Below, one piece after another: positions 1-64,000 of a stretch of DNA of 64,000 nt. Below the pieces are notes generated by a model. It had not been told where the DNA came from, searched no databases, and worked only from the letters and a program-made list of their open reading frames with translations. This stretch comes from Ricordea florida. Its lineage: Eukaryota; Cnidaria; Anthozoa; Corallimorpharia; Ricordeidae. The translations under genes and the position numbers were made by a program. The DNA lies in contig OX453279.1 in the NCBI GenBank assembly GCA_949710005.1, positions 19,364,014 through 19,428,013 on the forward strand. The letters run 5' to 3'. Numbering within the stretch: the stretch's first letter is position 1; every line of letters starts with the position of its first letter.

Positions 1-744
1 GTATTGTCAACTGATTTAACTCAGAGACAAAGAGTGTAATAGCCGGGTGATTGATTCAGTACGAAATCAAATCCGGAATCAACTGCGAATTTTGAAGCAA
101 ACGCATTCTACAGATATAGAGAGAATTTCGCAATAAACCTACTTAGAATACTAGTATACCTATTGGCAGGGAATGCTGACTTGCAAGGTATCGTGAAATG
201 GATTGAGTCAAACCAGATCTTTGTTTGTTGCACATCTTTGCAATGCGCCTTTCCAGTGGCAGCATGCGATGGAATGGTTAGAAATCAAAGTTGCATTCTA
301 GAAGGTATTACGAAGCGACAAATGTATCTGGAAGGTGTGATAGTTGGTACTGGCTGATTGGCAAGAAATCCGAATTGGTTGTATGAAGTGATTAGAAAAG
401 AAGAAATGCGTAAAAGAACGGGATAAGTTTAAGTTCAAGACAACTGAACAATTTTACTTCAAGTAACGTTCAGTTTAATGATGTTTCACAATAATACAAT
501 CTTAACGAAGACAACATAACAGAACAATATATAAGAAATGACCATCACCTTATAATGGTTCAATTGTGTAAAATGAACAACAACGTAAACTGAGTTACCT
601 CCATCGGTATTGCAGAAGCATTACACCAATGATTCTTTGGGGTTGAAGTTCATAACCTTTCACTGTAACTGAAACTTATGTGTGCTCATGATGGCCAAAA
701 GTGTAATTAACATTGAACATGGTTGTTGATAGGATGGACACTTC
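1..744. other. No gene seen
   Basis: AT-rich sequence with only short open frames. The longest, at 163-357 (+), has no ATG at its start and no recognisable motif. I see no splice-bounded exon, repeat array or RNA gene here. The lower edge of the OB-fold pseudogene begins near 745. Confidence 0.5.
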
Positions 745-1759
745 AGGAGATTGATAGAGCTCGTTTGTTGTTACTGTAGGTTATGGTCGCATTAACAGTT
801 AGAAGCATCTCTGTCAGGTCGTCTTCCGTCAGTTGGTTAAAGTTCTTCACCTGACTGTTGTTGATATATGGCATACAGCTCTGAAAGCTTGTCATCAAAG
901 ATGGTCAATGTTATGTGTTCTTGATCAGCTGTGACAAACGGTACTTTTGCAAAAGCTCTGTTTTAACACTTTGCTATTAGTTTTGCCATGCCGCAGTTTG
1001 AACACTTAATTATCCTGCCGCCATCATTTGAAGGCAATGAGGAATTGCATTTGGTGCAGGACAGATAAGTAGTGAGCCTTTCCACTGCTTCCGCTGGGCA
1101 TTTGATGTGTTCTGAGAGTTATCCTTCACGACTGCATCTTCTCTATGAACTTGAACAGTTGATAAGTGGATAGATGTCTGCTTATTAAGTGTTATGTATC
1201 TTTGTTGTTGGTAGCTCTTGCCGATTGCCTTACAGAACCTGTAAGTGTTTCCGGACTGTGTTTGTTTAGTGTCTTCTTCCCAAAGAACTAATCTTATGGA
1301 TCCTGTTTCATCAGTGAGTGTACATTTTTGTTTTGTCAAAGTCTTGTCATTTGAGGTTATGGTGGTTGGAAGTTCAATTACTGTGACTCGTCCAGTTATG
1401 GTTACTTCGCTTTTAGCACTCTTATTTGTAAACATTTCTTGTATGGTGGTTGTGGATTTCATGTCTTCCTGCTCCTTCTCTGTGATTTCAGTTAAGTCGA
1501 ATGTGATTTCATTTTTATTAGGTACTGATGGTTTCGTTCTTTTGTTTATATGCACTTCTTCTTGATCACTCTATCTGTTGCGTTTTATGTGATAGTTGCT
1601 TATCTTGATAGGCAATGACGATTCTAACTTGGACCTCATGGCAGAGTGTTTATCTGGGGAAAAACATACAGCCCTCATTGATTTGTCTTCCAGTTGTAGA
1701 GTGGCATCAAAATAGTCATTGTTTGCTTGGCTTCTCTTGATGGGGGACAAATTATGCAC
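745..1759 (-). pseudogene. RPA-like OB-fold / zinc-ribbon protein, broken copy
   Basis: Read from 1759 downward, the frame starts with a basic segment containing SPIKRSQANNDYFDATLQL and RAVCFSPDKH. After a frame change comes an OB-fold region (about 1240-1440) with VTITGRVTVIEL, CTLTDETGSIRLVLWEED and NTYRFCKAIG. Near 1090 another frame change leads to a C4 zinc ribbon (CTKCNSSLP then CSNCGMAK, about 980-1070) ending at a stop, and a degenerate C-terminal OB stretch (HITLTIFDDKLSELY) follows. The same order of parts occurs intact at 58096-59337, so this is a decayed paralogue. The family binds single-stranded DNA like RPA1 and in animals is often carried by Helitron/Helentron transposons. The Pif1 helicase fossil next door on the same strand fits that. 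At least three lesions are visible. Confidence 0.7.
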
Positions 1760-2354
1760 GTAGCAAATCAGAGGTGTACCTGGGAAAATAATAAGAAAAC
1801 AACGATTGTAATGTATAGGATATGTAAAGTTTTCTTATGTTATAGTTGGCACCTTTGGAATAACATTTTATTTTCTGTAATAGCAAGAATCTGTAGAATT
1901 CTAGTCATTCCATTATATGAAACTTTTATTTGCCAGCTGTTTAGATACAAAATTTTTCTTGTATCCTGTTAGTCATTTCTGATCTTTGGCTTCAATACTT
2001 ACTTTTTCTAGTGTAGTAGAAGTGTGCATGGCGGTGCTGTGATCAGCCTGGGTGTTGGTAGGTGTTTGGGGACCCAGCCACTGCTTTATCTGATAATCTT
2101 TGAGGGCCAGAGTGATTGATGCATTGTTACCTAATAATGTGAATTAATACTTTTGACATCATTTAATAAGAGCATAGTTCACGTTAAATATTTGTTTGTT
2201 TTATTACTTACTTGTTTTTGTTCCTTTATCCATTATACAGCAATCCTAGTGAGGTAAAACATAGCACACATACGAAAACAAGGTCATAATAAGTGTGCTT
2301 CAGTTACATCACACAGTTTTGGAGTAGCTTAAAACTGTTTTATCTGACAATTGT
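1760..2354. other. No gene seen
   Basis: The frame at 1727-1972 (+) is low-complexity and overlaps the antisense pseudogene. Nothing else stands out between the OB pseudogene and the helicase fossil, which may be the two parts of one dead element. Confidence 0.45.
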
Positions 2355-3459
2355 TTAAGCCTTTGTTCTTCTTCCAGCCTATATTGCAACAATTCTGAAC
2401 TTCTGATTTTCTGTAGTCTGTCAAACGTCATGGGTTTGATGACTAATGAAGAGATGTTGCATAATCTACTTATGGCAACATATGTAATTCCTAATGTGTA
2501 CTCTCTTTTGCCAGTATCAACTCAAGCCTTATCTAAAGTCATCCCCTGACTTTTATGAATTGTCCATGCCCAGGCAAGTGTTAAAGGTATCTGTTGTCTT
2601 TCATGAATTACATTGCCACACTGAACTGTGGCTGTTATAGGTGGAATTGGAACACATGAAGGCTTATTCGATCTTTATAAAAGATGGACCTGAGAACGAG
2701 TCAATTTTCACTATACCTGCAACAGGCAATGACGGAGGCTGTGTATTGGGCTGATAAATGATGTATACAACTGATCCTGTTGAACCATTACAAAGACCGG
2801 CTGATGGCCAGAGATTTATTGTAAGCATGACTCTTGCACCTTTTGCAAGAAGTAGTGTTGGATGCAAACCAAGCGTCTCTTGGGCACTGATGTTCTTTCC
2901 CTCAACACTAGAATGTTTAGCAAATATTTCTGCTATTAGTTGTTTTAGTTCCAAAAAACAATAGTAATTATATTTGGCCACCTCGTTGTTGCTGTAATAT
3001 AATCGTGTAACACCTGTAAAGGCTTCAATGTTTTGAACTTGCGATGGTTGTCTTGCTAACAACTTTTTCCACTCATCTTCAGTAGTCTCGCCATTTCGTA
3101 ACCTATTCAACAACTGTTTGAACAAAACTTGATCTGACCCAAGCACTCTTTGATTTACTCTCAGAATAACAACTTTATCAAACATTTGATAGGCACAATA
3201 GCCCTGTTCTGCATCAATGGTATTAAGGCTTATCTCCCACTGGAGGTAATTGAGCAGGATCTCCAAATAAAATAACAGAATTTCCACCAAACAGTACTTC
3301 ATGCATACCAGTTGCCTGTCTGCATCGCCTATCAATCCACCCTAGAGATGCTTGAACAAGCATAGAATATTCATCTGTTATAATGTAATCTACCTGTGAT
3401 AGTCTTTCCTGTATGGTAATTAAGAGTGCATCCACGATAGGACCAGGCAGGGGCGGCAC
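2355..3459 (-). pseudogene. Pif1-type helicase C-terminal half, probably of a Helitron
   Basis: Minus-strand reading gives the C-terminal motifs of a Pif1/RecD-like SF1 helicase in order. The Walker B region is DYIITDEYSM with LFGDPAQLPPVGDKP (about 3223-3375). After a frame change come DKVVILRVNQRVLGSDQ and ARVMLTINLWPSAGLCNGS (2664-3240). A second frame change near 2664 leads to CVPIPPITATVQCGN and motif VI WAWTIHKSQGMTLDKA, followed by a TGA at 2522-2524 inside the motif and then REYTLGITYVAISR. The N-terminal half with Walker A is absent above 3460. At least two frameshifts and one stop mean it is dead. Pif1-type helicases form the C-terminal half of Helitron RepHel proteins. The neighbouring RPA-like pseudogene and the Helitron N-terminal fossil at 50255-51150 favour that origin, but a cellular PIF1 duplicate cannot be excluded. 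Confidence 0.8.
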
Positions 3460-4284
3460 AAGCTATCTCACCGATTTTGATGACACTTGGCCAGTTTGAA
3501 GGGGTCCACCCAAAAGTACTTCAGTCTAAGTGTAAGGAAATTTTGTCAAAACTACGACTTGTTCCCACTCTCACCCAATGTTGAAAACTGTTAAAATATC
3601 AAAAGTTTAGGCCCAAATATCTCCAATGGCGGAGTATGCTTCAAAAAACGGAGCATACCGTTTAAGAAGTTGGACCTCATACTAACATTTTCTACAGAAA
3701 AATCTTTGGGCTCTCACCGAAGTATTCCACAGCAGGGGTGCAAACACTTTGTCCACCACAAGGTACCCGCATCAATGGTTTTTCATTATAACGCGCAAAT
3801 TCGGTACTTATGACACAGCAACAGACAGAAAATTTCACAAAAATGGTTACACACCATAAACTTTTATGAAATAGAACCACTTGTTTGTCCTAAGCCATGA
3901 AAATAACAATCGGCGGCTTAACGATGGCCTCTATTATCGTCAAAGTGAACTACGTAACAGGACTTACCCTTTGGTAAGTCAAAAACGCAAGTCACAGAAC
4001 ACTATCAAAATGCTTTTGTTGTCTGTGTTTGAACGTTAGAATGATTGCAAATGCAATTTGCTTTTGTTCGTCTAATAAAGAAATGATACATTTACTTGAA
4101 ACTTGCGCGCCTGATATCGCATCTTGATGCAGAAAGTTTATCAGAAAGACCCTTCTGTACTGAAAACAAAATCAACTGCGTTTTTGTGACCTGTGTGCTA
4201 AGGAACTGTTCTTTGTAAAAACTATCAAAGAGGAATTCAAAATAAGTATTATCAAACAAGTAAAGACTCTGATCGAAAGTAAAG
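3460..4284. other. Unassigned sequence
   Basis: No family signal. Short frames (such as 3692-3880, -) lack motifs. The sharp loss of helicase similarity near 3460 suggests a breakpoint or inserted repeat here. Confidence 0.4.
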
Positions 4285-4790
4285 TTACAGTTCTAGCTCC
4301 CTCCTGATTTGAAGCCGTGTTTTAATGATGGGAGCCTCAGCCACGTATGGGTCTTTCTCCTCATCCTTGCTTTCGCCTTCCTCTAGTACCGGTTCTGTTG
4401 ATGCTGGCTTCACCTTCACTGTTATATGAAGACCCCCACTCTTGTTTAATGCGGCCAATCTTCTGAATTATCTTTAAACCTGAGTAGATGTCAGCCACTC
4501 ATCTTTGGTGAACACCTTTGTTCCTTCAGCAGTTCGCGTGGACCTCATTCGCGCTGCTACATCCTCAGGCATTGCTTTATTCCCGGTTTCCTCTCCTTGA
4601 AGGAAGACTTCATGCAAAAATTGGCGCACTTTGGTGGCGAAATGAAGACTTTTTGTTCTTTTTTAGTGCCCAGCCCATGTCAGCTGTTGGCTTTGCATCT
4701 TCCGATTGGCTTTGGGAAACCGAGGGGGTTGCACATGTGGACAAATGAGCTGCTTGCATGTAGCTTCCAGAAATAGACTTGCACATCTCT
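4285..4790 (-). pseudogene. C-terminal part of the C2H2 'HLDAGKH' family gene
   Basis: On the minus strand a frame with ADMGWALKKNKKSS shifts into RFATKVRQFLHEVF, GEETGNKAMPEDVAARM and VFTKDEWLTSTQV. Two TAA codons follow, then FRRLAALNK and an acidic tail ending at a stop at 4285-4287. This order (MGWALK, then a ...KVRxFL...GEETGNKA...EWLT block) matches my recollection of the C-terminus of a large multicopy C2H2 family in corals. Its other pieces lie upstream on the same strand at 6631-7079 and 10101-10377. Frameshift plus two stops show decay. The function of the family is unknown; it behaves like a mobile or rapidly duplicating gene. Confidence 0.55.
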
Positions 4791-5259
4791 GCCCATTTTT
4801 AGCTCATGAATGACGTAGTCATGCAATGAGCTGTAGGAGTGGACCGCGAATTCACTCGATCACTCCATTCTGTTAGACAATTAATTTATGCATTAAAATT
4901 TGATTAAACGCTTCTTACCGAACCTCCCCTACAAGGTATTCTATATATCCAATGTTGTGGCGTTGCTATCTGGGCAAAAACTTTGCGGGTAGTACTGTGG
5001 CAGAAATTTGCTCAATCACACAAATGAATGCAAAATCATACAAAATGGCGTCAGCCTAGCGTGCCAACGCAGACGGATATATTTTCCCGCCGTGGCTTGT
5101 GTTCTTCTTGTTCAGAGCTGATCAAAATACAGCTTTATAGAGTTAAATAATGAAAGAATACTCAGCTACGGAAGAAATATGTGACCTCTCACGCGAAAAC
5201 GTTCCTTAGGAATGAACGCACGGCAAGCGAACGCACAGCAAGCGAACGGATGAGAAACG

Positions 5260-5490
5260 GATAGCCAGGCCGTTCGAAACGGAACAGCTGAACGGATGCA
5301 CGGATGAAGAAAATTTTAGAATGGATGCAGTCAAACGGATACACGAATGAAGAAAATTCTTGAACGGATGCAGTCAAACGAATACACGGATTAAGAAAAT
5401 TGTTGAAAAGATGACTCAAACGGATACACGGCTGACGAAACTTTTTGAACGGATGCAGTCAAACGGATACACGGCTGACGAAAATGTTTG
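5260..5490. repeat. Tandem repeat with a recurring 'aacggatgca' motif
   Basis: About five degenerate copies of a roughly 45-50 bp unit carrying AACGGATGCAGTCAAACGGA and a following GAAGAAAAT or GACGAAAAT stretch. It lies just inside the left terminal repeat of the fold-back element. A related array with the same core (6245-6530) lies inside the right end. Confidence 0.65.
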
Positions 5491-5509
5491 AAAAAGTTTG
5501 TTTTTGCTT

Positions 5510-5860
5510 CTGTGTTTTCACTGCGCGCGATTTGTTATGAAGCAAAGGAAAGACCGCTTTTGTTTACAATATTGTCTTGCGAAGCGAAATCGTAGTACAG
5601 AAATTCGACAAGAATTTTCCCTTTGTTTTTACCTCTATGATTTCACTGCGCGCGACTTGTTACAAAGCAAAGGAAAGACCGCTTTTGTTTAGAATTTTCT
5701 TGCGAAGCGTTATCAAGGTAAAGATACTCTGAAAGATTTCTTCGCTTTCAATTATGCTTTTACTGCGCGAGACTGATAATGAAGGAAGAAAAGACCGCTT
5801 TTGTTAAGAACTGTTTAGCGAAGCGAAATCATAGAACAGAAACAGAAACAGATACAACGA
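5510..5860. repeat. Tandem repeat, roughly 120-130 bp unit, three copies
   Basis: Three degenerate copies share CACTGCGCGCGA or CTGCGCGAGAC, then GAAAGACCGCTTTTGTT, then GCGAAGCG. They sit in the middle of the fold-back element. The short frames here are by-products of the repeat. Confidence 0.65.
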
Positions 5861-6244
5861 ATTATTTTGGCTATAACATTTAACACAGAACGGATCGAAA
5901 TTCAGCAGTTTTAATTGTTAGATGGAGAGTATTTCGTTTCTAACTTGATGAACAGGGGCATGTGTTTACATGACCAGGTGACAGGCAGCGAGAGTCCCAC
6001 GGGAGATACCAACCACTACAAGCGTTTGAAAAGGTCAAACCGTGACTACCTTCTTCGAAGTTGTTGAATATTCAAGTCTTAAATAAAACGTATACCGAGA
6101 AACAAATGTAATGAAAGCCAAGATGCCTATTCAGCAGAACACGTACCGTGACAATTCACTCTAGGTTTGTCAACAAATTCGCTTGTATCAAATGATTTAC
6201 ATTTTTTGACTCGCGTGACTCCCGCCAGAGCGAACCGATTGACT

Positions 6245-6530
6245 CTTTGAACGAATAGCTTGTCAGCCGTTCGACAGGATGACAATTATTTTTTCGAACA
6301 GATGACAATTTTTTTCGCACGGATAGCCCAAGCCGTTTGAACGGATGCAGATTTTTTTCGAAAGAATAGCCCGAGCCGTTCGAATAACGTAATTTTTTTT
6401 CGCACGGATAGCCCGAGCCGTTCGAACGGATGCAAATTTTTTTCGCACGGATAGCCCAAGCCGTTCGAACGGATTTCCAATCCGTTCGAACGGCTAATGC
6501 ACGGCATACGAACGGCTATCCGTGCGAAAA
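6245..6530. repeat. Tandem repeat with 'cgcacggatagccc' units
   Basis: About five degenerate copies of a roughly 50 bp unit containing TTTTTCGCACGGATAGCCC and GAGCCGTTCGAACGGATGC. It lies just inside the right terminal repeat of the fold-back element and shares the TTCGAACGGATGC core with the left-hand array. Confidence 0.65.
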
Positions 6531-6630
6531 CGGCAAATCGTAAGGAACGTTTTCGCGTGAGAGGTCACATATGCTATACAGAGGGTCGTACAGGGGTATT
6601 GGTTTTAGACAATCTCTTCACAAATCCAAT

Positions 6631-7079
6631 TCATTCATGAGCTGGCTCACAGGAGCCTTTGATTTTTATTACGTCGTACGAGGGCTCTCTTTCTAATGCT
6701 AAAAGGTGTTTCCCGGCATCAAGATGTCGCTGAAGGCTGCTGTGACTTTGGTAGATCTTTATACAACCCTCCTCTGGACAGCCAAAGACCACACTCTCTT
6801 CTTCTTCGAGCTGAATCCCTTCTGTGGCTATAGGCTCCAGTAAAGGTGCTGTAGGCTGTTGTTCCCACGTGCTGGAAGGGGCACGGAAGACACCAGTCAG
6901 CATGTCAGGACTACTGAACACCAATGCTTGGAAGACGGAATGATAACAGCCTGCGTTGTCAAATCTCAGGAAGGCTTCATTCAGTCTAGATTCCTGTCGC
7001 TGCATGGTGTGTAGTGAATGATGGAGGCAACGCTGGACCAGTTTTGATTGCATTCAAATAAGTGGATAAATGTACGTGT
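6631..7079 (-). pseudogene. C2H2 'HLDAGKH' family gene, zinc-finger exon
   Basis: A splice acceptor (gattttcag) precedes 7079, and the frame then reads TRTFIHLFECNQNWSSVAS. A frameshift near 7035 leads to RQESRLNEAFLRFDNAGCYH. The exon ends with a C2H2 finger CPEEGCIKIYQSHSSLQRHLDAGKH (described by its ends CPEEGC and HLDAGKH, about 6680-6780). The RxDNAGCYH block and the finger mark a large cnidarian gene family of unknown function. The exon phase fits the donor of the exon at 10101-10377. The interval between those two exons has been filled by the large palindrome at about 7158-9774. The sequence between GCYH and the finger is shorter than I expect for the family, suggesting a deletion. Confidence 0.6.
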
Positions 7080-7157
7080 CTGAAAATCATAATAGGAAGC
7101 ATTTTTTTGGCATGAATTAAGCGCCAAGGGACCTAATCACAGTCGAGGGTTGATTGA

Positions 7158-9774
7158 GTATTGAGAGCGCCTGTCCGTAAACCTTGAGAATGCGACGTCA
7201 GTTAGGAAAATTCGAAATTCTGTTTATTTTATCCAAAGAACCCCTTTGGTGAGTTGTTTTCGAAAATATAACTGAAAAGTCCCAGCGCCTTTTATTTTGC
7301 GAGAAATTACGAAAAGTTGGATTTGGCGGATTTAGGCCGCAAAAGACCGGTGAAATATAGAAGTTTTACAGGCGGTCGTGACGAATAACCGTTTATCGTA
7401 TTACAACCATCATTTTACACCATCAAAATCCATCCTTATACTTCACAATTCTACAAAAAAATCATTTTATTTCAAAACTTTACGTGACTATTTGAGCGAG
7501 CAAAGAGGTAGCTTTTACGGCTTTGAGACAGGAGGCCAATTCTGGCGAATTTCAAAGCCTCCAAATGGTCCGTGGTACATGATAAAATACCATAAAATTA
7601 CAACCACTGTAAACGCCAATCATTGTTATATAACATACTAAAAAATATCTGGCGGCAATCTAAAGCCCTTCCCGTGAGAGGTCAAGATGTAAAGTACTAT
7701 TTTATGATATCGGCGAATCACGCCTGCAAAGTCACGGCTGGTACTTTACTGTCACATTTTTAAATTTTACGCACAAAATGGCCAATACGAAAACATTTTA
7801 CTCTTAAGACACCGTACTGAAGATTTACTACACTGTTTTGAGTCGTGAAAGCATTTAGACATGAATACAAAGCATAATTTATCACGCATCAACCGATATA
7901 CTAGGAGTCGCGTGTCATTTCAAAACACAAACACATTGTCACGCTCACTGATTCAAAAATAGTTTCTTTAGAGCAATAGAATTCAAAAAGCGAGCGACAG
8001 TAAAGAAAATATTCAGGTTTGTGTTTTAAAAACAACAAAGTTTCGATTTTTGGACTTTCTTCGAACATAGTATGAACTACAACAAAAAGGACTGAACTCG
8101 AATTTTCAAATCGAAATTACAGCATTACCGACATTCCGATGTTAGAAAACAGCAATACTCTACGGAAAATAAAGTCAACTTACATGATGCTATTGCGCTC
8201 TATTGAAAACCAGTTGATTGAAAACTTGAATGAATGTCAACTTGAATCGAAGTTTCAGCAAACGTAATGAACAGTTTCTCTTTCTTCTGGGCGTTGATTT
8301 TATGGGTGATTGCGTGACATGTTGACACAGGCAACCCATATCGGTTGAACAAAGCTATTCGTGTGACAAATGCACAAGACTCTTCATTAGTAAAATCCCT
8401 CCCACCTCCCTGGTAAAATAATATCAAAGTTTATGAATGAATTTTGCTGAAAAATAGAACCTAGTCGTATTTTCGCAACTAATATTGAAGTTAATTTAAA
8501 TTCAGTCTTCTGTAATATCAGGTTATCTAAACCGGTATTTACAATCAAAACATCGGACCGTTTTGATGATAGTGCCGTGCCCCTTTAATGACAGTTAGTA
8601 AAACGACAATGCATTCGTGTACCATGGCGTCGTGTCACTATGCAACACTAGTTGGTGGTCCTTGTGGCTCAAGTTCTTATAATCCATCTATCACTGAATG
8701 TGTAACAATCAAGTATTGTTCCAAGGATAAAGCAAACCACTGTGTTCTGGGTGGCCAAGAATCAAAGTTACTTCTTGCACGTGCAGGTACCTTGTTTTTT
8801 TGTTTCAAACGTTTTCCTTTGAAAATAATGCACCTAGTAACTGAATGCATTTTTAAAGACATCTTTGAGATCGACGAAGTGCACTTAAATTTGACTGTGT
8901 GCCCTTTACATCGTGATAAACTTTCGCACGCTTTTTGAATTCTGTTACTCTGAAGAAACTATTTTTGAATCAGTGAACGTGACAATGTGTTAGTGTTTTG
9001 AAATGACACGCGACTCCTAGTATATCGGTTGATGCGTGATAAATTATGCTTTTGATTCATGTCTAAATGCTTTCACGACTCAAAACAGTATAGTAAATCT
9101 TCAGTACGGTGTCTTAAGAGTAAAATGTTTTCGTATTGGCCATTTTGTGCGTAAAATTTAAAAATGTGACAGTAAAGTACCAGCCGTGACTTTGCAGGCG
9201 TGATTCGCCGATATCATAAAATAGTACTTTACATCTTGACCTCCCACGGGAAGGGCTTTGGATTGCCGCCAGATATTTTTTAGTATGTTATAAAGCAATG
9301 ATTGGCGTTTACAGTGGTTGTAATTTTATGGTATTTTCTCATGTATCACGGACCATTTGGAGGCTTTGAAATTCGCCAAAATTGGCCTCCTGTCTCAAAG
9401 CCGTAAAAGCTACCTCTTTGCTCGCTCAAATAGTCACGTACAGTTTTGAAATAAAATGATTTTTTTGTAGAATTGTGAAGTATAAGGATGGATTTTGATG
9501 GTGTAAAATGATGGTTGTAATACGATAAACGGTTATTCGTCACGACCGCCTGTAAAACTTCTATATTTCACCGGTCTTTTGCGGCCTAAATCCGCCAAAT
9601 CCAACTTTTTGTAATTTCTCGCAAAATAAAAGGCGCTGGGACTTTTCAGTTATATTTTCGAAAACAACTCACCAAAGGGGTTCTTTGGATAAAATAAACA
9701 GAATTTCGAATTTTCCTAACTGACGTCGCATTCTCGAGATTTACGGACAGGCGCTCTTAACCTGCACGTATTGA
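7158..9774. mobile_element. 2.6 kb giant palindrome (fold-back element) with 0.84 kb arms
   Basis: The left arm (about 7161-7999) and right arm (about 8922-9760) are near-identical reverse complements. Both encode the same meaningless frame containing NRLSYYNHHFTPSKSILI, at 7378 (+) and 9543 (-). The loop is about 8000-8921. GTATTGA occurs just outside both ends (7158-7164 and 9768-9774), a possible 7 bp target duplication, although the right arm then ends about 8 bases short of it. No transposase is visible. It sits in the intron between two exons of the C2H2-family gene. Confidence 0.75.
8588..8938 (+). CDS. Unrecognised cysteine-rich frame in the palindrome loop
   Basis: A 116-residue frame from a TTTAATG context, with cysteines at SCTMASCHYATLVGG, CVTIKYCSKDKANHC and a C-terminal LTVCPLHRDKLSHAF. 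I do not recognise it. It could be a captured exon, an internal gene of the fold-back element, or chance. An antisense frame at 8200-8427 in the same loop also has no known motif. The last 15 residues run into the right arm of the palindrome, which argues that at least the end is not conserved coding sequence. Confidence 0.2.
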   Translation: MTVSKTTMHSCTMASCHYATLVGGPCGSSSYNPSITECVTIKYCSKDKANHCVLGGQESKLLLARAGTLFFCFKRFPLKIMHLVTECIFKDIFEIDEVHLNLTVCPLHRDKLSHAF

Positions 9775-10100
9775 CTCGAAATAGAGATAATATCTGGGAA
9801 AGTCTTTGTTTTTGGAGAATGTTTATGGCCGTTTATTTGGATTAAAAATATATTCCGTCCCATGAGCTTTTGTGGGCGCTTCCATGCGTAGCCACGTTTT
9901 ATCTTTGTATAAATGAAAATCAATGAAATTTTGAAATCATCACTCTGAGAAATTTAAGGTTCGCATATTTCCTGGCATTCTTATGAATTATCCATTTTTG
10001 TAAATCGATTTGTTAGAGCAAGTAAGAGCGCGCTCAAGAGAAACTAGTTTATAGTGGTCAGCAAACATTAAAAACAGAAGAGAAGGGTCATGATTCCTAC

Positions 10101-10377
10101 CTCAATTGTTCCATCTTCAATTTTAGTGATGGCCACAGATAGATGCCAGGACTTCCCCTTCTTTCCAAACCAGTCCCGCCGCGTTTCACGATAGCTGGTT
10201 GGAATGAACTTCATCGCCCAGTCCATTATAAGCAGCACCTGCAATGGTTTCAGGTTATCAATAATTTCACTCTTGGCCTCATCTTGGTGAACTGAACGGA
10301 GGACATGCGACTTCCAATCTTCCATGCTCGGCACAGCCCCGCTCAAATCATACTGTAACTCCTCTCGTTTATCAGGA
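10101..10377 (-). pseudogene. C2H2 'HLDAGKH' family gene, upstream exon
   Basis: A 277 bp exon bounded by an acceptor (catttttag before 10377) and a donor (gtaggaatc after 10101). It reads PDKREELQYDLSGAVPS, then VLLIMDWAMKFIPTSYRE, then DWFGKKGKSWHLSVAI and ends in phase 0 after EDGTIE. The block DWAMKF...WFGKKGxSWH is the hallmark I associate with the same family as the exons at 6631-7079 and 4285-4790. This exon is open; the gene as a whole is broken downstream. No further upstream exon is recognised before the MULE at 12060. Confidence 0.6.
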
Positions 10378-10412
10378 CTAAAAATGGAAAGGGTAGAGCT
10401 TGTCAACATCAT

Positions 10413-12059
10413 GGCACGAAAGCATCAGAAATATTGCTTTGGAGCCGTTTTAACAAAGAATAAACGACCTAAAAACAAATCTTTCCTAGCAAGATTCAGC
10501 CACACATGAAAGGTAAGTGCTTGCCTTCTTTTTGCCATCGGCAGCTCTTTTTGCAGAAAACAGCTTTTAGACAATATTTTTGGGGTTTTAATAGAAATGT
10601 AGAGTGTGCCTACAAAAGGTAGTTACATACATGTATGCTACTCCATTCGAGATTTGCGTAGTTGCCACTTCATTCTGTTTAGTCCTTTGAAGATTTTCTC
10701 ATGAAATAGAGAATCAGTTAACATCATGCATAATATTTAGAAAGCTGTGAAAGCATACGCTTAGTATAAATACATAACAAAGAGTCATTTTTGCAGTTTC
10801 AATGAAATTTATTTTCAAAAGTCCCATTGATGAAAAAAATACTGCTCCTTTAAGGAAGAGTTACACCTAAGAAAAGCTAAGCTTCTCATACGGTTTAACA
10901 CAATTCTTTTATTATCTCTGAATCTAAAATGCCCTCATACGTTAAAAGTGAAATGCCCCAGGGAATTTTAAGAATTAAGGCTGATTCTTAAGATTTCTAT
11001 AAAGGAGAAGAAAGGAATGAGAGATAAGTGGATTTGAAGTAAATGATAAAAAGTGAGGGTTTAGTGAAGATTCAAAATTAGATGTTTTAGTTAATAATTG
11101 ATAGATAGACACCCAAATAGACTACCCCCAACCTGAAGTGCTCTTGTTCTAGTGGTAGCCTATTTGCCAGTGTTTCTTTTTTCTTTTTCCCCTACTTTAT
11201 TTTTTCCACAATTACGTTTATCCAGTTTGTTAAAAATTCAGGTATAACTCCCTCATAAAGTATTATAAGTCTTTTGTCTTTAATACTTGATAGAACTCAA
11301 CAGATTGTACTTGATAGAACTCAACTGATTTCCTCTAAGAATAGTAATTATGACCAACACATGCACCCCCCAGTGGTCTAACACAGGGACTTAGGGACTT
11401 CACTTGGTATATAGGATAAAGCAGTAAATATAAAGTTTAAGTAAAACACAACTTCTAATTTGGAATAAAGAAGTAGTCAAGTAGCAAAGATTCTCTGCAG
11501 TACTACTAGTTATATGTAACCTCCCCATTAGTTAAGTTTCAAATATAAATTTAAACTGAACTGAATCTCAATAATTTTTGAATAAGTCACACAATGTTTC
11601 CGACTCCAACAGAAAAATGACAAACGTTTTGTATAACATTTTCAAATTCCCTCTAGCCTTAAAAGTTTCTTTTTTGACTGTTTAGCCCACCTTGAGCATA
11701 GACAATCTCAAGATGAATTCAGTGATAGCTAACTGCTATTTCAGAGCTCGTACCCTACACTCCATACAGTTCTTCCAGGGGTAATCCAAGAGAAGTTATA
11801 GCGGTTCACTCCATCCTAAACCTTAGAATAATTTCATTTTAACAATTTAATTCCTTAAAAATGAGGTTTGGGATAATATGTTTCCTTTTAATTTTGCAGA
11901 CAATTTTCAGTGGCCACCTTTAGCTTTCAAAGCATGCATGGTAGTTCTAGTAAAGAATAAAACTTCAGGGCAGAGTATCAAGGAAGCATGCAATTGAGTA
12001 GCCAGAAGTGCATGAATCCTGTTCTCTTCGTTCAAGGAAATGACAGGCAGTTACAAACC
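10413..12059. other. No gene seen
   Basis: AT-rich, with no long frame and no family signal. It could hold unrecognised upstream exons of the C2H2-family gene or the 3' end of the MULE element, but I cannot mark terminal repeats. Confidence 0.4.
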
Positions 12060-14523
12060 TTAATTTAAATTATATTGGAATCTCTCCATAACCAGTTGAC
12101 GAAGGCTACTAGTGACAATGAGACTGCTATCAGTCGTTATTTTTGATGACACCTTTGCGCAGACAGGGTTGAGATGGTAGTGCCTCGTTGATGTCACCAA
12201 TTGCCAAGCATTTGTTCCCTTGTTGAAGAAATGATAGCGCTCTAATCTAGCAAAACAATACAGCTGATCATCTGGGCTCTGGAATCCCACAACATTGGAA
12301 TTTATGGCCTTTGAGCAGCCGGCGCACTTCCTGATGTTACTGGCAATCTTTTTTGCAACCAAAGGTCCAGAGGGTGGTGGATCCACTGGTCTGGCTGCTC
12401 TTCGTATGACCAAAGTTGTTGGATTTACAGCTTGAGCTTGAAAATTTGCTTCTGTATTGTGTGCATCTGTATCTGTATCTGATGAATGGTGCACTACTAC
12501 TTCAGTTGCAGGTAGAGGTCGCTTTCGGGATGGAGCTTTCCCACCAACATTCTTTGGAGCAGTAGCCGCTGATATCTTGCTAAAATTTCGGCCCTCATAG
12601 GCCTTCACAATATTTGCCAAAAAATTTAGATGGATGGCAATAGCCAGACAATGGTGACAAAGGTTATTTCGCCCAACGAAATTACAATCACATGTACATT
12701 TTCCACTCTTAAAGCACTGGACCCGGTGAGGAAGTGGTCCTCCACTGTCCACAAAGTATACGCTGTCCTTGAAACCCTGGCGAAACTGGTCGTTGTGCAG
12801 GACAGTCTTGGCTTTTTCCAGGAGACTTGCTTGCTCCTCTTTAGAAAAGTGGCCACCTAGTGCTGAAAGGTCGCTGAGATCACAAGCTGACTGCCGTGCA
12901 GAGGGATGAGCTGAGGAATTGGACAGTGATGACTCAGTGACTGACTCGGGCATGTTCTGCTCATATGGCTTGTTTCCCAATCCAAGGTTTTTCAGAATAA
13001 ATGCGGCCATCTTTGTGCGCATGTCATCGAGCTTATGGGTGCGAAAATACTGTGTAAAGGCTGGTGGGCCAGGTTTCTCAGACCTTTCTAGGGTGTCCCA
13101 CTCTTCCATGAGTGCTGCTGTATTCCTGTTAAACTCTTCTATTGAACTTGACCAAATTAACCCACTCTTTGCTTTGAAGAGATCTTCACAAATGCGGGGT
13201 ACTAGTGCTGAAGACAAGCCAAGTTTTCTACACTTCTCCTTGATATTTCTTTGGCTGTGGATGTAACAAAGCAAAGGTGCTGCATTCCTAAGACCGGCAG
13301 CGAGGGCATTCATTAAAGCGTGCTTATCATCTGTTCCAGTGGCGTGAAGGAATTCACTGAGACCAGGAATTTCACGATTAAGACAGTAGATAAACGATAG
13401 GCACGTGGATTCGTCTTTAGTCATGCAGATCATGACAGGGCCTAAAAAGGAGGGGTGGTTGTTTGCTCCCTTTACTCGAAGAATTGTGTTCTTAAAACTT
13501 GTTACAAGCACATAGAATGGACCAAGTTGAAATGTAACATCAACTCCAAGTTCAGAGACCTGGTTTACTCTGTCGTGACAGCAAAACTTCACAATATTGT
13601 TTAACTGTCGATCAGTAAATAACATAACTGTGGGAAGATCGTTGCAGACTACTTCAGGGATAAAGCCAGGAAAAGTGGTCTTCTGCAGCTCTAGAACAGA
13701 TGCTAGTGGATCCTTGCTTACTCTTTCGGATGGTGGTCGGGTGAGGTATTCAACCTGCTTCGTGTTACGTGGGAGGGAACTAATGCTATCAGCATCACAG
13801 ATACCACCTACCTCCTTTCTTGCTAAGAACAACACCCTCTTTGGACCAAATTCCACAGCTTTCTCTGCAACTTTAAGCTTGGTGCTCTCTTTGGATCGGA
13901 TATGTGGCATATTGGATGAGCTGCGATTGCCATGCTTTTTGATCTTAAATCTTCTGGGCTCACTATCAAATTTGTAATGAAGAAGCACAAGTGGGAACCA
14001 TTTTTCAACATCTTTTGCAAATTCGATGGACACGATTGTCTTATGATATGACGTGTAGGAAGAACATGTGTAAGTTCTTCTTCTCACTGCAACATCGGCA
14101 CTTGCTTGAGTGTTCAATCACTTTACCCCCATCATCTCTAATGATGGTGTAGAACTTTGCCTTGCAGCCAGTCATATCCCACGACCCATCATCACTTGAC
14201 AGTACATACATCTCCACATTTCTGCTGAAGAAAGAAAAATGTGTTTGCAATCGGCTATAGAGCGTTTGCACATGACTTCACGGCAGCCATGTTGGTGTTC
14301 CTAAACAAAGAAAGGCGGCCATGTTGGTGTTCCAAAATGATCCTCCAGGAATTAAATTCTATTATTACGCATACATCTTCTTTTGTTTCAATTAAAAATA
14401 TGGCCGCTGATCACGTGAGTGAAAAGGCTCTAAAGGTGGAAACAAAAACAGATGGCCCAGAAAAACAAAAGAATAAAAGTGATTCATATTCAACAATTCT
14501 TACCTGTCATCCATGGTTTCCAT
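12060..14523 (-). pseudogene. Mutator-like (MULE) transposase with SWIM zinc finger
   Basis: The main frame (12060-14117, 685 residues) carries a MULE-type DDE core. The first Asp is in ELGVDVTFQLGPFYVL (near residue 193), the second in GTDDKHALMNAL (near 263), followed by LCYIHSQRNIKEKC. A SWIM finger is formed by C476-x-C478...C487-x-H489 (CTCDCNFVGRNNLCHHC). Just upstream a different frame reads SRNVEMYVLSSDDGSWDMTG, ending FFLHVIS near 14041. A one-base frame change around 14045 joins it to YHKTIVSIEF in the main frame. Above that is a good acceptor (ttcttcag, exon from 14224). A 20 bp first exon at 14504-14523 (METMDD, donor gtaagaatt) joins in the right phase to SRNVEM. MULE proteins cut and paste DNA as transposases; the SWIM finger probably helps bind DNA. 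The frameshift may be real decay or a base-call error. No terminal repeats found. Confidence 0.75.
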
Positions 14524-14761
14524 GAGAGAGGAAGAGTAAAGGCTGGGACGAGATCACGAACCCGCGGGAGAATGGGCCGAAAAAAATGGCGGAGAGAAAG
14601 AAAGCACAAATTTCGAGGCTTCCCGGTCTTTCAGAGACAGCCACGGGAAAGGAAACTGCATTGGGTAATGATATAACTTACGCCCGAGCCTGAACCCAAG
14701 TCTGTTACATTTGCAAGGCGTAGCGCTCAAAATTTCGCCGACACAAGTGATCTATTAGACA
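14524..14761. other. Upstream region of the MULE gene
   Basis: Moderately GC-rich sequence 5' of the MULE first exon. It presumably contains that gene's promoter, but no clear TATA or terminal repeat is seen. The LINE tail begins at 14762. Confidence 0.3.
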
Positions 14762-15431
14762 ACCAGTAACAACAACAACAATAACAACAATTTATTGGTA
14801 TTCCCATATAAATGGAGTTACCTAAATACATAATCATTAAATAAAAATTCAAAAAACGAAACAAATTACAACAGCAATCAGAAAGAAAAATAAACATAGT
14901 TACCAGATTCTTCATTTTAAGTTCTAGGGTTACAAAGTTCTCTTATTTGTAGTGCTTCATATGTAAAGTTTATAACCTAGTTTCTTACAAATAAAAGTGT
15001 CAGCATTGTTAAATAGAAATATTGTTTTTTCTGTGTTATTAAAAGAATTATATTTTGGATATTTCTTGATGATGCCATTTGTGACTTGTTATCTAATATT
15101 ATTGTATTGGTCACATTGAAATAAGAAATGCATTTCATTCTCAATTTGGTTAGAACAGCAGTACCGACAAATTCTAAGAGTTTCAGGTAATTTAGGAGTA
15201 CAGTGTCGCCCAGACTCAATTCTAAGATTATGATTACCAGATCGGAGTTTTGCCAAAGCTTGTCTATGTTTGAGGTTCTTTAGTGTTCTAGGTACTCAGA
15301 TTTGCTTACATCTCTTTTGAAACTTGAGTAGAAATTCAACATTCTGTTAGACCGAATTATCTCCATTTGGTGTCTTTTCATATCATTTGAGATGTGACAT
15401 TTTACTTTTTGTAAATTATGTTTGATGATTT
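14762..15431 (-). pseudogene. 3' end of the split LINE (C-terminal Cys/His knuckle and tail)
   Basis: Read on the minus strand from 15431, the sequence gives KCHISNDMKRHQ, EIIRSNRMLNFYSSFKRD, then after a stop and frame change HRQALAKLRSGNHNLRIESG and the C-terminal knuckle CRYCCSNQIENEMHFLFQC. This is the usual C-terminal domain of CR1/L2/jockey-like LINE proteins. The 3' end is a simple TTG/TTA-rich tail at about 14762-14785. The piece starts abruptly at 15431, exactly where the CACTG element begins, and continues in frame from the LINE body at 39483. Several stops show the LINE was already old. Confidence 0.8.
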
Positions 15432-16436
15432 CACTGGAAAAAATGATAAATTTACATGCACTGTAAATTTTCCTTTTTATATGTAAATAACATGTAAATC
15501 ACCTGGAAAATACTGTAATTATCATTTACAGCTAAAATGCCTTTTTACAGGATCTCAGAAGATACTGTAAAGAAACTGTAAATATTATGAATAGAGCATG
15601 TAAAAAGTAAGAGACATCTTGTAAATTTTTAAGAGACGATCGCCAAGATCATGTAAAAAGAATGTAAAAATTGCCTGCAACCTGTAAATAACATGTAAAG
15701 CTTGGAAGAGCTTGCCTTTGACCTTGTAAATAGGTTGTAAATATTGCCACGACCTTGTAAAAACTCTGTCAATCTCCCAAAGGGACTGTGATTTGACCAT
15801 GCAAAACCCTGTAAATCGCAAAAGGTGGACTTATTTGACCATGTAAAAACTCTGTAAATCGAAAACGGAGACCTGATTTCATTCACTCTGTAGAAACCCT
15901 GGAAATAGGAAAAGGGGGATTGGCTTGACTCTGTAAAAACCCTGTAAATCGAAAAAGAGGGCCTGGCTTGACTCTGTAAAAACCCTGTAAATCGATAGAC
16001 GGGGCCTGGCTTGACTCTGGAAAAACCCTGTAAATCGAAAAAGAGGGCCTGGCTTGACTCTGTAAAAACCCTGTAAATCGACAAAGAGGGCCTAGCTTGA
16101 CACTGTAAAAACCCTGTAAATCGAAAAAGAGGGCCTGGCTTGACTCAGTAAAAACCCTGTAAATCGAAAACGAGGGCCTGGCTTGACACTGTAAAAACCC
16201 TGTAAATCGAAAAAGAGGGCCTGGCTTGACTCTGTAGAAACCCTGTAAATCGAAAAAGAGGGCCTGGCTTGACTCTGTAAAAACCTTGTAAATCGGAAAA
16301 GGGGGCCTAGCTTGACTCTGTAAAAACCTTGTAAATCAGAAAAGGGGGCCTGGCTTGACTCTGTAGAAACCCTGTAAATCGATAAAGAGGGCCTGGCTTG
16401 ACTCTGTAAAAACCTTGTAAATCGGAAAAGGGGGCC
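15432..16436. repeat. Left subterminal repeat array of the CACTG element
   Basis: The first ~350 bp hold many ATGTAAAT / ATTTACAT-type motifs in both orientations. From about 15780 they resolve into a 43 bp tandem unit, roughly 14 copies, with TTGACTCTGTAAAAACCCTG followed by TAAATCGAAAAAGAGGGCCT. Frames crossing it (15629-16451, -) are repeat translations, not genes. The array resumes at 22111 after the composite insertion. The right end of the element carries the same kind of unit in inverted orientation. Confidence 0.9.
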
Positions 16437-16438
16437 TA

Positions 16439-16718
16439 CAATCCTGGCCAAAACGTTTGGGACACTTTTTCTTTATTCCGCAAACTGAGCATTCCAATGT
16501 ATCCCCCTCCCCCTCTGGACAATGTTGGTTTTCAGGAGTTACGGATGTGTCACAAATATTCTACAGTTAAAGGACTTCAACATTGATTGGGGGGGGGGGG
16601 GAGGGGGCAAAATCTTTCTAAGGCTGTATTTATAAGTGTAAATTGTTGGTTTCTAGCATCTTTCACGCAAAAAAGCGAGAACAACGGCAAGTGTCCCAAA
16701 CTGTTTTGGCCAGGATTG
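16439..16718. mobile_element. MITE copy 1 (Tc1/mariner-type ends)
   Basis: 280 bp with terminal inverted repeats CAATCCTGGCCAAAAC(G/A)(T/G)TTTGGGACAC and TA outside the left end. No coding capacity. It contains a C-rich tract and a 13-base G run. It differs from copy 2 mainly in those tract lengths and a few substitutions. Confidence 0.85.
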
Positions 16719-17137
16719 TCCGAAAACTCCTGTTTACCTAGATGATGAAAATGTTGTTATTGTTCACTTTCCCAGGCACTATACTCACAAATGTGAATGT
16801 TTGGGCTGTCGTTTGTTTGTTTTTGATTTGTTTTACCTCATGAATGATGTCTTTTTATAATCCAGTATTCTTGTTAGGAAGTGTATTGCTACACCCAAAA
16901 ACAAACCACTCGGAAAAAAATTTACTTGAAGTGAAAACATTGAAAGAACTGCAAAAAGTAAATTTAAAACATTCCTCGTTATTCAAAGGTGTATTTCTTT
17001 TAATATTCTAGAGAAAAAAGTCTGAAGGGGAAACTAAGTTGCATTTATAGTGCAGGATATACTATTTATTCTTTTGCGCGTGTTAATGCGTCATAAAGAC
17101 AATATTATACTTTTACATTCAATGCGGCTGAAGAAGA
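16719..17137. other. No gene seen
   Basis: Unassigned spacer between MITE copy 1 and the LINE fragment tail; AT-rich, no motif recognised. Confidence 0.4.
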
Positions 17138-18437
17138 ATAGAAGAAGAAGAATAGACTTTATTGAAAATACATGGCAGCCATTAGGCTGAATTGCGTATT
17201 TATGTACAAAATATTAATACTCTAATTACTATTAAATTAATATTTGGCAAACTATAAAATCTAAAATTATGTACAAAATTAAGCAAAAAGGCAAACTCTA
17301 AAAAATGGACTAAAAAGTATCAACATTAAGACTTGACGATATAATAAAAGTGTTCTTGGCTCGATTCGTCTTAACTTTAGGGACATCAAAGGTTCTCGTA
17401 CGCCTTAAAGTGTATCTAGTAGATTTATGTAATGGAGGGAGTAAATAATGCAGCCTATGGCTTTTATCATTTAGGATTTCATTAAAAAATTTATTACATA
17501 AGTTACTATGATGTTCGTTTATCGAGACTAAATCCATGCGAGTAAGTGCTTCGTTATAGTTAAGATCGGGACACATAATAGCTAGCGCCCTCTTTTGTAT
17601 AAGTTCCAGTTCGTGTGTTAAATACTTTGGTAGAGAATAGTAGAACACAGGCACGGCATAGTCTAATACAGATCTTATACATGTAATGTAGAACAACCCC
17701 AGATCTTCACGGGGTACCTTGGCCCTTTTTAATTGAACCAAGAAGTACAACCTTTTTGATGCTTTCTTGATGACTTCATTTATGTGATCGTTCCACGATA
17801 AATCACTTGATAAGGTTATACCTAATAGCTTTGCTCTTGTTACGACTTCAAGCTCTTTTCCGTCAACCTTAACTGGTTCAAATACTTGTTTCATTTTTGC
17901 AAATGAAATTCTGAGTTCTTTACACTTATCTGTATTTAACTGGACTCTATTGTTCTGTGACCATTCAGCTACTTTATCAGCAATAGTTTGTGCACTGCTG
18001 ATTCCACTTTTTGGGACAACTTCTGATGTCGTCGTATCATCCACGTACTTCCAGACACGGAAGTCGCTGAGAACTAGGTCATTGATCATGATAATGAATA
18101 ACCATGGCCCTAATTTGGTCCCCTGGGGGACTCCAGAAGGGACCGAGCCCCATTCAGAGAAACATCCATCTATTAGTTTAATTCTTTGGAAACGGTTACT
18201 GAGGAAATCAATAATCCAGTTGATAATACTTGCTGGTAATTCTAAGTTGCATAGTTTGTTTACAAGGATGCTGTGGTCGATAAGATCGAACGCTTTACGA
18301 TAGTCGAAAAGGATCGATCTGACAGTAGATCCATTTCCATCAGTACCAATTGTCCAATCATGGATCATACTTAGCAAAGCGATGGTGGTGGATGATTTCG
18401 GGACTGCACCGTACTGGTTAGGGTCAAGGACTTTCAT
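17138..18437 (-). pseudogene. 5'-truncated LINE: reverse transcriptase C-terminal part
   Basis: A single open frame of 375 residues (17310-18437) contains the RT core: FDYRKAFDLIDHSILV, GVPQGTKLGPWLFIIMINDL, and the catalytic YVDD in VWKYVDDTTTS. The thumb/connection region follows (LLGITLSSDLSWNDHI, VLDYAVPVFYYSLP). This is a CR1/jockey-like non-LTR element, distinct from the LINE at 39483-43400, which has YADD. The finger region and endonuclease are missing at the 5' edge (18437), the usual result of incomplete reverse transcription or of interruption by the neighbouring Tc1-like element. The 3' tail on the minus strand ends in a TTCTTCTTCT-type repeat near 17138-17160. The surviving frame is open, so the insertion may be fairly young. 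Confidence 0.85.
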
Positions 18438-18470
18438 AGGGAAAACAAAACTGAAAACAAAACATTGGAA

Positions 18471-19571
18471 ATGCCAAAAAGGAGATCAAAAATAACACCA
18501 GAAGCCAAAGCTCTGGCGGTACTGTTAAGAAAGGCAACTTCGAAGTCTTTAAGCTACCGTCAGATCGCCAATAGGTGCAAAATTTCTAAGTCTGAAGTGC
18601 AACGCTTATGTACAAATAACAGCAAGTTGAAGTCCAGAGATCGACCGTCGAAGAATAAAGGAGGGAGGCCGAGAAAGATAGATCAACGCGGAATCAGAGC
18701 GTTAATACGGACTATTAACAAGGTACGAAAGAAGAATGTTAATTTCACCGTGAAAACTTTGGCGGAGGCATCTGGAATAAGTCATCAGGCAAGCAGAAGG
18801 ACTTTCTCGCGTTATTTAAACGAGCAGGGCTTTAGATTTCTTCAAACGCGAAAGAAAGGACTATTGAGTGCGAGAGATCGTTTGGTAAGATTACAATACG
18901 CCCGAAGAATGAAGAAAAAATTGAAGCAATTACCCGAGTTCTGGAGCAAATATGTGGTGTTTTAACTAGATGGGGTGTCCTTTATTTACAAAACTAATCC
19001 ATTAAGTACAGCAACCCAAGCCAAAGCTCGCGTGAGGCGAAAACGATCAGAGGGACTGACTGTAACTGCCAAAGGATCGAAAGATCTTGCAGGAGGAAAA
19101 AGACTGCATGTTTTAGTAGCTATAAGTTATCGAAAAGGTGTAATTCTCCGTGAACCTTATGATACAATGAACGGCAACTTTTTTGCTTCTTTTGTGAGAG
19201 AGCAATTTCCGAGGTGTTTTGTAAGGGCTGGGAGATCCAGAGGCCGACTATTCGTGATGGATAATGATCCATCGCAAGTGTCCAAAGCCGCAAAGTTGGC
19301 GTTAAAAGATATCAGTGCTGAACTACATCAAATTCCTGCTCGTAGCCCTGACTTAAATCCAATTGAGAATGTATTCCATATGGTGAGAAAGATGTTAGAC
19401 TACGAGGCAATTCGTCTAGAAATAGTGTATGAGTCCTTTGAAGAGTTTAAGAGCAGAGTGATGCGCTGTTTTGATTCCGTATCTACTGAACTTATAGATC
19501 GTACAATAAGGAGCATGCCAAAGCGAATCGATCAAATCATTGCAACCCAAGGTGCAAGGATTAAGTATTAA
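18471..19571 (+). pseudogene. Tc1/IS630-type transposase with one in-frame stop
   Basis: From ATG at 18471 the frame runs 366 codons to 19571, interrupted only by TAA at 18963-18965. N-terminal helix-turn-helix DNA-binding domains: LSYRQIANRCKISKSEVQRL, and a second one at ISHQASRRTFSRYLNEQGF, separated by GRPRKID. The DDE core is LDGVSF, VMDNDPSQ and LNPIENVFH, with 34 residues between the first D of DND and the final E. The stop falls two codons before the first catalytic Asp, where Tc1 relatives usually have an aromatic residue, so it splits the catalytic domain. Tc1-type enzymes insert at TA, the dinucleotide found at the composite element's ends, but I cannot show that this enzyme recognises the MITE ends. 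Confidence 0.85.
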
Positions 19572-20109
19572 GCGTAGAAGAAAAGAGCATTATGAATGGC
19601 ATCAATTAAAGGAAACTTGAAACCGTTTTAATGCACCGTTAGCGTGATTATTATCTCTGAGCATGCCGTGCTCCCTGGTAACGCAACACAGTTCTCCACT
19701 TGTACATCGCTTCTAGTTCTTGTTTAACAGGCTACATACAATTGTTATTCCCTTCATATGACAAGTAGCAATTAATGCTATTCGAAACACGGAATATATT
19801 CACAAAGTTGCTTTTAAGTTCTTGGTTTACAACAGTGCTCCATTCAAATGTCAAATGATTTACCAGTATCAACTCTTGAATAAACAAATGACGGAGCACT
19901 GTTCATCTTCTAACTTCGCCGTCTAATGAAAGGAACATTTTATCAAGAATTAAATGAAGGGGCATTCTTGTAGATTATTTATAATGATCGAGAAATAAGA
20001 AATGTTTCTTCGAGGAGAAAGACAGTAAATTCCCACGGAGCACCGTGAAAGAATGGCACGCTGATGCGTTACTCACGCTACCTTATAATTTATATGCCTG
20101 TCATGGTTT
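19572..20109. other. Spacer with a small inverted repeat
   Basis: No gene. AACAGTGCTCC near 19832 and GGAGCACTGTT near 19892 form a short inverted pair, and a related GGAGCACCGT occurs near 20037. They could belong to an end of the Rep-bearing element; this is only suggestive. Confidence 0.3.
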
Positions 20110-21410
20110 TCACTTATTGTCAAGAATAAGTTTCGCAAAACATCTGGGGCAGGGATTTAGACGAAGTTGGTCTTTTTCTGGTATTTGTTTCCAAAAATGG
20201 AAGAAACGCCAGCGAACTGACATCATCTTAGAGTTAGCCTGATTTATCGAGCCACCCTTCACTAAGACCAAAGGAGCGTCTGCTGTTGCGAAGAATGGTG
20301 TGTCTTTGTTGAATTCGATGTCTTTGCTGCAAAAGTTCTTAGGTGCTGGAAGATGGACAATGTCACCTTCCAAAATCTGCAGCAAATCTGACCAAGGAAT
20401 TATAGAAGGGCTCCACCGAAAGTCGTTCACCATAATAATCTCAGACTGTTCAGCTCCAACCCAGGCGAAAGTACCAGTCGCTGGGTTACAGAACGCTCTA
20501 TAAATACATTTGAGAGGAGATAAAATGAAGGTTTTCCCAGTATTAGCAGGTCCGTGGATGTAAATGTTGCGGTATTTTGCTCGTCCTAGGTGAAGCGCTG
20601 AGTAAATAGCATTACAGAAGTATTTTAACATAATACCATTTTTTTCAATTAGACTTTTAGCGCACTGTAACCATTGCTCCTTGCATTCACTAGCACAATC
20701 GCCTATGTAAGCTTCTTCTAGCAACTCCAAGCGACTTTTTTGACTCCTTGCAAGTTGGGCCTCGGCATCCGTGAATTCTTTCGCGAGCTGCAATGCATCA
20801 TCCACTGCTTTGTGACCCCTATTGGCAATGAATTCCGACAGATTTGTTTTTCCAGCGCGATTTTGCTGAACAGCTAAGGCTACCAATTGTAATCGTGAGG
20901 TGATACCGCGCGATTGAATCAATTGAGTTACATCATATACAGACATCCGTCTTCGTGATGTCTTCTTACTTTTTGTTGCACCCTCTGCCCGTTTCCCCTT
21001 TCTCTTGCGTACACTTATGGCTTTTTCAGTTCGCGGCTCACCCTTGTCGTTGAGATCCGGGTGGTTGTGTGAAAACAGCGCTTCGGTGTCTTCTTTCACA
21101 GTGTACCTGTAAGCACTGTAATAGGTGCTATGAACAGCACTAAAGTTAACCTGAATATGAAATTCCTTGTCCAGGAATGAACGAACATTTGCCCATCTCG
21201 TTTTCTTGTTTAGTTTTATAGCCATATGTGCAAGTGCAATACTTTTGCTGTTGTTGTTTTATCAAACGCATGGACTATTGCTGTAGCAAAGGTTTCCCGA
21301 GAAGGAAAAGCAGTCAAATTTGCCCGACTGTAGGTTATTAAATAAACTTGCCTCTGCTGGCGAATTCCTAGGCTCTCCATAGCCATACGGCTGCACTTTT
21401 CAACTGCCAA
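20110..21410 (-). pseudogene. HUH endonuclease / SF3 helicase Rep protein, broken
   Basis: The upstream part (21216-21410) has the first Rep motif region QVYLITYSRANLTAFPS. The main frame (20110-21225, 371 residues) opens with HMAIKLNKKTRW, a remnant of the HUH motif, then the putative nicking-tyrosine region YYSAYRYTVKEDTEA. A basic linker follows. The SF3 helicase has Walker A GPANTGKT (about residue 228), Walker B IIMVNDFRW, and motif C TPFFATADAP. The two parts are in different frames, with sequence apparently missing between them at the HUH motif, so nicking activity is probably lost. HUH-SF3 Rep proteins drive rolling-circle or rolling-hairpin replication in CRESS-type and parvovirus-like elements; related copies are widespread in cnidarian genomes. 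It is either an old viral integration or a Rep-based transposon. Confidence 0.75.
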
Positions 21411-21832
21411 CTCAGACCAACGGTTGACAGCTTTTTTTACGGTTATTTCGTTTTTCGTAGTGGACCACTCAGAAAACAGAGTTGTCTTCCGTGGATTATG
21501 ATTGGTATATTTAAAACCATTCTGTTCATTCTTTATTCAGTCAGTAAGTTGTTGTAGTGGTTATGCTTGGTAGCAGCGTAACGGAAAATAATTTGGAAAT
21601 TAGCGAAATTTCCAAATGACGTGTTATTTGTAAGGCACAAAAACACTATCTTTGGAGCTTTTCAACAGTAAACATTTGAAAAAAGAAACTAATATTCGAT
21701 AAGTAGAGAGTGCTTAAGCCGTCATAAAGCGTTAATTCTTTCTTAGAGCTTGTAGAAACATAACCCGAGAATTATCCTGTACGGTGAGTTACAGCTGAGC
21801 CTAGTATCTTGGACTGTAGTATATATCTCGGA
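21411..21832. other. No gene seen
   Basis: Spacer between the Rep fossil and MITE copy 2. It should contain the 5' end of the Rep element; no hairpin origin or terminal repeat was recognised. Confidence 0.35.
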
Positions 21833-22108
21833 CAATCCTGGCCAAAACGTTTGGGACACTTTTTCTTTATTCCGCAAACTGAGCATTCCAATGTATCCCC
21901 CTCCCCCCCCCTGGACAATGTTGGTTTTCAGGAGTTACGGATGTGTCACAAATATTCTACAGTTAAAGGACTTCAACATTGATTGGGGGGGAGGGGACAA
22001 AATCTTTCTAAGGCTGTATTTATAAGTGTAAATTGTTGCTTTCTAGCATCTTTCACGCAAAAAAGCGAGAACAACGGCAAGTGTCCCAAACTGTTTTGGC
22101 CAGGATTG
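21833..22108. mobile_element. MITE copy 2 (Tc1/mariner-type ends)
   Basis: 276 bp, the same ends and orientation as copy 1, with TA outside its right end (22109-22110) and CGGA outside its left end. The frame crossing it on the minus strand (21973-22209) is not coding. Confidence 0.85.
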
Positions 22109-22200
22109 TAGCTTGACTGTAAAAACTTCATACACTTTTTAAATCTGAAAAGAGAGAAGAATTTGACCCCATAAATTACAAGAAGCATTTGACAGCAACA
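22109..22200. repeat. Remainder of the left subterminal array
   Basis: Continues the 43 bp unit interrupted at 16436 (TAGCTTGACTGTAAAAACTT) and then fades out by about 22200. This continuity shows the composite block is an insertion within the array. Confidence 0.75.
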
Positions 22201-22737
22201 ATTAATCAAACATCATTTTCATGCCTGTTTTTAATTGCAAGGTTTTTGTTAAAACCTATCTGTATAAAACGTTTCTTCATCACCATGAATGACAATGTTG
22301 ATCACTAAAATTTTCAATAATCAGTACAACATCAAAAACAATGCTGCAATTATAAATACATATAGCTTGCTAAAACGTATTTTTCTTTGTTTAAACAGTT
22401 CAATACTCTCATAAAAATATATTACCTTAATTATTGAGCTCATACAGTATAATCTTCATAACTATTGCTAAATTCATTTCGTTATTCAATAAATAGAGGA
22501 AACTTTACAGCCATTTAAATTTTATCATTGACTGTTGAAAATATTTTAATTAATTATTTTAAACAATTGAAATTTTATCATTGAGTGTTGAAAATATTTT
22601 CACAAGTGAGCACAGGGAATGAGTGCAATATTTTTCATCACAAGATAAATTTTGTATCTTCAAGTGGTCATGTAATGTTCATCACTGTTAAAAAAAGATA
22701 AATTACAGTAACTTTCTAGGACGTGCATAGAAACAAC
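22201..22737. other. AT-rich spacer, 3' of the SAM gene
   Basis: No frame or repeat of note apart from a duplicated phrase (AAATTTTATCATTGA at about 22515 and 22570). It is likely the 3' UTR and downstream region of the SAM-domain gene. Confidence 0.4.
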
Positions 22738-24306
22738 CTAATTTTCCCCATCAGATGACTCTTTATCTGCAGTGATTAAATTATCATGAGTTATCACTTC
22801 ATGTTCATCCTTTCTTCGCACAATATTTTGTTCATAAACCCTTTGTCCCAAGGACCTTAACAAATCACTTTTACTTGAAGTGTTTTTGTACAAAATGCAA
22901 AAGTGTTTGCATTTGTTTTTCAGGACTTTAGATGGTACACTTGATATGGTCTTGGCCTTTAGGTAGTGAAGTGCAACCATAATTGCTTTATCTTTGGCAA
23001 CTTACAAGAAGAGCAAATATGTTTTATTAGGGCTTGTGACATAACTTCTGTTGTATAGGATTATGCCTGTAAAATACACGTATATGGTAATTTGATTTTT
23101 CCCTTTTGATGAGAAAATTTTTCCAAAATTATTCATTTTGATATAAAAGCACTAGTGGGAGAGATTTTATGTATTCTTTTGACAACCTTATTTGAAAAAG
23201 GCTCTGAAAAGTTTCATACTTTTGATCTACAGCTGTGCAGACATTATTTTGCTTCTGGATAATGACTTACTACCTAAGAAATAAAAAATGCAATTCAACC
23301 ACCATAAGAGACTACCAAAAATATCAAACCCATGTGGTGGTTGATGGAATGTCCTTAAAATCAACTGTCTGTGTACTTACAAAACCTGTCTTTAATAGCT
23401 CCAACTCATTCTCCTTCTTATTCTGCAAACGTTTCTGTTCATACTCTGAATTTCCTACATGTATGAAAACCAAATAGATAATATCATGTTATCATTGATA
23501 ATAAGCAAGAGGGTTAAAATTAACTTCAGTGCTTGGCTGCCACTCAGGCCAGTATCCCGGAAATCCTAGTGGCCCAGGTCAGAACAAATTTGCCCTTCTA
23601 GTGATTGTCCTCCAGTCTAACATAAAAAAATCTTGTATTATGAGAAGCCCAGATTTGTTCGAATTAGACCAGAACTGGGCAAAATATAGCCAGCGATTCA
23701 CAACAGAATACCCACAGGAGCTCCAGCTCTTGCTGGGTCTTATTGAAAGGACTTCCACAGCTTTTAATTAAGGCCATTCCATTGTTTTTTCATTGTCATG
23801 AGGGTCAAATGCTAACCCCCCCGAGTGGGCATGACCAAAATTCATCCCAACAGAAATATTTTTGATAATTTAATCTTCAAACTCTATATTAGTATAGACG
23901 TTGCCTCAAACTTTGGACTGCAAATTTGTCATTTTTTGCTTCTAATGTGGAATGGCCCTTAATCATTCAAATCATACGCTTTCTTATATAAAAGTGTATA
24001 ATAATGATAGAAATGTATATGAAAGTAAATGTACGAGCAGTGTTGTGTAGAAACGAGCTGCGTAGAGCCCTGGGTAGATTTTGGGTCTCACGACATTAAA
24101 ACAAAATAGCAACTAGAAAATCATGGAGCATTCTTAGCAATCTTAAATTAACGAGCGGTTTAGATTTTTGCAATTTCAAAACTGACCAATAGGCTCCAGA
24201 GAGTTGGATCAAAGATAAATAATTTCCAAGTCTCACTCCAATAAGAATGCAGTGTCTGCGAATGCTGTTTATTTACAATGGAAAACACAAGTTTGCCAGT
24301 CAGATG

Positions 24307-24353
<47 letters not shown>

Positions 24354-24463
24354 GCGAGATACTCGGGTTTCCTATGGGTGGTGCCTACTAATACAGGGAT
24401 ATTTTTTGCGCGGTTTAAAGCTATACGGAGAAAGCAGAACTTAGCAAATTCTTTTGGTATTTC

Positions 24464-24494
<31 letters not shown>

Positions 24495-27400
24495 CAGAGA
24501 TAATTAAGCTTCAATTTAGACACCATATTGTGTGGACAATCATTATTGGGTGAGCAGCAACCAAAATCCCAAAATTACTTTTCCTTATTTATTGTTTAAA
24601 GAAAAACCTTATTAAGCTGACACCTCTATGAATTAGATGCAGACACCAACGTAAAATGTGGCTTAACTAAAGTACAATAATATACCTGATAGCACGGGTG
24701 CAACACTACACTGATGCAAGGCAATTTTATTTCTTTCAATAATATCAATATATGAACGACATATCACGATACTAAATACACTAAAAATTGTTCCATCTTC
24801 AAAGTTTGCTAATTGCTGTCTGAAAATTGTTTAGTTCAAGTTCCCCATTGTGATAGGAAAACAAATGAAAAAGCAAACCACCTCTGCATATAAGCATGTT
24901 CTTCTCTGAGTCAAGATAATTTTATTTCATACCATGAGAAGATGTACATGTGCTGTTGCAGCCCTACTTCACTTGATAGTGCTAAAGATTGCCACCCACA
25001 GTTTTTTCATTTGAAAAACCAACAGCATGACAATAATTGACAAAACAAATTTTAATTTGCATGAACATTGTTAAGACACAAGTACATGAGAATGTCCATG
25101 ACTGGACACTAAGCTTGTACAGGTAAGTGTACAGTTACTGAGTTAGTATACACAAATTCTTCATTGGTAAATTTTTATTGTTTACATTAGAGCATTCTCT
25201 TATTCACTGAATCCAGGTTTTACTGTATTAGTTTGCTGCAGCCGGTTAAAAACAAGTTGAAAAAGACCACTAAGTAAGAGAAGTATAAAAAAAGAAATGG
25301 ACATACTCTTTCCTTGTGGGTAGTGGACTGTTCTGCCCGCTTCCTCTTTGAATTCAGATTTGGTTCCTACATGTAAACAGGGAACACTTGTTAACATGTC
25401 ATGCTGATGGAGAACAATAATAGCCATACAAAAATGAATACCCACTGAATAAAGGCTGTCATATACAGAAACAGTTACATAATAGAAAGCTGGACATGTA
25501 TTTTACAGCCAAGTGCAGCAATGACAATGGCTACATGTACATGTAAATGTAATTAGCTCCATAACAATGGCAACATTGACCAGTGTAATGAGGAAAAACA
25601 ATCAAGCTGCATGTGGGCCACGTATTTTAGTACACTTCTTCCCATAAATTATCCCACAAATCAACAACATGAAATGACAAGATTTAAGGTTTTGACGACA
25701 ACAGAAGCACACAACAGTGAATTTCTCATACTCTATATATTAATTCAAGAGTAGCAATCCAATCCATGAAAATTATGAAACTAGGTTGACATCATTTTAA
25801 CCTGAATTTTAACTACAATAGCTACAAGCCCAAAATGTTGAGTTTGAGTGATCACTTAAGAAAGATTCCAACAATAATGATCTGACTAACTTGCAAACTT
25901 TGATGATTAATTTTGGAAAACATGCTTGCTACTGAAAGGTGGTTGCAAGAAATGTTCAACTGTATTTGTACAATGCTACTGAAACTGTCATAGAACAACA
26001 TGTACTGTATATTTCACCTTTTTCTGGTAGGCAGATGGCTTTCTCAGGGAACTCATGATGCTGCTGATATGCCTTTTGGCTTTTACAGAGTCCATTGTCA
26101 GAACTCCCTCCACATCACCTCCTGTTACACAATAAACTCCATATAGGGCCTTTACTTCCTTATCGTCAAGAATTTGTTGGCACAATGCCATGTTTGTTTT
26201 GCTGTCATCCTGTGTGGTTCCGTTGCAAATTTTCAGTGCACCTAATCCTTGCCACTTAAACAAATAAATTATTAAGTGACAATGTACTCAAATTAAAAAA
26301 AGGAAAATCATGCGAACAAAAACAAAACAAAGATCTTCCCTTACCCCAACAAGGATCTTTAAATGTGACATGTACTATACTGTACATCTCACGTTGGACT
26401 TTGTACTACCAGTGATCAACAAACATGCTTTTTTTAAAGAAACAATCCAATTCCATTTATTCCACATTAAAAGATATAAATCAACTGTGGCAGAAAGATA
26501 CTTGCTTTACTTGCCAGCTAGTTAACACTTTTCTACATAACCTGATTGACTCCCAAGTTTTTGGCAACTAATGGAATACATGTATAAATTCAGGACCTAA
26601 AAAATGAACTTTTAGCTGTTATTTGATGAGGCTGAGTATGATACATGAATGAAGAATCATGCAGATCGAGGAGGGAGTTATTGGCCAATGCGGATAACAC
26701 CCTTCAAGATCTGTATAATTCTTCATAATATTATCATATGAAAGCCTAATTCAATAGTAATATTGTTTTGTTATTCATTCAAAATATTTTCAGAGCTAAA
26801 AAATGACAAACTTACTTCCTTATTCACTCCTTAATTAATTACATTGTAAGCTTCAGTTCTTATGCATTATGCCACAAAAACATGGTTGGCTTCACAAAAT
26901 TCCTTGTCCTTCACAAAGTCAAGGTTCAGCATTTCTTTTAAGTATCCATTCCAACCAAATTTCAGAACAAAATCTTCCTTTCATACTTGTGAGTTCAAAT
27001 TTACTGTACAGCTTTGGCCAATTCCCCTGCAATTGTAGGTTGTTTGACATTTTTTTCCCCAGAAGATAAGGTCAAACAGTAAATGATGTCTCTTCATTGC
27101 CTTTTCAGTGTTTTAATGATATTTTTATGTCAATAAATTTGTCAAGATTGTTGTTGAGTTTCAAATTTAATTTGCTTGTGAGCAGGCATTTTGGCGCCCT
27201 CTGAAGCCATTGTGGCATGACAAGATGCCAATCGTTCAATAATTTTATTATTGGACAATAATAATATTGACATCATTCATCCAATAATAGAAAAATTATT
27301 GGATGACTGACATCATGCTAACTGGTTCTAAGGTTCTAAGTCAATCCAAAACTGAGAAATAGTTTGAATGAATAATTGTCCAGGTTATAGATGTAGACCT

Positions 27401-28539
27401 TTCACACCACTGGTTTTTTAAATGCTGAATTTAACAAGTGGTCAAATTGCTTTAGCTCAGGAAACTTTGGTTAATACCCTATCACTTAAATACTGTACTG
27501 TATTTTCAATACATGTACCTTGTTTTGAGTGGATAGCTCTTTCACTTTACGGTTAATTATGGAGTTGAATCTATTCCATGCATGGTTTGCCACTTGTGCA
27601 CTTAGATTTGTCTTGCACATCTTTACCAGTTGCTTTTTTGACAATTATTGTTGACCTTCCTTTGTGGGGGGTTTGACAGCTTTTTCTAGATAATTAAAAT
27701 TGAACAGTCAGAAAACACACAAGACCATATGATGTTTGGAATAGCTATATAATTATTAAATAATAGCTACATACATTTAATAATTAAATAATATACAGCT
27801 GTAAGTTAATTATAGTGTACAGATGATCCCAAGATTGAGGCAAATAGTCCAGGGTAATAATTTATAGCCTGGATAACCTATTTTAGTAAATGTACATGTA
27901 TCAACAACTGGAGAGGGTATATTACCTTCGCACAAATTGTTTAATTTGTCTTTAAGGCGGAGAATAGTACAAAGAGGAATTTCCAGGGTATTAATCAGCT
28001 CTGCGTTGTTTCCAAGAAGTCGAAGATCGTCAATATCCTGAAACTGAAAGCAAAATTCCGCCGAGAGTTTTAAGGTGGTCACGAAAACGAGCAAACTAAA
28101 AATCTTTTACTAATATTTGCTGTAAGCCTATATATACCTTGTGCTTGTCCACCAAGACGGGGATGAGATCCTGAAAACCATTTTGCGTCAAGAATTCCTT
28201 AGCTGAACCAACTTCGGGCTGAGAAATGTACAAAATAGATTTCATTCAGCCCGACCCATAGAGTAATAAATACTTGTACAAAGGAAAATCTAAATGTGTT
28301 GTAAACTCCACCTGGCCGCGTTCAGCGAACAATATTTTAACCATGTAAAGGGCTAACATTTTAACTGAAATATGGTTTATGATCTCCCGCGCGTCTCATC
28401 GAAGAAGCGTGATCTTCAAAATATGGATGTTTCAGAGGTTTATGCTTGTGGAAACGACGGAAAAGGACTTAAAACAAGTATAAGAAGACAATTTTACCTT
28501 GTTAACTTCTAGAGACTCTGAATTTGTCGAAGAACTCAT
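22738..28539 (-). CDS. SAM-domain protein carried by the CACTG element, multi-exon
   Basis: I assemble exons by GT/AG junctions: 28498-28539 (MSSSTNSESLEVNK), 28138-28218, 27926-28037, 26018-26247, 25307-25366, 23386-23454 and 22738-22991 (stop at 22738). Phases agree for exons 1-5 and for 6-7. The 5-6 join is one base out of phase, so a short exon is probably missing between 25307 and 23454. Exons 2-3 read FLTQNGFQDLIPVLVDKH and DIDDLRLLGNNAELINTLEI with PLCTILRLKDKL, a good match to a SAM fold, a protein- or RNA-interaction module. Exon 4 (ILDDKEVKALYGVYCVTGGD) is unrecognised. Exon 5 has a basic NSKRKRAEQ patch like a nuclear signal; exon 6 is Glu/Lys-rich. There are no stops. It starts 217 bp from the transposase start on the other strand, suggesting an accessory protein, comparable in position to TnpA of plant CACTA elements, though no sequence similarity is claimed. 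Confidence 0.6.
23772..23958. mobile_element. 187 bp MITE with TTAA flanks (piggyBac-type)
   Basis: Ends GGCCATTCCA and TGGAATGGCCC are inverted repeats, and TTAA stands on both sides (23768-23771 and 23959-23962). No coding. It lies in an intron of the SAM gene. Confidence 0.65.
24290..24500. repeat. Dispersed-repeat-like segment
   Basis: A more GC-balanced patch (TGCGCATACGTTCTGCGCAT ... GGGGGTAACCATGC) in an AT-rich intron. It resembles a dispersed repeat I associate with coral genomes. The overlapping frames at 24247-24482 are not genes. No second copy occurs in this window. Confidence 0.3.
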
Positions 28540-28755
28540 CGTTTCATGAGAGGTTTCGATTCAACCCAACGAAATACACTGTACAAAATCCCGCCAAAAG
28601 TATCCTGTCGACTCTCGGCAAGGCTACCAAGCTTTGAGCGACCGCATTGTTGAGGACAGCGGCTTATCTTGCACGTTTTACTCTACATGTGACGGCGAAG
28701 AGCAAAGTTAGAGTTCATTCGATGTGTTAGGATTTAGTTTAATAGTTACAGCGGA
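28540..28755. promoter_or_regulatory. Candidate bidirectional promoter between SAM gene and transposase
   Basis: The ATG codons of two divergent genes are at 28539 (-) and 28756 (+), leaving 216 bp. The interval is richer in G+C than its surroundings (GACTCTCGGCAAGG, GAGCGACCGCATTG) and lacks a clear TATA box. Shared control of the two element genes is an inference from the spacing. Confidence 0.5.
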
Positions 28756-31700
28756 ATGGAAAACTCGGAAGATCGTACAGGTAGGTTGGGAGACTCGCAT
28801 TTTGTTTAATGGACTGACAAACTTCTTACATTCATTTACATAATATTTTACATGCACTTATCAATGTCTTCAAAGAAGTACAATTCCCCTCCTCTGCAGT
28901 TTTACTTTCTTTCAGTTTTAATTTCCTTTAATAAGAAATGTCACGAAAAGTAAATCAAAATTTCTTGTACTATTGAACAAGACAGCAAAACAGTGAAATC
29001 CTGGTTCACTTTCCTGATGAACAAGATAACTTTAATTTTGTTTCTTTGAGTATCTTGTGGCTCTTATTTATATTTACACCACAAAGACTGCATTGTACCC
29101 AATTTAATAGTGATATGGTACCTGCATGTACGTGTATGATAGCTCAGTAGCCACAAACCTCTTTTTCACAGGTGAAAAAAAAACCATGCTATTGCCCTCT
29201 TTGTAATGGAGAGCTGCGTCATCAAAGAACTGTTAAAACTCACCTCGAAGCCTATTTGCATGGGCAGTCAATGGACTTATCGGGAGACAGCGATGGTGAT
29301 GAAGGTGTTTTTTCTACACACTATGCCGAGGCTAGTTTCATGGCTGGCCCAGAAACTGGCTTCTCCTCATTGCTTCAAGCTGAAAATCCTGGCTTACTGA
29401 GGTCAGACAGTTGTGAAGATGTAGGAAATTCCGATGCAAGTGATCTCATGAGTGATTCTGTAGATCTTGATTCAGAGCAATCGGAAATTGGCTCTGTGCC
29501 TTTATCATCAAATGAAGATAACAGCGATGATCCTGGTCCTGATAAGCCAATAGATGTTGGTGAAGACAAGATAAAGGAGTTTGTTCTCAGAACACTCACT
29601 TCAAAAGTAAACCATGGTTGGTCTCGGGAAGAAACTATTGCACAAATAAGAAATTTTTATGAGGTACTTAATGATGAACGCATCCCTCATAAAAACTGGC
29701 AAGTTGTTTTAAAGTTTCTTAAAACTCTGGGATATCAAGAACCTCGACACTATAAAATTTGTTGTGGGGATGATCACATCAGACTTCTTGACTATGGAAC
29801 CCCTTGCCCAGAGTGTGACAAGGACTGGTTGAAGTGTATTGACTATTATGTACTGGGTTTACATTTAGAGGACATTTCTTTGGACTCAGATACCACAGAA
29901 GCACACTTGGCTCATTGGAAGGAACGCGTTGCCTGGTTTGGAGGAAAGCCGCATGGGATTAAGTACAAAGAAATCTGGCATGGAGAGAGGTTTGGGACAC
30001 TGAAACAAATACTCTTCTACCAACAACGTGCCCGCACTGTGGCAATGTATTGACCACATCAGAAATACAAGAGGCTGCTCGTCCAGGTAGCTCTTCTACA
30101 GATCCAGTACAACTTCGTTGCACTGAATGTGTGGTCACATTTTTGCACACACCTCGGTTTATGCGAGGGAATCCCCTTAATCAGGCCTTTATCTTTCATG
30201 AGGATGGTTTCAATGCTTTTGTAAAGAAGAGTAGAGGAATGGCCACCATCCAACTTTGCAGTGCCTGCACTTTCAAGGATGAACGGTCAAAGGGAAAGTA
30301 CCTGAGTGTTTACAGCTTTATTCCCTCATGTAGCATTGGAGAGGGGATTCCACACAAACTTGATGCCTTTCTAAAGCCCCTCATGGATGATGTGGTTGAT
30401 CGTTTTATCAATGGAAAAGATATACATATTCCACACCCGATACGCATTGGAGACAGTTTAATTCCTGCCGGAAATCACAAGGTCAGAATGCTTCTCCTTT
30501 TAGGGACTGCTGACATTAAAGGACATGCAGAATTGACTTTATATGGTGGAGGTACTGTAAGCAAATTACCATTCAAGTTTAGACATATAAATATTTGATG
30601 AGTAATTTTTAAGCGCCAAATTCAAAAGACTCTTGAGGGAAAAGGCAAAGTGATGCAATTAAACGTTAAGGGATTTGACCAGAAGCAATATGTGTATATG
30701 TACATGTACATGTACCTACCCACAATGTATACACAATCATCATTCAGGACAATCTTTTGAGCCCACTGCTTAGCATCACATGGGGAAGTACAGGTAATAT
30801 TCATGGACACGCTACAGACTTTTTACCCAGGGAAACTTCACTTTTTTTTTTTTTTACTTTACATGTAAAAACTAATTTTCTCAGTGTGATCAAGTTTCCC
30901 CCAGACAATTTGCCTAGGAGAAATTTCATACCCTAGAGCTTGTATTTATGTCTCAAGAACAATAGAGTTTCCCTTGACAGCTAACCAAGACACTAGTAAG
31001 TGAATATTTTGATAAAAGAGCCAGACATACACATATCACTTTGTGACAAGCGACACATGCATCTTATCTTCTCTATCGCATTTTGCAACTCTTAGCGATA
31101 CATATTGTCATTTGGATTACAACCATCTGCAGTGTTCACCAAGCAACACTAACAATTAGCTAGGATGTTTTTGAATTCAGACTGCCATTAAGCCAAAACC
31201 AAAGCAATTTCTTCAGTCAATCACAACAGATGCACACAAACAGATGAGCCAATCACAGTACAAAGAAAATACATATGTGCATCTGGTGTTTATTTGTGTT
31301 TATTTATGGGAAATGTATGTATTGGTTTGCTTTTACTTATGATTGGTGCAAGATTTTAAGTCAATCACTAAGGTTAGTTAATGCAGAACCAGAGCAATCA
31401 TGAAATTACTTTGACACTCAATTGAAAATCACTCATAACTGTTATTATCATTATCATCATCGTTATTATTATTATTAAAGTACATTTTGTTACAACTGCG
31501 CAATAACTTGATTATAAGGTTGTTTTGCTGAGAGACAAAGACTCCAGAAGGAAAGTGGTGTGAGTGGGGTTACCATTCTCTACACACTCCATAAACTGTA
31601 TGGCTTTGATCCAGTCCATGACATGGTAATTGACAGAATGCACTTGTGTTTTAACCTTTTACGAAAGGAATTCATTAATAAAATTTGGCCTGATAATGGA

Positions 31701-33934
31701 GGAAATGCTGATGTTTCAGTGACTGACGGAACACCAGCTGCTGGTGGACTAGTAGAACGAGGAGCATTTGGAAAGGCTCTTGATGCAGTGCAATGCACAA
31801 GAGAAGAGAAAGCTAGAGGTGTTGCAAAGTTAAAGAGTCTCACCGACAAATTAGGCAGTTGGAAATCTGATGAATTTGTCAAGTAAGTGTTTTATTTTAA
31901 CACTGTCTCCAATTAATATATTTCTAATTTGTACATGTACATTGTGTATAATTATTTACTGTGTAATGTACCTGGACTTTGCCAAAGTACAATAACTGTA
32001 CATGTTCATACACATTCAAAACAGAAAATCTTGTACTGTCAATATCCATTAATAATTTTTAGTGTACTTCTTAGCAGTGGTTAAAATGATGCACTATTCA
32101 TGCACATTAAATGTCATAAAATACTGGACCAAAAGTACTAAACATTTCCATGTAATGTGCATGAATAGTGCATTATTTTAACTATTGCTAACAAGCACAT
32201 TATAAAAAAAAACAGTCAGGTATACACTTTTGAAGTCTTTTTGTCTTTATTATTTGTTTGAACAAAAATACATGCATACATAATTGTAAGTCTGGGCCGC
32301 CTAGATTAGCCCTGGCTACTTGCGGGCCAACAAATATTTTTTGTGCAATTAGGAAAATACAGATGTCTTGTTTGTTTTGTTTGTATACATGCTAAATTGC
32401 CAAAATTACATCTCACCAAGAAACCAATGAAAAAGCTGAATGAGTAATGGCCAATATTAACATTAAACAATATTAACATTAAATTGCTACTTTATGTTTA
32501 AAATAGAGCCTATTGATAAAGCTATTCTTAAAACACTGTAGTGCCACAGTGTAATAACAATCACAGATTTCTTTCTTGTTTTCCTTCAAAAACAGGTTTG
32601 CCTCAGTAGCTAGGGAAGTGTTGGCTGAAAAAACTCCTTGCAAAGCCTATGACTCATAAATTACTGCCTGTGCCATAACCCAATTGCTTTACAGTACAAG
32701 TCTGAGGAACTTTGGATGGAATGAAAGGAACATTTCAAGGTTAAGAGGACTGACATGGAGTCATGCTATTCAAGCAGAAGAATATTATGGTCCAGACTTC
32801 TGCTCCGAGAATCTAGAGTATTCAACACATATTGCTGATGAAATTCAGCGTCACTCTAGCCCTGATAACTATTCATGTGAATTGTACGAGAGGGCCTTTA
32901 GATCCCACAAGCTACAGAAAAACAATGCAAAGGGATTAGAAAAAACGTATGCTGAAAGAGAAAATATGCGCCATTTTCTGCAAGTATACCAACAGAAGAA
33001 TGGACCTCTCTGCAAATATGATGATGGGGGGGACACCTTTTCGTTTGATGAAGGGGTACTTGGAGGCAATGATCCTTTTCATTTACATGAAAATTCAATT
33101 GCTGCAGCATCTTCCTTAATTCGCCATTCCAGCAACCCTGAGTCTCCCAAACTATGGCATGCAATCAAAAATGGTGTTGCTGTGGGTAAAATAAAGTGCA
33201 AATTGTTTGATGATTATCAAGTGGCAGACATAGAGAGATATCTGAAGCATGAGAATCCCACATTGGACATTGAAATGCCTGCTTTTCTTCAATCTCTCAC
33301 ATCTGTCGTTATCCAAGATCAGTTCAGAATGGTTGTCAAACTTACCAAAGGTGACACACGCATTGTTAGTGGTGGAGACAATGATGAGGAGGAATGGATC
33401 ATGGAAATTACTCACTTGATTCAAGTAGGGCCATTTGCTGAGCATTTTTTTACCTTCATTGATGGGAAGTATTATGTCCCTGGATTCCATCAAGGTCATG
33501 TTGCCAAACACACATGGACACTGACACCAAAGCTTCTACCTCGTACATACAGAAGAGCCAGTGTCCAGCCACTTTCCAAGTTCAAGAGAAAGGTTGTCAT
33601 ATATCCTGACCCTTCTGATCTAGATAACCCAAAATATTTTCTTGCTATTGATCTTTACAATGCTGAAGTCAACAAAGATGTTCCTGTTCCTCTATTTCCA
33701 GAAAATGGAGATACAGTAAAGGTAATGGGCTCACGTAATGAGACCTGGTATGGCAAAGTATGCCAGGTAGACATTCCAAATCACACACTTAATGTACAGT
33801 GGTATCAGGAAACAAGACGGCAAGATGTTTGGACATTGACTAATCATGAAGACACAATCCGTTTTGTATCTCTTCTTGCTAGAGTGCAAACAAGGAGGGT
33901 ATTTGGTGGATTTCGATTCTTAGACCTTCAGTAA
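28756..33934 (+). pseudogene. EnSpm/CACTA Tnp2-like transposase, multi-exon, with lesions
   Basis: Exon 1, 28756-28780 (MENSEDRT, donor gtaggttgg). Exon 2 from 29172: zinc finger CYCPLCNGELRHQRTVKTH, an acidic linker, then WSREETIAQIRNFYEVLND, YGTPCPECDKDW and KYKEIWHGERF. A frame change near 29993 leads to TLLPTTCPHCGNVL. The catalytic core begins FLKPLMDDVVDRFINGKDI and LLLGTADIKGHAEL (first Asp). The exon probably ends near 30553. Exon 3, about 31535-31883: YGFDPVHDMVIDRMHLCFN (the D-x-M-H motif of Tnp2). Exon 4, 32597-33934, with in-frame TAA at 32657, then DNYSCELYERAFRSHKL and a C-terminal GDTVKVMGSRNETWYGKV, a possible Tudor/BAH-like barrel. A nine-A run at 29175-29183 also breaks the phase from exon 1. 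Three lesions imply a dead copy unless some are base-call errors. It would cut at the CACTG ends. Confidence 0.75.
32075..32187. repeat. Hairpin-forming inverted repeat in a transposase intron
   Basis: GTTAAAATGATGCACTATTC (from 32080) and its reverse complement ending at 32181 form 30 bp arms with one mismatch, extended a few bases outward, around a 42 bp loop. It lies in the intron 31884-32596. It is either a small MITE or a transcribed hairpin. Confidence 0.65.
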
Positions 33935-35378
33935 CTTATTACAGTAACCATGTGTGCCAGAAAATAACCTGCCTTAAGCAGAAAGTTTTCCTCTCCTCCT
34001 TGTTGGGGAAAATAGGAAACTTATTTATTAGGACTTATTTAGTAGGACCTTTCTGAAAAATACATGATGTGATAAAGATTTTCCTAATAAAAGATTATTA
34101 TTAATTAATTATTTCATCATTCGAGAAAAAAGAGTGATAATCACTTACATGTATTTTCCTCTTAAAATTTCCTGGGAGCCCCTATTTTGTCTGTCCCAAG
34201 AGTCTAACCAAAAGGTAGAGGTTACATAAAAAGTGATAATGGCACAGTTTGTTTGAAATCCAATCACAATTTTCCCCTGAAATTGTATTTCAAATGCCCG
34301 ACTTCCAAGGTGATCAAGAGAGGTCTCAGTACAAGCCAGGTTGTGATGTCTCATCAATTACAAAGGGGTTTCCATGGAAGAAATTTGTCAGTGTCTTAAA
34401 AGGAAACCTTTTCAAAGACTATCACCTATCAATAGTTTTTTTTACACTTTCATAAAGTCAGTTTACTATCTCTGGGAATGATAATTTTGTCTCTTGGCAA
34501 CAAAAGCTGTAGCTTGTTCTACATTTGTATCGCTTCCTGGCAATTATTATTCATGTTGCTGTGGCATGCAAATTTTCACATTTTCAGGGGTTTCAATAAA
34601 ATTTGAAGTAGGTGGATGGTTGTAGTAGAGTAGCCGGCTGTGATAATAGGGGCCGTAAGGCTAGGGGGATCTGGGGGTATGTTCCCCCAGAAAACTTTGA
34701 AATTCAGTTTAATGGCTCCATTTACATTGTAACTTGTTGGACAGCAAATAACAATCAAGTGTCAATCAGGTTTCTCTTAACATTGATTAAATGTCATGAC
34801 AATCATCCAACAACCACAAATGAGACAAAATATTATTGGCAATTGACTTTGCTTGCCATTTCAAGAAAAACCTACAGGCTGTAACTTAAAAAGCTTTCAG
34901 ATTAACACGTTGGAAGTGGGAGATGGAATGGCAAAAGTAGAAGCGCAGTGCTGATATGGAAAGTAGCCGGCTTCTTGTGAAACCCCTGCATTTTTCTAGT
35001 GCATCTTCATTGTAATATTACTGTACGATTTTCCATTGTCTGTTAGTGGACACCAATGCTCAGTCTTGATGGTGTACACTTACAGAAGGTTAGACTGTAT
35101 TTCGTAAAAATTACGTTGGCCCATTGATGGATATGAAGTGACTTCCCTGCACTTTGTTCTAAAAATAGTTTTTAGATATTTTAATAATGGAGTACAAAAT
35201 GGACAAAAATTAACCCAAGCAAAATGTCAGCATACCTTAAAAGAAAGAACATAGCTGAACACTTATTGCCAATATGTAAACAAAGCTCACTCTGATCCCT
35301 TATCCCACCCCTCCCTTCTTACTCCACCTTCACCCCAAAGATATAGCATTTGACAAGACTTAATCTTTTTTTTTTTTT
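33935..35378. other. Intergenic, between convergent transposase and kinase genes
   Basis: Holds the two 3' ends. AATAAAAG at 34086 could serve as a poly(A) signal for the transposase. The short frames (34145-34884) have no motif. A 17-base T run (about 35364-35380) overlaps the kinase stop. Confidence 0.45.
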
Positions 35379-38339
35379 TTACATTAATGCAGAAGAAAGT
35401 ACTGTGTTTAAGTGTGCAAGTTCTTTTAATGCATCTGTACTCTGGGGTCGCTTCTGTGGTCGAAAATGTGACATCGATTTACCAAGCTCAAGAAGTTCCT
35501 TGGCTTAGTCTCCAAGTGCCCCCTTCATTTTCCTCATAGTCATACAGTACATGTAGCCAAAGGAGTATATGTCACTTGCAGTTGTAGCCTTGTCACCATT
35601 TGAAATCTCTGGAGCCACATGAGGATAATTTTCCCTGTACAGTCTTCTTTCATTAGGAGTCATTACTTTATGCCTTGTTGATTCTGAAAAGGAATTCACA
35701 CAAGAATACAAGATTATGCAATTCATCATCCTCACCATTGCACTTTAATCATAAGAGGAGATTGTAATAATGTGTTCAAGACAGACCCCCCATTTTCTCA
35801 ACATCTTTGTGCCCTAAGATAATTCATGAACAATAGACCTTACCTTCTTGTACAATAACATGTGATGATACTCGGGAGATTTGATACTTTCTCTTGTTCA
35901 TTAAAGAAAATGCACACAGATATACTCATGCTTGCATGCATTCTTTTTAATGAACTAGAAAAAGGATCAAATCTCCTGAGTATCATCACATGATCTGTAC
36001 TGGGAAAACAAAATGTACAAGCAAATAAGGCCTATTGCTACTATGCAGTATCTGGCTGGTTTAGGCAATTGAGCACAAGGTAAATTGCTTTCATCTAATT
36101 AACTTGCATCATGAGCAGACGTGTTGTTTCGATTCAAACTTAGGCAAATTTAAGAGAAACCCATCCAGTCTCCCCTACAAACCTGATGGTTAAGCACCTT
36201 ACGCGAGAAGTGAGTTTTGTGGATAAAACTCAAGAACGAGGAAAGTGACCAAGGTATTGACAGGCAGTGATTTTAGGCTTGTGCCTTTCACAGGAAGTGG
36301 TAATCCTAGTAACAAAAAGAAACTACAATCCTGTTTCAGATAAATCATGGGCAAAAACATGCTGTGTTGTTTCTTAACTGAGGATGAACTCACATTCCAT
36401 TAGATGCACTCCTTTTTCAGAAAAAAAGAGGCCAGAAATGTTTCTAGAAACACTGATCACCACACATATCAAAGCTACTTGATCCACTGTTTTACAAAAT
36501 TACTACTAAACATGTACAAAACTGTACAAACCTTGAGCATTTTCAATGAAACAAGCCTTGCCAAAATCAATTATAACACCTCTTTTCACTCCCTGTGCAT
36601 CCTCCAGAACAATGTTGTTTCCTTTCACATCATTGTGTAGAACACCAACTGAAAAAATGTGGTGTAATGCTTCAGCAACAGACAGTAGTAGTTGTAAGGC
36701 CAAGCACAAGTTCTGTCTTGAGTGTTGACTTTCTTTCAAGAAACATGAATATGTTTCAGGTCTTCCTGCAGTCTTGCACAACTTTGTTGCTAAGACAAAT
36801 GGTGAGCTAGTGGTGTGAATGCCAATAAGGAGGGGAATGCTGGGATGACTGGGAATTTTTAGAAGGATCTTTGCCTCTGCATGAACATCCTCTAGACTTG
36901 CAAGTCTTACATCTTTATAAACTTTAAATGCAACAGGAATCCCTTTGTATGTTCCTGCAACACACTGCCCAAAGGTTCCTTCACCTATTAATGACCCATG
37001 TGCAAAGTCTGACATGTCTTCTTTACAAAGATTAAGGGAGGGGATGCAAAATGGTCTTAACTTTAAACTTGGCTGTTGTTCTTTGGTTTGTAATACACTT
37101 GAATGCCCATTCTTTTTTCTTGAGGCATCTTGTTGGTGGTTTGTATCGCATGCAGACTGAATTGCATTTTCACATGGCTGTTCAGTGGGTTCTTTCTTTG
37201 ATGAGGATGGTGTTCTTTTTGTTTCTTTTCTAGTGATATGTGCAACCCATAATAAAACCATTTACTGGTACAGCTTCTCCTACATACTCCAGGGAAGGCC
37301 TGCTTGACTATTTTACCGCATTCCTCTTTCGTAAGCTTCCCGTCAAGATTACAAAGAAAATCTCTTATGACTGTAATGGCTAATTTATCTGCCGCCTTGC
37401 CTGCCACAAAATGTTCCTTCAACCTTAAGAAACAAATAATAGCGATGCAGAACTCAGTGTAACTGTTAATTACGGGTAATGATTTACTACACTATATTCC
37501 AGCTTATTCCAGTGGTGGAGTTCAACAGGAGTGGACTAAAATAAGGCCAGCAGTGCTGAGATGCCAGAAACAAATTAAAACAAAGCCCGCAAGAGTGCCC
37601 CTCAATTACCTTGGAGTCTGGATCTGCCACTTGCCACTATAGTCTAGGAAGTGGGCAAGGGGGGAGGGGGTGAGGTTAGAGCAGATCTGCATATTCTTAG
37701 GCCCATTAAATGGAGAAATGTCCATTTAGGAGGGCTCCTGGAGCTACCCTGCAGCAAGCCAACTTTTCCTACGTGTACATTTCCTTGCAAAATATGGCAA
37801 ACTGTTTACATAAGAAACAGAATCTTGACTGGCATGGTCTGACCCTCTTTCAAAAGTAGGAGTCAACTTTTTGCCATGGAAACACTTGCCTGTTTGGGTC
37901 AACTAAGCCAAGGCTAGGCGAGTGCCGTTTTGAGCTCTTGACTCGGTTAAATGAGGCACCAACCATTCGGTACAGTTGACAAGGATAAGGGTAGCCTTGC
38001 ACAACGTTTCTCCAATTGAACAGGGCTTTAAAGGATCTATGTAAGTCACGGCAGTTTTGTTGTTTTTCGGGTCAAAACTATAGCCATTCCCGGGAGTCGC
38101 ATCATACGTTCGGTCAGGCTAAGTAGTAATAAGCTTACATTTAAGCAAAGCGATAACAAACACAATTCAAAGCATCTCGCATCGTGGCAGCGATACATAA
38201 TGCTTACTAGCGGGGCCACGTAAATCCTTCTTGTTAACTATAGTGTTGATAAAAAGCTATTTACTCACCTTTCTGCTAGTTCTGCTCGTCGTTGCAGCCT
38301 GAAGTCATGGTTCAGAGGGAGGTCTTTGAAGAAAGCCAT
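35379..38339 (-). pseudogene. Protein kinase gene captured by the CACTG element
   Basis: Exon 1, 38269-38339 (MAFFKDLPLNHDFRLQ, donor gtgagtaa). Exon 2, 36532-37423, joins in phase as ELAER-LKEHFVAGKAADKLA. A one-base frame change near 37250-37300 leads to a Lys/Ser-rich linker and the kinase N-lobe and active site: glycine loop IGEGTFGQCVAG, VAFKVYKD (catalytic Lys), EAKILLKIP, catalytic loop VLHNDVKGNNIV, and DFG in VIIDFGKACF. Exon 3, 35379-35683, has the APE motif VAPEIS and SDIYSFGYMY. A TAA at 35505-35507 is followed in the same frame by RPQKRPQSTDALKELA, the expected last subdomain. HND replaces the usual HRD, and the frame could still be catalytic. Ser/Thr specificity is likely but not provable. 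Such kinases occur as host genes in corals; its place inside the 24 kb element makes capture or hitch-hiking the simplest reading. Confidence 0.8.
35853..35993. repeat. Hairpin-forming inverted repeat in a kinase intron
   Basis: CATGTGATGATACTCGGGAG (near 35860) and CTCCTGAGTATCATCACATG (ending near 35993) begin arms of about 46 bp, with a few mismatches, around a loop of about 40 bp. A small MITE or hairpin RNA source, in the intron 35684-36531. Confidence 0.7.
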
Positions 38340-38829
38340 TTTTGACCGAGCTCAAGGGCACCGAGAATAAGTGTAAACCTGGAGATGAGTTTGAACCAGT
38401 CCCCCCTCGGGCTTACATCTTTTTCCCTTCTTTTTTCTCGCTTTTACTCGCTTTTAGCGCTTTCAGCAGAATACTCTGGGAATTTATCCACACTTACCAG
38501 TTCCAGGCTCCTCACGGTAAAACGGCCATGTTTTGTTGATACCCAGGCCCCGGCCTACTGGCATCCGAAACAATGATACCAAAATTTCGGTTTGAATTTC
38601 CGAAATTTCCAGGTGTCAAATGGAACGGTTTTTTTCCACTTCAGTGGACCGGTCGTTTCGAGATGAACGTTCCGGAAATTACCGTTCCATTTGCTTCTAA
38701 ATCGAAAATTCCGGAAGTTTTGACTAAATGGATCGCAACCACGGTTCAGTCCGTTCCGTTTCCTTGGTGCGAAATTAGTGCAGTTGCATTTGTCCAAAGA
38801 AATAATTCTATTGAAATGGTAAGCGCTCA
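38340..38829. other. Upstream region of the kinase gene and a repeat-like patch
   Basis: 38340-38570 is the 5' flank of the kinase first exon, with pyrimidine-rich stretches. 38576-38790 has many GGAA/TTCC motifs (CCGGAAATTACCGTTCC, ATTCCGGAAG), suggesting an internally symmetrical short repeat. No gene: the overlapping frames on both strands encode nothing known. Confidence 0.4.
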
Positions 38830-39482
38830 GGGTTTTTACAACGACAAGCCAGGCACCCATATTCGATTTACAAGGATTTTCAAAAGTCAAAGCAGTGCCC
38901 CCTTTTTAGATTTACAGGGTTTTCACAGCGACTAGGCAGGGGCCCCTTTTTCGATTTACAGGGGTTTTACAGAGTCAAATCAGGCCTCCTTTCACGATTT
39001 ACAGGGTTTTTACAGAGTCAACCTAAGCCCACTTTTCGATTTACAGTGTTTTTACAGGGTCAGATCTATTCCCCTTTTTCGATTTACGAGGTCAAATTAA
39101 TTAGTCCCCCTTCTGCGATTTACAGTCTTTTTACAGCGTCAAGTGAGTACTGCCTTTCAGCGATTGTAAACGCTTTTTTTACATGTTATTTACACGATCT
39201 TGTAAGCAATTTTTGCAGCTTATTTACAAAGAAGATACCGTAAATATATGTAATATATTTTACAGTATATTTACATGTTCCTCAAATAATCACTGCAAAA
39301 TAGGACCATGTAAATACTTTTTACAGTAGATTTCCATGTTATGGTAAAACTGTAAATTTCATGTATATTACGTTTTACAAGTACTCATCTTGTAAATTGA
39401 AATTTACAGAACATGTAAACTAAGGTTTACATAATGTAAATCGCGATTTACATGTGCTGTAAATTTTTCAACTTTTCCAGTG
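38830..39482. repeat. Right subterminal repeat array of the CACTG element
   Basis: About seven units of CGATTTACAGGGTTTTTACA followed by GAGTCAA and a C-rich phrase: the reverse complement of the left-array unit. From about 39160 to the end it turns into dense ATTTACAT / ATGTAAAT motifs in both orientations, mirroring the outer part of the left array, and ends with TTTTCCAGTG. Confidence 0.88.
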
Positions 39483-41164
39483 TTTGTTCATTGTAATTGT
39501 GTGTGTTTATATTATGCAGATGGTTTTGGTCATCTAAATAATTTTTGTTGATTTCATTGACTGTTAACATGAAAGAGGACTTTGCTTCATTTGTCCGTTG
39601 ATTGGAAATATTGAGGCATTGTTTGGCAACGCTAACTTCTGGGAGAGAGACAAGATGTAGCCAAAATTCAATAATTCTTGGAAGAATATCAAATTTTAAC
39701 GACAACCGTCCTGTTTCGTTTCGAGCAGCAATATTTGGTGCTCTTCTGTTGAGGCCGAGGTAATATTTGTAAAACTGTGTATGAAGTCTTTCCACAGGGT
39801 CTTTTTCCCATTTTTTGAGGTTTATGCTATCATATGCTCCTCAGATTTTGGATCCCTATAAAAGTATGGGTTGGAATAGGGTATCAAATAGTTTGTTACA
39901 CATATTGATAGGAAATTTATTGAAATCAAGATAACGTTTGGATGCGAAAATAGATCTTCTAGCCTTCTCAACTAAAGCCTTTTTAGAATTTGAGAAGCTT
40001 CCATTAGTGTTAAAAGTAACGCCAAGGTAGGTGTACTGTGAAGCCTTGGCAATTGGAGTTCCATTTAGAAAGAAGGATAATTTGTCACTTGCTGATTTAC
40101 GATTTTGTTTTTGGAAAATTAGGGTTTGCGTCTTTTTTAGATTAATTTTTAATAACCATTTCTCGCTATAATTTTGGAGGGTATTAAGTTGGTTTTGAAG
40201 ACCAGCAGCACTGTTTGATATTAATATGAGATCATCTGCATAAAATAAACAATTGAGAGTAGACCCATTTGGTAAAATAACTGGATCTGTACCAGTTGAG
40301 GATTCTAGTATGCGTGGAAATTCATCTAGATATAAATTAAATAGCAATGGTGAAAGAATACAACCTTGTCGCACTCCTCTGTTGTAATTAAAGAAGGAGC
40401 TTCTTTTGTTTCCGTTTTTTATAGTGCATTTAGTTTTTGAATACATATCAGTGATTAAACGATAAAACGGTCCTCCTATTTTATTGTATAATAACTTGTG
40501 TAATAACCCATTATGCCATATAGAGTCAAATGCTTTTTGAAAATCTATGAAGCAGCAAAATAATTTGCCTTTGTTTGTATGTTTCACATGTTTGTCAATT
40601 AATGTTCATAAGGAGATGTGGTCGGTAGTTCTGAAACCGTTAAGGAAGCCAATCGGAGAGAAATGTAATAAATTGTGATTTTTAAGATAAGTGAGTAATC
40701 TCTTAAGACAGCCGAGAATAATTTACCCAAACAGCTAGTGACACAAATGCCTCTGTTGTTCGATGGATTAGACTTGACCCTGATTTGAAAATAGGACTTA
40801 TTAGTCCAGTAGACCAATTATCTGGATAGATTCCTTTATTGAGTAGGAAATTAAATAATTTTGTTAAAGAGGTAGTCAGATAAGGAATTCCACATTTTAA
40901 CATTTCACTCCTTATTCGGTCAAGGCCGGCAGTTTTCTTCTTTTTGAGCATTTTTATAGAATGTTTAACTTCATCCTCAGAAAAAGGTTGATCTAATTCA
41001 GCAAATTGTGACAGGATTGTTTCTCTGTCTTTTAACTCTTTGATTATTTCGTCTTGTTTCTCGCAGAGATTATCGGCATTTGGTGCCGAATGTAATTGTT
41101 GAAAATGATTGTATAGCTTGCGCAAAGGAACATTCGAGTCAGGTGAAGCTTTTTTCTGAATCAA
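39483..41164 (-). pseudogene. LINE reverse transcriptase
   Basis: Fragments in order: pre-RT and fingers (40703-41164: SEDEVKHSIKMLKKKKTAGL, then LDRIRSEMLK), the palm (39856-40587: FCCFIDFQKAFDSIWH, GVRQGCILSPLLFNLYLDE, catalytic YADD in CLFYADDLILIS), the thumb (TYLGVTFNTNGSF), and a C-terminal piece (39483-39795: FYKYYLGLNRRAPNIAARN). The piece between 40587 and 40703 is in other frames with stops. Copies RNA into DNA at the nicked target; dead here. Its C-terminal knuckle is 24 kb away at 14762-15431. Confidence 0.85.
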
Positions 41165-41723
41165 TAAATATCTTAAATTGGTCCAAAACTCGGTTGAGGT
41201 TCTAGTTTTAATAAGTTCGTCAATTTTATCCCGATATTTGAGTTTCTTTATGTTGTAGTAACTGTCTGTACTGTCTTCTTACAGACATATATTCTAGTCG
41301 AGTTTGCACGTCGAAAGGAATTTTTGTGGGTTTTATGTGAAAGGCGGCTTAAACGTTTTCTTACATTACTGCAGTCACTATCAAACCAAGTTTGAGAGTG
41401 CCTTTTTCGGAGTTCTTGTTCACTTTTACCAATGGTAACGAATGTTTGGCAGCAGTTTCTAATATTGTTATGAACTTATCTAATATTTCGTTAACGTCTC
41501 CTACATGATCAAAGTTTAAAATTTCAAAGTCATGAATCAAGTTGTTAATTTCATCGGATTGTAGCGCAGAAGTGAATGAGTCTTTAGAATCTTCTGTCCA
41601 CTTAAATTGTCTAGGAAGGTTGAGGAATTCACCTTCATTACTTGTATCTTTGCTATTTAACAATGCTGAGTCAATTTTTATCCAACTTAGTAGTTGGCAA
41701 TGGTCTGAAAAAGGTGATGGTTG
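41165..41723 (-). pseudogene. LINE spacer between endonuclease and RT
   Basis: An open stretch at 41361-41663 (LNLPRQFKWTEDSKDSFTSA, ILETAAKHSLPLVK) corresponds to the linker region of LINE ORF2. It is separated by frameshifts and stops from its neighbours. Confidence 0.6.
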
Positions 41724-42528
41724 TCAAACAACAAACGTTTCGAAAAGGTGCGGAATTTCATGACTAACAATTATATAATCAACCGTACTGAAACCTTGAT
41801 TTCCGTGAAAAGTAATTTTTTTGAGCGAGTCACCTTTACATCTTCCATTCAATATTCTTAAATCTAAAGATTTACACATTTCTAGGAGATGTTTTCCTAG
41901 ATCGTTGACATTATTATCAAAACTTTTCCTGGGAGTTACCACAGTTGGTAAAGGGGAGTCACCCCCTGATACAAATTTATAATTGTCGTTGCTGATGAAA
42001 TCATTTTCTATTCCCGTGCGAGCATTGAAATCACGCGCTAGAACTATATAACTATTTCTTTTGATTAGATTTATATCATTTTCTAAATTTAAAAGTGTAT
42101 CAGGATTAAGATAAGGAGAGTGTTTTGGAGGAATGTAACATGAACACAATAAAATATCTTTGTCTAACTGAAGAATGTTTTTAGTTATTTTTAGCCATAT
42201 ATACTCAGGGGTCTGTTTGACAATTGAGAAATGGGGTGTGAGGAATTTTTTCACAGCTACTAAAATCCCACCAGAAAATCTACCAGATTCTTAGTGTTGA
42301 GTTTCTGGGTGGACTAAGTGCAATTATGTCAAAACCGGGCTGTTCATTCACATCCAAGCCCCAGATTTCTGATATTATGGAAATATCACTGCTATTAAAT
42401 TGATTTAAAAAATCACTATTATGTAATTTGTGACCAAACACCGAGTTTTTGCCCAATCCATTAATGTTCCAACAACTGAGTTTCAAACAGTTTGTTGAAC
42501 GAACTGATAACTGCCGAAGAAAACACAT
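41724..42528 (-). pseudogene. LINE APE-type endonuclease
   Basis: 42280-42528 starts the domain with KLSCWNINGLG and ISIISEIWG (motifs holding the catalytic Asn and Glu). After a frame change 41724-42254 gives DILLCSCYIPP, VLARDFNARTG and GFSTVDYIIVSH, the DFNAR and S-x-x-DY signatures of apurinic-endonuclease-like LINE nucleases, which nick the target DNA. One frameshift near 42265. Confidence 0.85.
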
Positions 42529-42979
42529 TAATTGAGATCAATAAAAAGGATACCTACATGAGCTTTGTTTAGAAAATGGATGAATTAGAGGAGTTCCTGG
42601 AAGTTGTCCTCATATTCGTGGCAAGAGTAGTTACCTAATTTTTTTTCTGCGGTAGGTTATTATGATTGATGGATCATCTCGTAAATGTTTAGTAATTTTA
42701 TCATAGTTTCAGGGTCTATTGAATCACAATGCCTACCAGGGGATTTGATCACTTCCGTAAAAAGCCTTGGCTGTTGCTGAAGTGGTGGTTGTACTGGCTA
42801 CTGCTTGATGGCAGGTGTAGTAGTGGGTGTGGTGTTCAATGAAGAGATCTGGTCCTTACGTAAAGGGAAGTGTTGAAGAGAGTTTAAATCATGGTGTCTT
42901 GGGGCGACCCTTTGAGGTGATGTGAGGCGTCTCGAAATCCTGTTGAAGGCACAGTCTTTTAAATTAGAAACTTGTACTC
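42529..42979 (-). other. LINE spacer between ORF1 and endonuclease
   Basis: Degenerate minus-strand coding-like sequence with stops, linking the ORF1 hydrolase to the endonuclease. Nothing else seen. Confidence 0.5.
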
Positions 42980-43336
42980 CTATTTTCCGTCTTTTGACAT
43001 GTTTTTGTGCAACATGTCGCTTGTGATTATTTCATTATTTACAAAGTGAACATTGGGGTACGATTGTAGGCGTCCGAGTCCTCCATTGGTTTGTGATCTC
43101 AAAGCATTAAAGGCGTCATTACGGACAAGAAGGGATGAGACAATTATCTTCGTTCTCGGATACTTTTGTGCTGCGATGTCGACGAGAATTTGGAAGTTTT
43201 CAAGACATGCATCGAGCGGTGTCTTTTCGATATCATTTGTTTCCGTGTGAATAATTATGGTTGAAGGGGTGCCGAAATTCTCCTTATTCAATGTATCAGT
43301 TGCAGAGGCGATGTGGTGTGAACGATTTGAGCACAA
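42980..43336 (-). pseudogene. LINE ORF1 with SGNH/GDSL-like hydrolase motifs
   Basis: STIIIHTETNDIEKTPLDAC resembles the G-x-x-N block (usually HVGTNDI), then TKIIVSSLLVRND and the C-terminal VHFVNNEIITSDML. CR1-type LINEs often encode an SGNH hydrolase in ORF1, which I take this to be. The first Gly is replaced by Glu (TETND instead of GTND) and the catalytic N-terminal Ser block is not visible, so it is truncated or decayed. Confidence 0.6.
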
Positions 43337-43442
43337 TAGCCCTTATGCGTGATGGTGTCACAATTTCTTTGGTAATTTCAAAACGAAGCTTGGTGGTGAT
43401 GCTTTCGCGGGAATATTAAAAAACATAAAGGTCAGATCGAAC

Positions 43443-45549
43443 ATGACTGCCAATAATTCTACTAAAATCACTCTAACTGAGGAGGATATAAGTGGTGCTT
43501 CGCTAAGAGGAAAAATTCCTAGTGCTCTAACTATTCCCGAATTAAAGAGGTGGCTTTCCTGCAGGAAAGGAGCGAAATTAAGCGGTTCGAAGCGGACCTT
43601 GGTCGAAAGGTAAGATGTGCGCGAAATGCGAAGTTCGCGATTTAGTGCTTCACGATCAGTGCATTTGACTGAAAAACATTAAATTTCCCTTCTAGAGTTC
43701 AGAGTTATATCGATGGTGGTCTGGATAAGGATCTTGTTGATCCAGACAAGGGAGAAAATATCGCTAGAAAGAGACGAAATCTGGGTATAAACGCCGACGA
43801 CGCCGCTACTGTCAGTGATGAGTTTATGTTTCCTCCTCCTACCGCACTGTGGAAAGGAATCGCCGATGGTCGAACAATTCTACCGGAATTGTACGCTGGA
43901 GATGGCTGTCCAGCTGGCAAAGGATCCGCAGGAAGTTGCAAACATATCGCGGCTTTTTGCTATGCTATTGAAGAATTTGTGCGTCTAGGTTTCACTCGGC
44001 CTTTCCTGTCTTGTACTTCACGTTTACAAGCATGGAATCAACCCAGAAAAAAGAAACTGGAGCCCAAAACGATCTATGAGATCTCTTTTGAACGTGCTGA
44101 ATATGGAAAGATGAAGAAATCGCATCCTAAGCCAATTCCACGAGACTACAATGCCGTACCCATGAAACATCGCCGAGATCAGTTAGAAGCCACAAATAAA
44201 CTGTTGGAGTTGTGCAGTGGGTTATCCAGGCCTTGTGCTTTTCTTAAAGTGCTGAATACTACGCCAAGAGGAACTTCATCTGTCGAAGAAGCACCTTTAA
44301 CGGCCTTATCAAATGCAGCCAGCCTTGTTAACATATCCCCTTCTTCAGTCACAGCGACCACAACTTCCATTTCCCCTCCAAATGCAGTGTCCTCCCTTCA
44401 CACTTCCCCAGATGCTACTTAGCCAACCCCTTGTGCATCACCGCGTACCCCAGGGGCAACATCATCAGGTACCCCTGACTCAACAGCGAGTATTGTTACT
44501 TCTGCATCACAACATGCCCCAGCGCACAACGACCTTCACCCCAGAAGGTTACATTGGCTACCTCCCACACCCCCACCCCTCCCCCAGGTAGGGGCACTAC
44601 CCCACCACTGACAGCTAATGGCTTCAACAACCCATGGCCATTGATGTCTGAACCTGTGGAATGGACTACCCCATCCCAGCTAGTCACACCCCCGACAGCT
44701 AGTTGCAGCTCGTCAACCGATATGCCAATCAAGCTTCCACTAAATGATGCTAATGTGGGGGAAATTGAAATTCCACATGACTTGTCTGAAGAAGCCAAGT
44801 TCCTCTTTAACAACAAGGTTAAAGTAAATGCCGAGCAAGCTGCTTTAATCGAATCGTCCACTAGAGACCAGTCTGAGAACAATGAGTGGTTCAAGCATCG
44901 ACAGTGCAGATTGACTGCTTCAAAGTTTGGTGCAGTTGTCAAAAGAAAGAAAGAAGATTGTTCAAAACTTGTTGAACGACTGACAACTTCTAATCAAAAT
45001 TTAAATGTCAGTTCCTTAAATTATGGTCGCAATGATGAAGACATTGTTGCCAATTATTATGTACAATACCAGGAAAGACATGGACACCCTGGAATCAAAG
45101 TGTTCCCATTTGGTCTCGTTGTTAACCCTAAATACAGTTGGATTGGAGCTTCACCAGATAGGGTTGTCTATGACCCAACAAGTGACCCTCCCTATGGTGG
45201 ACTTGAAATCAAATGTATAGAATCTGGTAAGGGAATGACTCCATTACAAACATACCAAGCAAAGAGAGAGCCTCAGTGTGGCAAAAAGAAGTCATTTTGT
45301 TTATTAAAAAATGGTGAGATTCTTGAGCTAGACCCAAACCATCACTACCATCAACAAGTTCAAGGTCAGTGTGGTGCTTCTGGGCTAAGATGGAATGACT
45401 TTGTCTTAATGACTGACTTGACCCTTGGTGACCAAGGAGTTCATGTGGAAAGGATTTATTTTGATGAGAAATGGCATGAAACTTCTCTGCCAAAATTAAC
45501 TGATTTCTATTTTACCCACATTATGCCAGTTTTACATCGGCAATCTTAA
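43443..45549 (+). pseudogene. SAP - SWIM finger - YqaJ nuclease gene
   Basis: Exon 1, 43443-43609: a SAP-like DNA-binding motif, LTIPELKRWLSCRKGAKLSG; donor gtaagatg. Exon 2 from 43696 joins in phase (VER-VQSYIDGG). It has a SWIM-type finger, CPAGKGSAGSCKHIAAFCYA, and SRLQAWNQPRKKKLEPK. A Pro/Ser/Thr linker follows, with a TAG at 44420-44422 and a frame change near 44590. The last part (to 45549) is a YqaJ-type nuclease: EWFKHRQCRLTASKFGAVVK, WIGASPDRVVYD, the catalytic GLEIKC, and HHYHQQVQGQC. The family is multicopy in cnidarians and travels with DDE transposons; YqaJ nucleases are, as I recall, the second gene of ISL2EU-type elements. The convergent DDE exon at 46206-46441 fits. Both lesions are in the linker, so the nuclease domain itself is undamaged. 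Confidence 0.75.
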
Positions 45550-45879
45550 TTTTTATAACCATTGTATTGCAGTAATCAGAACATAATTTTAGCTAAGAAA
45601 TGTTTATACTAAAATTTGATGTCACCTGTAAAGCTAATTGGTAAAAATCAAAACCAAAACTCAGTTTGCTTGCAGACTGACAGATGTAGTATTCGTATTC
45701 CACAAAACATTGTTGCGTTTGTCAAGCATAAATAATTATTTCTACTACATGTACATTATATGTGAACCTGTAAATTATTGACAATGCAAATGCTTAATGT
45801 TGAAGTACCTTATTGTAATATGCAACTATGCTCTACACATAATGAAATATCCAGAATTACTTTATAGCACACAAGTGAA

Positions 45880-46160
45880 TAGTACTTTTCGCGTGCTGTG
45901 ATTGGCTAACTCGGAGGTGATTAGCAAAGTACTATTTACCTCCGAGCAGCCAAAGAGAAAGAAAATGGCCACATGTCTCGCTTCGGCTACCGAAAGTAAT
46001 GTTTTTAGTCACTATTTTATTTAGCTTGTGCGATATAATTATACTAAAACAATTATTCACCTCTGTCAGTGAAAGTGGTGGATATTTACCTTGCCGCTTC
46101 GTGTCTTGGTAAAATATCCATCACTATTCACCTCCTTTCGGTGAATAATTGTTTATTATC
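45880..46160. mobile_element. Palindromic MITE-like segment
   Basis: AAACAATTATTCACC at 46047 and GGTGAATAATTGTTT ending near 46153, with TGGATATTTACC and GGTAAAATATCCA inside, form a nested inverted repeat. A second one (AGTACT...CGGAGGTG / CACCTCCGAG-like) lies just before it. It fills the gap between the convergent YqaJ and DDE genes. Confidence 0.55.
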
Positions 46161-46205
46161 TGCAGGTCAGAGTGGGGATTAAAACTTATTAGTAAGTAGT
46201 TCAAG

Positions 46206-46441
46206 TCACATGGTCATGTTGCTGCTGTCCTTGTCATCTGACACTAATGGTGGCAGAAAGTTTGTCAACATTGCACAAAGAAAGAAAATTTGATCAATGA
46301 CACCGGATGAGCACAAAGTGATTGGCACATAGTCCAAGATGTGATAGTTTTTGATGCGCTCAATTGCTCGCTTGACATGAATGCGAAACTTGGCAATACG
46401 TCGAGTTTCCACAAGTTCATCCTCTTCAAATTGTCCTTTCC
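46206..46441 (-). pseudogene. C-terminal exon of a DDE_Tnp_4-type transposase
   Basis: Acceptor-like cttttaaaag precedes 46441. The exon reads GKGQFEEDELVETRRIAKF, then RIHVKRAIERIKNYHIL and DQIFFLCAMLTNFLPPLV. RIHVxRAIERIKN is the final-Glu block of DDE_Tnp_4 transposases of the PIF/ISL2EU group. The upstream catalytic exons are not found above 46442, so the gene is truncated. Its 3' end faces the YqaJ gene 656 bp away, a convergent pair that could be one element. Confidence 0.65.
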
Positions 46442-46844
46442 CTTTTAAAAGTTACAAAAGTTACATCTTGATTTTGAAATAAACGTTGTTTGCGTATAAA
46501 CGGTGCTAAAATAACCACATTATCATAGGTTTTAGTATGGTTAATTGCCCTAAGACACTGAGAAACCCTTTTGGCCCGGCTTAAGGCGGATTTAGAGTAA
46601 AACGCAGTTTATCTTGAGTCGTTTCTTTGCAACTGCAAATCCAATGTTCGAAAAAAAGTAAACACTTTTTAGCTTTCTTAAGAATGCAACAACTGCTAAA
46701 GAAGCAAATTCTCAAAGACGAATCCATGCCCAAAAAGAAGAACAACCTTAATTGAATAGCGAGAGTAAGCTTCACTCTTCTATCGACGCAAGCGCAAGAG
46801 TAAATTCGGCCGTTTATTTAAAAATGGGACTGGGAATGTAACAT
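46442..46844. other. No gene seen
   Basis: Unassigned; should contain the missing exons of the DDE transposase if it were intact, but no motif is found. Confidence 0.4.
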
Positions 46845-46964
46845 GGAACAAATTTAGCCGTTAATTTACGGCTTAACACAGGTCTTAGCATATTATGTGG
46901 AACAAATTAAGCCATTAATTTACGGCTAAACATGGGTCTCAGCATATTAAATGGGACCAATTAA
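46845..46964. repeat. 54 bp tandem repeat, about 2.2 copies
   Basis: GGAACAAATTTAGCCGTTAA at 46845, GGAACAAATTAAGCC at 46899 and a partial GGGACCAATTAA at 46953. It ends exactly at the Harbinger-type terminus. Confidence 0.75.
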
Positions 46965-46990
46965 GGGCCCATTTACACTACAGAAAATTC
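46965..46990. other. Left terminal repeat of a PIF/Harbinger element
   Basis: GGGCCCATTTACACTACAGA preceded by TTAA/TAA, the 3 bp target preferred by Harbinger elements. It lies upstream of and in the right orientation for the transposase at 47411. The matching right end was not found below 52000, so the element is truncated or its other end has diverged. Confidence 0.5.
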
Positions 46991-47410
46991 TTGGCATGGC
47001 TCGGATAAGAATGGTACGGGTACCAGAAAATGTGGTTGTTATATCTTGTTGACACGTCCTTTTTCTTCCGCGCCAAAAACTGTGAGATTCGTTTCTGGTA
47101 CGGGTGCCGGGCTCAAGTTTTTGACCAGCAGACACACACGGCACCCGAGAACGCATGCGGCACTGTTTTTGTTATCAAAACATGGCGGAGGAGAAGTATG
47201 TGGAATTTCTCCTTTTGAAAAGGTCGCCCATCTGGCGGGGAATATGAAAATTATGCAGTGGCAAATGGAGCAGTCTAGCATTTGTTTTCTGGGAGAAGAG
47301 GAAGAGGCGATACAAGTTTTTCTTGACAATTGCAGCAGTTCTCGCCTGCAATGTTCCTGTCGATCGATGATTTTGGATGGTTTGTGGTAGCAGAAACATA
47401 ATTCTCTGAG

Positions 47411-48438
47411 GAGGAGTGGTACGAAAATTTCCGTGTTTCTAAAGAAACTTTTCGATACATTGTCTCCGAGATTGAAAATGAAATTGCCCGTAAGGATACT
47501 AGAATGCACAAAGCTATCTCCACGAGAAAAAGGGTAGCAATTTCCCTCTATTACTTGGGTTCGACCGCAGAATACAGAACAATAGCGAACTTGTTTGGTG
47601 TGTCATCATCATTTGTCTGCATTTGTGTAAAGGATGTTTGTAAAGCTATAAGAAGAAAGTTGAAATCGGATTTCTTGTCTGTACCAAAAGGTCAAGATTT
47701 GAGAGAGATCATGAAGCCTTACAAAGACAAATGGGGATTCCAATCATGTGCTGGAGCTATCGACGGTACCCACATACCTATTCAAGCTCCACCTGAAAAC
47801 CATACTGATTACGTTAATAGGAAGGGCTATCGCAGTGTAATAATACAGGCGGTTATAGGCGCAAGGTACTTGTTTCGAGACATGGTTATTGGATGGCCGG
47901 GCAGTGTTCATGATTCGTGAGTGTTGTCAAATTCAGAACTGTATAACCGTGGAATCGAAGGGAAGCTTTTTGACCAATCCATCAAAGAAACAGTGCTTGG
48001 TATTGAGATTGGCCCAGTAATTCTTGGTGATCCAGCATAAACTGGCTAATGAAAGCTTATCCAGAGAACCAAAACACACCCGGGTGGCAGCGGCACTTTA
48101 ACTATCGGCTGAGCAGAGCTCACATGACTGTAGAGAACACTTTTGGTAGATGGAAAGGGCGCTTTCGAAGATTTCTTAAGCGTATCAACATGGCAGTTGC
48201 CTCTACCACTTATCTTGTGGCTGCCTCATGCATACTTCATAACATCTGTGAATTGAGAAGAGATGACTTTTTAGAGCAATGGCTTGAGGATGCAGACACT
48301 GCTTTTGAACAACCTGAGAACAATCCATCAGCAGTTCAAAATGAGGAAGCTGAAACAGATGCCTCCAGCATTCGAGATGCCCTTGCACTATTTTTCAAGA
48401 CAGCAGAGGGACAAAGCATTGGAAGTGGCCATGTGTAA
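47411..48438 (+). pseudogene. PIF/Harbinger transposase (HARBI1-like nuclease)
   Basis: The frame reads EEWYENFRVSKETFRYI, then RKRVAISLYYLGSTAEYRTI and FGVSSSFVCICVKDVCKAI (helix-turn-helix). The DDE core: first Asp in CAGAIDGTHIPI, VNRKGYRSVIIQAV, FRDMVIGWPGSVHDS; second Asp in PVILGDPA; Glu in RAHMTVENTFGRWKGRFR. A TGA at 47918-47920 follows HDS, and a small deletion plus frame change near 48030 removes the usual residues after GDPA. Then WLMKAYPENQN continues to a stop at 48438. An N-terminal part may begin at ATG 47181 (MAEEKYVEFLLLKR) but is out of frame. It would excise and insert Harbinger-type DNA with its Myb-like partner, whose candidate gene converges from the right. Confidence 0.85.
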
Positions 48439-48918
48439 ACTTGCTTGAAAGACCGCTCAGATGACATCTTGAGCTCAAGCAGGGAGTGGGAGGTGGGGAA
48501 GGGTTTGTCCTCACAATTTGGGTGTGGTTGTGTTACCCCAAACATGAAACTGTAATTGTTTTCCAGATCAAATCACGACCCCAACTGATATAACTGTTTG
48601 TAGATGAAGAATGTCAGGTGGAATTGTTTCTTAAATGTTCAGTGGAAGTGTCTGGTATCTATGTGCATGTCAGGTTAATAATATTACATCAAACATGAGT
48701 GAACAAGAAGCAAAGTTCTCTACCTGGTCAAGGCCAGATGACAAAGATACTTAAAACAGTCATTTTTTCCATGTAACTGTAACTTTATTACTCTCATAAA
48801 GTCAATGTAGTTGTATTTCAAAGTAAAGGTTCCTGCATTCACCAAATAAGGTAGCATTTTACAATGCTATCATCAGCACAGGAATCTTGATTTCCAACTT
48901 GTTCAATAGATCTTACAA
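48439..48918. other. Intergenic between convergent Harbinger genes
   Basis: No gene. Both 3' ends are here. Short frames at 48336-48545 (-) are shadows. Confidence 0.5.
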
Positions 48919-49909
48919 CTAGAAGTAGTTACTTTCATCACTTGTGCTGCTGTTTCCATGTGATTGCATGTAATGCCTGCCATGGCCAGCCCCTGTGTCT
49001 ACATACATGAGACTGGGATGGACATTTACTTCTCTTTGGGGTGGTACTGGGTTTCTAGTTTGGCCCAACAGATTGAGTAACAATAGTTCATGCTGTCTGT
49101 CTTCCCTGCGGTGTTCATTATCAAGCTCTATGTAGCGGATTTCATGCTCCAGCATTTCCCAGTGGCGCATGCGTTCAAGTTTCATGAACATATCAGTTTC
49201 CTTTTCAATACTAGCTTGCAACCCCTCACTGAGCATTTCCATTAATTTTTCTTGGCAACTTGACATGTCTTAACACTGGGTTTTTCCTCTTTTTCTTCTA
49301 CCTTGGCTGGGTTGATTTCATTCATGTCACTGATGTCTCTGCTTGCCAACCCTTCAACCTGAGCAGGATTTCCTGCCTCACCCCTTACTTCAGTGTTTTG
49401 TCATCATGCTCTGATCCATTATCAGTTACACCTCAAGACAAAGAAAATAAGCTAACATTCATCAAATTTCGGAAGTCCCTAGGATTATTACTTCTTGAAA
49501 GTGAGAACACTGCCAAAACCAGAAGATGTGGTATGCGCTGGTGAAACGTGAAAAAAGTAAAATATAAATCTTAATACATGCAGGTGAAAAGAGCACAATA
49601 ATATTAATGAAAATCAACATGGGCTGCGTTATGAGTCAGTATCTTCCATCACTGAGTTGATCCTCACAAATGAAATTTATTATAACAAATGAATTCTAGT
49701 TAAGATTTACCTGGACTGTCTAGATTTGAGTCAGTAAGACACTGGGGAGTAGAGGTATCTTTGTGCCCACAGATTATATCCATTTCATCAAAGAACTTCC
49801 ATTTTGGTCGACGTTCAGTACCGCGTTCTGTTTTTGTCTCGATACAACGTGTATTGCTGTTTCAATTTTTTCCACTTGTTAATGATACTTTCCACACTGA
49901 CATCTAGTC
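48919..49909 (-). pseudogene. Myb/SANT-like accessory protein of the Harbinger element
   Basis: An exon at 49711-49909 (acceptor ttttcgtag, donor gtaaatc) reads SVESIINKWKKLKQQYTLYR, the end of a trihelix Myb/SANT DNA-binding domain. After a frame change it reads TERRPKWKFFDEMDIICGHK. The last part (48919-49266) is a charged coiled-coil-like tail: EKLMEMLSEGLQASI, HWEMLEHEIRYIELDNEHRR. This layout is typical of the second Harbinger protein, which brings the transposase to DNA. The middle (49267-49540) is in conflicting frames. The start of the Myb domain above 49909 was not found. Confidence 0.55.
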
Positions 49910-50254
49910 CTACGAAAATTTGTAATAATCAAAGTAGGACTATGGTGAACTCGTGGATATGTTTACAACATAGAGAAAAAAGAAATAATTTTAAAATTAA
50001 CGAAGTGTTTTTTCATAGTTGTGATTGAATGAACTTGAAGATAATTTTAATAATCTATAATCACATGATAAACGTGACCAGGGAGCTGAGTAGCTTTTTG
50101 AAATAAACATATAGTGAGTACATTACTCCAATCGTTTCACTACACTAGGCATCAGTTATAAGGCAGGTGGCAAGCATACAGTTGTTAAAAAATTTGATAA
50201 CTTAACATAAGAATACAGGATTAAATGGAGCCAAAACGAAATGTAGTTCTGGTA

Positions 50255-51150
50255 TCCTGCTGCTCACTGTCTGTGTGTTCAAAGTGTCTAACGCATGTAG
50301 CAGGGTTCTTCTGAATAAGGTCTGAGTCTTGTTGCCATGACATTGTCAATTTTATGATCATTATAGTTTTTGTTGCCTACAAGTCTATTCAATGTTTTCA
50401 ACAGAAATATCCACGTTGATTCTGCAGTTGATAATGAACAAAACCATGTAGGATAGCCCAGCTGATTAATCTAAGGCACCTGAATGGCAGTCCTCAACTT
50501 CGCACTATCCATCATGAATATCATCTTTTTTAGAATCAGTAATAACAGCTTCAATTGTTAAGTTTTGTTGGCATGTTCTCCGATAGATTCCTTGGAATAT
50601 GGTTCATCTATTTGTTTACTCCTGGAGTTAAGAAACACTTCCCAATCATTGTGTTCATTTATAGCTGCGCTATTTACATGTTATTCAGCCACTTCTCCTC
50701 GACTTACCAGTACATGGTCATTTTAAAAGACTTTATTGGTTTCAACACTTTCTTGGTCTAACACTTTGAAACTTATAATGGTGCTTGTGACTTAATTTTT
50801 ATTTCAATTTGATAAGAATTGCTTATAATTCATTTATAGGTGTAGATAGAGTGTAAACAACTGAATTCACATCAGCTGGTACATGGAACATTGCTATCAT
50901 TGGAGATAATTTTGCACCTCTATTTAGGCATTCTGGTTTCACAGGAAATCACATTTTGGTCGTGTTAGAACAGACACATGTATTGGACAACACTCAGAAC
51001 AGATTGGCAACTTCGCAATGCTTACATATAGGTTTGAATGGCAGGTTGGCCAAAGCCATTCCATATTCTCTACACTAGTTTTACCAGTTATGCATGCAGT
51101 TAGTAAATTTTTGGTGCACTGACTTAGTGTCTTTGTTATCATCACACTTT
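50255..51150 (-). pseudogene. Helitron Rep N-terminal region, fossil
   Basis: From high to low coordinates: VPADVNSVVYTLS and ILIKLK near 50820-50900, followed by KFQSVRP; then KLRTAIQVP, a stop, QLGYPTWFCSLSTAESTW and FLLKTLNRLVGNKNYND (about 50360-50520); then after a frame change LIQKNPATCVRHFEH (about 50270-50315). This is the Helitron-like N domain (GxPTxFxSLSxAExxW ... DPVTxARxF) and the region before it. It is riddled with stops and frame changes. The HUH nuclease and helicase would lie below 50255 and are not seen; the only helicase remnant in the window is at 2355-3459. Confidence 0.65.
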
Positions 51151-52577
51151 GTAACTGATGATCTATACCAACTGATCACAGCAAATGCAAAAATATACAG
51201 GGTCGCACTTAAAAGGCTGAATCACACTTTCATCATTAATACAGCAATACATCTCTGTTTTTATGCTTATTAACTTCTTGTTTTTACAATGTAAATATGA
51301 TGAGTCACACAACAGTAAGCAAAACAGGTAAGCGTGCATTTTTCCAACATGTTTACTTCAACACAATCTAGTTGACTTCAAGGTAAATTCGGAAATCAAT
51401 ATACAGAAACCTTTTCATTGAAAAGGCTTGTGGTGTATTGTATATAATATAACGCTTAATACATTTTCTACATGACTTACTCTTTTCTAACCCTTTGATT
51501 ACTTTGTTACATTGTAACCTTCATGGTTCTCCGTCACTGCATGCGTCTCCATATTTACAAGTAAATGTTGACATACTTCTTGGCGTCACAATACTTCTAC
51601 AACTCCATTCCTGTTAGTACTAACACTTAAATCAGTAGAAAAGTCCTACATGCGATGTTCCTTATCCAGGTTGGCCACAGAAGTTCTTCGGTTTCACATC
51701 ATGGATTCATCAATTTATTCTGTTTTCAGTAGTCAAGTACTCATTTCGCCCGTATAAGTTCTTATTCAAGTGCTGATTTCGCTCTATGAGTTCTCATCAA
51801 AGCTTACTACATTACCAAGAGATTTTCCCACCTTCAGATCACTTTTGAGCCAACTGAAATTCATATACTGCTTGTAATTTTGGGGGCGGTCGATGTCGGA
51901 AGAGTGAATAGTTATCATCTGGTCACGTTTAGCGCCTGGCCGAGTCAAAGGCTCATGAAATTCAGTCTTCAAGTTGGCCATTGTCTTAACTGGGAACAAG
52001 TCCTTTTGATTTTAGTAAGATCGCTAATGAGGCCCTGCTAGTGAGGTTCTTTATGTCGCGCGTCTGAGTTTCAAACCTTTTATCATGTCGCAATTTCGGA
52101 AGGTCGAAGGTCGCTGTCGTAATTTCCCGTGAGCGGCTCTTCGTTCGTCACCATTTCAGCTCCTTTATGTCGCCGTTTCAAGGCCATGTCGCTTGTCGAA
52201 ATTTACCCCTAACAGGGCCTCGCTAATCGTCCTCTTAAGCTACAAAATCATTAAAAACTCTGGCAACGGTACGATACACTTTCAGCGTGAACTTTCATCA
52301 ACAGACTTCGGTGACTTCGGTGACGACAATTGTCGTCTTCATATCGCTGCCCCCGAGTTCTATCCGACTAATTACGAAGTGTGTCTGCACTAGAGTGAGT
52401 GAGCGAGTGAGTGAGTGACAATTTGCATATTGGAGTTCCCACAAAAACTCGCAAATACGCTTCGCGTATCCACGAGTTAAAAGTGATGTGTTCGAGAACA
52501 ATTTGAATGAATTCATTTCAGTATCAACAAACATGCCACTTTTAGCTTTGATAAGAACGTATCGAACACTGTTTTAT
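51151..52577. other. Unassigned; one unrecognised frame
   Basis: A 71-residue frame at 51784-51999 (-), with NFSWLKSDLKVGKSLGNVV, is unrecognised. 52395-52420 has a short GTGA/GAGT microsatellite. The rest shows nothing. Confidence 0.35.
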
Positions 52578-53640
52578 TAAGGAATTATCTATTTTTTACA
52601 GGGAAAGAACAAAGAGGTTGGGCACTATTCTAGGGAAATCTAAGCGAAAGTTACTGTCAAAGTTTTGCATTCACTGAACTATGAATAATGGTCAAAGCAA
52701 ACAACAGTTATTCGTTCATGTATTCATAGTTGAGTTACAAGGTGAGTTAAGATAACGAGAACAAACGCCCATTTTTTGTGACAAGAATGATTGTTGTTAT
52801 ATTTATACAGCAAGGTATGAGCGTATACAGTCAGAACAATGGTTGTTTTTACTCAAGTGATAATTCTTTTGTAAATAGATAATGACAAAGGATATTTTAT
52901 AAAAGGTTTAAGATCAAAACAACATATCAATTTCTTGTCACGTAATTATCGTTGCAGGTGTATATCATTTGATGACAAAAAGATATTGAGGGGAAATCAA
53001 CATGACATCAGAGGTACAAGACAAAAATAATGTTGTGAAGATAAGCCGATAGAAATTACTGTTTATGTTCACAGTTCAACGCAGCTGTATTTAACGCATC
53101 TACTCTTTCATTTGGGTGGACGCAAGATTCTTTATCTTTACGTGCAGCGGTATTATTTTGCTTACACTATCTAAAACGTATATAGGTTGTCTAGAAAAAA
53201 AAGTTTCTGAGTTTTAGAAATGTGCATTTGTCGCCGCTAGAGTTCGTTTGTAAACATGAGTTGGCAAAAGCATTCATAATGATTTGCTGATCACACGGTT
53301 ATGGGAGCACTGTCCACAATTTACTCTATTTGCAGGAGAGCTATTTGAAAAATGAAGTTGTCAAGTACAGTTCTAATGTCATTTTATTATCAGCCTTCGC
53401 TTACATTTAAAGCTGTCATGCTGTTAATTGTTTCTGGCAGTTTTGTACTAAAAATATATGAATTGTTTTTGCAGGAAAAGCAGAGAGATTAGGCACTGCT
53501 TGAGAAGAATCTAAGTGAAAGATGTAATCAAACTTGTGTATAACATAAACTGTTAATAAAAGTCATAGCAAAGAGCAAGTCAGTTGTCCATGTGTTGATA
53601 CTAACTACAATGGGAGATTACGTAATCAAAAGAGACGGCA
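52578..53640. repeat. Two diverged direct repeats about 870 bp apart
   Basis: About 180 bp beginning ACAGGGAAAGAACAAAGAGG at 52599 recur, diverged, beginning GCAGGAAAAGCAGAGAG at 53472. Shared phrases: GGCACT...CTAGGGAAATCTAAG / GGCACTGCTTGAGAAGAATC, AAAGCAAACAACAGTTATTC / CAAAGAGCAAGTCAGTTGTC, and CATGT(A/G)TT. Both follow a T-rich acceptor-like stretch. Non-coding by eye. Confidence 0.4.
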
Positions 53641-56473
53641 AGTTCATTATTTTTGTAATGAAAGAAATTGACAGCTTTCAAGAGAAGAATTTCGAGAATT
53701 TTTGATGTATAGTTAATTGTGTCACAATTTTTCTGTTTTTGATTTCACTTGATTTTGTGGTGGAACGAAAATTTATATGCAGAATTATTTGTATGGTGAA
53801 TGTTATTGTATTTCATAGTAGTAACAGGTGGTTGCAGAGTTGAGGTTAATGATGGAATCTAAACAGCGGTAATCGGCGAATTGTATTAGCGGGTTATTTA
53901 GGGTGTGCTCATTGCATTACTTGGGATTTTATTATCGAGTTTTGAAGTATGAATAGGATATTGTTTGCTACTCGAATTGCCTTAAACAAAATTTAAACTA
54001 GAAATACGACTCCCGCAAAAACGTCGCGAAGCTAGTTTTTGAAGAAGTCACAATGCTTTTATATTTTATTTTATATTTTTTATATCAGCGTAATCCCCAT
54101 TATTTTATTTGTTATGCTATGTTTGGTACAAAATTAGTGACACCTGGTGAAAATTACATGACCAGTATACCGGTCAACACAGTGCTTAAAAATTGACCTT
54201 CATTTAGTTCTTTCACTGCCACTGAGATTGCACCAGAGGGAATAGAAGTAAAATTATTTATTATCTTCACAGGGAATACAGAGTCGATGAATTACCACAA
54301 TAATATTCACTTAACACAAATTGAAAATGATTGTAAATCTTTTGCAGGTGAAATCTTGAAGAGTTGATATGAATGCTTGTGTTTACCATGGTGTAAAAAC
54401 CTGTTTTTTTTTAGTTTTATTTTCTTAGTCTCTACTGCTTTGTCTCCTTTGTTGTACATCCCTTTTAAACACAATATGTTCTTACACTGAGGATGAGTTG
54501 AATGCTCCAATTATTTTTTGTTTATGTTTTTTGGTTATAATTGGATGAGGTTCATTGTAAGAAGAATCTTCTGATTAGATATTTTATTGTCTACTGCAGT
54601 CATTATTTCATTCCTAGGTAACCACAATTGACAGCATTATGAATAGTGCATGTTTCAATTTGTGCACTCTCTTCAGTTGCAATGGTACTCTCAGTGGTAG
54701 ATAAGAAAATTCCTATTCCCTCAAAAGAGATGCCATATCAACAGAAGTGTGAGATACAATGTCATTACATAAAAAATGGGGATAAAACAATTGGATTCTA
54801 CAACAACTGTGAATAAAGGTTTGGTAATAGTGAGTGCCGACTGTATAGTATGTGGTTGTTCTATTTTTAGGTCATATCATAAAAACAATACATGAAATAA
54901 AGAGTTATTGAAATCTTAATATGTTGAAAAAGATTGCTGCACTACGTACTCCTGTAAAAAAATAATGTGAAATCAACATCAATCAGTTAAAAGTATATAC
55001 CACATGAAAGTTTAATTGTGCTGTTACAGAAACAGGCAAAATATCCATACCCAACAAGAGAAGGTTATATTATTTTGAATATATGCAAATTTCTATTATA
55101 AAAACTGCAGAAGAAAGATTTAATATAAGGATGGCATTTCATCGAAAAAGTCATGGCAGCCAGAGGTATTGAACTGTAACCAATGACATATAGTAATGAG
55201 AAGCACTATCATTATATTATTATTATCATTACTATTATTATTACTGGTATTGATATTATTATTATTACTATTGTTATATTTTTTACGTTTAACATAATAT
55301 ATTTTTATGGGGTGGGATGCATGCCCTAACCTTTGTAAAGGTATTGTTACTCTATTACTGCAAGCAACACAAAAATCTTCTTAATAGGCTTTCCATCAGA
55401 GGTGGTAGTAATCAAAACAGCTCCAAACAATACCATTTCTTCTTAAAGGCTTGAAATCTAGTGCGGTCATTTGTCTATAAAGTTTGTGTGGAAAATCATT
55501 ATTGAAAGGATAGGGCATTTAGAAAACTTGAAACACTTGTTACTACATACAGCACACTTGCAATGAATATATGAGAAAGATCATAAACATTTTGGCATTA
55601 CAAAATTTATTTTCTTCTTTATATAGTTTTTCCGATGTAAAATGTTAACTGTATGTTGTGGTTGTTATTAAATATTGATATTTGACATCATAAAAATGAA
55701 GTAAACAACAGAAAGTAACAAGGTTAATATGTTAATTAAGGCTTGAATTAACATTTTATTTGTGGGAAATGGCCAGGTTTCTAGATTGCAATATTATCAG
55801 GGGGGGGGGGGGGGTCATTGAACTCTAAGGTAAAACTGACCCATTGCGAAAAGGCTATGAAACTTGTTGTCTATACGTAATATTATTGAAACCTTTCAAT
55901 CAGAGAGCACATACATATATATAGCAAAGAGAAATACTACTCAGAAGTAAGTTATAACATTTGCTTTATTTTCAAATGATCGCATTGATCACTGATGATA
56001 TTGCAGAACCAGTACTTTATAGTGACACTGGGTATATATTCTGTTGAAAATGCTAAACATAGCTGCTAGATCAAGAAAATTTACAATATTTTCACTGTTG
56101 CAATGATATCAGATCACATCGTTGTAAACGATTGTTATAACAACTGCAACTCTCTGTTTTGGGAATTTCTTCAAAATGGAAACGCTATCGCTTTATTATG
56201 AAAAATACCTACTTACATTCTCTTGTAATCTGTTGGTCGTCTTCCTATTCCGTTTTTAGACTAATATAATTATTTTCCAGAGACATCTCCAATCGTTGTA
56301 GTTGTTTCTACTCGGTTTCCCTTCTAAGCCGTTTTGCTAAATTTAGTACGCTAATATATTTCGTTATGTAATCGTTCACTCATGTTCTGTATTTCTATCA
56401 ATAACACATTCAAATTCAAAACTAACTTGGTTGAATTCCTGGTCCTTTTCCCTGCTGTTTCGTTTGCCTTTTT
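53641..56473. other. Long AT-rich stretch without genes
   Basis: No recognisable frame. Contains an ATT/TTA-rich simple repeat at about 55215-55275 and a 15-base G run at 55800-55814. Confidence 0.5.
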
Positions 56474-56623
56474 CTAGAGCGAGCAGTTTTTGTCTTTGCT
56501 GCGATGACGGATGTCTGTTGTTATTCGCCCTGCTGTCGTACTCTTTCCCTGCTTTGAGTCGTGCTTTCTCCCTGCTTTGAGTCGTGCTTTCCTTGTGTTG
56601 ATTTTCACGGTGTTCGAACTTAC

Positions 56624-56720
56624 TCGGCGACGATCTCGGGCTACTCTTTCTTGAATATCTCGGAGATCATCTTGCTGGGATACACTTCCAGGACGAGTGA
56701 AATCCGTTTCCACAAAGTTT
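56624..56720 (-). CDS. Candidate exon, unrecognised
   Basis: A minus-strand open stretch, TDFTRPGSVSQQDDLRDIQE then RVARDRRR, ends at a strong donor (CGCCGA then gtaagttcg). The frame continues open into the intron. The area is locally GC-richer, as near a promoter. No start codon in frame is obvious and no downstream partner exon was found, so this is tentative. Confidence 0.25.
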
Positions 56721-56825
56721 ACATTTCTTTCAAAAAGGCATCACCGCATTCGAAATGGCGGAAATTCAGGAGTTCTCAAATACGCTACTATTGCCAGGTA
56801 ACCTGGCCTGCGAACGGACACCTTT

Positions 56826-56827
<2 letters not shown>

Positions 56828-56867
<40 letters not shown>

Positions 56868-56869
56868 TA
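56828..56869. repeat. (AT)n microsatellite
   Basis: About 40 bp of alternating A and T. Adjacent 56880-57010 has a small GC-rich palindrome (CGCTACGCTCGGCCTTCGGC), probably a dispersed repeat. Frames over it (56741-57050, -) are artefacts. Confidence 0.95.
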
Positions 56870-57019
56870 AAAACTCTCGGCTCGATTTACTCGGGCTTGT
56901 GAGCCACGTGGTCTGACCGGAAGCGACACGATTAGTAACCTCGCTACGCTCGGCCTTCGGCCTCGCTTCGCGAGGAACAAGAGACAGCTTGTCAACGTGT
57001 GACATCTGATTGTCTCCAC

Positions 57020-58095
57020 ACGTCATTACTACGCTGCGAGATCTGGCCACAAACTTTTGGCGTTTTTGCGATGTTTTGGAGATAAGTTATCGAATTGTTG
57101 CTTCGCACCGAAGATATTGGTAAAAAGAGAGGAAGGAAATCGTTTTGAAAATGGCCGAACGTGCAAACTTCTAGTTTGCGATAAAGTGTGTTATTATACG
57201 CGGGTTGAGTTCGAGGAAACACAGCATTTGGTGTCAGTGGCGATTGCTACATCAACGTTCATGTGAAGCTGAAAACTGTGCGACATTTAATTTGTGGCTA
57301 TGTTGGTTAGTACTGATCTTGTGGAGAATACAGTAATGTATATTTTCTGTCAAGTTTGTTGGTTTTCGGAAACATTCACAGGTTTGCAAATGTTTTCATT
57401 TTAATGAGAAACCAAGTATGCGAGTGGTTGTGTAAAACATGCGAGCAGGAAAGGGGGCAGTAAATTATTTTTGCATAGAATTATGTTTTAAAAATTGTTG
57501 CACATAATTCCTTTTTAGCGACAACAACTGCAGCTGTAAACATAAGACAGACTCATTGTAGCGCTTCTCACTGAAAAATAGGTCGCTAGAAACAAACCAG
57601 AACTAAGGTTTTTTTGGTATTGACAGATAAATCTTTATTTAGGCTCTTTTTCAATATTTTTTACAATTCTTTTTTAATCATTAATTATGGTAGATTTCTT
57701 TCAAAAGTTGTATGGTATCCTGTCTTAATTATGCTGCCAAATTTTTTGCACTTTTTTTACTGCTAGATATAAAATTATTAAGATTATAAGAAAATATGTA
57801 TTCTTAATAGAATACTATAAATTTTAGCAACAACTCTGTTTAGAATATATTGGTAACTTAAAATAAAATAGCATACATATAATGCCAATGAGAAACAATG
57901 TATTCTTTGTTATTAATAAAAAGCTTAAAACGTTACAACAATGTTTTCGCTTTTGGTTGAATATAACATGTTGATAATTTTTTTCCTTTTTATGTAAAAG
58001 TTATAAGGTTTGTTTTTACTCTATATATAGACACTAAAATAACAACATGGAGTCAAAATGTTTTTCTTCTAACTTGTGTATATACTTTTCGTTAG
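57020..58095. other. No gene seen
   Basis: Short frame at 57057-57266 (+) lacks motifs; the remainder is very AT-rich and is the 3' flank of the OB-fold gene. Confidence 0.45.
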
Positions 58096-59337
58096 TTACA
58101 ACTGTTCAATTTTTTTAACAACGTTGCGCTTGCTTTCAAAAGTTAATTTCAGGTTTTCAAGTTTAAAAAGAGACAAAGAAACAAACTGTTCGTCGTATAC
58201 TTCTTCCGTTTTTAGTAGTTGAACAAGCTCATTGTGAAATATAACTAAATGGATATCGTTGTTGTCTGATCGCAAAGAAGAATCTTTTACAACTATTTTT
58301 ACAACAACAGACGATTTACAACTATCCTGTCTCATGATGTACTTGCAAAAATCACATTTCAATATATAGTCTGAGGTGGTTTGTATAATATGCTTATTAC
58401 ACTTTAAACAAACCTTATTGATTGAGAAATGTTCTATCATGTCAATTTTTGAAACATTAATTGTTTTAATGTTGGTTTCCAAATTGAAATCTTTGGCTTC
58501 AACTTTTTTGAGGTTTTCATCGTTGTTTTCATTGATCGCCGTATTTCTTGTTGTATTTAATACTTTTGCATTGTTTTCCATTCTTACTCTAACTTGCTCA
58601 AAGTTGAAGGCCTTACCCCTCTGGACAGCGTTAACATCGTTTTCCCACAAAACAAGCTTTGTCGTTGCTTCACCATCCGAAATAACACAGTGTGCCATTT
58701 TTAATTGTTTGTGGGAGACTAACTGAGTCTCGCTAATATCGATGACTCTGGCTTTAATGTTCACTAGTTGCATCGGTTCACAGCACTCTAAAGCTTCTTT
58801 TAAAGTTATCCATTTAGCAGAGTAGGAGGTGGATTTGTCTTCGAATTGAAAGGAATATTCCTCTGGTCTTGGTTTTGATATGTAGGTCATATCATTAATG
58901 TAAACTGTTTCCGAGTCTTTAGCGATGTTAAATTTGGATAGTTTTACTGCGGTCTTGTTATTTTTCCGCTCTAAAAGTAGTTGTCTTTTTCTCTCTGAGA
59001 AACACACAGCTCTTCTTCTTTTTCCTCCATGTAGTTGAAAAGTAATATCTGAGTAATCAGTTGTGTCTCTTCGATTTCGCTTTGAGGGACTAACTGATTC
59101 AACATACCCAATTATTTCAGTGTCAGCACTTTTCCCTTTTAGATTTGTTTCCGCTTTGTTCTGGGTTGTTTTTGATGTAACATTGTCCTTTTCATTAGGA
59201 ACTTCATTGATGTTTTTAGCTTCAGCAGAGTTTTCTTCATTGGTATCTTGATGAGTTAACTTTTGTGTTCCTGTAAAAGCCTTTTCGTTTGAAATTGTTG
59301 TGTCTTTGAAAGTTGCACTTCTGGTAGTTCGATGCAT
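58096..59337 (-). CDS. RPA-like OB-fold / zinc-ribbon protein
   Basis: An intact single-exon frame of 413 residues starting at ATG 59337. Residues 1-80 are polar and low-complexity. 83-120 is a basic block (SPSKRNRRDTTDYSDITFQL, RRRAVCFSERKRQ) shared with the pseudogene at 745-1759. About 188-255 is an OB fold (MQLVNIKARVIDISE, AHCVISDGEATTKLVLWEND). A C4 zinc ribbon has Cys at 310, 313, 328 and 331 (CLKCNKH, CDFC). 340-410 is a second OB-like stretch (HLVIFHNELVQLL). The order OB - zinc ribbon - OB resembles the C-terminal half of RPA1, so single-stranded DNA binding is likely. RPA-like proteins of this kind are carried by Helitrons/Helentrons; Helitron debris lies 7 kb away on the same strand. 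It may be transposon-derived or a host paralogue. No lesion seen. Confidence 0.7.
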   Translation of the reverse strand: MHRTTRSATFKDTTISNEKAFTGTQKLTHQDTNEENSAEAKNINEVPNEKDNVTSKTTQNKAETNLKGKSADTEIIGYVESVSPSKRNRRDTTDYSDITFQLHGGKRRRAVCFSERKRQLLLERKNNKTAVKLSKFNIAKDSETVYINDMTYISKPRPEEYSFQFEDKSTSYSAKWITLKEALECCEPMQLVNIKARVIDISETQLVSHKQLKMAHCVISDGEATTKLVLWENDVNAVQRGKAFNFEQVRVRMENNAKVLNTTRNTAINENNDENLKKVEAKDFNLETNIKTINVSKIDMIEHFSINKVCLKCNKHIIQTTSDYILKCDFCKYIMRQDSCKSSVVVKIVVKDSSLRSDNNDIHLVIFHNELVQLLKTEEVYDEQFVSLSLFKLENLKLTFESKRNVVKKIEQL

Positions 59338-59479
59338 GTTGGTGAATACACTTGTTATTGACTTTGAGTATGAAACAAACTTCTTTTGCTAGTTATGTCA
59401 ATGTTTGAAAATACTTTTATAGATGTTACAAATTAAAAGTTGCGTCATACATTATTTGCTATTGTTTTGGAAAAACAAA

Positions 59480-60230
59480 TGTTACGTAAGTTTTACCTTT
59501 TTTTACCTTAAAAGGAAATGAAGCGAGTACTGATTAACCAGTAATACAACAAGTTATCATATAGATCTCGTCCAGAGTACACGTTATTCAGATAAAATAC
59601 TTTGACACAACTCCCGTTATTACCTTAACAGGAAACAATAAAGCAATGATGAATCATCTGTTCAACATGTTATCAGATTGTAATTTCGAGAAGACACATT
59701 TTTCAGATTACTAAAGAAATATCTTTTGCAATGTTTACCTTAATAGGAAATGAAAAAGTACTTGTCAATTACCCGCATACTGAAAAAATACCTTCACATA
59801 ACTTTCGTTATTTTTACCTTAATAGGAAACAATAAAGCAATGATGAATCATGCATTCAACATGTTATCAGATTGTAATTTCCAGAAGACACATTTTTCAG
59901 ATTACTAAAGAAATATGTTTTGCAATTTTTACCTTAATAGGAAATAACAAAGTACTTGTCAATCACCCGTATATTGAAAAATATTTTCACATAACTCCCG
60001 TTATTTTTACCTTAATAGGAAACAATACAGCAATGATGAATCATCCGTTCAACATGTAATCAGATGGTAATTTCAAGAAGACACATTTTTTCAAATTACA
60101 AAAAAAATACCTTTTGTAATTTTGACCTTAATAGAAAATGAAAAAGTACTTGTCAATTACCCGTACAATAACTGACTTATCACATAGATAGTCTTCAGAG
60201 GATACATTGTACAGTTTATGCCTATGTGGA
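59480..60230. repeat. Tandem repeat, about 190 bp unit, three full copies plus edges
   Basis: Units start near 59609, 59799 and 59992 and contain GTTATTTTTACCTTAATAGG, AAACAATAAAGCAATGATG and AACATGTTATCAGATTGTAA. Two ACCTTAATAGGAAA motifs occur per unit. It lies directly upstream of the OB-fold gene's start and downstream of the RING gene. Non-coding. Confidence 0.8.
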
Positions 60231-60448
60231 GACCTACGAAAAAAGTTATTCCTATGAATCCTAGCTGTAACAAAGTTTTATACTATTAGATAAATTTTTT
60301 TTTAACTAGTGAGTACTATCATCCCACTGAGTTAAAGTAGAAAATTTCCTTTACAGGTAAATGCAACAATGTTTAAAGTTTTCATTTTTTACAGATTGTG
60401 ATAACGTACTTATATCCATTTCTTTACTTCCACTTTGTTTTTCTCTGT

Positions 60449-61149
60449 TCATTTGTTTGCTCTTTTTTTTATATACTCCATTGCCAGGTTAACTAGAAAA
60501 GAAAGCACATTGACTGTTGAACACTGAAATCTACATTGATTATGTAACTTTGCATATTACATTTTGTAACAGAACTACAACTGGTTTCATTTGTATTAAT
60601 TGTGGAAAATACAATGCATTTGCAAACAAACAGCCAATAGCTCTTGCATAAAATAGCAGACCTTGTAGATAAAAAGTAAGTACTTACAACCACAGTTGTT
60701 GGTGGTAATATAGTCGTAAATGCTGTCCGCTGGTACTTTGTCTCTGTAAGCAAAATAAATTACAGTTACCGTTTGCTAAAGGCAGGTTTTTGTAACTTTG
60801 TCACGTAAAATTAATCAGTCAATTGTGAAAAATGTTTGGAAAACAGTGTATCAAATGCTTACCCGCAGCCACATTCTGTTATGTGTTTTAGGTGTTCACT
60901 GTTTTTTAAAAAACAGTGAATACAGAGTAAGTGGTCGCAGGGGAGGACTACCCAATCAGTTACCACTGATGCTTTTGTTTGGAAGCACATGATGCAAACT
61001 AGGAAACAAGAAAGACGTAGCTATTGAATAGTATTCTTAACTTGCATACAAAGCAGTTACCTGTGTAGTAGTAGTGTGTTGAATGTAAATGACAAATACT
61101 TACTCCATCTTGCAAGCATATGTACTGCTCTTTTTGTTTCGGAATCCAT
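60449..61149 (-). CDS. Small RING-finger protein, four exons, 93 residues
   Basis: Exons by GT/AG junctions: 61104-61149 (MDSETKRAVHMLARW), 60863-60998, 60688-60743 and 60449-60492 (stop TGA at 60449-60451). All three junction phases agree and the joined length is 94 codons. Exon 2 holds the RING: CIMC, then CDH, then CIHC, and CGC at the end, giving C-x2-C...C-x-H-x3-C-x2-C...C-x-C. Exon 3 is DKVPADSIYDYITTNNCG; exon 4 ends in a basic YIKKRANK tail. RING domains usually act as ubiquitin E3 ligases, binding E2 enzymes. The protein is far shorter than most RING ligases and has no visible substrate domain. The final ligand pair of the RING may be incomplete or supplied by the NNCG cysteine. Same strand as the OB-fold gene, 1.1 kb upstream of it. 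Confidence 0.65.
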
Positions 61150-61260
61150 TGCCAGTGAAGCTATAATTCATGCACAATTTATGATGTGAGCTTATTTATA
61201 GTCATCATATCAGTGATGTCAGCTATTGTTATTAACCAGCCAACCACAGAAGTTTACTAG

Positions 61261-61548
61261 AACTTACCATTATTACATTTTGACGTTGTCATTTTAAGCC
61301 ACATCCCACAACCCTACCATTTTTCATCACTTTGACATTCATAATGTGGGAACCCAGAGCTCATCTGCTAGCTGTGCCATGCTGATGAGGCCTAACAAGG
61401 CCGAAACAGCTGTCCATGGCTGCTGGCTTTTGAGCTCAATTTTTTCATCTTTTTTTTGGTAGCAACAGGGTTTAATCCCTTCTACCACTGTCGCCTCAGT
61501 GCGCATATGTGTGGTTTCAACTTACCCTTATTACATCTTGACGTTGTC
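61261..61548. repeat. 260 bp segment between 30 bp direct repeats
   Basis: AACTTACC(A/C)TTATTACAT at 61261 and 61519 begins a 30 bp direct repeat with two mismatches. Between them is a GC-richer block with TGATGAGGCCTAACAAGGCC. It could be a short dispersed repeat with a long target duplication, or a local duplication. Confidence 0.5.
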
Positions 61549-63004
61549 TCAGAAGTTTAGGGTTAACCTTTCTTTTTGATACGGCTATCTCATGTACAAG
61601 TTAATAAATAGCAAAGTTGCAACTGGAATAAAAATTAATTATTCGATTTAAAATTGTTAAGCAGTCTGTGTAAACAACCTGCTATTTGATTTTGGTATGC
61701 CTTTTCTATTTTGAGCACTCTGTTTTTTCGAGGCTTGACTGGGAAAATTGTGTAGTGACAGTTTCAAAGTTTTCAGCACGCCAGATATACACATCAAAGT
61801 GAAGACAATTTTTGTTATAAACATTATTATAAAGTGCAGTGAAATACTGACTACTATAATGTAGCAAATAAAAACTAACAATAAACATCATAGCTAACAG
61901 TTTCTTATACATGTAAAGCATACATTTTTGGCTGAATAATAAATGAGAATCTTTACAGCAGCAGGAGACAGCTTGATATAACAACCATTTTTAGAACTGA
62001 ATGAAAAATGGCTATAATTAAGGAGGAACATCAGTTAGGATACTTTAGACTTCAAATAAACATTGTAATTTGTTTAATAGAGACAACAGGCCTTCTGACA
62101 AGGTGCGGGGAAAAAAGAAAATTGTGCTGGTTTTGGGAGGCAAATTGTGTGGTAAAAAAGGGCGATTGTGGTGGAATTGTGCGGGATTTCGCAATCGTGT
62201 AAATAAACAAATATTCACCGGGGCCCCCAAAAAAACCGACATGGAGGAATTTCTGGATAAATGAAAAGTACAACAATTGTCCTCTTATAGTTGGGCAATT
62301 TAACATAAAGCAAATTTCTATTTTGCTACAACTCTGGCGAAAGTTTGTATCGACAAAATCATGTTGGGTGGCATGATCGATAAAATTCCGAACGACCGAA
62401 AATAACACGAACTACAAGAAAATTTTCTCGTTGACTACATTTTTGTTATACACTCGGAGCTTGTTAGGAAATGCAAAGAACTGATCTGACTGTGTTGTGT
62501 TTATCGATCTATAACTCAGAAAAATATTGAGTCAAGCCTTTGTGTGATTGCACGGAGATCGATAGAGAAGGAATATATCTTTTTGACTTAATTTGAATCA
62601 GAAAGCCACCTGGTGGTATTTCACAGAATATCTGATTCGTCATTTGTAAAACAGCAAATCACCAATGAAAAATAAGATTAGACTCATACTAGTGCCCATG
62701 CCAGTAGGCAGCTATGAAGAGCCGCGTTGTCGTTCTTATATCCGTTCGAACTGTTCAATCGCGGAAAGCGACGGATTTCTCGATTGTTTTGCAAGGTAAA
62801 TAGCCTAAAAACCTCCGGTAAGATAAGCACAGGTCCCTACTTCATTATGTATGCTGTATGGGTGTTCTCTTGCGCATTGTACGCGCAAACTTTACATATT
62901 TTGACGGAATGAAATAGTATATCTACGACATGCATAATGAACTAGGGACCGGCTGCGCGGAAATCTTACCAAAGCTACTACTATATAAGCGTGTTTATAA
63001 GATC
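61549..63004. other. No gene seen
   Basis: Frames at 61657-61984 and 62045-62408 (-) lack motifs. The last part, to about 63000, still looks like the surrounding animal genome; the change to viral-type sequence comes at its end. Confidence 0.4.
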
Positions 63005-63330
63005 ATTTTTAGCTTATTTTTAAATTTTGACAGGAAAATCTCTGTCCTTTTTTTAGCTTACGGTTTTTTTAGCTTATTTTTTAAAATTTGACAGAAAAAT
63101 CTCTGTCCTTTTTTAGCTTACGGTTATTTTAAATTTGTCAGAGATTTATCAGAAAAATAAACAGAGATTTTTTAGCTTATTTTTAAATTTTGACTGAAAA
63201 ATCTCTGTCCTTTTTTTTAGCTTACGGTTTTTTTAGCTTATTTTTTAAATTTGACAGAAAAATCTATGTCCTTTTAGCTTACGGGTTATTTTAAATTTGA
63301 CAGAGATTTTTTTAGCTTACAAAATAAAAA
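63005..63330. repeat. Repeat array 5' of the viral-type genes
   Basis: Two unit types alternate: one with TTTTAGCTTATTTTTTAAAT and GACAGAAAAATC, and one with TCTGTCCTTTTTTAGCTTAC. AGCTTA recurs nine times, in pairs about 45 and 60 bp apart. It sits immediately before the first viral-type start codon (63371). Confidence 0.8.
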
Positions 63331-63370
63331 TTATATTTAAGGATTAGAAAAATACTAATAGAAAGTAATT

Positions 63371-63847
63371 ATGGATCAATTAAATAATTTATGTTTGTAT
63401 GAACTAAAAAGAATTGCAAGAGAGTTAAAAACGAAAGGAAGATCAAAAATGGGTAGAATGGATTTAATTGATGAGTTTAAAAAATATAAAGAGGAGGAGA
63501 TTATTGATTTAATTGAAAAAGTTACTACTACTAACAGCGATTATATTTGTATTCATGGAAAAATTAAATATTTTTGCAAAGAATGCGGTGGATCACAAAT
63601 ATGTAAACATGATAGAATTAAGTATGCTTGTAAAAAATGTAAAGGATCAATATATTGTATGCATAATAAGCAAAAACAAAAGTGTAAAGAGTGTGGCGGA
63701 TCACAAATATGCATACATAATAAACAAAAACAACAATGTAAAGAATGTGGAGGATCACAAATATGCGAACACATGAAACAAAAAGCCTCTTGTAAGGAAT
63801 GTCGTATAAAATTAATTTATGATTTAAGGATTAGGAAAAAATTGTAA
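63371..63847 (+). CDS. Giant-virus-type protein: SAP-like domain plus five CxH-CxxC repeats
   Basis: An intact intronless frame of 158 residues. Residues 8-45 look like a SAP DNA-binding motif: LYELKRIARELKTKGRSKMG and RMDLIDEFKK. From residue 58 there are five repeats of 18 residues with the pattern C-x-H-x6-C-x2-C, for example ICIHNKQKQQCKECGGSQ; each should bind one zinc. Very similar CKECGGSQICxH repeat proteins are common in nucleocytoplasmic large DNA viruses and in viral insertions of algae and protists; their role is unknown. Codon use is strongly A/T-ending and the next gene starts 6 bp after the stop, which fits a compact viral genome and not the animal sequence to the left. The opposite-strand frame over the repeats is a shadow. 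Confidence 0.8.
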   Translation: MDQLNNLCLYELKRIARELKTKGRSKMGRMDLIDEFKKYKEEEIIDLIEKVTTTNSDYICIHGKIKYFCKECGGSQICKHDRIKYACKKCKGSIYCMHNKQKQKCKECGGSQICIHNKQKQQCKECGGSQICEHMKQKASCKECRIKLIYDLRIRKKL

Positions 63848-63853
63848 ATAAAA

Positions 63854-64000
63854 TGAAAATAATGGTAAAAGATGGAAAAACTTCTATGAGTTTTGAATAT
63901 TATAATGAAAAAAAACTTGGTGTTAATGATTTTTTAGATTCAATTAAGGAAGATTTATTAAAACATATATCAAATATTAGAGGTTTTATTGATGAAAATT
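63854..64000 (+). CDS. Viral-type gene, start only (runs off the window)
   Basis: ATG at 63854, 6 bp after the previous stop. An open, A/T-rich frame (MKIMVKDGKTSMSFEYYNEK ... DFLDSIKEDLLKHIS) continues to the window end. No family recognised from 49 residues. The tight spacing and same strand as the previous gene support a continuing viral segment beyond 64000. Confidence 0.6.

Follow-up and report, generated by a model that had tools for sequence, protein, structure and literature searches.

A probable decayed EnSpm/CACTA transposon in an interrupted LINE of Ricordea florida

Positions 15432 to 39482 of the window, a 64-kb stretch of the Ricordea florida assembly (C8:19364014-19428013), are best explained, with a probability of roughly 0.9, as a decayed and formerly autonomous EnSpm/CACTA cut-and-paste transposon that lies in a LINE, later received a nested block and has perhaps acquired the gene for a predicted RFX-kinase. 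The sequence contains CACTG tips, a 3-bp target duplication, inverted subterminal arrays, an insertion point in the LINE reading frame, a Tnp2-like gene and a divergent second gene. The locus offers a CACTA element whose two ends are located with single-base precision, together with a relative order of events, which as read from the sequence was probably LINE, then CACTA element, then nested block. All genome searches were made in this one assembly (538 Mb, 48 contigs).

Ends of the element and the host LINE

The left terminal tip CACTGGAAAA (15432..15441, forward strand) and the right terminal tip TTTTCCAGTG (39473..39482, reverse strand) are flanked by the two copies of a TTT target duplication, at 15429..15431 and 39483..39485. 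The host LINE, with reverse transcriptase and endonuclease pieces, occupies 39486..42290 on the reverse strand and its C-terminal part resumes from 15431 downwards; the reading frame is rejoined exactly when the block and one TTT are excised. The inverted termini, the TTT at each flank and the restored LINE frame were all found as the first-pass annotation had claimed.

Each 10-bp tip occurs only once in the 64-kb window, the expectation from first-order simulations being 0.14 and 0.16 occurrences per 64 kb, and a pair of tips with matching 3-bp flanks was seen in none of 300 such simulations. A looser rule of 10 matching bases in 12 gave one further tip pair (22683-40426, with CAT flanks), and a rule of 12 bases in 14 with two of three flank bases gave three further pairs among those enclosing the transposase. 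As such pairs exist, the tips alone would not decide the boundaries. What is decisive is the inverted 43-bp array, the asymmetry of the CTGTAAA motif, the relatives of the LINE and the left end of a copy on contig C14.

The left subterminal array (15803..16437, forward strand) consists of about 14.7 copies of a 43-bp unit, and the right array (38828..39143, reverse strand) consists of the same unit, inverted and about 79% identical. The two ends belong together because they have this unit in common in inverted orientation. The 7-mer CTGTAAA occurs 23 times forward and twice in reverse in the left 1 kb, and twice forward and 12 times in reverse in the right 0.66 kb; in the rest of the window, outside the element, the counts are 8 and 7.

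When the joined LINE protein was used as a query, 19 relatives were found. The first-pass annotation had the LINE running on across the junction, and in 15 of these relatives the alignment does continue, with residues flush on both sides. One of the others (P0077) has a gap at the junction and three (P0078, P0080 and P0081) stop short of it; the alignment immediately before the junction is variable, with gap columns in some rows. The 15 flush relatives indicate that the insertion entered a LINE that had been uninterrupted.

The left 371 bases had one other match in the genome, C14:11155663-11156032, 99% identical, a count that is a lower bound as very common words were skipped by the search. 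The flank preceding CACTGG in the C14 copy is GCTGTTTA, which is not LINE, and that in the window is GATGATTT; the blastn alignment begins at 15429, TTT being present in both flanks. The left boundary is therefore fixed by an independent insertion with a different flank. The right boundary is given by the tip, the duplication, the array, the LINE and one similar terminus, on C11, with no second copy.

Elsewhere in the window, to the left of the element, there are a Pif1-type helicase fragment at 2664-3341 (PF21530, E = 1.6e-6; possibly Helitron-derived), a pair of inverted repeats of 838 bp, 97.5% identical, at 7164-8001 and 8920-9757, and a 685-aa open frame at 12060-14117, which had no Pfam match at 0.001 and looks transposase-like by eye. 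To the right are ORFs at 43673-45549, of which 44479-45549 resembles YqaJ and viral alkaline exonucleases (PF09588, E = 4.7e-12), and two ORFs at 47402-48438, the first with a DDE_Tnp_4 match (PF13359, E = 2.3e-11), from a separate DNA transposon.

The nested block and related elements

The left array is followed by a block of 5.67 kb (16439-22108) bounded by two direct repeats of about 280 bp. The first of these (16439..16718, forward strand) has the ends CAATCCTGG...CCAGGATTG and the second (21833..22108, forward strand) is 96% identical to it; TA dinucleotides stand on the outer sides, at 16437-16438 and 22109-22110, so that the block with its TA edges spans 16437..22110. Inside it are a reverse transcriptase fragment (17310..18485, reverse strand; PF00078, E = 1.3e-15), a Tc1-like transposase whose two ORFs are separated by a stop (18396..19571, forward strand; PF13358, E = 8.8e-12 in 18966-19571) and ORFs that were read as SF3-helicase-like (20110..21536, reverse strand), in which no Pfam family was found at 0.001.

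The C14 copy matches the window at 15429-16346 (93.6% identity), 22126-24519 (95.0%), 24517-26271 (95.4%) and 26270-27509 (97.2%). It jumps from the array, at window base 16346, to base 22126 within a few bases and has no 5.67-kb block. The array lengths differ between the two copies and the exact empty TA site is not visible in C14. The 60 bases after the block gave a score of 25 against the 43-bp unit, a weak result given that the best of 500 shuffles scored 24; the missing block in C14 counts for more. From these comparisons the block is most likely a later insertion into the CACTA element, although its absence from C14 could also be due to loss there.

When the 5,672 bp of the block are discounted from 24,051 bp, the element proper measures about 18.4 kb. 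The view of the whole 24 kb as one mobile unit therefore holds in that a single CACTA unit sits in the LINE, but the size was inflated by the 5.67 kb that the C14 copy does not have. EnSpm elements of such a size class have been described before, those of a red alga measuring 16-20 kb (PMC6431247). The reverse transcriptase, Tc1-like and SF3-like ORFs, which might pass for accessory genes, lie in the nested block; the genes of the element itself are the Tnp2-like transposase, the divergent second gene and perhaps the RFX/kinase gene. The locus also holds a lesson for the sizing of giant transposons, as roughly one quarter of the 24 kb was probably inserted later.

The match to the C14 copy stops at window base 27509, and the 34 kb examined there did not yield a right end. 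A search of the assembly with the left end gave no further member of this subfamily in which both ends are present. The expectation of further copies with the two termini was accordingly borne out in part, by the 99% identical left end and by a relative on C15 with the same tips at both ends. This relative is 11,988 bp long, has CACTGGAAAAAATC at both ends and encodes a related transposase, and its subterminal repeats are different; blastn of the window element against it gave no DNA match at 1e-3. The kinship of the two elements, as judged from sequence comparison, is one of tips and protein. Loose pairs of termini near the transposase relatives C11b, C3, C7a, C7b and C14 (at 16.67 Mb) were also considered and were unconvincing.

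The closest transposase relative is on C11, with 37-53% identity by segment (tblastx). Next to its transposase is a terminus, CACTGGAAAACTTGAA, accompanied by CTGTAAA units; the other end of this relative was not found.

Transposase and second gene

The Tnp2-like transposase is present as disabled pieces at 29151..33934 on the forward strand, with ORFs at 29151-30053, 29963-30598, 31518-31886 and about 32576-33934 that are collinear with the C11 relative by tblastx. The window's own ORFs did not match PF02992 even at a limit of E = 5, where the few hits were weak and to unrelated families, and nothing usable came from searches of the separate ORFs against Pfam and NCBIfam; the C-terminal ORF had no match in phage records (tblastn). 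A relative, L004, matches PF02992 with E = 1.9e-5 and 24.4 bits, below the Pfam cut-off of 28.6, and the window transposase matches L004 with E = 9.7e-23, the pieces being alignable. The 424-aa transposase ORF had 34 matches in the genome, including the window itself, the next best being 41% identical. Relatives of the last piece include P0001 (97%) and P0002 (93%). A transposase relative with 48% identity, P0012, is from the sea anemone Actinostola.

The transposases of the window, the C11 relative and L004 have in common the motifs H-x-D-G, T-[AG]-D and SSPDNYxCExYERA, the first two of which presumably carry the D residues of the catalytic triad. The definition of EnSpm/CACTA transposases includes C(2)C and H(3-4)H motifs between the second D and the last E (PMC12730594). 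In this region the C11 relative reads GCRRCLVCG...KRHHYY and L004 reads CRRH; no CxxC segment was found when window 30491-31560 was read in all three forward frames, and it appears to have been lost from, or to be undetected in, the window copy. The frame is broken near 30000 and there is an in-frame stop near 32657. Together with the missing CxxC segment these defects make a working transposase unlikely, and the window copy of the element is probably dead.

The second gene (22765..28055, reverse strand) is divergent from the transposase. Its segments, 28055-27933, 27650-27540, 26254-26126, 26110-26015 and 22872-22765, are found in unchanged order in the C11 relative with 37-47% identity (tblastx), where one summed E-value applies to the set and none to each short segment, and some short rows look spurious. 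A further segment, 28204-28136, was reported on the other strand only. The distance from the last segment to the terminus is about 1.1 kb in C11 and 7.3 kb in the window, the latter falling to about 1.7 kb after the nested block is discounted.

Several features characteristic of EnSpm/CACTA elements are therefore present: terminal inverted repeats of the form CACT[AG]...[CT]AGTG (in the relatives, at both ends in C15 and at one end in C11), a 3-bp target duplication (TTT in the window, TTG in C15), subterminal repeats inverted between the ends, and a second gene beside the transposase, conserved in C11 by tblastx sum statistics. The tips, the duplication, the subterminal repeats and the kinship of the transposase assign the element to EnSpm/CACTA.

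In maize En/Spm, TNPD cuts at the tips and TNPA binds subterminally, which provides a model for the proteins of this element. Its transposase would have cut at the CACTG tips; the CTGTAAA units of the arrays would have been bound by a second protein of the element, which would also have paired the ends. Reinsertion into TTT would then have produced the 3-bp duplication. The 5.67-kb block framed by the 280-bp repeats would have landed later at a TA within the left array, either at once or stepwise. Less surely, an RFX winged helix and a kinase may have been acquired between the transposase and the right end.

The RFX-type domain and kinase, and comparison with known systems

A protein kinase ORF is located at 36506..37261 on the reverse strand (PF00069, E = 5.6e-18), with GEGTFG, HND and DFG sequences that we take to be the kinase motifs. 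An intron splits the domain, a probable second kinase exon lying at 35505..35744 on the same strand (PF07714, E = 0.0057). The kinase is preceded by an RFX-type winged-helix domain (37237..37422, reverse strand), the frame being broken between this domain and the kinase domain. The 62-residue N-terminal domain has the RFX winged-helix fold of the RFX transcription factors 1dp7 and 8zjr. In all four kinase relatives scanned, PF02257 gives a weak match (E = 0.0052 to 0.11), the best with 17.8 bits against a cut-off of 27; for this reason the domain is called RFX-type and not a member of the Pfam family. For the kinase relative P0035 a structural model of poor quality, with a mean pLDDT of 47.7, was obtained, and its fold matches were set aside.

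The RFX-winged-helix/kinase fusion is perhaps one of the element's own genes. There is, however, a substantial, if smaller, chance that the kinase is not cargo and sits in a further nested insertion, at about 34 kb to 38.8 kb. Related kinases are very abundant in the genome, with at least 150 matches including the window's own (150 scored of 314 candidates), no kinase was found in the C11 and C15 stretches, and the RFX part is seen in none of the other 42 loci examined, although 11 of these (L027-L037) span only 1.5 kb beyond the match. Against a further insertion, self-comparison gave no repeats around the kinase, at a limit of E = 1e-8 that would miss short ends, and 11132 bases is given as the length of the longest contig for the transposase relative P0028 and also for the kinase relative P0051, which suggests that they come from one contig elsewhere.

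Dozens of the kinase matches, for example L027-L037, score identically and contain an open frame of 298 aa. This pattern suggests that kinase genes are spread by some other mobile element. At C7:10258001-10278000 (L018-L019) a transposase relative and a kinase relative were seen by eye about 9.6 kb apart. These two are possibly parts of one element, whose ends were not found; it was the only such co-location in the genome noticed by eye.

A macrotransposon, in which one CACTA element supplied the left end, another supplied the right end and kinase, and the two moved jointly with the intervening DNA, is improbable. Such an origin would agree with the end of the C14 match at 27509 and with the relatives that have no kinase, but the C11 relative repeats the order of terminus, second gene and transposase, so that at least 15432-33934 looks like one element, and the right array is built from the left array's own 43-bp unit. 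A mis-join of unrelated blocks within the LINE during assembly is most improbable. Nothing in its favour was seen, exact tips, a 3-bp duplication and exact rejoining of the frame not being expected from it, and the left boundary recurs in C14.

If the RFX-kinase gene belongs to the decayed CACTA transposon preferred here, the predicted kinase might target the chromatin of the element or of the host; that it would do so by, for instance, phosphorylating silencing or transcription factors bound there is a guess. A wider proposal, which we regard as rather unlikely, is that an animal CACTA lineage encodes a predicted DNA-binding kinase, the RFX-type domain docking on element or host DNA and the kinase modifying bound factors, and that this protein would be a regulator or an anti-silencing factor with a role like that of transposon-borne TET/JBP. 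In the titles and abstract openings listed from the open-licence literature, an RFX-kinase within a CACTA element was not described. Should the gene be cargo, it would provide a testable case of a transposon carrying a signalling enzyme that binds DNA. With related kinases so abundant, one could then ask how often transposons spread kinases in animal genomes.

Among known systems, the element agrees with EnSpm/CACTA (CMC/CMCT clade; maize En/Spm, animal EnSpm) in its CACTG tips, 3-bp duplication, subterminal inverted repeats, Tnp2-like transposase with introns and second gene. It differs in its size of about 18.4 kb without the nested block, its 43-bp tandem arrays, the RFX-kinase gene inside it and the disabled state of the copy. 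Plant CACTA transposases are likewise described as producing a 3-bp duplication, with a supporting role for the ORF2 protein (PMC4158355). The enlarged EnSpm of the red alga Chondrus crispus, with 4-5 ORFs in its 16-20 kb (Kojima et al. 2013, as cited in PMC6431247), is of the same size class and also has extra ORFs, but its host is a red alga and not an animal. According to PMC12730594, fungal EnSpm, IS3EU and other DNA transposons carry TET/JBP genes and IS3EU also carries an alpha-kinase gene. As described there, these too are DNA transposons that carry an accessory gene for an enzyme, in one case a kinase encoded on the strand opposite the transposase; that of IS3EU is an alpha-kinase, in fungi, whereas the one here is a PF00069 kinase with an RFX-type domain in an EnSpm element. 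The RFX transcription factors, finally, have the same fold as the 62-residue domain, which here stands beside a protein kinase.
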